Source of the DNA: Amphibalanus amphitrite
Lineage: Eukaryota; Arthropoda; Thecostraca; Balanomorpha; Balanidae
NCBI RefSeq assembly: GCF_019059575.1
Contig: NW_024881868.1
Span: 496,001 to 560,000, forward strand
Length of the DNA: 64,000 nucleotides
Direction: 5' to 3'
Shown here one piece after another: positions 1-64,000 of the stretch; position 1 is the stretch's first letter, and each line of letters opens with the position of its first letter. The position numbers and the translations under genes were made by a program. The notes below the pieces were generated by a model. The model was not told the origin of the DNA. It saw only the letters and a list, made by a program, of their open reading frames with translations, and made no database searches.

Positions 1-2094
1 AGCAAAATGGCAGTTCAGGCAGGCCACTACCCCAAATCGGGCTACAGGCGACCGGCAGTCAGTGTGCACACCTAGAGAACAAACGTGCGGGCTAGATAAT
101 AGTGGCAAAATTAGGCATCACATCTGTGCACGGGAGTCCGTTAATGGTGCTGGGTTTAACTAGGCTGCATCAGCATCCCAAAAAAGCAATTTCACAACGC
201 GATCTGAAAAGCAGGCAGCTTCGGAAAGACGGAGTTAGTGGGGGGAATCCCGAAGCATAACAGGTTATAAAACACGCTAATTTCAGCCCCTAACTATACA
301 GTTGACCTACTCAACTCAGCTTCGAGGGATGCAGCCCCGAGTATGACAGGGCAAACAGGGCGGGGCAAACACCCGGCACACTGCAGCGGTGCGGAGGTGA
401 CATTAGTGATCAGCAAGGTTCTGCACCATCGGTCGGAGCTGGCAAAATCCAGGGAGCAGAATGCAGACAGGCAAGGGACGGAATGCAACCGATAGTCGGC
501 ATACAAAGGAGAGAGGGGAAAGGGACAAGTGGGTGGTCAGACTGAGGGGTACGGAAGACCTGCGGCGATTCAAAAATGTTCACCTGGATGGACCTAGAGA
601 TAGCTCCGAACTGGTCGACCACCGTCGCCTACCCCAGCTGCCACTTCAGACACACGCGGCCACAAGGAGAGGTATGTATTGGCAGCACGGTCCTGGCGGG
701 CGGCGAGGACATCGCGCGGTCCGCTGGTCTCGGGACTACACGGGACCAATGGTCCGACAGGTACCGACCAACATTGCCGCCAAGGTTACAGGGGAAACAA
801 CACAGATGCGACATACGCACAACTACCGCTCAAGAAGTGACTTCCTTCTTGTGACACTATTTTGATTAATGTGTAACACACAAATATCATACATCAGCAC
901 CTGCAGCACGACTATATTTGTTAGCAGACATATATAACATGAACGGCGGTAGGAAGGGACGATAGAATCGGAGTTAGTTGAGTCCTCGGGAGTCTGACTG
1001 AGAATGGAGGGGCACATGATGCGGCAACTGTGATATGGATAGTTACCCTGCGGCAGGTAGAATGCGCCTGAGCCTAGACTGAACGCTATACCGAGGGAAG
1101 GACAGGCTGTTACTGAGACACACTGAACGTATCACTGAGGAAGCACCAGATGAGTAGTGTACGCAGTATGTACGTTAGTATTCTGAATTAGCCGATTGGA
1201 GCTGGACTGGCTGCCTGTCACGTATGACAGTTCTGGCGGCGTGCCGCAGTGTCGCTCTGGGAAATCGATGGCCGATGCGGCCCGACTCGCCGGCTGCCAG
1301 CACCTCGGGCAGCTCGGCTGACTCGGAGAGACATCCTACGACAACAGCCGGCGCCGGGAGCCAATCACGGCGGCCGCCGGCGCCGGCCCGGACCGCATAC
1401 CTCGGGCAGCCACGCCCAGATGATCGTCCACATATATCGGAGTATTGCTCTGAAGTGGCAAACAAAAAACCGCCAGCCTCCCGCCGTCCGTCCGACCACG
1501 TTCCAGGATCAGATTATCACAATTGTAGCCCCATCAGCCCAGTAATCGGCTATCTTAGCGAGACGATAATAGTTTCAGCTGAGGGACAAAACAAACGCGG
1601 GCGTGTACCACTACAGTGCCGCCCTCTCTCGTGACGTTTGCACTCCTAAACGTCAGCTATTTCTGGGGACAGACAACAGGCATGCACACTCACATACACG
1701 CACACACAAACCCAGAGGCGCCCGGCTGTCGAGTCACGTCACCGAACACTGTCAACCCTGAGAGATCTGACCGCCTCGCTGACTGGAAGGGCGCAACACT
1801 GAACGGAGGGGGAGGGCGGCCACCAGTCTGAACCTGCAGGCTGCAAAATCGCCGTGTCGCCAGTCACACAGGCAGCTTCTCGGGTTAAACCGGTTACATG
1901 ATCGGGCTCTGTGGAACAGCCTAACGTCCGGAGTCCCGTCTCAAAGCAGCGACTAGAACTGAAGCCTGCGGGGACTCGGACGCAGTGTAACGAACCAGAC
2001 GGCGCCCCTGTCGGTCCGTCCCTCCCTCACAGCCTGTTCACGGGCAGGGCGGGCCGCCTCAGAGGGTCCCCAGGCCCCGGTGTTGGAGGCCCGC
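1..2094. other. No recognised gene (downstream of TAB2-like gene)
   Basis: No reading frame here resembles a known protein, and the open frames are short and overlap on both strands. A CA-rich microsatellite-like patch lies near 1680-1710. The stretch may hold 3' untranslated sequence or a further small exon of the minus-strand gene that follows, but no acceptor and stop pair could be chosen with confidence. Confidence 0.5.
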
Positions 2095-5000
2095 TCAGAG
2101 GGTCCCCAGCCGGTACTGGAGGCCCGCCCGGCCGCCCCCGCCCCCGCCGCTGCCGGCCGAGCCGTCCGACTCCGGCCAGCTACAGTAGGTGCTGCGGACG
2201 GCAGCGCGCGGCGCACCGCCCGCCGGGTGGCAATAGCAGGCCGAATGGAGGGCGGCCGGCGCCGAGCCGCCCGGCGCGGCGGCCGGCACGGGCGCGGCGG
2301 CCGCCGGCGTACCTGTCAGCGGCCGCGGCATCTCGCACTGCTCGCAGGCGGACATGGCCGGGTGGTTGTGGAACGTGCACGCGCTGCACTCCCACGGCGG
2401 GCCCTCGCCCACATCCTCCGGGTCGGCACCTGTGCAGAGAGTACACCGGTTAGTGACACAATGGCACCTACGCAGAGTAGCCTGTCGCTCATATACCGAT
2501 ACCCTGATACACAACATCTCTTCAGCGGGCAAATTGAGAGTACACAGATCCACACATCGGAAAAGGCTTCTGCCATCAAAAACTCATCAGGCCCTACAAA
2601 CATTGATCAGTCAGTAACTAGGTATTGTCTAACAGACACCTCACATCATTCCGAGCCGCCCGGGAACTGACGGCGGGATCGGACCACGTGCCCGACCACC
2701 GCGTGTGTTGTCCGGATTCCGCAGCCACGATTGGTGGTGCGAGCGCCCCCTGTCCTCAACGGCACCCCTTGAACCACCAGGCGATACGCGGCACTAGGCA
2801 CTACATCGAGTGATGTGACGGACGTCTGACAAGACTAAGCAAACTGACGGAGCCTTAATCCCTGCAGCAGATCTTAGACACACAAATGCGTCTTTGAGTG
2901 GCACAAGCCACGCAACTGGGCACGGCCCTGTATCACCGCAGTGCCGAGTCAGGGAGACGGGCGGTCCGTCTGTTACTCGCGAGGGTGGCGCTGGCTGGCG
3001 GTTATGGGCAGCCGTGCGCGGTTTTCGCCGAGTTCTCACGCGTACGGTTCTCACCTGACTGAGTATGTCGCAGTGTCGACACCCCGCTGCTGGAACTGGC
3101 AGAGCTCCGACGGACTGTGGACCAACGCGATAGGACGGTTACACGCTGGCGACCAACAGACCACAAGCATAAGACAAACAGGAAATTAAGTACAACTACA
3201 AAGAGTTCAAAAGTCGATGGTAACCGGTAATATTGAGAAGTGTAAGGCTACGAAATTCAGCAGATAAAACGGACATGATGCTCAGATGCTTGTAAGTACC
3301 AATTGCAGGTAAACACCAGTTTTGCATAGTTGAGTTTTACGTTAAGAACATTTTGAAATAGGCACAAATGTGGAACAAACAGAAAAGGGGACTCAAAGAA
3401 ACAACACTTCTAAAATCCCACTCTTTAGAGTTTCGATCACTAATCGTCACTTGTTTTCTTTGCCAATGGTGACAACCAATCTATTCTCCCTTCTACCCTT
3501 CCAACCTCTCCATCTCACTCAGTGGACTCTCACATCACCGGTACCCACTCTCCCTCGTTCACTGGCTGCCCCAGCCCCCTGTCCCTCCATCCCTCCACCG
3601 GGGCCCCGGCCGCCCACCTTGCTGTGCTGTCCGCAGCTCCTGTATCTCGGTCACCATGCGATCACACTCCCGGCGCAGGCGGTGGTTCGACTCTGCCCAC
3701 CGGAGACGGTTATCCACCTGACAGAGAGGCGGTCAACTGTTACACAACAGACAGCAGATACACACCATGTGCGAGACTGGCCTGGAGAGTCAAGATGATG
3801 AAGAATACGGAATCACCTGAGCGATACACAATACACATCTTAAGATATAAACGATAAGCACTGAGAGCTCATGCGGTTTCCTAGAGACCCCACAGTTGTC
3901 CCCATCCCCCCCCCCCCCCCCCATGAGTTTCTCCAGTCCAAAAGAGCAGTCCCCAGCTAACCAAAACTCTCCAGCTCACCAGGGCTCCCCCTGGCTCGCC
4001 AGAGCTCCCCACCAGGCTCCCCCACAGCCCACCAGGCTCCCCCACAGCCCACCAGGCCCCCCACAGCTCACCCGGCTCCCCACAGCTCACCGGAGCTCCC
4101 CCACAGCTCACCGGAGCTCCCCACAGCAGCTCACCAGGGGTGCTGCTGGCACACTCTCCAGCCGCCGGGTCAGGTCGGCCGTCTCCGCATTCAGACGGTC
4201 CCAGAGGCGCCGGGTGCGATCCAGCTCCAGCCGCAGGCGACCGCACGCCTCGTGCTGCAGCCGCAGTCGCTCTGAGGGGTGACAGTGACCGTGCCCGTCA
4301 CAGAGCTGATGTGGAACAATGCCTACTGAACGTGTCAACAGCCGCTCTGAGAAAAGTTTGAACTTTTCTTGGACTTGGTTTTACTTGGATGTTTTAGTTT
4401 CACCAGGGAAGTGTGTATGTCTTGTATGTGAATATAAATAGTGCCAAGCCTGGTAAACAAAATAAGTAATTGCATCTTCGGTACTGGGTCATAAAGCAAA
4501 TTGCTTGTTTTTTTTTCATGAAAACGATCAGCTACTCGTATAAAGTAAAAAACCATGATAACTCATATTACCCAACACTTATATTTGCAGCGTGCACCCG
4601 TACCGTTGACTGTGTCGGGCTGTCGTTGGACGGCTGGTCCGTACCTGCACTGCTCTGTCGCTCCTGTACAGAGGTCGCCGCCGGCGCCGCTGGGGCGACC
4701 ACTCTGACCGGGGACGGCGGCCGAGGGACCGACACGGCGGGCCAGGCCCCTGCCGGCTGCTGCCGCTGGCTGGCTGGGGACTGGTACGGTCCATGTGGCG
4801 GCTCATACAGGGTGGCAGACGGCTGGTACGGCCCGGCAGGGGCAGCCGGCCAGCCTGTGGATGGAAAAGACTGGCCTCCAGGTGGATGATACTGACTGGT
4901 AGAAGGCTGATACTGGTTGGTAGATGGCTGGTACTGACTGGTAGATGGCTGGTAGTGACTGGTAGATGGGATATATTGACCGACAGATGGCTGGTACGGA

Positions 5001-5308
5001 CTGGAAGACGGCAGGTACTCGGCGGTCAGGCCGGAGCCGGACTGGTAGTGGCTCGGGGACAGCTGCGGGCCGGGCCGCTGCCCGAGGCCGGCCGGCGGCT
5101 GCGGCGGACTGACAGACACCGAGTACACGACAGCAGGCTCCGGTGGCCGGTACTGGCTCTGGGAGAGGAGCGGGACGGGCCGCGGCGGGGCCGCCTGGTG
5201 GGCCAACAGCGCCGACACGGGCCGGCCGCCGATCCGCACATCGCCCATCTGCGCGGTCAGCTCCAGCAGGTCGGGCTCGTCGGCGCCCGAGGGACGCTCT
5301 GGCTGCAA
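2095..5308 (-). CDS. TAB2/TAB3-like TAK1-binding adaptor, 3' four exons (5' end not found)
   Basis: TAB2/TAB3 proteins bind K63-linked ubiquitin through a C-terminal NZF finger and TAK1 through a coiled-coil region, carrying TNF/IL-1/IMD-type signals to NF-kB and JNK in the cytosol. Four minus-strand exons fit with matching phases: 5308-4645 (proline/serine/tyrosine-rich, with a seven-residue YQPSTSQ-type tandem repeat), 4271-4135 and 3717-3618 (charged coiled coil), and 2429 onward (NZF). The finger reads [22 protein letters not shown], with four cysteines and the TF pair typical of TAB NZFs. All junctions have GT donors and AG acceptors after pyrimidine tracts. After the finger the frame is open to a stop at 2095, adding an Ala/Gly-rich tail unlike known TABs; alternatively a CAG/GTACGC donor at 2312 leads to an unseen last exon. 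The N-terminal CUE domain was not found in the window. Family call confident; the ends are not. Confidence 0.83.
3900..4134. repeat. Intronic minisatellite of about 20 bp that repeats the splice donor
   Basis: The intron after the first coiled-coil exon starts as a tandem array. On the minus strand, units read roughly GGTGAGCTGTGGGGGAGCTC, then drift to CTGGTGGGCTGTGGGGGAGC. The genuine donor (CTG then GTGAGC at 4134) is the first unit of the array. A 16-base C run at 3906-3922 follows. The open frames across it are by-products of the repeat. Confidence 0.8.
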
Positions 5309-7180
5309 CTGGGAAGGGAACGGCGGGTCATTGAACAGTAAACGCCATTCTGAGTTCTGTTTGTCCTTGATATGTAAGCATCATTTTAAATGGGTACTAT
5401 CGACTACAGCAAATTGATATTAATCCAAAGGACTGTAAATGGAGTTCATGATGACTTACAGTGTCTCACTGAACTCTTGAGCAGGATACTGAGAAGTGGC
5501 ATTTTAAGTCTCAAGTAAAAAATGCATATTATTTATTCATAACATCATAAACTTAGAATACTATATATTTTACAGATATCCCTTAAAGAGAAACAAGAAA
5601 AGGATCATATACCACATCGATGATAATAACAACTGTCAAAGAATTACAACATACTGTAGCTTTTCCCTACAGCATAACTATTAACTATCATTACCCACCT
5701 CATGCATGATCTCCATTCAATTTCAAGCAGCAGTCCAGGACTTCCAGATGACACAATTCCTCTGCTCCTACACTGCCATATTATAATGTGTACCAAAGTG
5801 AGTAGCCAGTTGTGTAGCTCTTGAAGTCCTAGGAAAACAAAAGAATGTCAGTTAGTTTGATGGATTCTCTTAATGTGACAACAAAATGAACCCAGGACTG
5901 AGGACAGATTAGGGGTAGACTTCTGCCTACTGCATGTTTTTCTTCTGGTGTGTGCTGTCATTTTCCGATCTGTGTGTCAACATTCAACAGGTGAGCTGAA
6001 TGTATTGCACACACTTCTTAGAAATATTGAGCTCATATAAAAAATGTCCAGGAAGAAAACCAGATCACCTTAAGTGACCTAAAATTGCACATGGAAACAC
6101 AGCTTAAGCAGTTACCTAAACATATTGCAGTGGCTGGAGAAAGATTGAAAACTTTTTAATCAAAGAAAGAAACATAATTATTAAATGAAGTTTATTTATG
6201 ACAGAATTCATATTTATTGCTTTTTTGGCAATACAATACTTTGAGCTCTTCATAGTTCTTCAATGACTCATTGTTCAGGTGTTCATTGTGCTGAAGTCAA
6301 ATGAAATATCATCAATGATCAAGGTGAAGGGCCACCATCTGCTTTTCATTTTGGTCAAAAGCTTTTGATCACTTTGATAGAATGAAACATATTCAATAGG
6401 TAACAAAGATGTAAGATGGTATTAAGTGATGCAACATTCATAATGTAGGTAGGTGCTGGGCCAAAAATGTTAATAACACTGGTGGATCCAAGAGGGTCCA
6501 ACCAAGCCAATGTCAGGACTAAGGGCGGCCAGAACATGATTTGCCCCCCTCCCAATTAGAATTCGCCATTTAAAATCTCTTCTCTGCAATTAACAAATAT
6601 GACAACATGCGTGGGATCCAGGCATCAAAGAGCCATTCGCATTCGGTCCATATCATAGGTGTCGCCATGAGATCTTGACACCAATACCAGAATCACTCAC
6701 ACTTTAACCAAAAATTTATTCAAACCAATGGTGGTAACACTTTGATACAATGACATCAACATACAAATAATTGTAATGGAAGTTAAGTGCATGGCTACCT
6801 CATCGAACGGTATGTACATTTTATGTGATAATTATGTGACAAGAATGCCTATTTTTAGATTAACACCGACTTGGACTCCAAGGGCCCTGCAGATATTCAA
6901 TCCCCAACAGATACAAATCAGTTGGGCAAACTAGACCTTTGGAATCAAAATATGGAGGCATCAAAAGATTGATTCCTTTTGGGCATAAATGCAGACCATT
7001 TCTAACTTACCAATCACATAAAAATAAGAGAGTGTTTCAAGAAGGAGCATGCCTGATCTTGAACAGAAATGCTTGAACTATCTCCTAAGCAAAATAATAC
7101 TGCTCCTATCATAACAATTTGAATTCTATAGGTAGTGAAAGGCAATCAAGGAATTGATTCACTTTAAACAGATAATCATA
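5309..7180. other. AT-rich non-coding stretch
   Basis: No convincing exon is seen. The sequence is AT-rich and probably belongs to the upstream intron of the TAB2-like gene or to intergenic DNA. From about 6880 to 7180 it carries sequence repeated in inverted orientation near 8651-8708, so the palindrome that follows sits inside a larger inverted repeat. Confidence 0.5.
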
Positions 7181-8035
7181 ATATCAGTTGGGGGAGGTTT
7201 GGTCAATGGTTGTCATTTTTAGCACATGCCATTTTTGGCAACCATGTGCTAAAAATGACAACGCTATCAGCTATTTTTAGCAACGATGAAGCCGATTTCA
7301 CTCCTCAGCGAGGAAATCACGATTTTGGAAATACAAGCACTGATTTTGGAAAAGAAGTGCTGCCACCTGGTGCAAGAAGAAGAAACCAGCTTTAATATGG
7401 CCGTTGTTTGTATGGTAGTCCAACGTTGAAGTATACCCTTTTTTGTGGCCCGAAGTTGGAACTTTAAATTGAAGCATCCGAAAATGATCGATATTGATCG
7501 AAATCATGATGTTGATGAAAAAAATAATATGTTAAGTTGAGAGAGGAGGCCATTTTATCCAGATGCGGTGGTTTACTTCTTGAAATTATTTTTGCTTACG
7601 ACGACTGCCATGTAATGAGGGATAATTAGCAGCCGTCATTAGCAAAAATAATTTCAAGAAGTAAACTACTGCATCTGGATAAAATGGCCTCCTCTCTCAA
7701 CTTAAAATATTATTTTTTTCATCAACATCATGTTTTTGATCAATATCGATCATTTTCGGATGCTTCAATTTTAAGTTCCAACTTCAGGCCACAAAACAAA
7801 CTACCATACAAATAACAGGCATATTAAAGCTGGATTCTTCGTCTTGCACCAGGTGGCAGCACTTCTTTTCCAAAATCAGTGTTTATCTTTCCAAAATCTT
7901 CATTTCCTCGCTGAGGAGTGAAATCGGCCTCATCGTTGTCAAAAATAGCAGAATCGTTGTCATTTTTAGCACGTGTGACAAAAATAGCACGTGCTAAAAA
8001 TGACAACGATTGACCAAACCTCCCCCGACTGATAT
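7181..8035. repeat. 855-bp imperfect palindrome (foldback-type element)
   Basis: The left arm from 7181 and the right arm ending at 8035 are reverse complements with scattered differences, meeting near 7608 with a loop of only a few tens of bases. Arm ends read ATATCAGTTGGGGGAGG and its complement CCTCCCCCGACTGATAT. Each arm contains a 60-61 codon open frame (7210-7395 plus; 7824-8006 minus) encoding related peptides sharing NDEADFTPQRGN and DFGKEVLPPGARRR. No transposase is visible. The shared peptide follows from arm homology and need not be translated. Confidence 0.8.
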
Positions 8036-9844
8036 TGATTCCCCATCAGCTGGCTTATCATTATTTTGATTCACAGGTAATGTTAACAGATAGGCAACAA
8101 TGACTTGCAAGAATACAGCATTTATCTTGCTATTATTCTCATTTAGTGGTATCCTCAGCACCACAACTGATACCTATAGCATTGTTGTACTTTACCTTCA
8201 CTACATTTGATAACAATTCACAATTTATAAATGTCAAGAATACAAAAACTGAAGCAACAGGTAAAAACCATATAAATAATATAAAAGCACTACATCAATG
8301 ATAATTAGGGGTTTAAAAATTTCATTTTGCCATTTTACACAAATACTGATTGGTTAGTATGTGATTCATGATACCAAAATAACATACAGTGTGATTTCCT
8401 CAAAACAGCTTTTACGTGATGGACAGTGGCTCTGTCTTTTTCCCATTCACAAGGCCAAAGGGACAATTTCTTAGCTTTGAGGTAACACTTTTTGGAAACC
8501 TACCACATTTTTCTACCTTTTAAAAGAAATGTCTCACCGTCATGGGCCTTTTTTCAACCGTAACGATTCATTTGAAGTCAAAAGCGTACCCAAATGAATC
8601 AAAAAATTTATTCCATGCCCATATTTGGTCATGGCTCCTCCCACCAGAATCAAATTATTGATGCCTCCATATTTTGATTCCAAAAGTCTAGTTTGCCCAA
8701 CTGAAATTCTTGTTCTTGTTCTTGTTGGATAAGGGCGCGTAGCAGTCAGGGATCAAGCGTCTATCTTCTTTCTTCTCTCACTGGGTGAGCAGATACAAAT
8801 TGAAACAAGTGGGAAAACGAAAATAATAACACCAGTCACCAACACAACGCACACAAAGCACACAGCATTGAGCACAACATTAGGCAAGGCTATATGCATA
8901 TACCCTGATATGCATAAGGCACGGACAGAAATGAAAGCCATTAATGGCGCAGCTGCTACGAACCCTTAAGCATGCAGCAGCCAATTTATTAAATATTAAA
9001 AACAAGGGGCCATATCTTGTCTATTCTTTATGAAGATAGTGGAGATTGCTAAAAAAAATAGCTTCAAACAAAGCTAACTAAAAATTAAGCGTTTAATGAT
9101 CGGTATTCAGCTTGTGTAGAAACCAAGCAGAAAACACCATCAAGGGTTTTCTCACGGTGACTATAAATATATAAGGACTATAAAATGACTATAAAATTCA
9201 CTGTTTGCAGACTGCAATGACTGCAGTGCACTATTAGCAGACAGAGCGGACAGAGCTAGCACGAGAACTTTTGGTCCGCTCGCAGTCCGGTTATGTTTTT
9301 TATGCTTTGTGTCACCAAACAGAATCACTTTAAAAAACAATTTCCTTGTGTGAATTATTTTTGCAACGCATAGTCCAGTGATTTTACTCTGGCCGAGTCG
9401 GAGCATAGACCCGGGAACAGAGGGGGCAGCGGGGGCGCCTGCCCCCCCAACTTGAGAGCCGAGGGGGCGGCGCCCCCTCAACATTGAGGCAGCGAGAAAA
9501 GACCTTTCCTCCCTTTTCCGGACTTTTTTCCTTCTTGTTTCCTTCATACATACATCTAAGCATCAACACATGGCATTTTCCTTGTCATCTGAATGGTTTC
9601 AGCTGATACAGTAGGTATCGATTTGACAACATCTGCTATTGACTATTGTCATCCCGCTTTGATTTGGGCCTGATCGTGGCCATAAGTTTGGCAGGCCAGA
9701 TTTTATACTGCACCAGCTTGAGTCAACTTTGAGAAATGCATAACGTAGGTACAACGGTGGTAAAATCGTTGCTATTATAGGTATGACACAGTTTACCCCC
9801 TCCGGATGTGATGGAGGGGTGTGGGGCAATGAGTGCACTGACGT
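8036..9844. other. Non-coding, repeat-derived stretch
   Basis: No gene was recognised. It includes the outer arm copy at 8651-8708 (inverse of about 6922-6985), a short TTCTTG microsatellite near 8708-8730, and a G/C-run segment at 9405-9480 whose flanks (cccgggaac, ccccccaacttga) recur near 10690-10725. Confidence 0.45.
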
Positions 9845-10640
9845 GGCGCTCTCGGAGGGCCGGTATGGGATTAAAGCTCAGCGACACTAAGGGCTTGTGT
9901 GGTGCCTTCGGTTATCGGTAGCACCCTCAGAATCACCGGCGTAGGGCCCTCAGAGCCGCCGGTAAGGGGCCTTTAGAGGCACTGGTGTGGGGCCGCCATG
10001 CAGGTGCCGGTGTGGGCGCTCAGATGTGCTAGTGTGATTCTCTCAGAGGCGCCGATGAGCCATGAGGGTCCTTACAAGTTACAGGCGTTGCTGTGGATCC
10101 TCATAGACGGCGCGGTGGTGTGGGGCCGTTACAGACGGGTGTGGGGCCTTTAGTGCTGCTGACGCGAACTCTCTACAAGCCGGCAGGGAGTCTCAGTGAC
10201 CGGCAAGGGGACCTTTCGCCGGCAGAAGAAGTCCTGTGGGGTCCTTAGAGACAGGCCCTCATAGGCGCCGACAAGGGCCCCACAGTTGCCGTTATGGGGC
10301 CCTCAAGAAAATTAAGTGTGGGACCATCACAGGCGGGAAATGCCCCTAGAACTGGCACCTCATAGGCCGGTAAGACCTCTCAGAGGCCAGTAACGGGCCT
10401 TTGGAGATCACCGAGGTGTCCTTAAAAGCCGCAAGAGGCCCTCAGACGCCGGCGTCGGACCCTTATGGAGATCTAAGTGTGGCTATTTAGGGCCCATGAG
10501 GTGCTCTGACGAGCCCCATGGGGCTCTTCTGAGTAGAAATATGGCCATCGTTAACTCTCAACGGTCAAATGGCGCCGCAGGGCCCCTCGGACACGAGAGT
10601 CCCCTTTATCCCGATGGGGGGGGGGGTACGTGTCCCCTTA
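9845..10640. repeat. Strongly decayed minisatellite, unit about 23-28 bp
   Basis: Phrases such as GCCGGTGTGGGGCC followed by CTCAGAGGC recur with many substitutions and variable spacing (for example cggcgtagggccctcagagc, cggtaaggggcctttagaggc, ctggtgtggggccgccatgc). The stretch is GC-rich against AT-rich surroundings. The array is old, and unit boundaries cannot be fixed by eye. A run of ten or more G lies at about 10616-10626 at its end. Confidence 0.55.
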
Positions 10641-10779
10641 AACCCCTAGCTACGCCACTGTTTCATATGCATCATGTCAGGTATTTTAGGCTCGCCCCCC
10701 CAACTTGAAAATCGTTCCCGGGCCCCTGAGTCGGAGTGCGGTCTCGGCTCCTGGGCCACGTAGCAGCACGCGGCAATCG

Positions 10780-12520
10780 AAAGAGCGTCAAAAATATGGA
10801 AAAAACACTCAGGTCATTTTTAAGGTCAGGTCAAAGGTCAGGTCACCAGAGGTCATCAAAGGTCAAATTTAGTCCATTTCAATAATTTTGGAAAATGCCA
10901 ACGGCTAACTCGGGAACCAATAGAGCTACAGCGCCGCGGAAAAGCGCATTCGATAGCCCCTTTTACAGACCTTTCTGACTAATGTTCTCAGATTTAAACC
11001 TCAAGTCAACGGTTTAGCCTCAAGAGGGCAAAAACTAAAAATAACCGTTTTTACGAAAAATGTTTCTCGGCAATAACTTTTGACTCAAGAGAGCCACGAC
11101 ATTAATTTTGGCAGCATCGTGTTTCTCTCGTCGAAAGGCGTCGAATGAACCAATTGTCGACCTTGAAAGGTCATTTTGAAAATTTGGCCTTTGGTCAAGG
11201 TCATGACCTGACCGGAAAGGGTCATGTTGCATATCAGTCGATCCGTATCGTCGATCTGAGCACATCTGACGTGTTTTCATCGCTCTAGCACGTCTCTATC
11301 AAAAGCTATAGCCAAAAAATTGCTGGTGACCGCTTGTGACCTGAGATGACCTCAGGGGCATACAGAGGGGTCACAGGTGCGTTTTTCTGATTCAGTGTGT
11401 TATGTTTACCGATGAACCGATAGGTAGGGGAGAGTGGGGCAAAGCGGCCACCCTAACGTTTCTAACGATGCCGACGCTTGATTTTTAAACTTGGAAAGAT
11501 TCTTTCTATACCAATGTGATCCCTATTAAATTGTCTTTTATTCCAACTGCGTTTCATTTCCAAAGGCGTTCACATATGGGAGATATTGACAAAACTTTAA
11601 ACCTATAGCATATTGGCCACTTTGCCCCATCCCTGAGGCAAAGCGGCCACTGGCGACTTCTCAAGTCCCGATATGAGAAACAGAATAGTTGCCTCATGCA
11701 CGACTAGGGTATTTGATGGTGACAAGTTTTAAGGGAAGATGGATGTTTACTTTGTTATCTTCCCACCTATTGCTAAACAAAGAAAGAATTTTCTTGGAAA
11801 AACATTTAATTGCATAATTTGGTAAGTCATGTAACCGAAAAGTGGCCAAGATGAATGCATGACGACACATTTGAATATAAATAATGTTTTTATCCAGATG
11901 GAAACAACTTATGGCCAATTGGGGGCTGGCCACTTTGCCCCGGCCGCTTTGCCCCGCGCATACCGTCCGAGACAAAAATATTCCAGCTCAGCTATTAGTG
12001 GGGTAAAAAGCATTAAAATTGGTAGAAGGCATGTACGATAACCACGCAATGCATGGACAAAAACGCTTATAAAAATTCCAAACGGTTATGGAATAAAATA
12101 ACAACTAAAAATTGTAAACATAATTGGTAACCTGGCAAGAAATGCTTTTCCGTGTTTCACAGAACAATGGCGATGGGCCTGAAACCCCGGTCTGGCTCAT
12201 TCGAACGACCGCAAAGAGAAGTATAATTGGAAATCATAAATTGGAACTGACGCCAGCTGTGGAGGGCTAAAACGATGGATGGCCGCTTTGCCCCGGGTGG
12301 CCGCTTTGCCCCACTCTCCCCTATTTGAGAGCGTTTTGAACGGCATTTGTCCAAAAGAGACGCATTTCAATTATCACCCATTGAATTATAATGGAGAGGT
12401 CGCAAAATTGACCTGACCTTAGGTCACATATCTAAAAAATCCGAGACATACATTTTATACATACTGTTACTCATATCAATCGCTGAAAGCTTTTTAAGTA
12501 ATAGTTCAGTCGGTGTAGCA
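10780..12520. repeat. Left arm of a large AGGTCA-rich inverted repeat
   Basis: The sequence at 10860-11430 and 12325-12500 is the reverse complement of about 16450-17270. Matching landmarks include the passage on the forced Gly/Ser-free text 'gccaacggctaactcggga' (10900 region) against its inverse near 17140-17160, and 'ggagaggtcgcaaaattgac' (12394) against its inverse near 16530. The arm is interrupted at 11427-12321 by a TA-flanked element that is absent from the other arm. It is rich in GGTCA/TGACC words. No coding capacity recognised. Confidence 0.75.
11427..12321. mobile_element. TA-flanked inverted-repeat element, word family GGCAAAGCGGCC
   Basis: Terminal inverted repeats of about 27 bp begin GGGGAGAGTGGGGCAAAGCG on the left and mirror this exactly on the right, with TA on both sides (11425-11426 and 12322-12323), as in the Tc1/mariner/pogo group. 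The word GCAAAGCGGCC or its inverse recurs inside: an inverted pair at 11615-11650, a tandem pair at 11928-11956 and a tandem pair at the right end (12283-12312). No transposase is visible, so it is a non-autonomous (MITE-like) element of 895 bp. The inverted partner arm near 16610-16640 keeps the unoccupied site. Confidence 0.85.
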
Positions 12521-14676
12521 TAGCGAGCCTTTGAACTTTTCCTAGGTAAGGTCACTTGACGTGACCTGGTGACCTGAACTTGAACGACCCGGGTCTGAAA
12601 TTTTGACATGTGCGGAAATGATGTATGAGCATATGTAGGAAAACAGCGGCACTGCGCGCTGCCGTTTTTTAGATATTTCAAAAACGCCCCCCCCCCCCCC
12701 ACCCCCTCCCCAGCACGGCGTGGGTTTAAGAAGCCTTTGACAGAACTGACCTAATCAGTGTGGTCCATCTCTTGGCAGAGAAGTTTTCAGGCCTCATCCT
12801 TCAAAAACGACACAAGCCATGTCTTGCGTGATGCTGGTTGGGTTCGGGGTACCTACTTCGTTTCCTGTCAAACTCAGCCAAAGAGTGCCGTTAGCTCGTA
12901 AAACGTCTCGTCGAGCAGGAGTGCAGGCCGACCCCGTGAACGGGGGCCGGGGCAGTTGCAGAGCATGGCTCGTGCACGCATTAGTCTCAATGCTGGATCC
13001 TCCCGCATTCCCGACCTGTCCGCAATGGTCACCGTTCCGTGACGGTGACGACCAGCGTGGCGAAAGACCCCGCGAGTTGTGATGTGACAGGCCACAGCCG
13101 GAGGCTCTCTCCAGCGTGCTAAACGTGGGCGTCGTGCTGTACTTCCGAAACGCTTAGCATGATAGCACTAGCAGTTCATCTAATTTAACTGCATTATCAT
13201 TAGCCTAATCAGTTTTAGTGTGTTAATCGTCATAGATCACTGAGCAACAAGACCAAATGACGAGTGTTAAACTAAAGGAAATATATCACTTTTAACCCGA
13301 GCATGACTGGGGTATATTCCATAACGCGAGTGACGCCCCCCCCCCTCTCCTACCTCCGAAACTACTGGACCGTTCGTCAAAATTTAACCCGCGCCCTGAT
13401 GAGGGGGCCATTTTGCCCCCCCCCCTGTGGTTTTTCTTAAATAGCGAGAAAACGGCGGAAATGAGAATAATGAGCAAAAAACATGACATCTTGAAACGCT
13501 CACCAAATCTACAGTTGACAAGCAATTTTAAAGTTCTTTATGTGGTTGTGTAGAGAAAAGACGGCGCTACAAAACTGCTATCTCGGGTTTTCGAAATTTT
13601 GGGATTTTCCTCCCAAAAAAATCAAAAAAATCTATTTTTTTAGAAAAACTTAAAATTCCCAAAAAAAATCGAATTTCGAAAAACCGGAATATATGTGATA
13701 GTCCCTGCGCTTTTCGATATAGGTACATACCAAATTTTAGATCGATACCTCTTTTTTGGCCACGGTATAGCGAAAAAAAAACTTAAAAATTGATGGCGTC
13801 AAATATTTAAATCAATTTTTAGCAATTCTAGACCACGTAGCGCAAAACGGAGACCACCATTGATCTCCCCATGACGATCTGCATCAAATCGATACCCATT
13901 TTATGCAAAAATATCAACTTTGAAATTTGACCTTATTTGACCTGACCTTGACCTGACCTTGACCTGACCTTGACCTGACCTTGACCTGACCTTGACCTGA
14001 CCTTGACCTGACCTTGACCTGACCTTGACCTGACCTTCACCAAAACATAATCTCAACTGACCCCAAGGGCTGCCTGTCCTACATAATCGCATTTGGCATA
14101 TAAAATGGACCATAAAACATGCATCACATGATATTTTTAATTTGTGACCCTCGGTGACCTGACCTCTGTGACCTGACCTGGCATCAATGACCTCAAATAG
14201 CAAAATATGTGTTTGAAGAACATTTCCCCATCGATGATTTTCAATTAAATGCATTTTACTCGATTTTACAACGCATTTCTTGAAATGCCTGTAAACGGTG
14301 AAAATTCGACTTTTGACCTGACCTGTGACGTCATCGGTTTGACCGAGGTCAATGAAATTGGGTCACAAGGTAGTTCCCCTTTGGGGCTATCCAACGCCGT
14401 TTGCCGCTTGTCGCTATGTTGCGTGGTTCTCGAGACCTTAGGGGGGGGGGCAAAATGCCCCCCCCCCATCAGACCGCGTTGCTCGGCAGGCCCCTCAGGG
14501 CGCGGGTTAAACGGTATCTGATAGCCCTGGAAAAATTGTCGAGCGAAACCTAATTTTATTGACCTCTGGGTCTCCGATGACGTCACAGGTCAGGCAAAAG
14601 TAAAAACTATCAGCATTATGCTTGTTCACAATTTAGGCTCTGGCCTCCGGCTTTTGTTTACGCACTCCTTGATATA
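12322..14676. repeat. AGGTCA-rich repeat DNA with homopolymer C runs
   Basis: After the rest of the left inverted arm, this stretch carries dispersed repeat sequence without a recognised gene. C runs lie near 12686-12700, 13336-13346, 13418-13426 and 14459-14467; those at 13400-13426 and 14441-14467 pair with nearby G runs. Short frames such as 13901-14254 come from the tandem repeat listed separately. Confidence 0.6.
13932..14036. repeat. 11-bp tandem repeat (TTGACCTGACC)n
   Basis: About nine to ten near-perfect copies of TTGACCTGACC lie head to tail. Each copy contains the half-site TGACCT (inverse AGGTCA) overlapping a second TGACC, so half-sites recur on the same helical face about once per turn. 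Shorter runs of the same unit occur near 30500-30530, 17700-17740 and 33525-33545. Confidence 0.9.
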
Positions 14677-15658
14677 CAGGGTGTCCGGAAAGTCCTGGCG
14701 CTTTCCAACATTTTTGAAAACAAATGCCTCTGGTTGATAGATACTCAACAAAAGATCAAAACAATTATCAGGGACACCAAGCCATATACTTCCGCTAAGT
14801 GCTCATTCAATATAACCATCGTCGGCACCGACGACAGCCTCGACGCAAGGGCGGAAGCACCTGCGTGTTTTGACGATGTATGACATTTCCAAGTCCTCCC
14901 ATGCTGCCATGTAGCGAGTATTCAGCGACTCCAGGTTGGGATGACAGGTGGCCCAGAGCTTATTCTAAAAAACGCGGGCACGCCTTAGTCAAGCGGGTTA
15001 AGGTTAGGCGAATGAGGCGGCCTAATCTCATTTCGCCAAAGTGATCTGGCCCGCCGAGCTCCTCCGTCAGTAGGTATGGCTTGGGCGATAGCGGCATTGT
15101 TGGAGGGCGCTGCGTGCTGTCGAAAAGTGAAATGCGAAGTAACCCTTAGGGCAAGTCACCTTGAACCTCGGGTTGATATGCCTGTTCAGGATTTCCTCGT
15201 GGACCAGCCTGCGTTTTCATTTATCTAACATTGACGAAGATATGGAACATTTTTGTCCATCACACCTCTGGATTTTCTTCGATTGCCGCGGAAATGCTGC
15301 TAAATTCTCGGCAGTTTTAACATAGCGCGGTCGTACCGGTCTGGGGGATATTTCTAAAGGAATTCTGGAGTCAGAATAAGCCTTCACCTGCTCAACCATG
15401 CGCCAAAAACCGCCGCATCGCGTTGTAACTCGCACCTCGTTCAAGCCCCACCCGGCCGCCGCGCGCAGGCATTCCGCGACAAGGCGCATCTTCGCCCATC
15501 CACCCATCACTAAAAACGATTTCAAGGTCATATTAACACGACCCCTGGCTAAGTGGCCAACAAGGGGTAATGTCTGTGGTGATTAGTTGAATGTCCAATA
15601 ATCACAGCACGCATTAGACGGCGTCCAATAGAAGCGCCAGGACTTTCCGGACACCCTG
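14677..15658 (-). mobile_element. Decayed Tc1/mariner-like transposon
   Basis: Perfect or near-perfect terminal inverted repeats begin CAGGGTGTCCGGAAAGTCCT at both ends and are flanked by TA (14675-14676, 15659-15660). The transposase lies on the minus strand and is broken. The N-terminal part is open at 15531-15217. Further on, PPHSPNLNPLD (about 15020-14988), the mariner signature next to the third catalytic acid, is followed by a frame-disrupted C-terminal segment that includes NLESLNTRYMAAWEDLEM and ends in a VGADDGYIE-like tail near 14815. At 982 bp it is shorter than a usual 1.3-kb mariner, so it has internal deletions as well as stops. Not expected to be active. Confidence 0.85.
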
Positions 15659-15660
15659 TA

Positions 15661-18115
15661 TGCCTTAGATACTCTGAGGGTACCGACCTTGTACTTTGAA
15701 TGTTTAAGGTCAAAGCCAGGTTATCCTAGGTCACGGAAACTTTATATCATGTATTGGTCACGTGACGCATGTTTTATGGTCCATTTTACTCAAAGATTTC
15801 GAAAACAATGTCGTCTGTGTCATTTGAGGTCAATTTCAGCTGAATTTGCCTGAGGTCAGGGCACTTTCAGGTAAAAAAGGTCAAATCTTGAACATGAAAT
15901 TTACATTTTAAAATTAAATAAAATTAAAATAAAATTTATATTGCTGTCAGCTGTGCGATGTCAAAAACGTACTGAAAATGGATTTGAAAAATATACCTTT
16001 ACCTATTTATGAAATTTTTCTAAAATGCGTAATGCGTATAATGAGGGGGCAGAAGCTGTCCCCCCTCCCGTTTTTCGCCAATAACTTCTAAACACGTTAC
16101 GCCAGCGACGTCAAACTTTCAGTACCTACCGTATCATTTATTGATGTAACACGTTCCCTGAAAATTTGAGCGAAATCCGTCACAAAATTTTTCAGAAAAT
16201 GACGTTTAAGTGACGTCATGTCCGCCATTTTCGCCTAAAAAAAACGGCAAAATTTCAAACACCGCTAACATCTTCATTTTTAAAGGGATCAAGACGTAAC
16301 AAAAAGTGATACGTTATTCTACTTTGTCTATCAAATTGCCATCCTGTTTTTTTTTTCGATTTAGGCCCAATAGGTACCTATTTTTCTATTTTTAAAAAAC
16401 TGACTTTTGGAGGAAAATCATAAAAAATCTAAAATTCGGAACGATCGCCTTCAAACTTCTAGCGATTGATAAGAATAACAGTATGTACAAAATATTTATC
16501 TCGGAATTTTGATATCGGTGACCTAAGGTCACGTCAATTTTGCGACCTCTCCATTACCTATAGGTAAGTCAATGGGAGAAAATTGAAATGCGCCTCTTGT
16601 GGACGAATGGTGTTCAAAACCCTCTCAAACATCGGTTCATGAGTAAACATGACACACTGAATCGGAAAAATGCACCTGTGACCCCTCTGTGTGCCCCTGA
16701 GGTCATCTCAGGTCACAAACGGTCACCAGCAGTTTTTTGGCTATAACTTTTGATAGAGACGTGCTAGAGCGATGAAAACACGTCAGATGTATTCAGCTCG
16801 ATGATGCGGATCGACCGATATGCAACATGACCCTTTCCGGTCAGGTCATGACCTTGACCTGAGGTCAAATTTTAAAAATGACCTTTCAAGGTCAGCGAAT
16901 AGTCCATTCGACGCGTCTCGACGAGAGGAACACGATGCTGTCAAAAGTAATGTCGTGGCTTGCTTGAATCAAAACCTATTGCCGAAAAGCTGTTTTTGGT
17001 GCATAGGGCTATTTTTACAGTTTTTTGCTCTCTGGAGGCTAAACCGTTGACCTGAGGTCAAATCTTAGGACAATACGCAGAAAGGCCTGTAAAAGAGCTA
17101 TCGAAAGCGCTTTTTCGAGGCGCTGTAGCTCTACTGGGTCCCGAGTTAGCCGTTGGCAGTTCCCAAAATTGTTGAAATGGCCTATATTTGACCTTCGATG
17201 ACCTCTGGCGACCTGACCTTTGACCTGACCCGAAAAATGACTGAGGTGTTTCCGTCATAATTTTTGACGCTCTTTCGAATACCGCTTATCGCGTGTCGCT
17301 ACGTGGCCCAGGAGCCACGTTAGACAGGGGGGTGTTCAGAAATCCCCCTCCCCCGGCCCGGCGCGAAAGTCGCGGAGCACCGGTCCTGCGCGGGTTAACA
17401 ACCAACTTCAAAATTTGACCTCAGTTTACCTGACCTTGAACTGGCCTCAACCTGAAATTCATCCAGATGTGGTCCATATCACTTATTGAGTGTGCCTATT
17501 GAATTCTATGAATAAAATGGCCCATAAAACACGTGCGCACATGGCCTTTTCTATAATTCGTTTTTGGTGACCTTACCTGACCTTGACCTTGACCTTTGCA
17601 TGATATCGTATGCAACGAATATTGTCTTGGTAGCCTAAGAACACGTTTTGGGCACTCAGTCCCAGTCCATTCTTTGGCAACCACGGTGCAAGGCCGATAC
17701 TGCAGAAACTTGCATTTTGTACACTTGACCTGACCTTGACCTGACCTCTGACCTACTTAAGCAAAAAAATCAGCTCTTAAGATCTGCCTTGTTGAGTGCT
17801 TCCGATTGCCGTTTTCCCATCTTTCTACGACCATCGATTCGGAAGTTAGACAGGGGGGCAGAATCTGCTCCCCCCCCCCCCCCCAGCAGGGCGCGCGGGC
17901 TAAAAGTAAATAGCCCAGCGAGGCGCGGGTTAACAGAAACAGGTGTAAAATTAAACGAGCTACAACAAAAGCGGCCCAACGTCATTTTTAAACTTTTGCA
18001 TTTGAACCATCTGAAGTAAAAATTTAATTCGGTATTCAGCATGCCTACCTAGGCTAGTAGGTACCTACGAACTGACAGAAATCCATTTTTCCCCAAACTT
18101 ACCCCAAGACGTAGG
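15661..18115. repeat. AGGTCA-rich repeats, right arm of the large inverted repeat
   Basis: The part from about 16450 to 17270 is the reverse complement of 10860-12500. The part from 16040 to 16340 recurs in direct orientation near 29715-29995 (shared text includes cgttccctgaaaatttgagc), and 17400-17740 recurs near 30330-30700. G-run/C-run hairpin cassettes lie at 16043-16072, 17331-17356 and 17850-17884. No gene recognised. Confidence 0.65.
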
Positions 18116-18117
18116 TA

Positions 18118-18426
18118 GGGGAGACCCGGGAGGTATGGGCCGGTTTTCGGAAAAGGCAATTTTCTTCCAGTGGGCAGTGACTAGACCCGGTTTTTCACTC
18201 TGTGTACGTGAAATTGCCTTTCGCCTGCTAGATGTGCCTGATCTTAGGCATCTGGGATCAACTATTTCATCTCGAGATAACTTTCAATAAATAATGCGTT
18301 TTTTCGATTCATCAAAATACACCGGGAGGTATGGGCCCGGGTGATATGGGCCGGTGCCATGTTTCATATTCTTTTCTCGAAAATGAGAACAATACTCGTA
18401 GCCGGTATCTACCTTGATTTCTCTTA
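18118..18426. mobile_element. Left-end fragment of a TA-flanked element, word family GGTATGGGCC
   Basis: It begins TA then GGGGAGACCCGGGAGGTATG, the same outer end as the other elements of this type but with a different word. The word recurs inside as GGGAGGTATGGGCC at 18325-18338 and GGTGATATGGGCCGG at 18340-18354. No matching right end exists in the window. The element is cut at about 18426 by the foldback cluster that follows. Confidence 0.65.
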
Positions 18427-20280
18427 GGCCGTGTTACACTGCCGAAATTTGGCCACGACCCTGTCGCCGAATCACGTCGTGTAGGAAATCGGTCAACAGT
18501 TCACCGACAGAGGCGAACAGTTCGCCGACAGAGCCCGATTTGCAGACAACGGGTGGGGGGCCCCCCTAATCGTGCGCGGGTCGAAGCTGATCCATGATTC
18601 GGCGAACATCGCGAATGAATGGCGAATCTGTTGCGAATAGTCGGCGATACCTTGGCAACAAGTCGGCGCACGTCAGGGCATATTTTAACAAATTTTTACT
18701 GCGTCCCAAAGTTGAGCAGAGGGCACGTGCTACGACTAAGGGCACAGGGCAAGGAACAGAGTAGGGCACTGAGGAGGGCAGAAAGTAGGGCACGGCAGGT
18801 TGCAAGACATGGCACAGAACATTTTGAGGGAAGGCCGGGTGCAGGTCAGGGCAGACGGCAGGGCACAGGTCAGGGAACCGGACAGGGCAGGGACGCAGTG
18901 GTTCAAATCAGCAGGGGCTACGTCTCAAGGCGAGGGGGCTGCGTCCCAAAATGGGACGCAGTAAGTGCCTCAAAATATGCCCTGGCGCACGTAGCGACAT
19001 GTCGGCGGTGACTCGGCGAGTGTTTGGCGATCATGTTCGTTTAAGCCCTTGTTACACTGCCGAATTTGTGTACACGAATGTGCACGAATATGCAAGTCAT
19101 CCTTTGTCGCGGACCGATTCGGGATCTTTCTTCCACGGTCTTGGCATTTCGCAGACCAGTCGGTGTTCACCGCGCGACTTTTACGGTTCGTCACGACCGC
19201 CACGAATATTTCATGAAAAATGAAAATTTCGTGGCCGTTCGCCGAATTTATAATAAACGAACATGATCGCCAACCAGTCGCCGAGTCGCCGCCGACATGT
19301 CGCTGCGTGCGTCGACTTGTTGCCAAAGTATCGCCGACTTTTCGCAACAGATTCGCCATTCATTCGCGATGTTCGCCGAATCATGGATCAGCTTCAACCC
19401 GCGCACGATTAAGGCCGTGTTACACTGCCGAATTTTGGCCACGACCCTGTCGCCGAATCACGTCGTGTAGGAAATCGGCGAACAGTTCACCGACAGAGGC
19501 GAACAGTTCGCCGACAGAGCCCGATTTGCAGACAACGGGTGGGGCCCCCCCTAATCGTGCGCGGGTCGAAGCTGATCCATGATTCGGCGAACATCGCGAA
19601 TGAATGGCGAATATGTTGCGAATAGTCGCCGATACCTTGGCAACAAGTCGGCGCACGTAGCGACATGTCGGCAGTGACTCGGCGAGTGTTTGGCGATCAT
19701 GTTCGTTTATTATTAGTTCGGCGAACGGCCACGAAATTTTCATTTTTCATGAAATATTCGTGGCGGTCGTGACGAACCGTAAAAGTCGCGCGGTGGGCAC
19801 CGACTGGTCTGCGAAATGCCAAGACCGTGGAAGAAAGATCCCGAATCGGTCCACGACATAGGATGACTTGCATATTCGTGCACATTCGTGTACCAAAATT
19901 CGGCAGTGTAACAAGGGCTTTAGGGGGCCCCCCACCCGTTTTCTGCAAATCGGGCTCTGTCGGCGAACTGTTCGCCTCTGTCTTGTTCGCCGATTTCCTA
20001 CACGACGTGATTCGGCGACAGGGTCGTGGCCAAAATTCGGCAGTGTAACACGGCCTTTATTATAAGTTCGGCGAACGGCCACGAAATTTTCATTTTTCAT
20101 GAAATATTCGTGGCGGTCGTGACGAACCGTAAAAGTCGCGCGGTGGGCACCGACTGGTCTGCGAAATGCCAAGACCGTGGAAGAAAGATCCCGAATCGGT
20201 TCGCAACATAGGATGATTTGCATATTCGTGCACATTCGTGTACCAAAATTTGGCAGTGTAACAAGGGCTTTAAGCCCTTG
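18427..20280. repeat. Cluster of foldback modules ending in GTGTTACACTGCCGAA
   Basis: Three modules recur in both orientations: one starting GGCCGTGTTACACTGCCGAA and running through a TCGCCGAATCACGTCG stretch; one starting CTAATCGTGCGCGGGTCGAA; and one starting GCCCTTGTTACACTGCCGAA and running through a CACGAATATTTCATG stretch. Copies begin near 18427, 19049 and 19412, and inverted copies end near 19920, 20057 and 20272. TAA/TTA next to some ends would suit PIF/Harbinger-type target sites, but this is inference. The words TTCGCCGA and TCGGCGAA are very dense. Many short frames appear and none resembles a known protein. Confidence 0.7.
18674..18984. mobile_element. hAT-like MITE with 8-bp target duplication
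   Basis: This 311-bp element starts CAGGGCATATTTT and ends AAAATATGCCCTG, flanked on both sides by the identical 8-bp sequence GCGCACGT (18666-18673 and 18985-18992). The second terminal word is TACTGCGTCCCA (inverse TGGGACGCAGTA). The interior is full of subterminal GGGCA/AGGGCAC words, as in hAT elements. It interrupts a foldback module whose uninterrupted sister copy at about 19640-19680 shows the empty site. No transposase. Confidence 0.92.
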
Positions 20281-21088
20281 TTTACCCTCGATGGTACTGA
20301 AAGTTTCGTCGCGATCGGCCGCTTTTTACGCGAGTTATTCGCGAAAAACCGAGGGGGTCCGTTCCACCCCCTCCCTCCCCCCCCCTGTACGGGAGTCATA
20401 AGCGTCCTATAGGTATAGGATTAGCGCTATCGAAACTATCGGTGCAGCGAGTTCCGCAGCACACTTAGCACGGAATCTGCTTATCTGTTTACAGCCCTCA
20501 TTCAAGTTCAATCTCGCTATGAGCGGGCGGGGATAAGCGACGGGCCAGGCAGGCATAAACTTCTTCCTTGCCTACCAGCGGATCCAACCGTGACCAGGTC
20601 AAGCTGGTGAATAGAATCGTGCCCAATAGTTGAACGCACCGGTAGCAAATATGTTGCTGGTAGCGGGATCTGGGAAATTCGACATTATATGCAGTTTTAA
20701 GGTTGAAAAATTTAGTTCTTAGAGCAAAGGTCAAGTAGACACCTTTTAGCTATTTAGGATCCCAGACGCCCACTAACTCCGCCTGTGGCCATGTCGTAGA
20801 GACCGAGACGTGACTCAGCAGATTGTCTCGCCAATGGCACCCCAGGGTCAATGGGCGTTACAGCCCGGCGCGACGGGGATGTCCAAGGTCAGCGCTGACG
20901 GAGCTGGGCGGCGGCGGCGGCTGCAGTCGCACCGGGAGAGCGCAGCGGGCGGGACCTCCGCCCGACAGCTGCAGCGAGACACAGATCCAGAGGTGCGGTG
21001 GAGCGACACCTCCCCCCACTGAGTGCGCACTGACTCCCCCGAGGACCGCCGGTGACAGTGAAGAGGTCACGGTGTGACAGAGCGCGCC
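20281..21088. other. Repeat fragment, then upstream region of the P450 gene
   Basis: The segment 20288-20395 (ggtactgaaagtttcgtcg onward, ending in a C run) is a member of the AGGTCA repeat family and recurs near 28138 and, inverted, near 32065-32125. From about 20780 the sequence turns GC-rich and probably holds the P450 promoter and 5' untranslated region. No TATA box could be assigned. Confidence 0.5.
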
Positions 21089-22609
21089 ATGTTGGAGGGT
21101 CTGCTGACGGCGCCGCTGGCGGCGCTCCGCTGGCTCTGCTCGCCGCTCCCGCTGACGGTAATAGTCCTTATCGTCGCGTTTGTTTACTATATGCTGACCA
21201 AGAACTTTGACTATTGGAAGTCGCGCGGTGTGCCTGGACCGCGACCATGTCTGCCCTGGGGAAACGAGTTCGGACCGCCGTTCACGAAGGTGGGTGAATT
21301 CGACAGCTGGCTTTATCACAAGCACGGAGGAAAGAAGTATTGTGGCTACTTTGAGCTCAGAAAGCCGGTGCTTTTCGTGGGAGATCTGGAGATGATTAAA
21401 GCCATCACTATCAAAGACTTCGACCACTTTACCGATCAGCGCGACCAGCTCGGTAATGATCTTTTCAAAGAGATGCTGATCATTCTTAAGGGCGCCAAGT
21501 GGAAGGAAACACGTTCCGTGATGTCTCCAACCTTCTCAGCTAGCAAACTAAAGGCGATGTATCAGCTGACACTGGATAACGCTCAGAATCTGCTGAAGTA
21601 CATTAACGCTCAGCAAGTAGACAAGGGTGAGGTTGAGATCAAAGAAGCCTTCGGGAAATTCACGATGGACAATATTGCAGCTAGCGCTTTTGGGATCAAC
21701 TGCAACTCTTTCACCGACCCAAATAGCAAGTTTGCGGCCATGTCGGCAAGTCTGAGTGACTTCGATCCACTATCTATGCTTCAATTCATTGTCCAGGGTG
21801 TCTCAGCAAAGCTCGCCGCCCTGATCCCCACGCCCGTTGACAAGGCTGGCGAGTTTTTCCGAAGCGCAGTCTTGAAGACGATAAGTCATCGCGAGAAGAA
21901 CCCCAGCTCCACCCGCGACTTCCTTCAGCTGCTGATGGACACCAAGGACAAGGACGGCAAGCGGATCCTTTCGGACAGCAGCATCGTGGCGCAGTCGATC
22001 CTGTTTCTGTTCGCCGGCTACGAAACCACCGCCACGCTACTGACATTCGCCGCCTACTGCCTGGCGCTGGACCAGGAGATCCAGCAGCGTGTCCAGCAGG
22101 AGGTCGACGACGCCGTCGAGCGTCACGGCGGCCTCACCTACGAGGCCGTCATGGACATGCCGTACCTGGACCGGGTGATCTCGGAGACGCTGCGTCTCTA
22201 CTCGCCGGCGCCGCGCACCGAGCGCGTCTGCACCAAGAAGTACACGCTGCCCGGCTCGGACCTGGTCATCGACGTAGGCACGCTCCTAGCGATACCCGTG
22301 CTTCCCATCCACCGGGACCCAGAGTACTACCCGGACCCACTGCGGTTCGACCCGGACCGCTTCCTGCCCGAGGAGAAAGAAAAGCGCCACCCGTGCTCCT
22401 ACCTGCCGTTCGGCAGCGGGCCGCGCAACTGCATCGCCATGCGGTTCGCGCTGTTCGAGGCCAAGGTGGCGCTGGTCACCATGCTGCGGGAGCTGACGCT
22501 GAAGCCGACGCCGCAGACGCCGCCACACCCGATGCCGCTCGATAAGAAGGCGTTCCTGGTGAGCCCGGAGGGAGGCCGTGTGCCGCTCTGCGCCGTCCGC
22601 AGGGAGTGA
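21089..22609 (+). CDS. Cytochrome P450, CYP3 clan, microsomal
   Basis: This is a haem-thiolate monooxygenase that would use NADPH-P450 reductase at the endoplasmic reticulum; CYP3-clan enzymes of arthropods mostly handle xenobiotics or lipophilic signals. It is 506 residues, the usual length, with no intron. An N-terminal membrane anchor (about residues 20-36) is followed by the proline hinge VPGPRP. Other landmarks are helix C WKETRSVMSPTFS (about 137), I-helix AGYETT (about 308-313), ExxR as ETLR (about 365), FDPDRF (about 414) and the haem loop FGSGPRNCIAMRFA with its cysteine near 447. The loop has Ala where most P450s have Gly after Cys-Ile. The ATG at 21089 is used because it places the anchor at the N terminus; the open frame extends only five codons further up. 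The exact subfamily and substrate cannot be told. Confidence 0.95.
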   Translation: MLEGLLTAPLAALRWLCSPLPLTVIVLIVAFVYYMLTKNFDYWKSRGVPGPRPCLPWGNEFGPPFTKVGEFDSWLYHKHGGKKYCGYFELRKPVLFVGDLEMIKAITIKDFDHFTDQRDQLGNDLFKEMLIILKGAKWKETRSVMSPTFSASKLKAMYQLTLDNAQNLLKYINAQQVDKGEVEIKEAFGKFTMDNIAASAFGINCNSFTDPNSKFAAMSASLSDFDPLSMLQFIVQGVSAKLAALIPTPVDKAGEFFRSAVLKTISHREKNPSSTRDFLQLLMDTKDKDGKRILSDSSIVAQSILFLFAGYETTATLLTFAAYCLALDQEIQQRVQQEVDDAVERHGGLTYEAVMDMPYLDRVISETLRLYSPAPRTERVCTKKYTLPGSDLVIDVGTLLAIPVLPIHRDPEYYPDPLRFDPDRFLPEEKEKRHPCSYLPFGSGPRNCIAMRFALFEAKVALVTMLRELTLKPTPQTPPHPMPLDKKAFLVSPEGGRVPLCAVRRE

Positions 22610-22897
22610 GGGGCCAGGAGGAGAGTCAACAGAGGCGGTCACCATCGGACGGCGTCGGAAGAGGCTGCTCGCAGCGGTCGGCAGCAGGATCAGCACTGAT
22701 CACCGCAGATTTGATAACACTGACGGAAACAGAGTAGTTTCAGGGGTCTGATGCGTATAACCCAACGCTTGTATTATGACTTGGTAGCTCGGAAATGCCG
22801 TGGTGGCTTGTGAAATACGCTATCGACTAATGAAGCAAGCTATCCTGATATCCGAGCCTGACATTTATCAAATGATGATCATCTTTCTTCATTTATT

Positions 22898-22903
22898 AAT
22901 AAA
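22898..22903 (+). terminator. Polyadenylation signal AATAAA of the P450 gene
   Basis: A canonical AATAAA lies 289 bases after the P450 stop codon, and a GT-rich stretch (cttgtgtgccgtc) follows, as expected for a cleavage and polyadenylation site. Confidence 0.65.
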
Positions 22904-24958
22904 AGATTGCACTTGTGTGCCGTCTTCTTTATGCTAAGTAGGGGTAGGTATGCCTTTTCACATTTACTTAAAACGTCATTGATAAAAACGATGTCATTTA
23001 ACAGATTTAAATCATTACCTGTCATTATCGTGCTGTCGATGTATACCTATCTTTGACTGCAGATAGAAGGATACCTACCTGAATCCTCGTCTACTAGAGT
23101 GTAATTTTAATACATGCACGAAAATCCATTTGATTTGGACCATGGGACCTATTGTAACCGTTATAAGTAATAAGAAATATACCAATTTTGACATGGGGTT
23201 TTGGAATAAAATGGCAGTTGTGTAGCTTTGGCTGATATTTGCACTAATCAGGAGCTTTTACGGCCCAATGATCAGTGACCACCCTAAGCAAAGATATTAT
23301 TCCATTTCTCGTTTCGAAATTAGTATCTTTCGAGGGTTCTTTCCCATTGGGTCTACAGTGCAAGGATATTTCTATCTTGCACTCCTCTGATATGCAAAGA
23401 TAAGAATATGTTATTTTTGCATCCCTCCGAGATGCAAAGATGGAGTCTCGACTCTCGAGGGTTTACAGCTAAAAATCAAGCATTCAAGTGATGGTGGGTC
23501 AATAACCGAAACACCGAAGGTTGTTGTAATGAGACTTACAGGGTGCGCCATAAATAATTACTCATCGAAAAATTCACCTTATTTCCAAATGGACTGGCAT
23601 AGGTAGGCCATCTTTTGCATACTTATGTATCGTAAATTTGTATCCAATGACCAATCCTGGCAATTGTGGGACCGATTCCCTTCTCTTATATCGTGGTAAA
23701 GAGCACACACGTTCGAGACCCGCTGTCATTCGGAGACGCGCTCTCCCAACGCGTCATGGCCCGGCCGCCGACCCAAATATAGCCCTTGGTCGGTGGGCCG
23801 GCCGGTATCCTGTAACTGCACCGCTGCTCTGCGCCGACACCGACGCTGATAAACTGTACTCATTCGGAATACACCTCTCGGCCCGTTCGGACCTGTCTCT
23901 CGCCTTCGGTGCCTCCGCGACACAGTGTAGCTCATTTTGTATATGCTCGTCTACTGTCTTTGCTACGCTCATGAAATGCGAGGTCGTCTCAACGCACATA
24001 CGCCGCTCCTGAAATTCAGGAATCACCACTGGGTGTTGGCTGCTGAATGCTGAACACTCTTTGGCCTCAAAAATGTTGGGCACAATTTATCCCAGACTGC
24101 AGCCCCATGGGCCTAGTCAACTTTCGTGAAAGTTGAAAGTTGATATATCCTGCAAAAGCCAGTCTACTTAGTCCTTGAGACACCGCAAATGACATACGGC
24201 GCAGCATCGTTCAAACATGGGTGATCGAGGAAAATAAGAGAAAAGATTGTGCGGCGGGCGCGTGCCATAGTGCCCTCGTGTCTCGGGCGCGTTGATTTTC
24301 GATGGGTAGGTACTTAAATCTTTATGGCTCACTGTATGTATGAATTAAAACAAACAGCTCGAAACGTTTTCATAGATAAAAACATTTCAATATAACATTT
24401 TTAAAAAGTATGAATAAATCTCTACATATAAGGGTCGGAGGATTTTCCATTGCTCACTCGTGGAAGATCGGATACATTTTCCTCGTGTGTTCCAGAAAAA
24501 AAAAACTCGTCTCTTCGTCGCTCGGTTTTTCAGTAACCCGCTTGGAAAGATAGGTACCTATAGAGGAGGCGTTAGGCACGCTTCACCCAGCAGTGGCGTA
24601 AAGTCATCAGACCACAACATGAAACTAGCGACGGGCTACTTGGCCCGCTTATAGCTGCAGTTGCAGTGGCGCGTCTAAAGTGCGGCGGCGGTGGGTGCCG
24701 TGCCGTTAGTAGGACGTCACTGGCGAGGAGTGGGCGTTCCGGCGGCAGCGGAGCGTCAGTCCCGTGTCCCCGCTCCGCGCGCCAGGATCGGTGCGGGCGG
24801 CAGCTCACCCGGGAGAGGATCGTTGTGCGCGGCGCTTGTCGTCACGACCCTGTCGTCCGAGAGCGGAGCGCTGGCGACTCGGTGCCGTGGTGCTCTGCGG
24901 AGCGGAGTGAGCGCGCTCCCGGCCAGTGCGCCGCTCGACGAGTGACCACCATGAGGTC
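22904..24958. other. Intergenic region with a mariner-end remnant
   Basis: No exon was recognised. At 23537-23565 the sequence TACAGGGTGCGCCATAAATA resembles one end of a mariner-type element, but no matching second end was found. A broken frame near 23640-24080 has no recognisable homology. From about 24660 to 24958 the DNA is GC-rich and is probably the promoter and 5' untranslated region of the next gene. Confidence 0.5.
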
Positions 24959-27900
24959 ATGGTGCGCGCCGTCTGTGCCGCCCTTCTGCTGGTCGCGCTC
25001 TCAGTGCAGTGCTGCTGCCAGTCGGTGCGGGCGGAGAGTGAGCGGCTGACACGCGGTGCCGGCTTCTTACAGGCACCGTCAATCCAGCACTCTCGAGAGT
25101 CCTCAGCGCCGTGGAGTAGTCACCTGACAGTGCGTTATCACACTCAGTCTTGTAGAACGGACACTCATGCCATCAGTGAACTAAAAGTATCCCATGAGGG
25201 TACGGGCAGTGATCAGTTCCGTGAACTAGTCGGATCTAACAATTATGAAATCAATAGAGCCTTTGAACTTAGTGTGCAAAGAAGCCGACGTCCTCAGTAC
25301 CGCCCTCGTCACGGCATCAGATCACACAGACTAAAGCGTGCAGTCCGCTGGGAACGTAGCAGAGCCGACGGCCCGCTCCAGGACAAGAGTGGCGCAGCAC
25401 AGCGGTCGGGCAGAGGTCAGTCTGGGCCAGGAGACGCCCAGAGACCTCACCCGACACCGTCAGAAGGCGCTGCCGTGTCTCCGCGCGCCGGCTGCGACTG
25501 TTCGGTGCTCAGTCTGCTGGGCCTAGCGACCAGCGGCGCGGCGCTGGGTGCGCTGGGCGCCGCGCTGGTGCAGCAGCTGGCCAGCGGCGGCACCGGTCGC
25601 AGCCAGCAGGCGACGCCGCTGGCCGCGCTGGTGCCGCACCGGCTGCGGGCGGCGCTGCGGGTGGCACTGGTCGACCCGGACCGCCTGCTGAGTGTCACCT
25701 GCGGCGCGGCCGGCCGGCTGGCTGAGGCGGCCCGCAGCCCGGTCTCGCTGCCGCGGCCGGCGGCCGGCGGACGCAGCATGCTGGAGGAGTGCGACTGCTA
25801 CGGCGGCATGCTCGGCTCGCTGGCCGGGTTTGCGGCGCTGGCAGGCGCCATAGCCTTCGCCGCCACAGCCGCTGTACTTGCGACGACGACGACAACAACG
25901 ACAGCAGCGCCGGCAGGGGCGGGAGGACGGGCGGCGAGTCTCTTCGGCAAGGAGACAGGTAAACGGCAGTGTGAAATGGGACGGGAGGGCGGGCAGGCAG
26001 CGGGTCGGGGTCTCTGCGGCAGGGAGACGAGTAAATGAATGCACCACAGAGATAGGTACCGATCACCACGTCGAATGTTACGCCACTGCATCGGCGTATA
26101 GGTATGCATATTGCATAACATTCACTTGTCGGATCAAATCCAAAATGAGGTGTGCAGGTCACTGTTATAAGCACTCGACCCAACAATTAGTTATCTGGTA
26201 AAATTTCCTTCCGACGTTGTGAGTGGAGCGATTTTGATGCCCTTGAATTAGCACGTGACACGTGCCGTGACGGTCACCCAGGTGCGCAATATCCTCAGGA
26301 ATGGCTGAGTTATACGCATTCCTAGTCAAAATTTTACAATTTTCTATTTTTCAAATCCATTTTTCAGTGCGTTTTTGACATCGTAGGTACAGAATATAAA
26401 TAACACCATTGTGTTCCTGAGCTCAAACAGCATCTGATAGTCACCTGTTTTGTTGAAAACTTTCCTTTTCAAAATTTGACCTTTTTTTACTTGAATTAGT
26501 GACCTGACCTCAGCTAACTGCGACTGAAAATGACCTCAAATGACTCAGACGATACCTACTGTTTCCGAAACCTATGAGTCAGGGCCTCGTCTAACATGTT
26601 AACTGGGGGGGCAATTGCCTCCCCAGTCGAGCGGATTGCCCCCCCCCCCAGTGGCCAGCATTTGCCCCCCCCCCCAGTCAAAACGTGAACTTCTCACAAA
26701 ATTACCTTCTCTGGCTGACGGGCGGCGAGTCTCTTCGGCAAGGAGACAGGTAAACGGCAGTGTGAAATGGGACGGGAGGGCGGGCAGGCAGCGGGTCGGG
26801 GTCTCTGCGGCAGGGAGACGAGTAAATGAATGCACCACAGAGATAGGTACCGATCACCACGTCGAATGTTACGCCACTGCATCGGCGTATAGGTATGCAT
26901 ATTGCATAACATTCACTTGTCGGATCAAATCCAAAATGAGGTGTGCAGGTCACTGTTATAAGCACTCGACCCAACAATTAGTTATCTGGTAAAATTTCCT
27001 TCCGACGTTGTGAGTGGAGCGTTTTTGTTAATGCGTTTTTGTTAGGAGTCTTATACGGATTTAACGAGAAACGTTAAATTATTTGTTCAAAAACTGTTCA
27101 TACTCCATGACTACGGGAAAAGCCAGAGTTTTGTGATTTATAGAGCTGAGTACCCACTGTGATTCTGTGATTTTGCTACTGTGATTCAAGTAGCAAATTG
27201 TCAATGGGCAGCTGCCAGTGACCCAACTCGTGTTTGTGTCCCCCCCCCCCCCCCCCTCCCACTCAATCAAACGCCCACGGCCCAACACGGATAAATATGT
27301 TTAGCACTGTCTGGTGGGACAATGTGAGGGGGTAACACATTAATCTTAACTCTCGCCCGTATTGGTGTTTTTCCAGCCGCGAACGTATAGCGGGGGGGGG
27401 GGCGTTCTACCTTGCCCCTTGCTGTTTCGCCCCTGATCGAGCTAGAGCTTCGCGGAGAAAACCACCGTGTTGCCCGTCACGAGAGGAAGCCGATGATGCC
27501 TCATTTTAAGGTCCTTAGTCTTCGGTTGACCTTCCAGGTCAGGTCTATGACCCTAAAGTCGGGAAAATCGCGGGACCTGTTACAACGTGGTAAAGGGTGG
27601 CTGTTATGTTTTTTTCGGGTGCTGATCACGAATATCATGTTAGTTAATTATCACAGATGTCTTCATGCATTTAGGCCAGGTCGGGTCAGGTCAGGTCAGG
27701 TCAACCAGTAAGGGTTTTGCCGGGTATTCGTAGTAGGTGGCAACCGCCTCTGGCTCTGACAGCTTCGTAACATGTTACGAAGGCACCAAAACTACTTCGT
27801 TTATGTTCAAATGGTTGCTAAATTCGAATTCAGCTCCAAAAACTGGCCTAGAATCATGTAAAACTCGAAAAAGTGAACCGAAGTCATCAAAAGCCAATGA

Positions 27901-30900
27901 CCTGACCTGACCTCGTGGTGACCTTGACGCCTACCCTAATGCATGGGAGCAATATCATATTCCATGTTTGAACTCTTGAAACCACGAAAAGACTGCAAAC
28001 GCGCGGCTAATGCGAGCCGACATACGCCGAATCGCGATTCCGGCCAAATATGGTCTCGAAAAGAAGTCACAGGTCAAAGGTCATTACGGTCAGGGTCATG
28101 ACATTTTCAAAGTAGGTGTAAAATTGACTAACGCGTGGGTACTGAAAGTTTCGTCGCGGTCAGCCGCTTTTACGTGAGTTATTCGTGAAAAACCGGGGGG
28201 TCCGTTCGACCCCCCCCCCCCCCCCTATACGAGCATGGCTCTTTTTTGTTTTTTTTTGTGTTTTTTTTTTGTTAAAAAAATTGGTCTCAGGGCTGTGACG
28301 AAAAACAAGTGGCCTAAATCCGGTGAGAAAACAGGATTAGGGGGTACCCTAGGTTTGGGTCCTTCAGTCTCTGCCCCCCCCCCCCCCAGTGAAAATTCCT
28401 TAGACGAGGCCCTGCTATGAGTTAAATGGACCATTAAACATATAGGGGAAAGTGGGTGTATTGCGCCCTCCTAACCAATTGCGCCCACCAACATTCCCAC
28501 GAATTCAATGGCATGTTTATAATTTTGTGTTCGAAAACAATATTTTCACCACCGGATAGTTCATTTTATGGCCTAAGCTCTCCGGCGAAGCCAATCAGCA
28601 GGGCTCATTACGCCATCAAAGATATTACGGCGTTTTCTTAACTTTTTTGCAGTATTTTGAACCGTTGGCTATAAAAAATGTGTGATACGTGTGTGATTTT
28701 CAGAGTGATATTTAGAAAGAAAACCCCTTTTTTCATTATATTTCACTTGAACAGTAAACTTCCTTCAGCATATTTATGATAACTTCTACGCTTTTATTAA
28801 AAAGTATCTCAATTTTAATTGCGCCCATGGCAATTGCGCCATGGGGGCGCAAATAGAATAATGGTGTAGCTATTCTATCACGACAGTATGATTGCATCAT
28901 TAACTAATTGCAATAAAAAAAGGAGTTTAATGCCAGGCAGGGGAGCAGCCCGCTGTCGCCAGTCCGCAAATTATTTCTCTCGTCAAACTAAAAATGCAGC
29001 TGCCATTTAGGCTGCGAGCTTGTGGTGTAATTGACAAAATACGGCATTTTCAACATGGACTCGGGCGTGAGAGGTGACAGCTATGATAAAAAAGTAAAAA
29101 CTGATGTCAACAAGTGGTCGAAACGATAAAAACTATTAATTTTGACAGAAACTATTGAAAATTTAACCGTATAGGCGCATACGTTCACATATATCTAGCC
29201 GCTTACACTAAACGTTTTCGTTGCACTTGTACAAGCATACGGACACATGTAAAGTGATTTACTTGGGCAAAAAACATCGCGATTTATATCTACATTTATT
29301 ATTTATCCAGCCTGATTAACATTATAAATGTTTAAGTAAGCCGCAATAACATCAAACTGCCGGGGTGTACGCATTCCGTGTCATTCGCTTAGCCATGTTT
29401 AAGTATAGGGCGCAATTGGATTCTAATTGCGCCATCCCCCTGGCGCAATTTACAGCAGTTGTTTGTAAATGCGCCCTTTTGCATGTTTCTGAAAAAGCAG
29501 CTGTCGGAAGCAAACGAAACATTCTTAATTGATCGGGAGGAAATCGTAGCTAATGAGTTCCTCTTTGAAGTGGTTACCAGTGCATGCTTATATCTCCATC
29601 GGTTTTCTTACAATTAGCGTTTTTCCTTAAGGTGGCGCAATTCACCCTCCTTCCCCTATACGTCACGTGACCGATACATGATATCCCGCGCGGGGCTGGA
29701 GGAGGGGGTAAATTTTACCCCCCCCCCCTCGCGAATTTTTGCGATATCTCAAAAACGGCGGCGCGCAGCGCCGCCAAACTTTCAGTACCTTTTCTTACAT
29801 CAATTTGACACGTTCCCTGAAAATTTGAGCGAATTCCGTCGGAAAATTTTTGAGAAATTGACGTTTTAGTGACGTCATGTTCGCCATTTTCGCCTCAAAA
29901 ACGGCAAAAGTTCAAACGCCGCTAACATCTTCATTTTTAAAGGAATCAAGACGTAACAAAAAGGTTAAACGTAATTTTACTTTGTCTATCAAATGGCTAT
30001 CTCGGTTTTTTGAAAATTTTGGATTTTGGCCTAATTTTTTTTCAAAAAACGGATTTTTTTGGGAAAATCATCATAAAATCCAAAATTTTGAGTCTATCGA
30101 AAAAACCGGAATATATGTCAGAGAAGTGGTCTATGTGCACCTACATACCAAATTTTAGAAGAATCGGTTCAAAAATGTGGGAGTTATTCAAAATTTTATG
30201 ACGTCACGACACACAAATTTTTTGAAAAATGACTTTTTTGGAAGTTCTAGACCTTGTACGGAAACAAAAATAGCACCATTCGATTCGCCGTGAAAACTGC
30301 ATCAGATAGACACCTTTTTAGGCCTTAACAACCAACTTCAAAATTTGACCTCATTTGACCTGACCTTGACCTGACCTCGACCTGAAATTCATCCAGAGGT
30401 GGTCCATATCACTTATTGAGTGTGCCTATTGAATTCTATGAGTAAAATGACCCATAAAACATGTGTCGCACATGCCCTTTTCTATATTTTGTTTTTGGTG
30501 ACCTGACCTGACCTGACCTGACCTTGACCTTGACCTCTGAATGATATTGTATGCAACGAATATTGTCTTGGTAGCCTAAGAACACGTTTTGGGCGATCAG
30601 TCTCAGTCCATGACTCCATTCTTCGGCAACTACGGTGCAAGGCCGATACTGTAGAAACTTGCAATTTGTACCCTTGACCTGACCTTGACCTTGACCTCAA
30701 ACTTTAAATTAAGTACATGTATTTAGTAGTTCGTGATGAGAGCTTTCGATTGGCGTTTGAATTTTCCAAATCGGACCATTAGTTCGGGAGATAACAGGGG
30801 GGGGGGGTAAAATTTACCCCCCCCCCCAGCCCCGCGCGTTCGGCTGGAGACCCCAGCCCCGCGCGGGATATAAAATTTCCATGATCTAGGATGACCTGGC

Positions 30901-33900
30901 CTTGACCTGAAAAAAATCGAAATAAATGTTCGGTATCCTAAGGGTACCTATCTAAAGCATATATCAAGGGGTGCATACTCATAGATGTGCGTAGACAAAA
31001 AATGAGCCTGATCGGACTTGTTAGCCGGCGGCCAGAGCCTAAATTGTGAATAAGCCAAAATTCTGATAATTTTTGCTTTGACCTGACCTGTGACGTCATC
31101 GGTGACTTCGAGGTCAATGAAAATAGGTTTCGCTCGGAAGTCGAGCGTATCGAGCGTATCAAGCGATCGAGCGTATAAGAGGGAGGGGGTCCGTTGGACC
31201 CCTTGCCGTTTCGCCCCTGATCGAGCTAGAGCTTCGAGGAAAAACGAGCGTGTTGCCCGTGACGAGAGGAAGCCGATGATAGGTAGGTACCCAATTTTAA
31301 GGTCCTAGATCATCGGTTGACCTTCCAGGTCAGGTCAATGACCCAAAAGTCGGGAAAATCGGGACCTGTTAGAATATGGTAGTGTGGCTGCATATGGTTT
31401 TTTCGAGGTACTGATCACGAATATCATGTTAGTTTTGATCACAGATGATGTCTTTACTCATTTAGGCCAGGTCGGATCACGTCAGGTCAGGTCAACCAGT
31501 CAACCTGCCGGGTACTCGTAGGATGAATCAACCGCGTCTTACGGCTCAACCAAAACTACTTCGTAAATGTTCAAATGGCTGCTGAATTCGAATTCAGCTC
31601 CAAAAACTAGTCTACAAGCATGCAAAACTCGAATAAGTGAACGAGGTCATCAAAGGCCATTGACCTGACTTGACCTTCAGGTGACCTTTACACTCACCCT
31701 AATGTACCTATGGGAGGAATATCATATCACGTGTTTCAACGCTTCACACCACGAAAGACTGCAAACGCGCGGCTAACGCGAGCCGACATACGCCGAATCA
31801 CGATTCCGGCCAAACATGGTCTGAAAAAGTGGGTCACAGGTCCTGGAAAAGTGGGTCATAGGTCAAAGGTCACTTGGGTCAGGGTCAGAAATTTTCAGAG
31901 TAGGCATAAAATTGATTAACGCGAGGGTACTAAAGGTTTCGTCACGATCCGCCGCTTTTTACGCAAGTTATTTGCAAAAAAACCAAGGGGGTCAGCTCGA
32001 TCCCCCCCCCCCCTATACAGGGAAACGTTAACCCTCGCCGGCACAGGGGGTTGATGCAACCCCCCAAGGTTTTTTCGCGAATAACTCGCGTAAAAAGCGG
32101 CCGATCGCGACGAAACTTTCAGTACCCTCGCCTTGATCAATTTTACACCTACCCTGAAAATTTCATGACCCTGACCCAAATGACCTTTGACCTGTGACCT
32201 CTTTTCCAAGACCATGTTTGGCCGGAATCGCGATTCGGCGTATGTCGGCTCGCATTAGCCGCGCGTTTGCAAGCTTTTCATGGTTTCAAACGTTCAAACA
32301 TGTGATTTGATGTTGCTCCCATTCATTAGGGTGGGTGTCAAGGTCGCCTGAAGGTCAGGTCAGGTCATTGACCTTTGGTGACCTCGGTTCACTTTTTTAG
32401 TTTTAGGTAGGGGAGAGAGGTCATATTGCGCCATGTTCTTAAATGCGCCACACCTTCCTTCTGCCCAAAATTCGGTTCGAACGAATACTCGAATGTGTGC
32501 ATTTACTTCACCACCAATAACTCGCTCTTATTTCGGTCCACGGGGGCAGGTGCGGTGTCTCAGCTTTCTCGCAGACCATTTTTTGTGATTTCCTCTATTT
32601 TCGTACGCGAAACAGTCTATTTCGACCTTTGCTAGTGTCATGGTTTATCTTAGAGATAGTGATTCAACTAATAATCATTGTTAATTGCTCGTTTAATGGT
32701 AGTTTTGAAAGTTTATCACCACCGTGGCTTCGCTGTCGTCGCCATATTTGAAGCTCATGAAAAATATGTTCCATTCGTAATTGCGCCCACCCTATGTGCG
32801 CCCTATTTCTTCAACTCAGAGAAACAGCATCTGGTGGTTGGGACACATTTCATTGAACACTTTGATTATTAGAGCGCTCACCTTACCATTACCTTAGCCT
32901 TCACAGCATAAATGGTTAATGGGCTGACACGTTCAAATAGGCTACTTAGTTAGGTGGCAAACCGTTGTTTTTAATAGGGCGCTTTTACATGAGAGGCATG
33001 GGCGCTTTTTGACGGGGGAGTCCGTAAATGCGCCCTTTGCAGATGTGCCGGAAAGCTTTTCTCTTGTTAATTTTTCTAGGTGTGATACAAATTGGGAGTT
33101 GTTATTTGATGCCAAAAACACTGAGGTACAATTTGAGATATCATCAAACATGACAGCTGGTCAACTTTAGCCGCAATAGGCCGATAGGTATCCTTAAGGT
33201 GGCGCAATATGACCTCCCTCCCCTACGTGTTTCTAGGCTAGTTTTTTTAGCTGAATTCGAATTTAGCGTCCATTTGAACATTTACGAAGTTGTTTTGGTG
33301 CCTTCGTAACATGTTACGAAGCTGTCAGAGGCGGATGACAGGTACTACGAATACCCGTCACGACCCCTACCGGTTGACATAGGCGGAGGGGGCACCGGGG
33401 CACCGTGCCCCCTTTGATTTTGGCATTTTACTTTTAGCCCTATGAGCGTTGCATGGAAAGAATGAGACCAAAAGTCGGCAGTGCCCCCTTAATTGAAGGT
33501 GTTCTGCCGCTACTGCCGGTTGACCTGACCTGACCTGACCCGACCTGGTTTAAACGCTTATCGACATCATCTGTGATCAAAACTAATGCGATATTCGTGA
33601 TCAGCACCCCGGAAAACCCCTTAGCAGCCACACTTTACGACTTTCTAACAGATCCCGATATTCCCGATTTTTTGGTCATTGACCTGACCTGGAAGGTCAG
33701 CCGGTGACCTAGGACCTTACAATTTGGTATCATTGGCTTCCTCTCGTGACGGGCAACACGCTCGATTTTTCCGCGAAGCTCTAGCTCCATCAGGGGCCAA
33801 ACGCGAGGGGGGTCGTACTAACCCCCCCCCCCCCTCTTGTGCCGTCGAAGCGAAGGACTCAAAATGGCCTGTGCCGGCGAGGGTTAAGTTGACCTCACCC

Positions 33901-36900
33901 TAACAAAAAGTATACCACTCGACGCCCCTGATCTAGACTAGCACGAAGGTGCCAAAATAGCGGTTCTGTGGCCATTTTGCGAAGTTATTTACCAAAAACC
34001 TAGCCCTTGCCTTGGGCCAGTTGACCTGACCTCAGAGGTCACCGTTTGACCTGAGACCTTATGATCGGGTACCAATCGCTGCGTCTCGTAACGGGCGCAC
34101 ACGTTCGTTCTTCCGCGAGGCTCTAGCTCCATTAGGGGCGAAACAGCGAGGGGGTCGTACCCCCGCCCCCTTCGGACCTTCCCCTCGGTATGAAGAAAAC
34201 CAATAGGTCCGGCGAGGGTTAAATTAAAGGCCTTTAAGCGCGGAATTCTTGTTGTGGAATATTTGCTTCCTGAAACCCCTGAAGGCCGAATGTCGCCGCT
34301 ATCTCCGTGGAAAGGTCCTATCGCCCGAGGGCAGGAAATAAGTCAGGATACAGCCAGGTGACTGACTGATCGGTACGGCAGCCGCTGGGCCAGCTAGGTA
34401 GTTAGGTACGGGCTGCATTCAGGGGAGCGTGTTATGCAATGCAGACGCGGTAGTCTACATCCAGACTTCCCATGATATGTGGTAAGTACAGTCACTGAAC
34501 TCTATAATGGGTACAGTCTACATTCAGGCCACCGTGTAGTGCGGTACAGCCTAAATTCAGGCGACCGTGTAGTGCAGTACAGTCTACATTCAGGCGACCA
34601 TGTTTTGCGTCACAGTCTACATTCAGGCGACCGTGTAGTGCGGTGCAGTCTACATTCAGGCGATCGTGTTGTGCGGTACCGTCTGCACTCAGACGACCGT
34701 GTAGTGCGGTGCAGTCTATATTCAGGCGACCTGTTGTGCGGTACAGTCTACATTCAGGCGATCTTGTTGTGCGGTACCGTCTGCATTCAGGCGACCGTGT
34801 AGTGCGGTGCAGTCTACATTCAGGCGACCGTGTAGTGCAGTACAGTCTACATTCAGGCGACCGTATTGTGCGGTACAGTCTACATTCAGGCGACCTGTTG
34901 TGCGGTACAGTCTACATTCAGGCGATCTTGTGCGGTACCGTCTGCATTCAGGCGATCTTGTTGTGCGGTACCGTCTGCATTCAGGCGACCGTGTAGTGCA
35001 GCACGCCAGCACAGTCTACATTCAGGCGATCTTGTTGTGCGGTACCGTCTGCATTCAGACGACCGTGTAGTGCGGTGCAGTCTATATTCAGGCGACCTGT
35101 TGTGCGGTACAGTCTACATTCAAGCGATCTTGTTGTGCGGTACCGTCTGCATTCAGGCGACCGTGTAGTGCGGTGCAGTCTACATTCAGGCGATCGTGTT
35201 GTGCGGTACCGTCTGCATTCAGACGACCGTGTAGTGCGATGCAGTCTATATTCAGGCGACCTGTTGTGCGGTACAGTCTACATTCAGGCGATCTTGTTGT
35301 GCGGTACCGTCTGCATTCAGGCGACCGTGTAGTGCGGTGCAGTCTACATTCAGGCGACCGTGTAGTGCAGTACAGTCTACATTCAGGCGACCGTATTGTG
35401 CGGTACAGTCTACATTCAGGCGATCTTATTGTGCGGTACCGTCTGCATTCAGACGACCGTGTAGTGCGGTGCAGTCTATATTCAGGCGACCGTGTAGTGC
35501 AGTACAGTCTACATTCAGGCGACCGTATTGTGCGGTACAGTCTACATTCAGGCGATCTTGTTGTGCGGTACCGTCTGCATTCAGACGACCGTGTAGTGCG
35601 GTGCAGTCTATATTCAGGCGAACATGTTATGCGGCACAGTCTGCATTCAGGCGACCGTATTGTGCGGTAACGGGTAATCTGCATTTAGGCGACCTTGATG
35701 TGATGTGCGGCACAGTCTGCATTCAGTCATTTAGTATGTTCTACGACTCCACATTGATCAATCAGTCGTGAGGTCTAGTCTATAGGTAGGTATTAGGTAT
35801 TCAGACGTTCCACTATTTGTGTTAAAAGGTCTTCATTCCGTGGAACACTTCGCGTCGTTGACAATCGACGAGCTCAGTCTGTCATTGACGAACTGCGAAT
35901 GGTAGCTTGAAAGTCGCAGGAATTGCAGAAGGTATCTTCCATTTCCGATGCATCAGTTTAGTTGGAGTAGGTGAAAGTATCTAAAGTCTAAACTAGTAAA
36001 AATAAGCAAATGGATCCTGGACGGCAATTACCAACAAATCAAATATCAGAATTAAAATATCACCAAATATAATTCAAATGCGGTTCTTATGCGGTTCTGG
36101 AGTTAACTGGACCATCCTCATCCACCCTTAGGAGCGGTGAGCTAAACTATGTTTAGCTGACTGCTGACACTTTGTGTTGAACAATGCACTGTCGTTGCCG
36201 TGCCTAACCGAGTGCTGCTGTTGCTGGCTGGCCGCAGGCTGGGATGTGCCGTCCGATTGGTTGGCCGCCGTGGCCCGGACCAGCGGCGGGGGCGGTGACC
36301 CACGGCACGGCCGTGGTCGGAGCTGTCCCGCGCAGCTGCTCTGCCGCGGACTGCAGAGTCTGGACGAGGCTCTCCCCAATGGAGGTCTACAGGCTCGCCT
36401 AGCCAGGTGAGGCTCGGGCAGTAGAGGTTCTCATGGACGGGGGACGCGCACGGTTCCGGGAGCTATATGTCCCCGCGCCACCCTCCGCTGCGTGTGGGTC
36501 ACGCGTGTGAGTGCGCTGGGTTAGCATCAGAGCGGGACATATGACGCACTTTCAGGGTAGTTTGCCGTGCTGCGGATATGCGGTTGCAGCCGCACGCCAA
36601 TGCGCGCCGAGCTCATTCGTCACGCGCGAGGATTTCCACTAATACCTATTCCCTACGCTTGGAACCATCCACAATAACACGACGGGAGCTTAGTCACTCA
36701 TCCGGCTTGTCTGAACGATTAGGTGAGCTTCTGCTAATCAGTCATCACTTTATTATTTTTTTTTTGTATTCCGAGGAAGACGGCAATTTTTCATCGATTT
36801 CGTACGCTGTGGGTGGAGCGAACCTGTGTGTCCCCCCCCCCCCCGGTGGGGCTGACTATGTGGCGTCGTGTGTTTTAGTCTGCCGGCGTCCTGGCTGCTG

Positions 36901-37059
36901 GCCCTGCTCACCAGTGGCGGAGACGGGGCGGCGACACTGACGGCGCAGTTCGCCACCTACTGCCGCGTGCTGGTGGCGTCATCAGAGGCAGCGCGAGGCG
37001 GCGACTGCCGCCGGCGGCGCGTCTGCCTTCTCCGAACCGTGACGCTCACTGACCCCTGA
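24959..37059 (+). CDS. Unrecognised secreted or membrane protein, 449 aa, three exons
   Basis: I do not recognise the family. Exons 24959-25958, 36238-36406 and 36879-37059 join with matching phases (1, then 2) through GTAAAC and GTGAGG donors and AG acceptors, giving 449 codons and a stop. The ATG at 24959 gives a clear signal peptide (MVRAVCAALLLVALSVQCCC). Residues 30-165 are polar and basic with a possible RSHRLKR furin-type site. The middle holds two glycine/alanine-rich hydrophobic segments, each introduced by CDC (CDCSVLSLLGLATSG; CDCYGGMLGSLAG), which may be membrane-spanning, then a threonine run. The C-terminal exons are hydrophilic, with spaced cysteines (CPAQLLC, YCRVL, DCRRRRVCLL) that look like a conserved extracellular domain. 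The 10.3-kb first intron is filled with repeats. The exon link rests on phase and splice consensus only, without transcript evidence. Confidence 0.6.
25926..26230. repeat. 305-bp direct duplication, copy 1 (exon 1 end plus intron)
   Basis: By eye this stretch is identical to 26717-27021, offset by 791 bases. It includes the last 33 bases of the first exon of the 449-aa gene, its splice donor and 272 bases of intron. Confidence 0.9.
26231..26716. repeat. Repeat-derived spacer between the two 305-bp copies
   Basis: It contains a short inverted match to 15940-15985 (the atttttcaaatccatttttcag stretch), AGGTCA words near 26480-26540, and G-run/C-run cassettes at 26606-26670. No coding capacity recognised. 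Confidence 0.55.
26717..27021. repeat. 305-bp direct duplication, copy 2
   Basis: Same sequence as 25926-26230. It carries a second copy of the exon's last 33 bases and of the GTAAAC donor, but lies within the intron and has no upstream exon body. Confidence 0.9.
27022..28444. repeat. AGGTCA-rich dispersed repeat
   Basis: The segment 27385-28210 has the same order of landmarks as 31180-32015 (cgagctagagcttcg, gaggaagccgatgat, gaccttccaggtcagg, tactgatcacgaatatcatg, actacttcg) and is a direct copy with differences. Short (AGGTC)n runs lie at 27680-27705. C or G runs lie near 27241-27256, 27391-27400, 28209-28223 and 28375-28388. Confidence 0.7.
28445..29656. mobile_element. TA-flanked inverted-repeat element, word family TTGCGCC (copy 1)
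   Basis: The left end reads GGGGAAAGTGGGTGTATTGC and the right end mirrors it as GCAATTCACCCTCCTTCCCC, both flanked by TA (TATA). The word (A)TTGCGCC or its inverse recurs inside at 28480-28490, 28817-28850 (forward and inverse), 29410-29450 (forward and inverse) and 29468-29476. No transposase is seen in 1.2 kb, so it is non-autonomous. Confidence 0.8.
29657..32407. repeat. AGGTCA-rich repeats with a central palindrome at 32020
   Basis: The part 29700-30700 recurs in two blocks at 16040-16440 and 17400-17740. From 31190 to 32015 the sequence forms the left arm of an inverted repeat whose right arm runs from about 32045 to 33830, with the centre near 32030. G-run/C-run cassettes lie at 29703-29728 and 30797-30827. 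A tandem TGACC run lies at 30499-30538. No gene recognised. Confidence 0.65.
32410..33223. mobile_element. TA-flanked inverted-repeat element, word family TTGCGCC (copy 2)
   Basis: The left end is GGGGAGAGAGGTCATATTGC and the right end mirrors it (GCAATATGACCTCCCTCCCC), flanked by TA at 32408-32409 and 33224-33225. Internal GCGCC words lie near 32429, 32444, 32780, 32796, 32979, 33000 and 33028. It is inserted in the right arm of the inverted repeat around 32030 and is absent from the left arm. No transposase is seen. Confidence 0.82.
33224..34340. repeat. Rest of the AGGTCA-rich inverted-repeat arm
   Basis: The part 33240-33830 is the reverse complement of about 31200-31610 plus flanks. It is followed by a diverged further copy (34010-34230) with the same closing order: TGACC words, a tctcgt-cgggc segment, an agctcta segment and a G/C run. 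No gene recognised. Confidence 0.6.
33378..33515. mobile_element. hAT-like MITE, 138 bp, copy A
   Basis: It runs from CATAGGCGG to CCGCTACTG and is flanked by the 8-bp direct repeat CCGGTTGA (33370-33377, 33516-33523). It is the inverse of the copy at 42083-42231. The interior contains complementary GGGGCACC/GGTGCCCC blocks. Confidence 0.85.
34500..35735. repeat. 33-bp minisatellite, about 37 copies
   Basis: The unit is close to GTGCGGTACAGTCTACATTC followed by AGGCGACCGTGTA; most units are exactly 33 bases and a few are 30 or 32. Because 33 is a multiple of three, long open frames with an 11-residue period (YSLHSGDRVVR-like) appear on both strands. These are repeat artefacts inside an intron. 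Confidence 0.92.
35736..36237. other. Intron end before exon 2 of the 449-aa gene
   Basis: Nothing is recognised except a pyrimidine-rich, GC-rich approach (tgctgctgttgctggctggccgcag) to the acceptor at 36237. Confidence 0.5.
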
Positions 37060-37838
37060 CGAGAGGACGCGAGTCGCACGCTGTGCAGTGTGCACCGTCA
37101 CAGCGCATACCTGTGTTCAAACGCACTGTATAGGAACTAATATATGCAAACGTACAAACCAAGTGTTACAATACAACATGCTAAAACGTGGACTAAGAAC
37201 TTGAAGAGTGACGATCACTGATGATTGATCGCCGGTCTTATCGGGGTTTCTTGTTTCCTTAGATGATCTGCAATAGACTGGTAGTAGGTATAAGTGCGAT
37301 TGAGAAGTATAAAAGAAGCTTAGTGTGAGTACAAAAGGTGCTCTACAATTTCTTCTATATTTGTAGCTGCCGTGTGATTCTATGTACCTAGTAGGTATCG
37401 TGATATCACTGTATCCCAAGGCGAAAACTGAAAACCGAAGACTTCCGAGTCTCGAGAGCTACGTTGTTTCACCATGGCCATGAAAAAGACGATCGGGCAT
37501 GTAGGTAGGTATCTAACTCCAAAATGGGTATAGGTAAATTCGCCTTTAAATCTCTGAATCAATTCATTTTTGATACAACAGTTCTAATGTATGTATAATG
37601 TCCGTTCAGTCCGACCTCTGCACTGCGCTGTGCTGTCCGACTCTGATCAGTCCCGCGGCCCGCCCGTCCCGAGCGTCCTCTGCCGTGTCCGTGCCGGCTC
37701 GCGCAGTGCAGTGCGGGTATGCAGATGGGCCGGAGCCGGAGCCGCTGCCGGCGGGGGTCAGTCGCGGCGCTGAGGCGGAGGGGTGCGGTGGGTCGTCTCA
37801 GGGACGCAGTGCGACGCTCCGTGAGACCAGAGAGGGAG
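37060..37838. other. Intergenic region and 5' end of the protease gene
   Basis: This holds the AT-rich 3' flank of the 449-aa gene, then a GC-rich stretch from about 37600 that is probably the 5' untranslated region of the protease. No AATAAA was found here. Confidence 0.45.
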
Positions 37839-40740
37839 ATGACAGCGCGACGCGGTGCCCACCTGCCGACCGGAAGTACGGCGAAGTTGGCTCCACTGTC
37901 GCTGCTGCTGCTGATGGCGTGTCTGCCAGGCTGCTGTCGGCAGCTGGGAGACAACAGCACCGACCGGCCCGTCAGCGGTGAGTGTCCAGTGAGGACCAAC
38001 TACAGTCCCAAGCTTGTGGTCATCCTCTCGGCGGTAGTTTACTTTCTGGCTATTGTATCCGATTGTACCCGTGCCATCAGTGTGCGCTAAAGAGCTGAGT
38101 TTCGCGAGTCAGCACTGAACGGAACAGTTTACCAAAATTATATCGGTCGACGAGCGACTCTTCCGCGTTAATTTGCATACATAACACAGCATATCAGCTA
38201 TTGAGCCCGTCCTAGGCGGCTTGGCCTCCTTCGGGCCCTCTGCAGTCCTCATATTTAGACACTTTTCATCTACATGTGATCCAAAATTATCGAGGCACAC
38301 AAGACCACATTTGGAGTTACTTTTATATAATTATGCAGCGCTAATACCTACCTATGTCCATTAGCGTGCAATGTTACGGAATGAGATTGCATTGGTGTGC
38401 ATGAACATGTAACGGATCCTTTTCCGGACAATTTGTGCGAGTGACTGCATTATGCATTACCACAGTGCGAGCTACGAGGCTGCGTTGCTGCGCAATAGAT
38501 GGTTTGACCTCTTGTTTTTCACGGCAGGCTGCGTGCCGCGGGAAATCCCCGCCAGTGCGGCGTCTGCTTGGGTCGGCGCCCCGCCGCCCGATGACGCATC
38601 CGGGACGGTGACGGCCGGCGGGCAGCAGCAGCAGCGGCGGCGGCGAGGGCTGCTCGTCAGCGACACAGAGTGCAGTCTCGAGAACCTGTGCGACCCCAGC
38701 GCCCGCCCGCGCGTCTGCTACTACAACGCCGACATCTGCGACGGCGAGCAGGACTGCAGCTCGGGCCGGGACGAGCTCTTCTGCGACGAGTGCCTGTGCC
38801 CGTACGAACGTGTGGACGGCGTCACAGCGTCTGTGCCTGACAGCGCGGTGCGCTACTGGATCGGTGTCAACCTCAAGGGGTGCGCGCGCGCCTGCAATGA
38901 CATCGAGTCGGGCTGTGTGGGATTCAGCTTCAACGCGCTGAACGAAGGCGAACATCGGTGTCGGATCTTCTTTCAGCCAGGCTCGTTCGTGGCCAGCAAC
39001 ATCGGCGGGAGCTTGTACATTCGCAACGAGCCGTCGACGCCGCGGCTGGGGCGCGGCGGCGCGGACGCGCTGCAGATGGCGCCGCCGGCGGTGGACTGTT
39101 CCCGGTCCGATGTGCGCCCGTGTCCGTCCGGTAACGGCCAGTGCGTGCCGTACAGCCAGCTGTGCGACGGCGTCCAGCAGTGCTCCGGCAACAGCGAGGA
39201 GTTCGGCTGCCCCCTCTACCTGAAAATATACTCTCGACTGGATGGCAAGACGATCGGATCGTACTCGAGCCCGCTACCGGCCGTCAGTCGAGACACCTGC
39301 GCGGCCTACTGTCTGTACCACTCCACCGAACACCCAAAATGTCTGTTCTTCGCGTACCGCAGCTCAAATCGACAATGTCTGATCGGCTGCAGCTCGTGCG
39401 GCGACTCCCCTCAAGTCATCGACGAGACTGGATCAGAGTTCTACTCGGTGCACGTTGCAGGGACGGCAGCGCTGGCTGCCGCCATTGTGGACTTTGGCGC
39501 TTCGCCGAGTAACAGGGACGCTGCTAACTTTGAGAGCCTGCGTCCGACAGTTCACCAACTGACCGAGTCTCTGAAGACACTGGGCATCTCCATCCCCGAC
39601 CTTCGGTCTTCCGACGCCGTCTCAACCCTGCTGAATCCGACTCGCACGGCGGTGCCATCGGCATCCACTATCGGCCCGGGAAGCGTGCCTCGACCTCCCC
39701 CCAGGAGGAAGCCTCCCGGTAATCAGCCCAACAGTGGTCAGGCTCAGGACCAATTTTTCGGCAGGCCGCCGACGCTCGCAACACCAAACAACTCCCCCGC
39801 CGCGCCTTCCAGCTCCTTCAGCGGATCGGTGACACCGGCTGCCGCTCCGACTGCGACCCCTCAGCTGCCGGCTCAGAGCTCGCAGCTGTTCGCCGACTGC
39901 GGCCGACGGCCTCTGGACCCTCTGTCGGCCAGAACCCAGCTGCGTGTCATCCCGGCCGGCCGCACCTCCAACCGCGTGGTGGGCGGCGAGCCAGCCACCT
40001 ACGGCACGTACCCGTGGCAGGCGCAGATCGAGCTGTACAGCGACGCCGGCCACTTCGAGCACCACTGCGGCGGCGCTCTGATCAGCGAGCGGCTCGTGCT
40101 GACGGCGGCGCACTGTCTGGAACCGGCGCGAACGCGACTGCAGGTGAAACTCGGTCAGCACGACCGGCGCGACGCCAGCGAGCAATTCGAGCAGACGTTT
40201 GCCGTGGAGAACATGCTCAGCCACCCGGGCTACCGGTCAGACTCGGCGAGCGGCGCCTCCGACGACATCGGCGTCATGAAGCTGCGGCTCCGTTTCGGCC
40301 GGCCGGTGGTGTTCAGCTCGCACGTGCAGCCGCTGTGTCTGCCGAGCGGGCCGCCGACAGTCGGTCAGGAGTGCCACGTCTCCGGCTGGGGCAAGACGGA
40401 CGCGGGGCTGCCCGACTCGCCGCGCTCGGCGGCCGACGTGCTGCACGGCGTGGTGGTGCCCGTCATCTCGGACACGCTGTGTGCGGCGCGCGAGCTGTAC
40501 GGCGCGCGGTTCGCGGCCGGCCGGATGCTGTGCGCCGGTCACCTGGCCGGCGGCGCCGACTCGTGCCAGGGCGACTCGGGCGGGCCGCTGGTGTGTCCCG
40601 GCGGCGACGGACGCTGGCAGCTGGCCGGCATCGTGTCGTTCGGCGAGGGCTGCGGCGCGGCGCTGAAGCCCGGCGTGTACACCCGGGTGGACCACTACGT
40701 GCCCTGGATACGCGCGGTGGCGCAATCACTGGGCAAGTGA
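37839..40740 (+). CDS. Secreted modular serine protease, LDLa-PAN-LDLa-PAN-trypsin
   Basis: A secreted S1A endopeptidase of the kind used in arthropod haemolymph or matrix cascades; its target is unknown. Exons 37839-37977 and 38528-40740 join in phase 1 through GTGAGT and TTTTTCACGGCAG to give 783 residues. The ATG at 37839 puts a signal peptide first (LAPLSLLLLMACLPG); an in-frame ATG at 37719 would bury it. Domains: LDLa (about 94-131), PAN/apple (about 136-214), LDLa (about 236-274), PAN/apple (about 276-355), a Ser/Pro/Ala linker, and trypsin from NR/VVGG (about 529). The triad is His in TAAHC (about 573), Asp in DDIGVMKL (about 625) and Ser in GDSGGP (about 728). ADSCQGDSGGP places an Asp in the S1 pocket, so cleavage after Lys/Arg is expected. 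A lone Cys in LFADCGRR may tether the cleaved light chain. Confidence 0.92.
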
Positions 40741-40986
40741 ACGGAGAGACAGGCGGTAGTGCGCAGCTGATTCTGTTACGCCTTGGCGTACTCCGCTTTC
40801 GCCCATAGAATGGTTCGAGATGATATGCCCGATGAGGAAAGGTATACGATTGTTAAGTGGTTCGAAATAGCATATTGGCCTGTAACGAGATCTCCTTTGT
40901 CAATACATACCCGATCATCCTGTTGTTCAAATTTTTGTACAATGCATTCACGTTATACAATACTACCCAAACAAAAGCAGTGTATA
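40741..40986. other. 3' flank of the protease gene
   Basis: No motif is recognised and no clear AATAAA is present. The stretch ends at the TA-flanked element that follows. Confidence 0.4.
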
Positions 40987-41965
40987 GGGTAAGGTGCCTA
41001 ATTAGCGACCCTTTCCGATTTGCGACCCACCTCCCTACAGAAAAACTGGCAGGAGCAAACGGGGTAAAAACATCGTCAAAAGGTCAGCCATACTTTGGTT
41101 ATCAAATTACATTATTTTCCGGTCGTCGATGTTTCTGGTGGGACGTTTCAGGTGATTTTAAGTAAAAATGACGAGTTTCTTATCCAAAACGTGTGTGTTT
41201 GGGCCCTCTCTGATGAAAAGCGATGCACGTTAGGATGGTGCACCTTTTTTATTCTGAATCGACATTCCTTTTTTAATTGATAACCGTTTTCCATAGTGAA
41301 TCGCTCAACTGTGCACAGCATGGCGGTTAAAAATATGTCGCAACTCATATTTCCTTTTTGCGCCTGGCATGGTCGCAAATAGCTCAAGAAGGGAAAGAAA
41401 GGGAAAAGGGAGAAATGAAAATGAGGTGTTGCTGAAGCTTGCAATGTGTGGCAGGGGATGCCAAATGTCGTCACCGACTACAGGGGTGCCGAGTTCAGCG
41501 CGGACCTCGAATATCATACAAGATAGCCTGCAAAATTTGGGTTTCCGCCTTCTTTTCGCCTTCGGTGGATCACGTGATCAGTTTTTACCTACGTAAATGT
41601 GTTGGATAAACGTTCCTGTTCGAGTTATTGAGTGCTTTGCGTATAGGTTACCTTTCTGAGATCATACCTATTTCATCTTTTCAGGCGTCGCATTTTTTGC
41701 CATTTTTAATATGGGGAATCCCATAGACTTATTAGCGACCCTCCCCGGTCGCTAATCGGGAAGAGTTCCCTATTAGCGTTTTTTGCAATGGTTTGCCAAA
41801 ATGCTCACTACAAATAAGTTAGTAAATATTGGGGCAGAAAATGACTATATTTTAATAGAAAAATGAACGATCTCTCCGAAAATCAAGCCAGTAACTCAGT
41901 GGCACCCACAGAGCGTGAACAATGACGGTTCAAATTAAGGGGGTCGCTAATTAGGCACCTTACCC
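40987..41965. mobile_element. TA-flanked inverted-repeat element, word family TTAGCGACC
   Basis: Terminal inverted repeats of about 27 bp start GGGTAAGGTGCCTAATTAGC and mirror exactly at the right end, flanked by TA (40985-40986, 41966-41967). The word GCGACCC or its inverse recurs at 41024-41030 near the left end, and as the pair TTAGCGACCC / GGTCGCTAAT at 41729-41758. No transposase is visible in 979 bp. Confidence 0.85.
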
Positions 41966-42082
41966 TATTCTCGTAAATATATCAGTTTACGGAGCGGAGC
42001 AGCAAAAATGGTTTTATCTGATACCCACCGCCACCGGAATTTGAGTCATTAGGTATATTTGAACTTTGAAGACGTTAGGAAT

Positions 42083-42231
42083 CAGTAGCGGCGGAACACC
42101 TTCAATTAAAGGGGGGCACTGCCGACTTTTGGTCCCATTCTTTCCATGCATCGTCCATAGGGCTAATGTTAAAATGCCAAAATCAAAGGGGGGCACGGTG
42201 CCCCGGTGCCCTCCCCGTTCCGCCGCCTATG
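42083..42231. mobile_element. hAT-like MITE, 149 bp, copy B
   Basis: It runs from CAGTAGCGGCGG to CCGCCTATG and is flanked by the 8-bp direct repeat TTAGGAAT (42075-42082, 42232-42239). It is inverse to copy A at 33378-33515 and shares text such as ggggcactgccgacttttgg. Two independent 8-bp duplications confirm the element boundaries. Confidence 0.88.
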
Positions 42232-42417
42232 TTAGGAATACTAGAACATCGGTAGAAGGACTCTTCAAAACACCTTCACTGTCCACCCATACAACAAACA
42301 AGGCGTACCTTTATATAGGGCAATCGGAAAAGAAAGTTTACCTAAACGGATTTTGTTGAAACGCTCCACTGAGTTGTTGACTGTAGGTATGCCGGAGTTT
42401 GTAAACCTCAGTCAAGG

Positions 42418-43623
42418 TCACTGACTCTCCGTGAGTCTACGCAGCGTCGCCAGCGCGGCATCCAGCACAGTGAAGGCGGAGAGGCCCCAGAACAGGCCGA
42501 CCAGACCGCCCACGTAGGCGGCCACGTCCCCTTCGGTGACGGCCAGCCGCTGGCGAGTCTCGCGCATCATGGGCGGCCAGCTGAGGTGCACCCGGACCGT
42601 GTCGGGCCGCGTCAACAGCGGCGTCACGCGCGCCTCCTCGACCAGACGCACCTGCTCGAACCGGCAGTTGGAGGGACCGCGGCAGCGCTCCACCAGCCGC
42701 TGGCGCCACTCGGGACCGTACGAGGCCTCGCGCAGCGCCGCCTGGGAGCCGAGAGGGCACGGCGGCAGCGCGCGCACCTCGGCAGAGGCCATCCAGTCGG
42801 CGCGGCAGCCGGCGGTCTCTGCCAGCGCGCGCTGCATGCAGCTTCGCCGCCGCTGCTGGCTGGTGAAGCCGCACGGCGCGTTCCGCCGGCTCACCGTTTC
42901 TGAAGCCATCATAGTCAGCTGGAGCGTCACCACCGTCCCCGGCCGCAGCGGCACCTCGGCGGAGGCTGTCTCGTGCACCCGGTACACAGATTCGGGCAGG
43001 GTGAGCTCCTGGTCGGGCCAGTGGATCAGCAGCAGGTGGGTCACGCGCCGGGACAACACCGGCTCCACGGCCAGCTCGAGCGCCACCTGACGCTCCCTGC
43101 CGGCAGCGTCCGCGGAGCGCGGCGGCGGCTCGGCCGTCACGCAGTACGGCATCCGCGTCTCGTCGTCGAGCTGGAACGAATGGTGCACGCGCACGGCCAC
43201 GGTGTGCTCTGCGGTGACGTCGCAGCCGTCGCAGGGACGCAGCAGGCGGGCCGGGTCCGGCCGCAGCCGCTCCACGAACTCGCCGGAGCTGATGTTGCCG
43301 GCGCGCAGCTCCTCCAGACTGGCGTTGTAGACGGCGGCGGCCGGCCAGAGAGGACACACAGTCAGCGCCGGCGTTGGGGAGGCCGTCCACAGAGTGTCGG
43401 TGGCCACCGGCTCGGAGGCATACAGCACCAGTTCTTGATAGCAGAGCCACAGCAGCACGGCCGAGGACACCAGCTTCAGACCGAGGACGGCGGCGGCGGC
43501 GACTGACTGCAGCGCGGCGCGCCACGAGCAGGACAGTGACCGCCGTACGGGGTCCTCCTCGGCCGGAGGTGGGGCCCGTCGGCCGTCACCGGACGTGGGC
43601 CGCAATACCACGCGTATCAACAT
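42418..43623 (-). CDS. DEG/ENaC-family (pickpocket-like) ion channel subunit, single exon
   Basis: The DEG/ENaC family forms trimeric, amiloride-type sodium channels at the plasma membrane; arthropod members act in touch, salt, pheromone or water sensing. The 401-residue frame has a short cytoplasmic N terminus, TM1 at about 41-62, PALTVCP (matching the family's FPAVTIC motif), a cysteine-rich extracellular domain (CDGC; CGFTSQQRRRSC; AGCRADW; PPCPLGS; RCRGPSNCRF) and TM2 at about 366-393 reading VGGLVGLFWGLSAFTVLD, where GLS fits the G-x-S selectivity filter. It is shorter than the usual 450-650 residues. The conserved cytoplasmic His-Gly pair before TM1 is not evident (SLSCSWRAALQSV in its place). 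An intron-free channel gene may be a retrocopy or a lineage feature. An overlapping frame at 42437-43525 is a GC-driven shadow. Confidence 0.85.
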   Translation of the reverse strand: MLIRVVLRPTSGDGRRAPPPAEEDPVRRSLSCSWRAALQSVAAAAVLGLKLVSSAVLLWLCYQELVLYASEPVATDTLWTASPTPALTVCPLWPAAAVYNASLEELRAGNISSGEFVERLRPDPARLLRPCDGCDVTAEHTVAVRVHHSFQLDDETRMPYCVTAEPPPRSADAAGRERQVALELAVEPVLSRRVTHLLLIHWPDQELTLPESVYRVHETASAEVPLRPGTVVTLQLTMMASETVSRRNAPCGFTSQQRRRSCMQRALAETAGCRADWMASAEVRALPPCPLGSQAALREASYGPEWRQRLVERCRGPSNCRFEQVRLVEEARVTPLLTRPDTVRVHLSWPPMMRETRQRLAVTEGDVAAYVGGLVGLFWGLSAFTVLDAALATLRRLTESQ

Positions 43624-44940
43624 CAGCGCCGACCGAATGAGACGAGAAAGACTAACGCAATCGAAACCGAACGGACCAACGTCGGGTTGTCTGTGATACA
43701 GACAGCAGCTTCTTGAACGTCTGCTAATCTGTAATTCTGAAAATATCTATTAACAAATCATCAGTGATCTGAGGGTTATCTCCTAAGAAAATTATGATGT
43801 CACAACTTCTCAATGGGTGTCCGGTCCAGTATTCCACCAAGAACAGAGGCTTTACTCTTCTCTCTTCAGCAGCGGGGTGAAGTCTAGTGCTGAGAGAGTG
43901 ACCGAGCGAAGAAACCAGTATAGACCGCTGCTGACACCGGGCCCGCCCACTGGCGAGTGAACAACTCCGCCCGCAGCTCGCCGTCGCGTGCTGCTACACG
44001 GCTCATAAGTGCAGCCTTGCCGCATGCCGTATTCACATTACGTCATCCATACGAAGTTCTATGACCTCGATCCATACAATCTAGCGAGACAGCCATTCAC
44101 CCATCGGTGGTACTCGAACCAACCTCAATAGGTAGGCCATACCACTGACCACGAGTCTCTGGTAACGAAGACCGTGCATGGTGCCTAGTCCTACCGTTCA
44201 TAATCAGGATATCGGTGGAGGCTCACTGCCAATGAGCGTACCGCTACCAAACGCCGACACGAGCGCGCTTCAATGGGCACGCACACACTCGTCCATTAGG
44301 TATCACTTAACCATTCACTAGGCATTCCCTACATGCTGTGGCGCATGACCAGCTTCGATCAGCGGCTTACATAGAGGACTGAGGTGCTCAAAGATCAGAA
44401 TGCTAGGCTCACTTCTTTTGGTAAATGTCGTGAATGAGACACCGGCAAAGCGCATGTTATTGGTTGTGCGTGGTCTGTTATTTGGATTGACACATTACGG
44501 CATCCTTCATTCAACATCGCCTCCACTATTAGGTACCAATTACCAGCACGGTCTAACCTTCCCTCGTCTTTTTGATGCGCCGTGCCGAAGTCCTCCTTTT
44601 CCGCCAGTCCTCGTCCTCGAAGTCCTCGAAGTCCGCCACAGGTATAGTGAGCAAAATGCTGATGCAAATTATGGCTACTACGGACTGAGCGATAAGAACA
44701 ATAAACCCTAAAACCAATGGCATGTATATCTATGAACGCGGTAATGTGGTGGCCACGACTGTGATAAAGCCAGGGATGGTTGCTTTCCTGTTTTATATTT
44801 GAAGCAGGATTAACCAAACAGTGAAAAATGCATCTACCCATCAAAAAGCTCAAGAAAAAAATACTTCTCACCATGGCAATATCATGGATTAGATCGTATA
44901 ATCTCTTTAAAGTATCGCGTCTCAAAAGTATCGCTATCAC
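43624..44940. other. Intergenic stretch without recognised genes
   Basis: It contains two opposed open frames (44400-44711 plus, 44395-44940 minus, the latter 181 codons) with no recognisable motif, composition like non-coding DNA and no supporting splice sites. It probably includes the upstream region of the DEG/ENaC gene. Confidence 0.45.
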
Positions 44941-45063
44941 TCCCTGGTTTGACAGCCCCTAGCTTTTGAGGGTTGGCCGGCTGGCCGGCCCGTACCAATT
45001 TCACGGTTTCACGGGCCGGCCAGGCGGTCAACACTCAAAGCAAGGACATTCAAACCAGGGAAC
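44941..45063. mobile_element. Small palindromic MITE-like element
   Basis: The 123-bp sequence is an inverted repeat of about 53 bp per arm. It starts TCCCTGGTTTGA and ends TCAAACCAGGGA, with a GC-rich inner stem (GGCCGGCCCGT / ACGGGCCGGCC). No convincing target duplication was seen. It ends 11 bases before the left LTR. Confidence 0.6.
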
Positions 45064-45074
45064 GATAATGATAC

Positions 45075-45320
45075 TGTTACGATTACTTGAACTTTATTGA
45101 ACTGAATTTAAACACGAAGGTAGCACTGTAACCGCTTACTAATGCTCAAAACTCTCGGCCACACAAGCCGGCCGCCCGCCGCCACACAGGTCCGTCGCGA
45201 GAAGGACAAACAGCGCCTCTGGCGGCCGGCCGACAAATTACGATCAGCTGATCGACAAAACTGGGTCACCGGATCGGCGCGCGACGGCCGATCGTCAACA
45301 GCGGCAGCTGATCCACAACA
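45075..45320 (-). repeat. 3' LTR of the Ty3/gypsy element
   Basis: 246 bases, TGTTACG to CCACAACA as written on the plus strand, identical by eye to the right-hand copy. It lies next to the polypurine tract in element orientation. Confidence 0.95.
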
Positions 45321-45331
45321 TCCTCCCCTTC
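45321..45331 (-). other. Polypurine tract
   Basis: On the minus strand GAAGGGGAGGA directly precedes the 3' LTR, the expected plus-strand primer position for an LTR element. Confidence 0.8.
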
Positions 45332-45373
45332 AAAAAGTACGGACACCTAGGTCACAGGTGCACACCCGAGGGC

Positions 45374-48300
45374 CTAACCTGGCGAATACGGTTGCGGGCG
45401 TCGCACTGGGCGGCCATAGCGGCTAACAGCAGTTGGCGGACGGATGGGAGTTCCGTCCGGCTCCGAATCCGAACTATCCGAGTCCGACAGAGCACATTCA
45501 CTTTCAGCGCTACTCGGCGAGTCCACACGACCGGAAACTTCATCGGAGCGGACCGCCAGCAATGGCCCGACAGCGGTCCGACCTAACAGCGGAATACAGG
45601 CACCGAGGTCCGGTTCCTCGTCAGACACACTGACAGTGACAGGAACCGTCACACATGTCGCCCGTTCTGAATCGTCCCGCACAGAACTTTCTACTTTCTT
45701 CAGGTTACTACCATGCACAAGCACCTGCTTTCGTCCCCGCTTAATCCTATAATCAGGTCGCTGCACTTTGACGACTACATATGGTCCAGTAAAACGAGCG
45801 GACAGTTTCCTGCTCTTACCACGCTTCACTGCCTGCACTTTTAGCATCACCGTATCGCCTACTTCAATGTCACTCGTTCCAGCCACAGACGAGCGCGACT
45901 GGCTGTCCTGCAGTGACTGATGGGCCTGGTCGCGGTCCACCTCGAGACGGCGCTTCAGGTCACTCACATAATTCGCGTAAGTGTCACACTGCAGCTTATC
46001 TGCGTCATCAATGATCTCACTCACAACGGGCACACGCGGGTAAACACCATAAACCAACTCGAACGGCGAATATCCTGTCGTGGTGTGCTGTGAGAACCGA
46101 TAGGCTGACACACACACACTGACCCACCGGTCCCAATCAGCCTGGTTCTCACTCACATAATGGGTGAGCATATCGCACAGAGTGCGGTTGAACCGCTCGG
46201 TTTGACCATTCGTTTGTGGATGGTACGACGTGCATCGTAGCTTCTGGATCCCCAATAGCTCACAAATCCGCTTAACTAGCGCGCTTTCGAAGTTCGTGCC
46301 CTGATCTGTCAAAATGCTTTTCGGCACTCCAAAACGAGCAAAGAGCTCCACGAAACAGTCGGCCACGGTCGTGGCCTTCTGGTCAGGAATACAATAGGTC
46401 TCCACCCACTTCGTGAACAAGTCCGACACGACTAGAACGTACCTGTTCCCAGCATCTGAACAAGGTAGTGGTCCAAGAATATCTGCCGACCACTGGGAGA
46501 ACGGCTCCCCTACGACAGGTACACTACCTACACCTTCTCGGTGAGAACGGTTCGGCCTTTTCACCCGCGCGCATCCGAGACATGCACGGCAGTAGTCGCG
46601 CACGGTCACTTTCAGGTTATGCCAGTAGTAATGACGCGTGATCTGACTCATCGTACGCTTCAACCCGAAATGCGCCGCCATTGGCACATCGTGAGCAAGA
46701 CGTATCACGTGACTCTGCATGCTTAACGGCACGATTATCTGCGGCTCACGGTCTGAAATGGTCTGTCGGTACACGAGGCCATCACGAACAAACAGGCTGT
46801 CTCTATCACGCATATAGAACGCACCGACGTCACCAAGTCTCGCATCGTTCGTGCTCCCAGTCCGTAGGCAGTCCATGACAACTGACAGCACCGGGTCCTC
46901 CAGCGTCGCCTGCTGCAGCTCTGGCAGGCTGAGCCGGCTAGACGTCGCCTCCGCCCCGACAGCAGCTTCGTCAGCCGCCGAGCTTTTCAGCTCCACAGCT
47001 CGGACCGTCGCCGGCACGTCACCTTCGGCCAGCTCACACGAGTCACCATTTGGCACGCAGCCAACACTGACACTGGACAGTCCTTGTTTTGGCACACAGC
47101 CAGCACGGTCACCAGACAGTCCCTGTTTTGGCACACAGCCAGCATCACCAGACAGTCCTTGTTTTGGCACACAGCCAGCATCAGCAGACAGTCCTTGTTT
47201 TGGCACACAGCCAGCACTGTCACCATCACCACAGTCTCTGGACAGTGCGTCCGCGTGGGGAATCGCAGTCCCCGGTCGGTGAACCACCGTAAAGTCATAC
47301 TGGGACAACTCCATGACCCAGCGAGCCAGCCGACCAGACGGATCCTTTAGGCTCCAGAGCCACTTGAGCGCCTGGTGGTCCGTCACGACGACGAACTCAG
47401 TCCCGAGGACGTACCATCGGAACCTGGTCACGGCCCGAATCACAGCGAGCAGCTCGTGCTCAGTCGTCGTGTAGCGCGACTGACAGTCCGTCCATTTTCC
47501 CGAAGCGAAGGCGACTGCATACTCGCCATCACCATCACACTGGCTCAGAGTCGCGCCCCAGCCGCGCGAGCACGCATCGGTCGTGATCCGAAACGGCTGC
47601 TCCGGGTCCGGCGGCCGGACCACAGGGAAGGCAGCCACCGCCTTCCGGAGATCCTGGAAGCTCCGCTCTGCTGCCTCCGTCCACTCGAACGAGTGCCGGC
47701 GAGTCAGATCAGTCAGACCCACCGCACGCACACTGAAGTGAGGAATCAGGTGACGGAAGTAGCCCGCCATCCCCACGAATCGCAGCACCTCCTTCACGCT
47801 GCTCGGCCTCTTGTAGGCCGTGATCGCAGCCACGTTGTCGTACGCCGGCCGGATACACCCCTCAGAGATCACGTGAGACAGAAACGTGACCTCAGACTGT
47901 GCGAAGCGGCACTTCTGGGGGTTCAGGCGGATCCCGCTCCGCTCGAGCCGCTCGAACACCTCCCTCAGAACAGCGACATGCTGCTCTAGAGTCTCCGTGA
48001 AGATGAGTACGTCGTCCAGATACACGACCACTGACTGGTGCAGCAGGTCCTTCAGCACCGTCGTCATCATCCGCTGGTACGTTGCCGGTCCATTGCACAT
48101 ACCAAAGGCCAGGACTTGGTAGCAGAATTGCCCCTGATCGGTGACGAAGGCTGTCTTCTCTTGTGCCGATTCGTCCAGTTTCACTTGCCAGTACGCAGCC
48201 TTCTGATCGAGCTGCGAGAAGACACGGCATTTGGAACCGATCGACGCCAGCAGCGACTCTATCCTAGGTAGAGGAAAAGGGTCTTTCACGGTGCAGCGGT

Positions 48301-49918
48301 TCAGCTCCCTGAAGTCAGTACATACTCGAAAGCTCTTGCTTCCCTTCTTCTTTACAAGAAGCACCGGGCTCGCGTACGGGCTGGCACACTCCCGTATCAC
48401 GCCCATTGACAGCATGTCCGCGATCTGCTGGTTGGCAGTCTCTCGCAGAGCCGGCGGAATCGGGTACGGCTTCTTTTTCCGCGGCTCCTCCATCAGCTCT
48501 ATGCGATGTTCGACAGCTGTGACTCGTCCGAGCTGCCCTGGCGAGCTGAACACGTCCGACTGGTCCAGCACCGCTTTCAGCTTCTCCTGATCCACTGTTG
48601 ACAGGTGAGACAGGTCAGCCTGTGTCTTCACCTGGTCCAGGAACGGCATCACCTCCTCGTCCAGACTGTCCTCGAAGTCCTCCACCGCACCATCTGTCAC
48701 CACACACCGGCACACGGTGGCGGCCGGCTCTCTAACCTCCTGTCCAAAACATGAGAGCACACCGGTACTGAAGTTGACAGCCACTTCAGCCGCCTTTAGA
48801 AAGTCTGTGCCGAGTAGCACACAGTCACTGCACTCGGCGACCAGGACCTCCATGGTCACCTCACCTGCAGTGCCTGGCACATGCAGAACCACATCTGCAG
48901 CTCCGTGAACATGGAGACTTTCCTGTCCAGCTCCCACCACAGCCTTTCGGCTGTGTCGCAGCTGCAGCTGACACCTGTCGGCCGTCGATCGCGACAGAAG
49001 CGTCCGCTCGCTGCCGCTGTCCACGACTGCATCCTGCACTAGCCGTCCATTCACCGTCACGTCCAGCTTCAACGTCGAACCGACAACCACTCGCCTGTTG
49101 GCCGTCACAGCTCCTGGTCCTGCACCACTGGTGCCAGCACCACCACTGGTGCCACCACTGGCACTCCCCATGGCACCACCTCGGTTACCACCACTGGCAC
49201 AGTATCGACTGATGTGCCCCACACCTCCGCACTTATAGCACTTGATGCCCTTCGAGCCGCCTGACCGGCTCCCTCCTTTGCACTGTTTGGCAATATGTCC
49301 CATCTGGCCACACGAATAACACTTTCGACTCACAGATCTTCCAGTCTCCTGGCAGCGCCTCGCTGCTGACCTCTGCTTGCCATGGAGCAGAGTCATGTGA
49401 GTCACCAGCTGGTCCAGCGAGGACAGGTCGCCCTCTCCCAGCTTGTGCGACCAGACCTCTGGCGCACCCTTAATCGCCTGTACGATGGTCATGCGGTCCA
49501 GAGACTCGGCTGTCAGCTCTGGCATGACCTGCTGAATCTGACTCTTCAGCGCCTCTACGTACTCCCGCGGAGTCTCGCCTGGCTGCAGACGACGCTGGTC
49601 CAGCCCTTGAAGGATCTGCCCCTTCATCACCTCCGGCGTCAGGAGATGCAGCACCTTTTGTTCAGCAGCACTGACTGTAGCCTCCCGTTCAGCAGCCTGT
49701 ACTTCTGCCTCAACCCGGTCGGCCACCCAGGCCGCCCGCCTGCACGAGCCAAGGGCATAACAGATCAAGTCCAGGGCCACCACGCCCGACAGGTTTTTCA
49801 AGCTCGCATAACGCCGAAACTGCTTGAAGAAACGCCGTGGTTCGGCGTACTCGAACACGGGGAGGGGCAGGCTCAGTGCCCCAGTCGCCCCGGCACTCGT
49901 GTCCACCGAGTTATCCAT
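45374..49918 (-). CDS. Gag-Pol polyprotein of the Ty3/gypsy element
   Basis: A single uninterrupted frame of 1514 codons encodes gag and pol fused, for capsid assembly, reverse transcription and integration. Order: gag, then two CCHC zinc knuckles ([14 protein letters not shown] about 199; [14 protein letters not shown] about 226), aspartic protease ([15 protein letters not shown] in place of DTG, about 296), reverse transcriptase with YLDD (about 631), RNase H (TDACSRGWG, about 778), integrase zinc region (H-H-C-C, from about 1080), DDE core ([29 protein letters not shown]) and a GPY/F module ([10 protein letters not shown]) near the C terminus. Between RNase H and integrase sits an in-frame tandem repeat ([12 protein letters not shown] type, five copies). 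The first ATG is at 49918; upstream in-frame codons start only with GTG. No stops or frameshifts are seen. Confidence 0.95.
47049..47225 (-). repeat. In-frame 36-39 bp tandem repeat inside pol
   Basis: Five units of about 12-13 codons (GCVPKQGLS plus a short variable linker) lie between RNase H and integrase. All lengths are multiples of three, so the polyprotein frame is kept. Confidence 0.85.
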
Positions 49919-50178
49919 CACCGGTCCCGTATCACACAGATTATCCGTCCGGTATCCGTTCACTCAGTTTGTTTACATCATCACACTGGGCGCCGCCATG
50001 ACACACCTGACCGGTGGCGCCACCCGCGGAATAGTCCCGAAGCTTCCCTGTGACGTCACGTCCGGCTAACGCTCTTCCCGCTGCCGGCCGACGCCATCTT
50101 CGATGATCTTCGGCACACTGATCGGTTTCGCTCACGCCGACTGCGGCACGCGGCGCCGGTTATAATCCCACCGCTGAA

Positions 50179-50424
50179 TGTTACGATTACTTGAACTTTA
50201 TTGAACTGAATTTAAACACGAAGGTAGCACTGTAACCGCTTACTAATGCTCAAAACTCTCGGCCACACAAGCCGGCCGCCCGCCGCCACACAGGTCCGTC
50301 GCGAGAAGGACAAACAGCGCCTCTGGCGGCCGGCCGACAAATTACGATCAGCTGATCGACAAAACTGGGTCACCGGATCGGCGCGCGACGGCCGATCGTC
50401 AACAGCGGCAGCTGATCCACAACA
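50179..50424 (-). repeat. 5' LTR of the Ty3/gypsy element
   Basis: 246 bases, identical by eye to the left-hand LTR, followed on the outside by the ATAC target duplication. Confidence 0.95.
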
Positions 50425-50773
50425 ATACTTTCCGAGACGTAAGGCGCGACACTTCCAAGAGACTAATATTATCTAATCTATGGTTTCATCAATTGTAGTA
50501 TACTTCGCAGTACTTATCTGACCAAGAAAGTAAACAAACGAAGGGAAGCATTTTTCAATATCAAAAACATTGAAGTGCAAAACATACAACGAAAACATCA
50601 AAAGACAGGTCATGTTCCATACAGGGGTGGGCAGATAAATTGGGACAAATTTCAACTTCCTCTAAAACGACAATTTTTTTAGTTATAAAGATAATTTTTT
50701 AACATAAATATAGGCTAATGAATACTTTTCCATGTTATGCAGGTTGCGTTGTAATTTTGAGTCGGCTGGTCAC

Positions 50774-53700
50774 GTCCGTGAAGTTAGCGTCGTATTCCGC
50801 GACGGATTCAGCGTCGAGTCCGAATTTCAACTAAACCCAACCTATCCGATGCAGTTTGGGACGCTGATTCCGAATATCGTATTCATTTCAAATTTCAAGG
50901 TCATCTTCAAGGTCAAATCACGGATTGAAATTGAGACCCCGATTTTTCCTACACCGATCGTCCGATCCGATTTCTGAAGGTCGCATTCGAAAGCTAGGGT
51001 CAGAATCTCGAATTCCCTAATATATACCTTATTAAAAATATTTGACCTTCAAGGTCAAATCACGGATTGAAATTTTGAGTCCCCCTATTTTTTCTACACC
51101 GATCGTCCGATCCAATTTCTGATGGTCGCATTCGATAGCTAGGGTCAAAATCTCGAGTTCCCTAATATATACCTTATTAAAAATATTTGACCTTAAAGGT
51201 CAAATCACGGATTGAAACTTTGAGTCCCCCTATTTTTTCTACACCGATCGTCCGATCCAATTTCTGATGGTCGCAATCGATAGCTAGGGTCAGAAACTCG
51301 AGTTCCCTAATATATATCTTATTAAAAATATTTGACCTTAAAGGTCAAATCACGGAATGAATTTTTGAGTCCCCCAATTTTTTCAACACCGATCGTCCGA
51401 TCCGATTTCTGATAGTCACATTCTATAGCTAGGGTCAGAATCTCGAGTTCCCTAATATATACCTTATTAAAAATATTTGACCTTAAAGGTCAAATCACGG
51501 ATATTCAACCTTAAAGGTCAAATCACGGATTGAAATTTTGAGTCCCCCGATTTTTTCTACACCGATCGTCCGATCCAATTTCTGATGGTCGCATTCGATA
51601 GCTAGGGTCAAAATCTCGAGTTCACTAATATATACCTTATTAAAAATATTTGACCTTAAAGGTCAAATCACGGATTGAAATTTTGAGTCCCCCTATTTTT
51701 TCTACACCGATCGTCCGATCCAATATCTGATGGTCGCAATCGATAGCTAGGGTCAGAAACTCGAGTTCCCTAATATATACCTTATTAAAAATATTTGACC
51801 TTAAAGGTCAAATCACGGATTGAATTTTTGAGTCCCCCAATTTTTTCAACACCGATCGTCCGATCCGATTTCTGATGGTCGCATTCGATAGCTAGGGTCA
51901 GAATCTCGAGTTCCCTAATATATACCTTATTAAAAATATTTGACCTTAAAGGTCAAATCACGGATATTCAACCTTAAAGGTCAAATCACGGATTGAAATT
52001 TTGAGTCCCCCGATTTTTTCTACACCGATCGTCCGATCCAATTTCTGATGGTCGCATTCGATAGTTAGGGTCAAAATCTCGAGTTCCCTAATATATACCT
52101 TATTAAAAATATTTGACCTTAAAGGTCAAATCACGGATTGAAATTTTGAGTCCCCCTATTTTTTCTACACCGATCGTCCGATCCAATTTCTGATGGTCGC
52201 AATCGATAGCTAGGGTCAGAAACTCGAGTTCCCTAATATATACCTTATTAAAAATAGTTGACCTTAAATGTCAAATCACGGAATGAATTTTTGAGTCCCC
52301 CAATTTTTTCAACACCGATCGTCCGATCCGATTTCTGATGGTCGCATTCTATAGCTAGGGTCAGAATCTCGAGTTCCCTAATATATACCTTATTAAAAAT
52401 ATTTGACCTTAAAGGTCAAATCACGGATTGAAATTTTGAGTCCCCCTATTTTTTCTACACCGATCGTCCGATCCAATTTCTGATGGTCGCAATCGATAGC
52501 TAGGGTCAGAAACTCGAGTTCCCTATTATATACCTTATTAAAAATATTTGACCTTAAAGGTCAAATCACGGATTGAATTTTTGAGTCCCCCAATTTTTTC
52601 AACACCGATCGTCCGATCCGATTTCTGATGGTCGCATTCTATAGCTAGGGTCAGAATCTCGAGTTCCCTAATATATACCTTATTAAAAATATTTGACCTT
52701 AAAGGTCAAATCACGGATATTCAACCTTAAAGGTCAAATCATGGATTGAAATTTTGAGTCCCCCGATTTTTTCTACACCGATCGTCCGATCCAATTTCTG
52801 ATGGTCGCATTCGATAGCTAGGGTCAAAATCTCGAGTTCCCTAATATATACCTTATTAAAAATATTTGACCTTAAAGGTCAAATCACGGATTGAAATTTT
52901 GAGTCCCCCTATTTTTTCTACACCGATCGTCCGATCCAATTACTGATGGTCGCAATCGATAGCTAGGGTCAGAAACTCGAGTTCCCTAATATAAACTTTA
53001 TTAAAAATATTTGACCTTAAAGGTCAAATCACGGATTGAATTTTTGAGTCCCCAATTTTTTCAACACCGATCGTCCGATCCAATTTCTGATGGTCGCATT
53101 CTATAGCTAGGGTGAGAATCTCGAGTTCCCTAATATATACCTTATTAAAAATATTTGACCTTAAAGGTCAAATCACGGATTGAAGTTTTGAGTCCCCCTA
53201 TTTTTTCTACACCGATCGTCCGATCCGATTTCTGATGGTCGCATTCTATAGCTAGAGTCAGAATCTCGAGTTCCCTAATATATACCTTATTAAAAATATT
53301 TGACCTTAAAGGTCAAATCACGGATATTCAACCTTAAAGGTCAAATCACGGATTAAAATTTTGAGTCCCCCGATTTTTTCTACACCGATCGTCCGATCCA
53401 ATTTCTGATGGTCGCATTCGATAGCTAGTGTCAAAATCTCGAGTTCCCTAATATATACCTTATTAAAAATATTTGACCTTAAAGGTCAAATCACGGATTG
53501 AAATTTTGAGTCCCCCTATTTTTTCTACACCGATCGTCCGATCCCATTTCTGATGGTCGCAATCGATAGCTAGGGTCAGAAACTCGAGTTCCCTAATATA
53601 TACCTTATTAAAAATATTTGACCTTAAAGGTCAAATCACGGATTGAGTTTTTGAGTCCCCCAATTTTTTCAACACCGATCGTCCGATCCGATTTCTGATG

Positions 53701-56088
53701 GTCGCATTCTATAGCTGGGGTCAGAATCTCGAGTTCCCTAATATATACCTTATTAAAAATATTTGACCTTAAAGGTCAAATCGGACGATCGGTGTAGAAA
53801 AAATAGGGGGACTCAAAATTTCAATCCGTGATTTGACCTTTAAGGTCAAATATTTTTAATAAGGTATATATTAGGGAACTCGAGATTTTGACCCTAGCTA
53901 TCGAATGCGACCATCAGAAATTGGATCGGACGATCGGTGTAGAAAAAATAAGGGGACTCAAAATTTCAATCCGTGATTTGACCTTTAAGGTCAAATATTT
54001 TTAATAAGGTATATATATATTAGGGAACTCGAGATTTTGACCCTAGCTATCGAATGCGACCATCAGAAATTGGATCGGACGATCGGTGTAGAAAAAATCG
54101 GGGGACTCAAAATTTCAATCCTTGATTTGACCTTAAAGGTTGAATATCCGTGATTTGACCTTTAAGGTCCAATATTTTTAATAAGGTATATATTAGGGAA
54201 CTCGAGATTCTGACCCTAGCTATCGAATGCGACCATCAGAAATCGGATCGGACGATCGGTGTTGAAAAAATTGGGGGACTCAAAAATTCAATCCGTGATT
54301 TGACCTTTAAGGTCAAATATTTTTAATAAGGTAAATATTAGGGAACTCGAGTTTCTGACCCTAGCTATCGATTGCGACCATCAGAAATTGGATCGAACGA
54401 TCGGTGTAGAAAAAATAGGGGGACTCAAAATTTCAATCCGTGATTTGACCTTTAAGGTCAAATATTTTTAATAAGGTATATATTAGGGAACTCGAGATTT
54501 TGACCCTAGCTATCGAATGCGACCATCAGAAATTGGATCGGACGATCGGTGTAGAAAAAATCGGGGGACTCAAAATTTCAATCCGTGATTTGACCTTTAA
54601 CGTTGAATATCCGTGATTTGACCTTTAAGGTCAAATATTTTTAATAAGGTATATATTAGGGAACTCGAGATTCTGACCCTAGCTATAGAATGCGACCATC
54701 AGAAATCGGATCGGACGATCGGTGTTGAAAAAATTGGGGACTCAAAAATTCAATCCGTGATTTGACCTTTAAGGTCAAATATTTTTAATAAGGTATATAT
54801 TAGGGAACTCGAGTTTCTGACCCTAGCTATCGATTGCGACCATCAGAAATTGGATCGGACGATCGGTGTAGAAAAAATAGGGGACTCAAAATTTCAATCC
54901 GTGATTTGACCTTTAAGGTCAAATATTTTTAATAAGGTATATATTAGGGAACTCGAGATTTTGACCCTAGCTATCGAATGCGACCATCAGAAATTGGATC
55001 GGACGATCGGTGTAGAAAAAATCGGGGGACTCAAAATTTCAATCCGTGATTTGACCTTTAAGGTTGAATATCCGTGATTTGACCTTTGAGGTCAAATATT
55101 TTTAATAAGGTATATATTAGGGAACTCGAGATTCTGACCCTAGCTATAGAATGCGACCATCAGAAATCGGATCGGACGATCGGTGTTGAAAAAATTGGGG
55201 GACTCAAAAATTCAATCCGTGATTTGACCTTTAAGGTCAAATATTTTTAATAAGGTATATATTAGGGAACTCGAGTTTCTGACCCTAGCTATCGATTGCG
55301 ACCATCAGAAATTGGATCGGACGATCGGTGTAGAAAAAATAGGGGGACTCAAAATTTCAATCCGTGATTTGACCTTTAAGGTCAAATATTTTTAATAAGG
55401 TATATATTAGGGAACTCGAGATTCTGACCCTAGCTATAGAATGCGACCATCAGAAATCGGATCGGACGATCGGTGTTGAAAAAATTGGGGGACTCAAAAA
55501 TTCAATCCGTGATTTGACCTTTAAGGTCAAATATTTTTAATAAGGTATATATTAGGCAACTCGAGTTTCTGACCCTAGCTATCGATTGCGACCATCAGAA
55601 ATTGGATCGGACGATCGGTGTAGAAAAAATAGGGGGACTCAAAATTTCAATCTGTGATTTGACCTTTAAGGTCAAATATTTTTAATAAGGTATATATTAG
55701 TGAACTCGAGATTCTGACCCTAGCTATCGAATGCGACCATCAGAAATTGGATCGGACGATCGGTGTAGAAAAAATAGGGGGACTCAAAATTTCAATCCGT
55801 GATTTGACCTTGAAGGTCAAATATTTTTAATAAGGTATATATTAGGGAATTCGAGATTCTGACCCTAGCTTTCGAATGCGACCTTCAGAAATCGGATCGG
55901 ACGATCGGTGTAGGAAAAATCGGGGTCTCAATTTCAATCCGTGATTTGACCTTGAAGATGACCTTGAAATTTGAAATGAATACGATATTCGGAATCAGCG
56001 TCCCAAACTGCATCGGATAGGTTGGGTTTAGTTGAAATTCGGACTCGACGCTGAATCCGTCGCGGAATACGACGCTAACTTCACGGAC
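50774..56088. mobile_element. Giant foldback element, arms of 145-bp tandem units
   Basis: The ends read GTCCGTGAAGTTAGCGTCGT and its exact inverse, flanked by the 13-bp direct repeat GTCGGCTGGTCAC (50761-50773 and 56089-56101). After about 115 bases of unique arm sequence, each arm is a tandem array of a 145-bp unit containing TTTGACCTTAAAGGTCAAA, TAGCTAGGGTCA and ACACCGATCGTCCGATCC. Three unit variants alternate in a repeating order; one carries 28 extra bases (ATATTCAACCTTAAAGGTC and flank), giving 173. The arms (about 3.0 and 2.3 kb) meet directly at about 53782 with no spacer. No gene lies inside. The structure matches foldback elements such as Drosophila FB in form. Confidence 0.9.
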
Positions 56089-56116
56089 GTCGGCTGGTCA
56101 CAGAACGTGGGCTTAA

Positions 56117-58895
56117 AGGGACCCTCCCACCTTCAAAAAAGTTAATGAATTGGCATAAAAGTGATGTAGCGTGAATCACAAAGAGCGAAAATGAACATCT
56201 ACCAAATTTTACCGGAAAATATTCACCCGTTTTCGAGATATAAGACTTTTATTTTTGTTTACTTTTTGGGAAATCCGCTGTCTCTATGACGTCACATAAA
56301 GGTTTTCTTTACGTCGGCATTTGGAAGCAATAGTTTGGTATCAAAGTGCGACAAATATTGCGCGAATGATGCGTTTATCTTATCAAGGTCAATATATGAT
56401 GGCCAATAAAGGATTCCAGGACAATTCTTATGGCATTTCTTCGTATCGCAATTCTTCGTCTGCAAATCTTCGTCAGGGCATTTATCCGTACCTATCGCAT
56501 TACTTTGTCTCGCACCAGGGTATATGAAAATCGGCTCGCATTTCTTCTTCAACGCAAATATATGCAAGAGTAAGCATTGAGGGACAAATAAATGCACCGA
56601 CGAAGATTTATAGACGAAGAAATGCGGACGAAAAATTGTGCTACGAAGAAATGTCATGCGAGGATTCGTTCTGGTACCATGACATTTATGTGATTTCAAA
56701 GTCAAGGTTCACAGCTGAACTGCTAAATCAAGCCAAGAATCCAAACTATCAAAAAACTATAAATATTTGTTTGTCTGTCACAGAGGTCTCAAGCAATATA
56801 AGGTTGACATATGTTGAATCAAAAATCTACTGCCACAACTCACATCTCCTGCCTTAGTTTATCATTGTTGTTTTAACTTGCTTTCAAGAGAAACAGAAGC
56901 CAGTATCTGATATCACTTCAGATGATTGTTTCAAGATCTGAGTTCAAATGGAAATAAAAGCAAGATCAAGATGAAACAGGGATTATTGCTGTTAAAGTAG
57001 TTTGGCCATGATACAACAAGCACATATATCATTAGCCAAATCAAATACTGGTTGGTTTGTCAAGATGTTTGTTGTCTGTCGTCTGTCGAGCTGCTATGAA
57101 CACTGAACGCTCTCACTCTTACTTTAAAGAGAGTAGTTTAAGTTGAATGGTAGTGAGCTGTAATTAGACAAAGCAGCTATTCAGTGCTCACATCAAGCCA
57201 GGCTAGGAAATGGCATCAACTGTGGTGGGAGGAAGCAGGTTCGGCAGCCCTATGTTGTAAACTTCTATTATGTCTTGTGTTTGATCAACTGATGTTTTCT
57301 GCTCTGTTTTGTGCAGTGATAGTAGCAGGTAACTGCATGCTTGTCAAATTATGTGAATAAACGAATTCATAACATTGCATTTTTCTCCCCATGCAAGGAA
57401 CAAGTAAGATGTTGTAGAAAATGTAATAGAGGGCTGCATTGCTGATTTTGCACTTTATCAGAGCTTTATTTAGAATTGCTTTCCTGAAAGCTACACACAG
57501 GCCACAGTGCTGAAATTCACAATGTCATTGTCATAGCTTTTGGCAGAAAAAAGAAAAGACTTACCTAGGTAAAATTGGCTGAAAGTATGGCAGAGCAGGT
57601 CTTGATGCGTATGCCCATCCGTGTGCTTGCCGAAGCCGAACTGACTGCAACACATTTAACTCTGACCCACCATGGTGGCTGGCATATCCTGAACTTTCAC
57701 CACTCTAAACAAGACAACTTTCAGCCCTCAGCATTGTATTAAAACACTGTACAAAACACTCAAAATTTGTTTCAGTGCCATCCACGGACAACATCAGTCG
57801 CCATTCACCAGGCCAGTAAAAACAGAATAGATAATAGGTTCAAACCCATGTAGTCAGAGTTACTAGGTCTGCACCTCAAAACAAAATCCAGGTGACATTC
57901 ACCACGCCAGTAAAAAACAGGTACTTAGGTAACGTAACAGCTTCAAATCTGGTAACATGTTGGTCGGACTTTACACTACCATATTTACATGGAATAATAT
58001 GATACCAAACAATAGTGCAACCATTCTGGACAACAAAAGTGTATGATAAAATTAATTTAGAATACTCTGGCAGCATGATTTACGAGCACAGGCAGGTGTT
58101 ACCTACCAGCCTTCTCAATGCTCGTAAAACCAACATTGTAGTTTTGATTTTACCTTACATGATAACACACTTGGCTGCAATGGCACATTTAATTTAATAC
58201 TGTGAAAAGACCAGTTATAACCACTTCACAAGCACAATTGCACCTCATGCCGACATCCTTTTCCAAAGACAGTCAGCAGCGTCTTTCGTCAAAACTGGAA
58301 GATAAATCCCCTTTCAACTGTTAACATCAAAAATATTTCTTCATGGTGTGACTGTGATCTCCATATGGAAACCTTGCAGGAAAAGAATTAATGTCAATTG
58401 TCAGCTCTTCAAATTTCTTTGGACTTTAACTTGCAGTACCATATCCAGTTTGCTTTGATATTTTGTTTTTTATTCCATGTTGAAGTTGAACACCAAGCTC
58501 CAGATATAGCAGGCAGCTTGATCATCTTCGGCCTTGGTATAATATCAGTCCAAGTTCCAGTGGTGGGTATCTTCTAATATTCAAATTAAAATGAAAAGCA
58601 ATAGGCTTTCTCAGCGCCGACGACGGATTTCACGTTGATAAAAAAGGGAGCTCAAGGTCAGCAAAACTCGGGTTCAAGGAATGGCGGGCGTTGAAATGAC
58701 TGCTGACGTCATCAACAAACCGCTAATGGTTAAGAGATAGGGACTAAGCTGGTCCCACCCTGCAAGTAAAGGGAAGAAATTTCTTGAACACCATAAAGCT
58801 GCGGGGGTTGCGACCAGGATAAATGGTGGTTTCTGAGCCTGGCCGCAAACTTGGCTATCTCAACTCAAAACTAATGTTAAGGTGGGATGGTCCCT
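56117..58895. mobile_element. TTAA-flanked inverted-repeat element (Kolobok/piggyBac-like)
   Basis: Both ends carry AGGGACC(C/A)TCCCACCTT as inverted repeats of about 18 bp, flanked by TTAA (56113-56116, 58896-58899), the target site of Kolobok and piggyBac elements. No transposase was recognised in 2.8 kb; the interior is AT-rich, with short frames only. It splits the remaining part of the outer TA-flanked element just right of the foldback element. Confidence 0.7.
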
Positions 58896-60256
58896 TTAAG
58901 CAAGCCACTATCAACTTAGTTCGCGCGCACATGCATGCCAATACTCTAATTATGCTCTATCAAATGGCTGAAAGTAGTGTGTATCGAACAGACGTAAACG
59001 TTGGAGGAAGAGAAGATATTGACTCATCCTTACATACCTATTGCATTGACACCGGCCGCTCCCCCGGTTTTCCAGGGGGGCTAAAAGGCAAAATTCAGTT
59101 AAATCAGAGGATCCTCGCGAAAACAGTGGCGCGAGCTTACAACGAAGGTAGCCGCGCCATCAGAAAGCGATATACCAGCACCTCAAACATGCACTCTTAG
59201 GCATTGATGCATATCAACCTGTTAACATGGATGTTGAAGCAGCTGTGACGTTGAAAAGATTGTTTCCTCTTGAAGGGCTTGGAGAAGTGAGCAAGCACGT
59301 GCAGGTCATTTCTGACGATAGTATCCCCATAATCGAACATATGAACAACCGCAAACACCATGTAACATCGCAACCAGCCCAGAAGACGTGATCTTAGTTC
59401 CAAAAAAAAACATGCAGCAGACATCGGTGATGGCATTCCACTCGGTGACTTCTGACGGTCACGTGGGGCCCCCTTATTTTACGGAATCGGGAGGGGGTTC
59501 GCCATTACAGGGTACCTAACCATTACTCCGGCAGTTCGAACCAACAAGATGGAAGAAGGCAACATCCTGCATGGGGTGATGCTCTTCGAGGAGTCAGCTC
59601 CCCGACATACAGTAAATTAAATACAAAATCTCCTGAAACGGAGGATCCCGCAAACTGTACCCAAGGGAAAATGCCCTCTTCCTCATTAAACCTCAGCCCA
59701 CACAAGTTCTGGTTGCTGGGGCGTTTTTGCGGGTGAGTCTAACGAACGTCCCCATGTGACTGTGGCGAGTCTCAGCAGCGCCAGTCGGCTACAATTACGA
59801 GCCATTTCAGACGGGAGATCTCGCCGCGCGTGCGGCCAGTCCAGACACCGATAAGGACTGATGCAGGTGCACCACGGTGACCATATTTGGTGATAAATGT
59901 GTAAAATTGGTGTGACAATATATGATCCAAATTTGAAATGCCTATGTTTACAAATTTCTAAGCTACGGCGTTCTGAATGGAAATATGCATTTTGTCCCAA
60001 TTTATCTGCCCAACCCTGTATTCCACCGCATGACAATGGCTATTACGTTGAATATCGATCCCCTAACTGAACTATGCGCTAGACATCTATCGCATCAAAC
60101 CAAATTAAGGTGATGGCAAACACTTTATATCGGCAGCAACAGCAGCACCCATATCAAGTTGCACTCAACAGGAATAAACGAGCAATACAAAAGATGGAGC
60201 GAGATTCCAACTTCAAAAGTCACCGACCAATCTCTTCCGAGAAGTCGATCGCCTGC

Positions 60257-62867
60257 TTATCTGACGTGTTTGTGTTTCGACTTCTCTTTGGCGCGCTTCT
60301 TTTCTGACTTTTCTTTCACGTGCTTCTTCTTCGGCTTGTCTTTCCCGTGTTTCTTTTGCAACTTGTCTTTGCCGAGTTTGGATTTCGACTTACGAAGCGA
60401 CGCCGACTGCCCACTCCCCGGCTCCGGAGATCGTCGCGACACCGTCCAGTGCTCTCGCGGCGACCAGGCACCCGGAAAGTAGCGCTCTCTGTTGGTCTCA
60501 TGGTGCCGCGAGGCTCCAGGTGGCGAGAAGTCCTCTACATCCGTCCGACTCCACTCCTCATCCGAAGAATAGCTTACGTCTCCATGGACCGCGTGCTGAC
60601 CGCCTTCCCACGGCCCTCGCTTCCCCCTTGTCCAGCTGGGGTCCGGGGATGACCTTGCGCCTCGCTGGCGACGTCCCCTGCCTCCACGTCCCCTCCCGCG
60701 GCCTCGGACTCTGTTCCGGAGCGGCGAGGTCATCGTGACGTAACTCTCGTTTCCGGACGAGTCCGATCGCTGCTCGGCGTCACTTGCGAACTGATCGACA
60801 GTCACCCGCTGATTGAGGTCGCCCCAGCAGGGACGACGCAGGATCGCTGGCGGTGCCTCCGGCTCGATTAAGTCCTCAGTTCGTGCGCGTTTGATGGGCG
60901 ATCTACTGATCCCGCCACTGCCACCACCGCGTCTCGCCCTAGCCACCGGCCTGTTCGTGTCAGTGCTCTCTGGCTGCGCGATGGTGCCGTCCGCCAAACC
61001 CTCGGGGGACTGAGCACGTTTCTTGCGAGACCTACGCCGGTCAAAGTTCAGGTGCTTGATCTCCGCCAGTTCCTGGTAGCGTTCTGAGACCTCCGGCAGC
61101 AGACCACAGGCCGCCATACTCCTCACAGAGAACATCGACGGCAGTGGTAGCTTCAGAGTGCCCGTCACATACTGGTACGTGTTGTGACTGCATAGCTTGC
61201 GCAGCGATATGGCGTGAAGATAGTCCTCGAGACCCCAGGGCACCGACTTGCCGTTGTCACGCCAGAAAGCCAGCTGTGCTCCACTGAACAACTTAACAAG
61301 CTGCTTTATGAGACGCTGCTGCTTGTCCGGGCGAGTTTTTTTAGTGCGCATCTGGATCTCCCCCTCCGTCTTTTCAAGAGCTCGCCTTAGTAGGGCGTTA
61401 CGTAGCTTCAGCATGTCTCTGCGCAGATCGAAAATCATGCGAGTTGCCTCCGTGAGAGTGGAGGGCAGAGTGAGTAGCTGGTTCATCGTTGGCAGGTCGC
61501 CGAGTTCCGGTACTACATCCTCGGAACGTAGCACCAGCAGCTCATTGGCGTCCTTAGCACAGGAGTCATCCTTCGGTCCTTCGGTGACACAGGTTCGGTC
61601 GCTACATCCGACTGTCCCTTCATTTGACGTACCATTCTTCGCTTCATTAGCAGTGTTTGGTGTTGCGGCTTCAGCAGCCTTCAGCCCCTCAAGTACCTTG
61701 AGACGTTTGACCACCGTTTCAGCTAATAAATGACCGCGGTTCAAAACCTTTTTAACGCGCAGAAGCTCGCCGTAAGTGTTGACACTGTGGAAAAGATTGG
61801 CTGGCTTGTGTACAGCTGCAGTGACCGGTGCGCCAGAGCCGTGTTTCGACAGCGGTGGTGGTACGCGCGCGGTGTTCCCGGACACTGGCTCACGGGGAGC
61901 GTTCTCCGACAGCGGTCGTGGTGAGAGTAAGGCATTCTCCAGCAGCGATACTGGTGCACCAGCAGCCCTCTCTCGCAGCGACACTGGTACGCTTGTAGTG
62001 CTCTTTGGCGGCGACACCGGTGTGTGAGCAGTGTTTTCTGGCCGCGGTAGTGGTACGCATGTCGTCCCCTTTGGCAGCTTCCTGAAAATTACACTGAAGT
62101 TAAGACACATAAACTGTTGTAGTAACAGGCGAACAATTGTCTACCAGCCACATGCGTCGACTCATTATTCGTTTGAGATATTACAAACAAACAAAAATGT
62201 AAATTGTTAAAAAAAAAACTGCAAGAAAATGTCAATGCATTAGGTGCCAACTATCAAAACCACTAAGGCTGAAACAGACCCTTTTGTCAGTCAGGAACAG
62301 CGAATTTTTAGATAGGAATCACATGCGCCTCCGACTTGACTAAAACCGACCTACGTAAATGCGAATGGGACAACATTCCTTAACAAAATAAATGTTAAAT
62401 TCAGAAACCACACCACCAACATAGCACCGGAAAATCTACCTGACCTGACTTGGGTTATTCACCTGACCTGAAACATCAATAAATGGCCTAAGACCTTGAA
62501 ATTGGGTACCATTGGCCCTCTCTCTCGTGACGAACAATGCATTTTGCTGAGTTCTAGCTTGATCATGGACCGAGTGACTAGGGGACACGATCGACTCCCC
62601 CCCCCCCCCCACATACGTTAGCTGATGTGAAAATGCCAATGCAGGCGAGGATTGGACACCATGCTGAGAGAGCAGTAGTTTCTGAAGAAAACATACCTCG
62701 GGCCACGTTGGTTCATTCCGTGCTCAAAAACCTTCATATTTGGGAACGTCTCCTTCCTCAATCGAGCCATTCTTTTCTCCACATAAATCTTTGTTCTCAG
62801 CTTTTCATCAGCTGTGGTGCGAACTGGACAGACCCTTGCCTCCTTTGGAAACCCTTTCCTGTAGCTC
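60257..62867 (-). CDS. P-element/THAP9-like transposase-derived protein, 3' two exons
   Basis: Exons 62867-62697 and 62081-60257 join in phase 2 (CCGAG/GTATGT to TTTTCAG/G). The second exon has proline-rich repeats (PVSLLENA-like), a coiled coil (RMIFDLRRDMLKLRNALLRRALE) and the block found in P-element and THAP9 transposases: KLFSGAQLAFWR, then VPWGLEDYLHAISLRKLCSHN, then TYQYVTGTLKLPLPS. In those proteins this segment lies between the DNA-binding domain and the RNase-H-like catalytic domain. Here it is followed not by a catalytic core but by a low-complexity RGG/Lys-Glu-rich tail (GRGRGRGGRGRR; repeated KEKSKKKH-type), suggesting a nuclear, nucleic-acid-binding role. The first visible exon does not look like a THAP finger, and the 5' end is not visible in the window. 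Function unknown; domestication is inference. Confidence 0.7.
62440..62612. repeat. AGGTCA-family repeat fragment in the intron of the THAP-derived gene
   Basis: TGACCTGACTTG words, gggtaccattggcc, a ctcgtgacg segment, a gagttctagctt segment and a C run at 62588-62601 follow the same order as 34021-34170 and 33660-33830, so this is another member of that family, inserted between the two exons. Confidence 0.7.
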
Positions 62868-64000
62868 CTGAAATCAAAATCCCTTGTTACGCACATTAGG
62901 TACTTATGAAAATTCAAATAGGTAGTGTGTTAATCACCATGCCTTTCACTGTCTTTGATTCCCTAACAGAAAATATGTTCACTAAAAATGATGGAGTCAG
63001 GAATTTTATTGATGTACGGCTGGTTACAAAAGCAACATAAGAAAAAATAATAAAATAGTCATTTGAGGTACAGTGAATCAACTATTGTGAACTGTTGTTT
63101 ACATCTTATTGCTCAGTGCTATCAAAGGGGTTGCAAAACAAAGGACAGCATGCTTTACTGAACTAATTAGAATCTCAAGATCAAATAAAGGATGGGTATG
63201 ATCCCTGACTCTCCTACAGTAAAAATGCTTCAACGTATTTATCCACAAAATAAAAATAAAACAGGTGGTAATAAGTAGAATCTAACAATAAACAAACACA
63301 AGACGTTGAATGAGGCATCTGTGATGGTAGTGACTATTGGTTATTGGTTAAGTAGAAGCGGAAGTCGGGAGGATGGCCCGTGTCGGTCTGAGGCCGGGCT
63401 GGATCGCGAGATCGGGCCTCTGCGGCCCCCGTGGGAGGATGGCGTGCCAGCTCGCGTGCGGGACGGTGTCTCGACGAACCCTGGCCGACATCTGCACGTT
63501 GGGAGGAGCGGAGACGGCATGGAGGCGGATCTTCGGCTCCCGTTCCGTCGACGAAGCTGTCGCCGAGGAGTAAGTAAGTAAGGTTAAGTAGGAAGCACTG
63601 TATCCCATATCACACTTACTGCTTACGGACAGAAGAGAGCTGTGCGGCAAGGTTATTTTTAGTCTTAGCATAATCAACAGGCTTGCAAGTCTTCAGCTTT
63701 TGATCATCACTAGGTGATCCCATTGTTCTTTGAGTTGTCTGAAGTGAGGTACCTTTTCCCTCAGCATTCTGCATGGTGCACTGCTAACCTCTGAAGTGTT
63801 GACACACAGCTTGTCATTGGGTGGGTAAGGCTTACGTCAGAATGAGCAGTGGTCTGTTTCACCATCTCCTTTAATTTGAATAATGTATTGCATTACTAAT
63901 CACAAAGGTTAAGGCATTACCTTGCAGTCTGGAATGTTACCTGTTATGGCACACTGGACCCTGATTACATAAAAGCTATAGGACTTTTGGACAAAGTTCA
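62868..64000. other. Upstream flank of the THAP-derived gene
   Basis: AT-rich DNA with one GC-rich patch at 63360-63575 that contains opposed short frames (63373-63573 plus, 63677-63348 minus). The patch might be an unrecognised exon or a promoter CpG patch; neither frame shows a known motif. Nothing else was seen. Confidence 0.4.

Follow-up and report, generated by a model that had tools for sequence, protein, structure and literature searches.

How transposons change their DNA specificity without self-destruction is an open question, and such a change is hard to explain because the protein and all of its sites must move together. The initial annotation of the window analysed here (a 64,000-nucleotide stretch of the Amphibalanus amphitrite genome) described TA-flanked elements with shared outermost bases, each family carrying its own short word just inside the tip and again in the interior, and proposed that the word is the transposase-binding site and that binding specificity has switched repeatedly within one transposon lineage. 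Our reading, which we hold with fairly high confidence, is that these are gene-less elements of the pogo superfamily in which the word is a candidate transposase site on a fixed layout, its copies having changed in step with specificity. In the list below, the strand of an element is the direction from its A end, which lies 5' of the transposase gene, to its B end, which lies 3' of the gene.

11427..12321, minus strand: E1, gene-less, 895 bp, word CAAAGCGGCC; the A end, with the double word, is on the right
11615..11650, unstranded: E1 B-end inner word pair, offsets 173-, 199+
11924..11957, unstranded: E1 A-end inner word pair, offsets 357+, 371+
12277..12314, minus strand: tandem pair of words at the tip of the E1 A end, spacing 18 bp
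18118..18426, minus strand: F5, a B-end fragment belonging to the L051 family, with word GGTATGGGCC
18321..18355, unstranded: inner pair of words in F5, at offsets 196+ and 211+
28445..29656, plus strand: E2, 1212 bp long, with word ATTGCGCC and its A end at the left
28459..28489, plus strand: E2 terminal tandem word pair, spacing 18 bp
28812..28859, unstranded: E2 A-end inner cluster, offsets 358+, 373+, 383-
29405..29480, unstranded: E2 B-end inner cluster, offsets 163-, 192+, 205-, 225+
32410..33223, plus strand: E3, 814 bp long, with word (A/T)TGCGCC and its A end at the left; the partner arm has an empty site
32776..32806, plus strand: E3 A-end inner pair, offsets 355+, 370+
32977..33036, unstranded: E3 B-end inner triplet, offsets 171-, 200+, 223+
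40987..41965, plus strand: E4, 979 bp long, with word ATTAGCGACC and its A end at the left
41368..41384, minus strand: E4 A-end inner site, 367-/370-, its orientation differing from most A ends
41728..41757, unstranded: E4 B-end inner inverted pair, offsets 195+, 208-/211-

The TA flanks and shared tips were borne out by a coordinate check, with TA followed by GGGGA or GGGTA at 11427, 18118, 28445, 32410 and 40987; the right ends, inverted, lie at 12321, 29656, 33223 and 41965. The inverted ends of the window elements measure 24-30 bp, with 80-100% complementarity, and F5 is, as annotated, a fragment consisting of a single end. E1 has 40 scored full-length places in the genome (99-100% identity), and TA flanks both sides of all 20 copies fetched (16 distinct places); E4-type ends number 517+519 genome-wide. 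The empty arm reads a single TA at the E3 site and TG at the E1 site, and both filled sites contain 4 bp more than the duplication accounts for. In a 264 kb scan, 47 TAGGG(G/T)A tips were found, 30 of them outside known elements; five of these 30 had a tandem-type copy (three in one local tandem repeat), two a B-window signal and one an A-window signal, compared with 63, 37 and 40, respectively, among 1369 random TA sites. On these counts, the tip alone is a poor marker.

Recurrence of the family word inside its own element was counted with at most one mismatch for 10- and 11-mers and exactly for TTGCGCC, against 300 dinucleotide shuffles per element. Own-word copies numbered 4 in E1 (shuffle mean 0.03), 6 in E2 (0.22), 2 in E4 (0.05) and 2 in F5 (0.01), counts reached in none of the 300 shuffles, which upholds the annotated recurrence in these four. 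E3, which has a word in common with E2, is weak by exact word: its one copy is matched by 32 of 300 shuffles and is therefore not significant. E3 fits with the shorter core GCGCC, found at conserved places, the core frequency in the window being about 3 per kb. Foreign family words were absent from the window elements except for one TTGCGCC in E4 (reached in 33/300 shuffles), and 59,791 background bases contain 0, 1, 0 and 3 word copies. In a less hand-picked test, the best 10-mer of the end zone (up to one mismatch, 10 elements, 200 shuffles each) gave an own count reached by no shuffle in seven of the 10 elements, by 1/200 in L051, 5/200 in X3 and 73/200 in E3. Across these 10 elements, foreign end-zone words occurred 0-3 times, chiefly between similar words (E3's three times in E2, and X3's in E3, E1's in X3 and L053's in X3 twice each).

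The positions of the copies, about 6-10 per element, follow a common plan. At the A end, the word is followed by a tandem copy 16-18 bp on, by inner plus copies near 345-360 and 370-391, and by inner copies in minus orientation, most of them around 383-402 and 407-417; the B end has a single word, an inner minus copy near 163-174 and plus copies near 192-200 and 211-225. This layout was first seen in E1-E4, X1, X2, L049, L051 and L053, and then, after being written down, in L052, L054 and L056, L050 being without it. As a prediction written in advance, it placed 4/4 further copies in L059 and later 5/5 in L061. Narrow windows, chosen with the tested ends in view, hold 28 sites over 12 A ends and 23 over 12 B ends, against shuffle means of 0.30 and 0.27 (maximum 3) and means of 1.7 and 1.1 for wrong-family words (maximum 9 and 6). 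For ends outside the training list (7 A and 7 B), of which the test families F5 and E3 have the word of training families, the windows hold 14 and 14 sites against 0.15 and 0.13 in shuffles, and wrong words average 0.48 and 0.76 (maximum 3 and 6). When the windows were swapped, no A-end words fell in B windows and no B-end words in A windows; 11 A-end and 9 B-end word matches lie outside the windows. Departures occur: E4 and L054 have minus copies at places where other families have plus; L058 has tip and tandem, but its inner copies lie at 341-, 379- and 406+ (plus a 231+); L057 does not fit the layout at all; no array is present at the right end of L053, whose tip GGGGGAGA is doubtful, or at that of L050, where the word is displaced; and in L055 no end was found. 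The layout is thus conserved while the words differ, and the DNA between the sites is without clear homology, mean identity being 62.0% over 91 A-end pairs (61.2% shuffled) and 60.1% over 45 B-end pairs (60.1% shuffled). For these reasons we regard the word as a putative transposase-binding site.

That the internal copies are remnants of terminal duplications, their shared spacing reflecting descent and not function, would be simple and require no selection, and single inter-site pairs do reach 71% against 62% shuffled (X1/L054). We nevertheless judge this very improbable, since inter-site DNA between families averages the shuffled level while the sites keep their place to a few bp, and the inner sites carry the current family word in mostly conserved orientation.

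In the same genome, DDE_1 (pogo-superfamily) transposase genes adjoin TAGGG(G/T)A-type ends, each with its own word. Such ends lie beside the gene at seven of the eight loci first fetched, L050 being atypical, and at three of five further loci, with one more imperfect and one without them. L051 is the autonomous partner of F5, whose tip and word are identical to those at the right-hand end of L051, and the end type of L059 is that of X3. DDE_1 (PF03184) scored above cut-off in all eight fetched open reading frames, with DDE-region identity of 41-55% between seven families and 29-35% for L049. At E<=0.01, several matches being below cut-off, HTH_psq was found in 6/8, HTH_Tnp_Tc5 in 6/8 and both in 5/8; neither matched in L049, and the L055 reading frame is cut at its start. 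The single transposon lineage proposed in the initial annotation is therefore supported by homologous transposases beside such ends in the families with a found gene, among which no unrelated transposases occur. Relatives are also named in other invertebrates, namely leafhopper, chiton, scorpion, weevil and Hydra. For E1, E2/E3 and E4 no autonomous partner was found, and it is by their ends and layout that these families are assigned to the lineage. A long E4 pair (C45:325441-329110) had no gene in its middle 2 kb, longer E4 pairs on C4 and C3 matched nothing in the DDE_1 list or protein search (105/172 scored), and viral contigs yielded no relative, 15 stretches fitting a pattern and none being confirmed.

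The initial annotation knew of no named family described in these terms; a named group does exist. Judged by sequence features, namely DDE_1, TA duplication and N-terminal tandem HTH, they belong to the pogo superfamily, the DDE_1 feature covering the F5 family via L051, and E1, E2/E3 and E4 being placed by ends and layout. In the available text of PMC7386202, this superfamily (IS630-Tc1-mariner group; DD35D Fot-like, Passer) is likewise described as having TA duplication, tandem N-terminal HTH, DDE_1 and short TIRs, and Fot/Fot-like transposases as combining HTH_psq with HTH_Tnp_Tc5. Domains and TA fit the Fot-like type in part; counted by eye, 35 residues separate the last two catalytic residues in L049, L051 and L052, and 36 do so in L050 and L056. 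Identity with another TA-/AT-inserting group such as ISL2EU (PHIS), suggested by the GG tips and the 2-bp duplication, was considered and rejected. GG is the usual start of ISL2EU TIRs, and intact HTH_Tnp_4 genes are common in this genome, but the ISL2EU duplication is AT and not TA (both points from excerpted parts of PMC4482050), and all six HTH_Tnp_4 loci, viewed as 3.6-kb stretches that need not span whole elements, had no TAGGG(G/T)A pair, whereas DDE_1 loci have such pairs; the chance of this identity is negligible.

Does the protein vary with the word? L053, L059 and L061 have a common word, AA(G/A)ACGCCC, and 10-12 of 14 recognition-helix residues in common, compared with 2-9 in the 33 other pairs of nine families; since the three form one clade, this match is a single event. 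L049 has 8-9 of 13 helix residues in common with them, yet 6-7 of 9 word letters differ, and L050 and L056, whose words are alike (L050's doubtful), agree at just 6 of 14 helix residues. The claim of a helix-word match weakened once 36 family pairs were counted instead of 12. These comparisons suggest that the psq helix matches the word in one clade and not in L049. The annotated role of the word as transposase-binding site is thus supported indirectly, mainly by the fixed layout and less firmly by the psq helix of one clade, with L049 standing against it. The word might instead be bound by a host factor or another element protein, for example a promoter or silencer factor. The inner A-end cluster does lie upstream of the transposase gene, a possible promoter place, the L049 mismatch would be expected, and transposase binding is itself a prediction from sequence. 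We consider such a factor unlikely, because the word stands at the same tip offset at both ends, gene-less elements included, the words are family-specific, a fact for which a shared host factor offers no explanation, and helix and word agree in the L053/L059/L061 clade.

A stronger contender, although we put it somewhat short of an even chance, is that the words differ through plain gradual drift with the lineage, with no adaptive switching or insulation. Across eight families, word distance rises with the distance between the whole proteins (Mantel r 0.37-0.49, p 0.001-0.031) and tracks Tc5 and DDE no less closely than psq, and words within the L053/L059/L061 clade differ by 0-2 letters. The correlation and these small differences indicate that drift accounts for part of the change. 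Against drift as the whole account, word differences amount to 5-8 of 11 letters in pairs at 53-57% identity over a shorter DDE stretch but to 2 in L053/L059 (55%), and copies inside an element mostly agree, so drift must be concerted. Most likely, the family word is the transposase-binding site and specificity has diverged on a conserved scaffold; repeated switching within the lineage is plausible.

From the ends, words, layout and linked genes observed here, we infer how binding, complex assembly, insulation and the order of changes might run. A transposase with a psq HTH, a Tc5-type HTH and a DDE_1 catalytic domain would target TA; its conserved catalytic core would read or need the outermost GGG(G/T)A, and its DNA-binding N-terminal region, most likely through the psq HTH, would read the word, which sits roughly at +14 to +24. 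After binding both inner and outer sites, the transposase may form an asymmetric two-ended complex before cutting, as on the inner and outer repeats of Sleeping Beauty. With a change of specificity, every word copy would change too, and families in one genome would consequently be insulated while keeping layout and chemistry. Inner sites lie about one nucleosome length from the tip at the B end and about two at the A end, and wrapping around that number of nucleosomes might let them meet the tips. Only tentatively, and as something we would sooner doubt, do we extend this to ten or so mutually insulated transposase/end systems in one genome, differing in helix and word on a near-invariant asymmetric array with nucleosome-length spacing. 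If this were so, each word copy would have to change in step with the protein, and the lineage would be a natural experiment in how a transposase and its 6-10 or so DNA sites shift specificity together. Many families in one genome with the same layout and different words would make the helix recognition code, the need for inner sites and cross-mobilisation directly testable; they are a possible source of orthogonal cut-and-paste transposases, and the words could pair gene-less elements with their transposase.

In Drosophila pogo, the N-terminal HTH binds 12-bp transposase sites located in the ends. Tigger elements have the CENP-B box, likewise a short end site to which an N-terminal HTH binds (PMC7325037). 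The words described here resemble both, being short sites in the ends and predicted N-terminal HTH targets. Inner word arrays and A/B asymmetry are absent from the account of the superfamily in the available text of PMC7386202, and Passer, another family of pogo elements, is reported in part of PMC9976928 to move with short TIR oligonucleotides, so inner sites would not be required across the whole superfamily. Outer and inner sites at each end, left/right asymmetry (half-DR in Sleeping Beauty) and a proposed ordered assembly recall the IR/DR structure of Sleeping Beauty/Tc1 (PMC7827188, in excerpt), a likeness of function and not of membership: Sleeping Beauty has a Tc1-type transposase and a TIR of ~220 bp that carries a single inner and a single outer site, whereas here inner clusters of 1-4 sites lie ~160-225 bp in at the B end and ~345-417 bp in at the A end. 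As far as our searches of open-licence PMC papers reach, a fixed layout with changing words has not been published; they turned up no sister families whose sites differ in concert while the layout stays the same.

Zinc-finger-type matches under the curated cut-off occur in two of the eight proteins (L052 and L053). A PDB sequence search with L051 alone returned no match, and one with profile A1 returned solely 2cob, an LCoR protein. The model of a relative, P0002, has two HTH units and an RNase H fold, its best PDB match being Mos1 (E 6e-7, whole-chain TM 0.33).

Five features with TA flanks and GGGGA or GGGTA tips lie where the initial annotation had placed them, and its observation is real:

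11427-12321, E1, gene-less element
18118-18426, F5, end fragment
28445-29656, E2, gene-less element
32410-33223, E3, gene-less element
40987-41965, E4, gene-less element

The window elements have inverted ends of 24-30 bp, and a short family-specific motif (the word) stands just inside the tip; E2 and E3 share one word. The reported enrichment of the word inside the elements held for E1, E2, E4, and F5, which exceeded all 300 dinucleotide shuffles, but not for E3 by exact word (one internal copy, a count reached in 32/300 dinucleotide shuffles). In the 807.55 Mb searched, which contain animal-type genes, E1 occupies at least 40 full-length places at 99-100% identity (40 scored of 1271 candidates) and appears to be a recent, uniform family. 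Ends of the E4 type number 517 in forward and 519 in reverse orientation (reversed-pattern control, 0), their pairs lying mostly ~980 bp apart among 100 places listed. At least three more elements of a 264-kb sample have the same end style (X1, 892 bp; X2, 1902 bp; X3, 3901 bp).

A genome search for the DDE_1 transposase domain (PF03184) returned 100 matches out of 111 candidates, and eight representative loci (L049-L056) were fetched. At 7/8, a repeated word accompanies a TAGGG(G/T)A tip:

L049, L051: both ends
L053: left end; right end doubtful (GGGGGAGA)
L050, L052, L054, L056: one end each

L050 is atypical (word at +5 and +27), and no such end was found in the stretch taken for L055. L051, with an open frame of 602 codons, has the same tip and word as F5 and is its autonomous partner, the fragment retaining the L051 right end.

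The fixed layout of the word copies is a new and more striking fact than the changing words. Expressed as distances from the first word, with + and - for copy orientation, the sites of each end fall into two classes. A ends carry a tandem copy at 16-18, + copies at 345-360 and 370-391, and - copies that lie mostly at 383-402 and, at some ends, at 407-417; deviations are the - copy of E4 at 367/370 and those of L054 at 360 and 380. B ends, with a single outer word, carry a - copy at 163-174 and + copies at 192-200 and 211-225, and those of E2 and E4 also a - copy at 205-211. E1, E2, E3, E4, X1, X2, X3, L049, and L051 each pair an A end with a B end, the A end of X3 comprising the tandem only. 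The A end lies 5' of the transposase at L049, L051, L052, L053, L054, and the additional loci L059, L061, and L062, and the B end 3' of it at L049, L051, and L056.

The layout rule was fixed in writing before the single ends of L050, L052, L054, and L056 were inspected, and all except L050 fit (3/4). A second advance prediction concerned three unread loci: L059 fit exactly; L058 fit imperfectly, with tip and tandem present and inner copies at 341-, 379-, and 406+; for L057, which encodes a different protein type and lacks the tip in its stretch, the prediction failed. L061 and L062, two loci of one further family, also fit. Across 12 A ends, the position windows (43 bp in total) took in 28 sites and missed 11; across 12 B ends, the windows (28 bp in total) took in 23 and missed 9. 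The corresponding means were 0.30 (A) and 0.27 (B) in shuffled interiors (maximum 3) and 1.7 and 1.1 for other families' words (maximum 9 and 6). At least one site was in place at 12/12 A ends and 10/12 B ends, the exceptions being the doubtful right end of L053 and E3, whose B end fits only via a 5-base core. Seven A and seven B ends outside the training list had 14 sites each in the windows versus 0.15 and 0.13 when shuffled and 0.48 and 0.76 for wrong words (maximum 3 and 6), a test that was not blind because these ends had been seen when the windows were chosen, and the words of F5 and E3 are shared with training families. Further copies, counted with an additional fifth window at 405-417, lay in place in L059 (4/4) and L061 (5/5), against respective shuffle means of 0.02 and 0.01 (maximum 1). 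On average, the DNA between the sites showed no more similarity than shuffled sequence did (A, 91 pairs, 62.0% vs 61.2%; B, 45 pairs, 60.1% vs 60.1%), apart from single pairs of up to 71% vs 62% and a match of 26 bp in the L059/L061 pair. That distances were kept while the intervening sequence turned over points to function.

The lineage is pogo. HTH_psq and HTH_Tnp_Tc5 domains, several scoring under the curated cut-off, were each found in 6/8 open reading frames (both in 5/8), N-terminal to DDE_1 (8/8); a passage of PMC7386202 lists this pair for Fot/Fot-like elements of the pogo superfamily. The predicted structure of P0002, a relative of the L051 transposase (44-sequence alignment, mean pLDDT 84.2, pTM 0.62), combines an RNase H fold with a pair of HTH units; the PDB entries that match it best are Mos1 complexes (E 6e-7, whole-chain TM 0.33). 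L051 has 369 relatives at E<=0.001 (7995 candidates scored); among the best 120, those named are mostly invertebrate. Cys/His-rich C-termini were noted by eye in L050, L052, L053, L054, and L055, in most after short-unit repeats; zinc-finger-type matches on them were weak, sub-threshold, and confined to L052 and L053.

Probably, the catalytic core would read the tip and the N-terminal HTH part the word, inner and outer copies being bound together in an asymmetric complex before cutting. A passage of PMC7827188 describes four sites for Sleeping Beauty, one side having an additional half-site, and an assembly that proceeds in order; the joining of inner and outer sites before cutting proposed here would be similar. 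Both arrays are retained in gene-less elements, and the shortest, E3 (814 bp), has room for A (~430 bp) and B (~250 bp) and little besides, an indication that the arrays are required. We speculate that the distances from the first word to the inner sites correspond to the lengths of about one and about two nucleosomes. The initial proposal that the word is the transposase-binding site is well supported, as far as sequence can tell, mainly by the fixed layout; repeated switching of specificity within one lineage, also proposed there, is plausible.

Which part of the protein reads the word is less clear-cut. Pairwise identities among the seven families, leaving out L049, range over 14-37% (psq HTH), 25-48% (Tc5 HTH), and 41-55% (DDE region). 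The word AA(G/A)ACGCCC is common to L053, L059, and L061, as is the helix TL(R/K)RHRDGKV (10-12/14 helix residues, versus 2-9 in the remaining 33 of 36 pairs from nine families), while their Tc5 identity overlaps that of other pairs; across the 36 pairs, the correlation between helix identity and word difference is -0.59. In a shorter DDE stretch with 53-57% identity, L053 and L059 differ at 2/11 word letters and five other pairs at 5-8. However, L053, L059, and L061 form one clade (tree support for L053+L059, 0.97), so the match counts as one event. L049 has 8-9/13 helix residues in common with them, yet 6-7/9 word letters differ, its helix departing in the RDGK part; L050 and L056, whose words are alike, have only 6/14 helix residues in common; and across eight families word distance follows Tc5 (correlation 0.49) and DDE (0.45) distance no less closely than psq distance (0.37). 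Given these counter-cases, the psq helix as word reader is only a good guess.

Possible traces of movement adjoin some elements. E1 and E3 each lie inside one arm of a larger inverted-repeat (foldback-like) element, the opposite arm providing the empty site:

11105-16947, inverted-repeat element hosting E1
27674-33550, inverted-repeat element hosting E3
11421-11426, 32404-32409, 18112-18117, TAGGTA/TACCTA directly beside E1, E3, and F5
L012, L017, L018, L019 (fetched E1 copies), the same motif directly beside the element

The filled sites have 4 bp beyond what TA duplication explains (TAGGTA, element, TA, versus a single TA in the empty site of E3 or TG in that of E1), and these footprint-like 4 bp are missing from both empty sites seen. 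Among 20 fetched E1 copies, reduced to 16 distinct places once shared flanks were removed, TACCTA adjoins the element in 4/16 (5/17 including the window copy); TAGGTA adjoins E3 and F5 and is absent beside E2, E4, X1, X2, and X3. Tc1-type excision footprints are described as equal to the 3' overhangs in a passage of PMC7827188, and a GG-tipped Tc1-type element could, on excision, leave TA-GG-TA behind. Being footprint-like, it allows two readings: the element may have re-inserted beside an earlier footprint, or such targets may be preferred.

Other repeats were also observed in the window. AGGTCA/TGACCT, which resembles nuclear-receptor half-sites, occurs 255 times (~31 expected at uniform base frequencies), clustered inside large inverted-repeat elements:

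10811-17749, 27527-34047, 50607-55959, inverted-repeat elements with AGGTCA/TGACCT clusters
50787-56075, array of ~145-bp units with TTTGACCTTAAAGGTCAA palindromes, flanked by inverted arms
14677-15658, 982-bp non-GGG element between TA flanks, with perfect ends of 18 bp (CAGGGTGTCCGGAAAGTC)
6934-8688 and 18437-20258, 1.75-kb near-palindromic repeat, plus a block of CACTGCCGAATTTTGGCC inverted repeats
45377-49963 (-), Gypsy-type LTR element; 1529-codon open frame with protease, RT, RNase H, and integrase domains

Genome-wide, HTH_Tnp_4 (PF13613, ISL2EU-like) genes have many intact copies of equal score (e.g., C1:3504115 and C60:879339, on two genome contigs), with 19 rows of 415 aa and 13 of 370 aa among the intact frames, which suggests that they were recently active.
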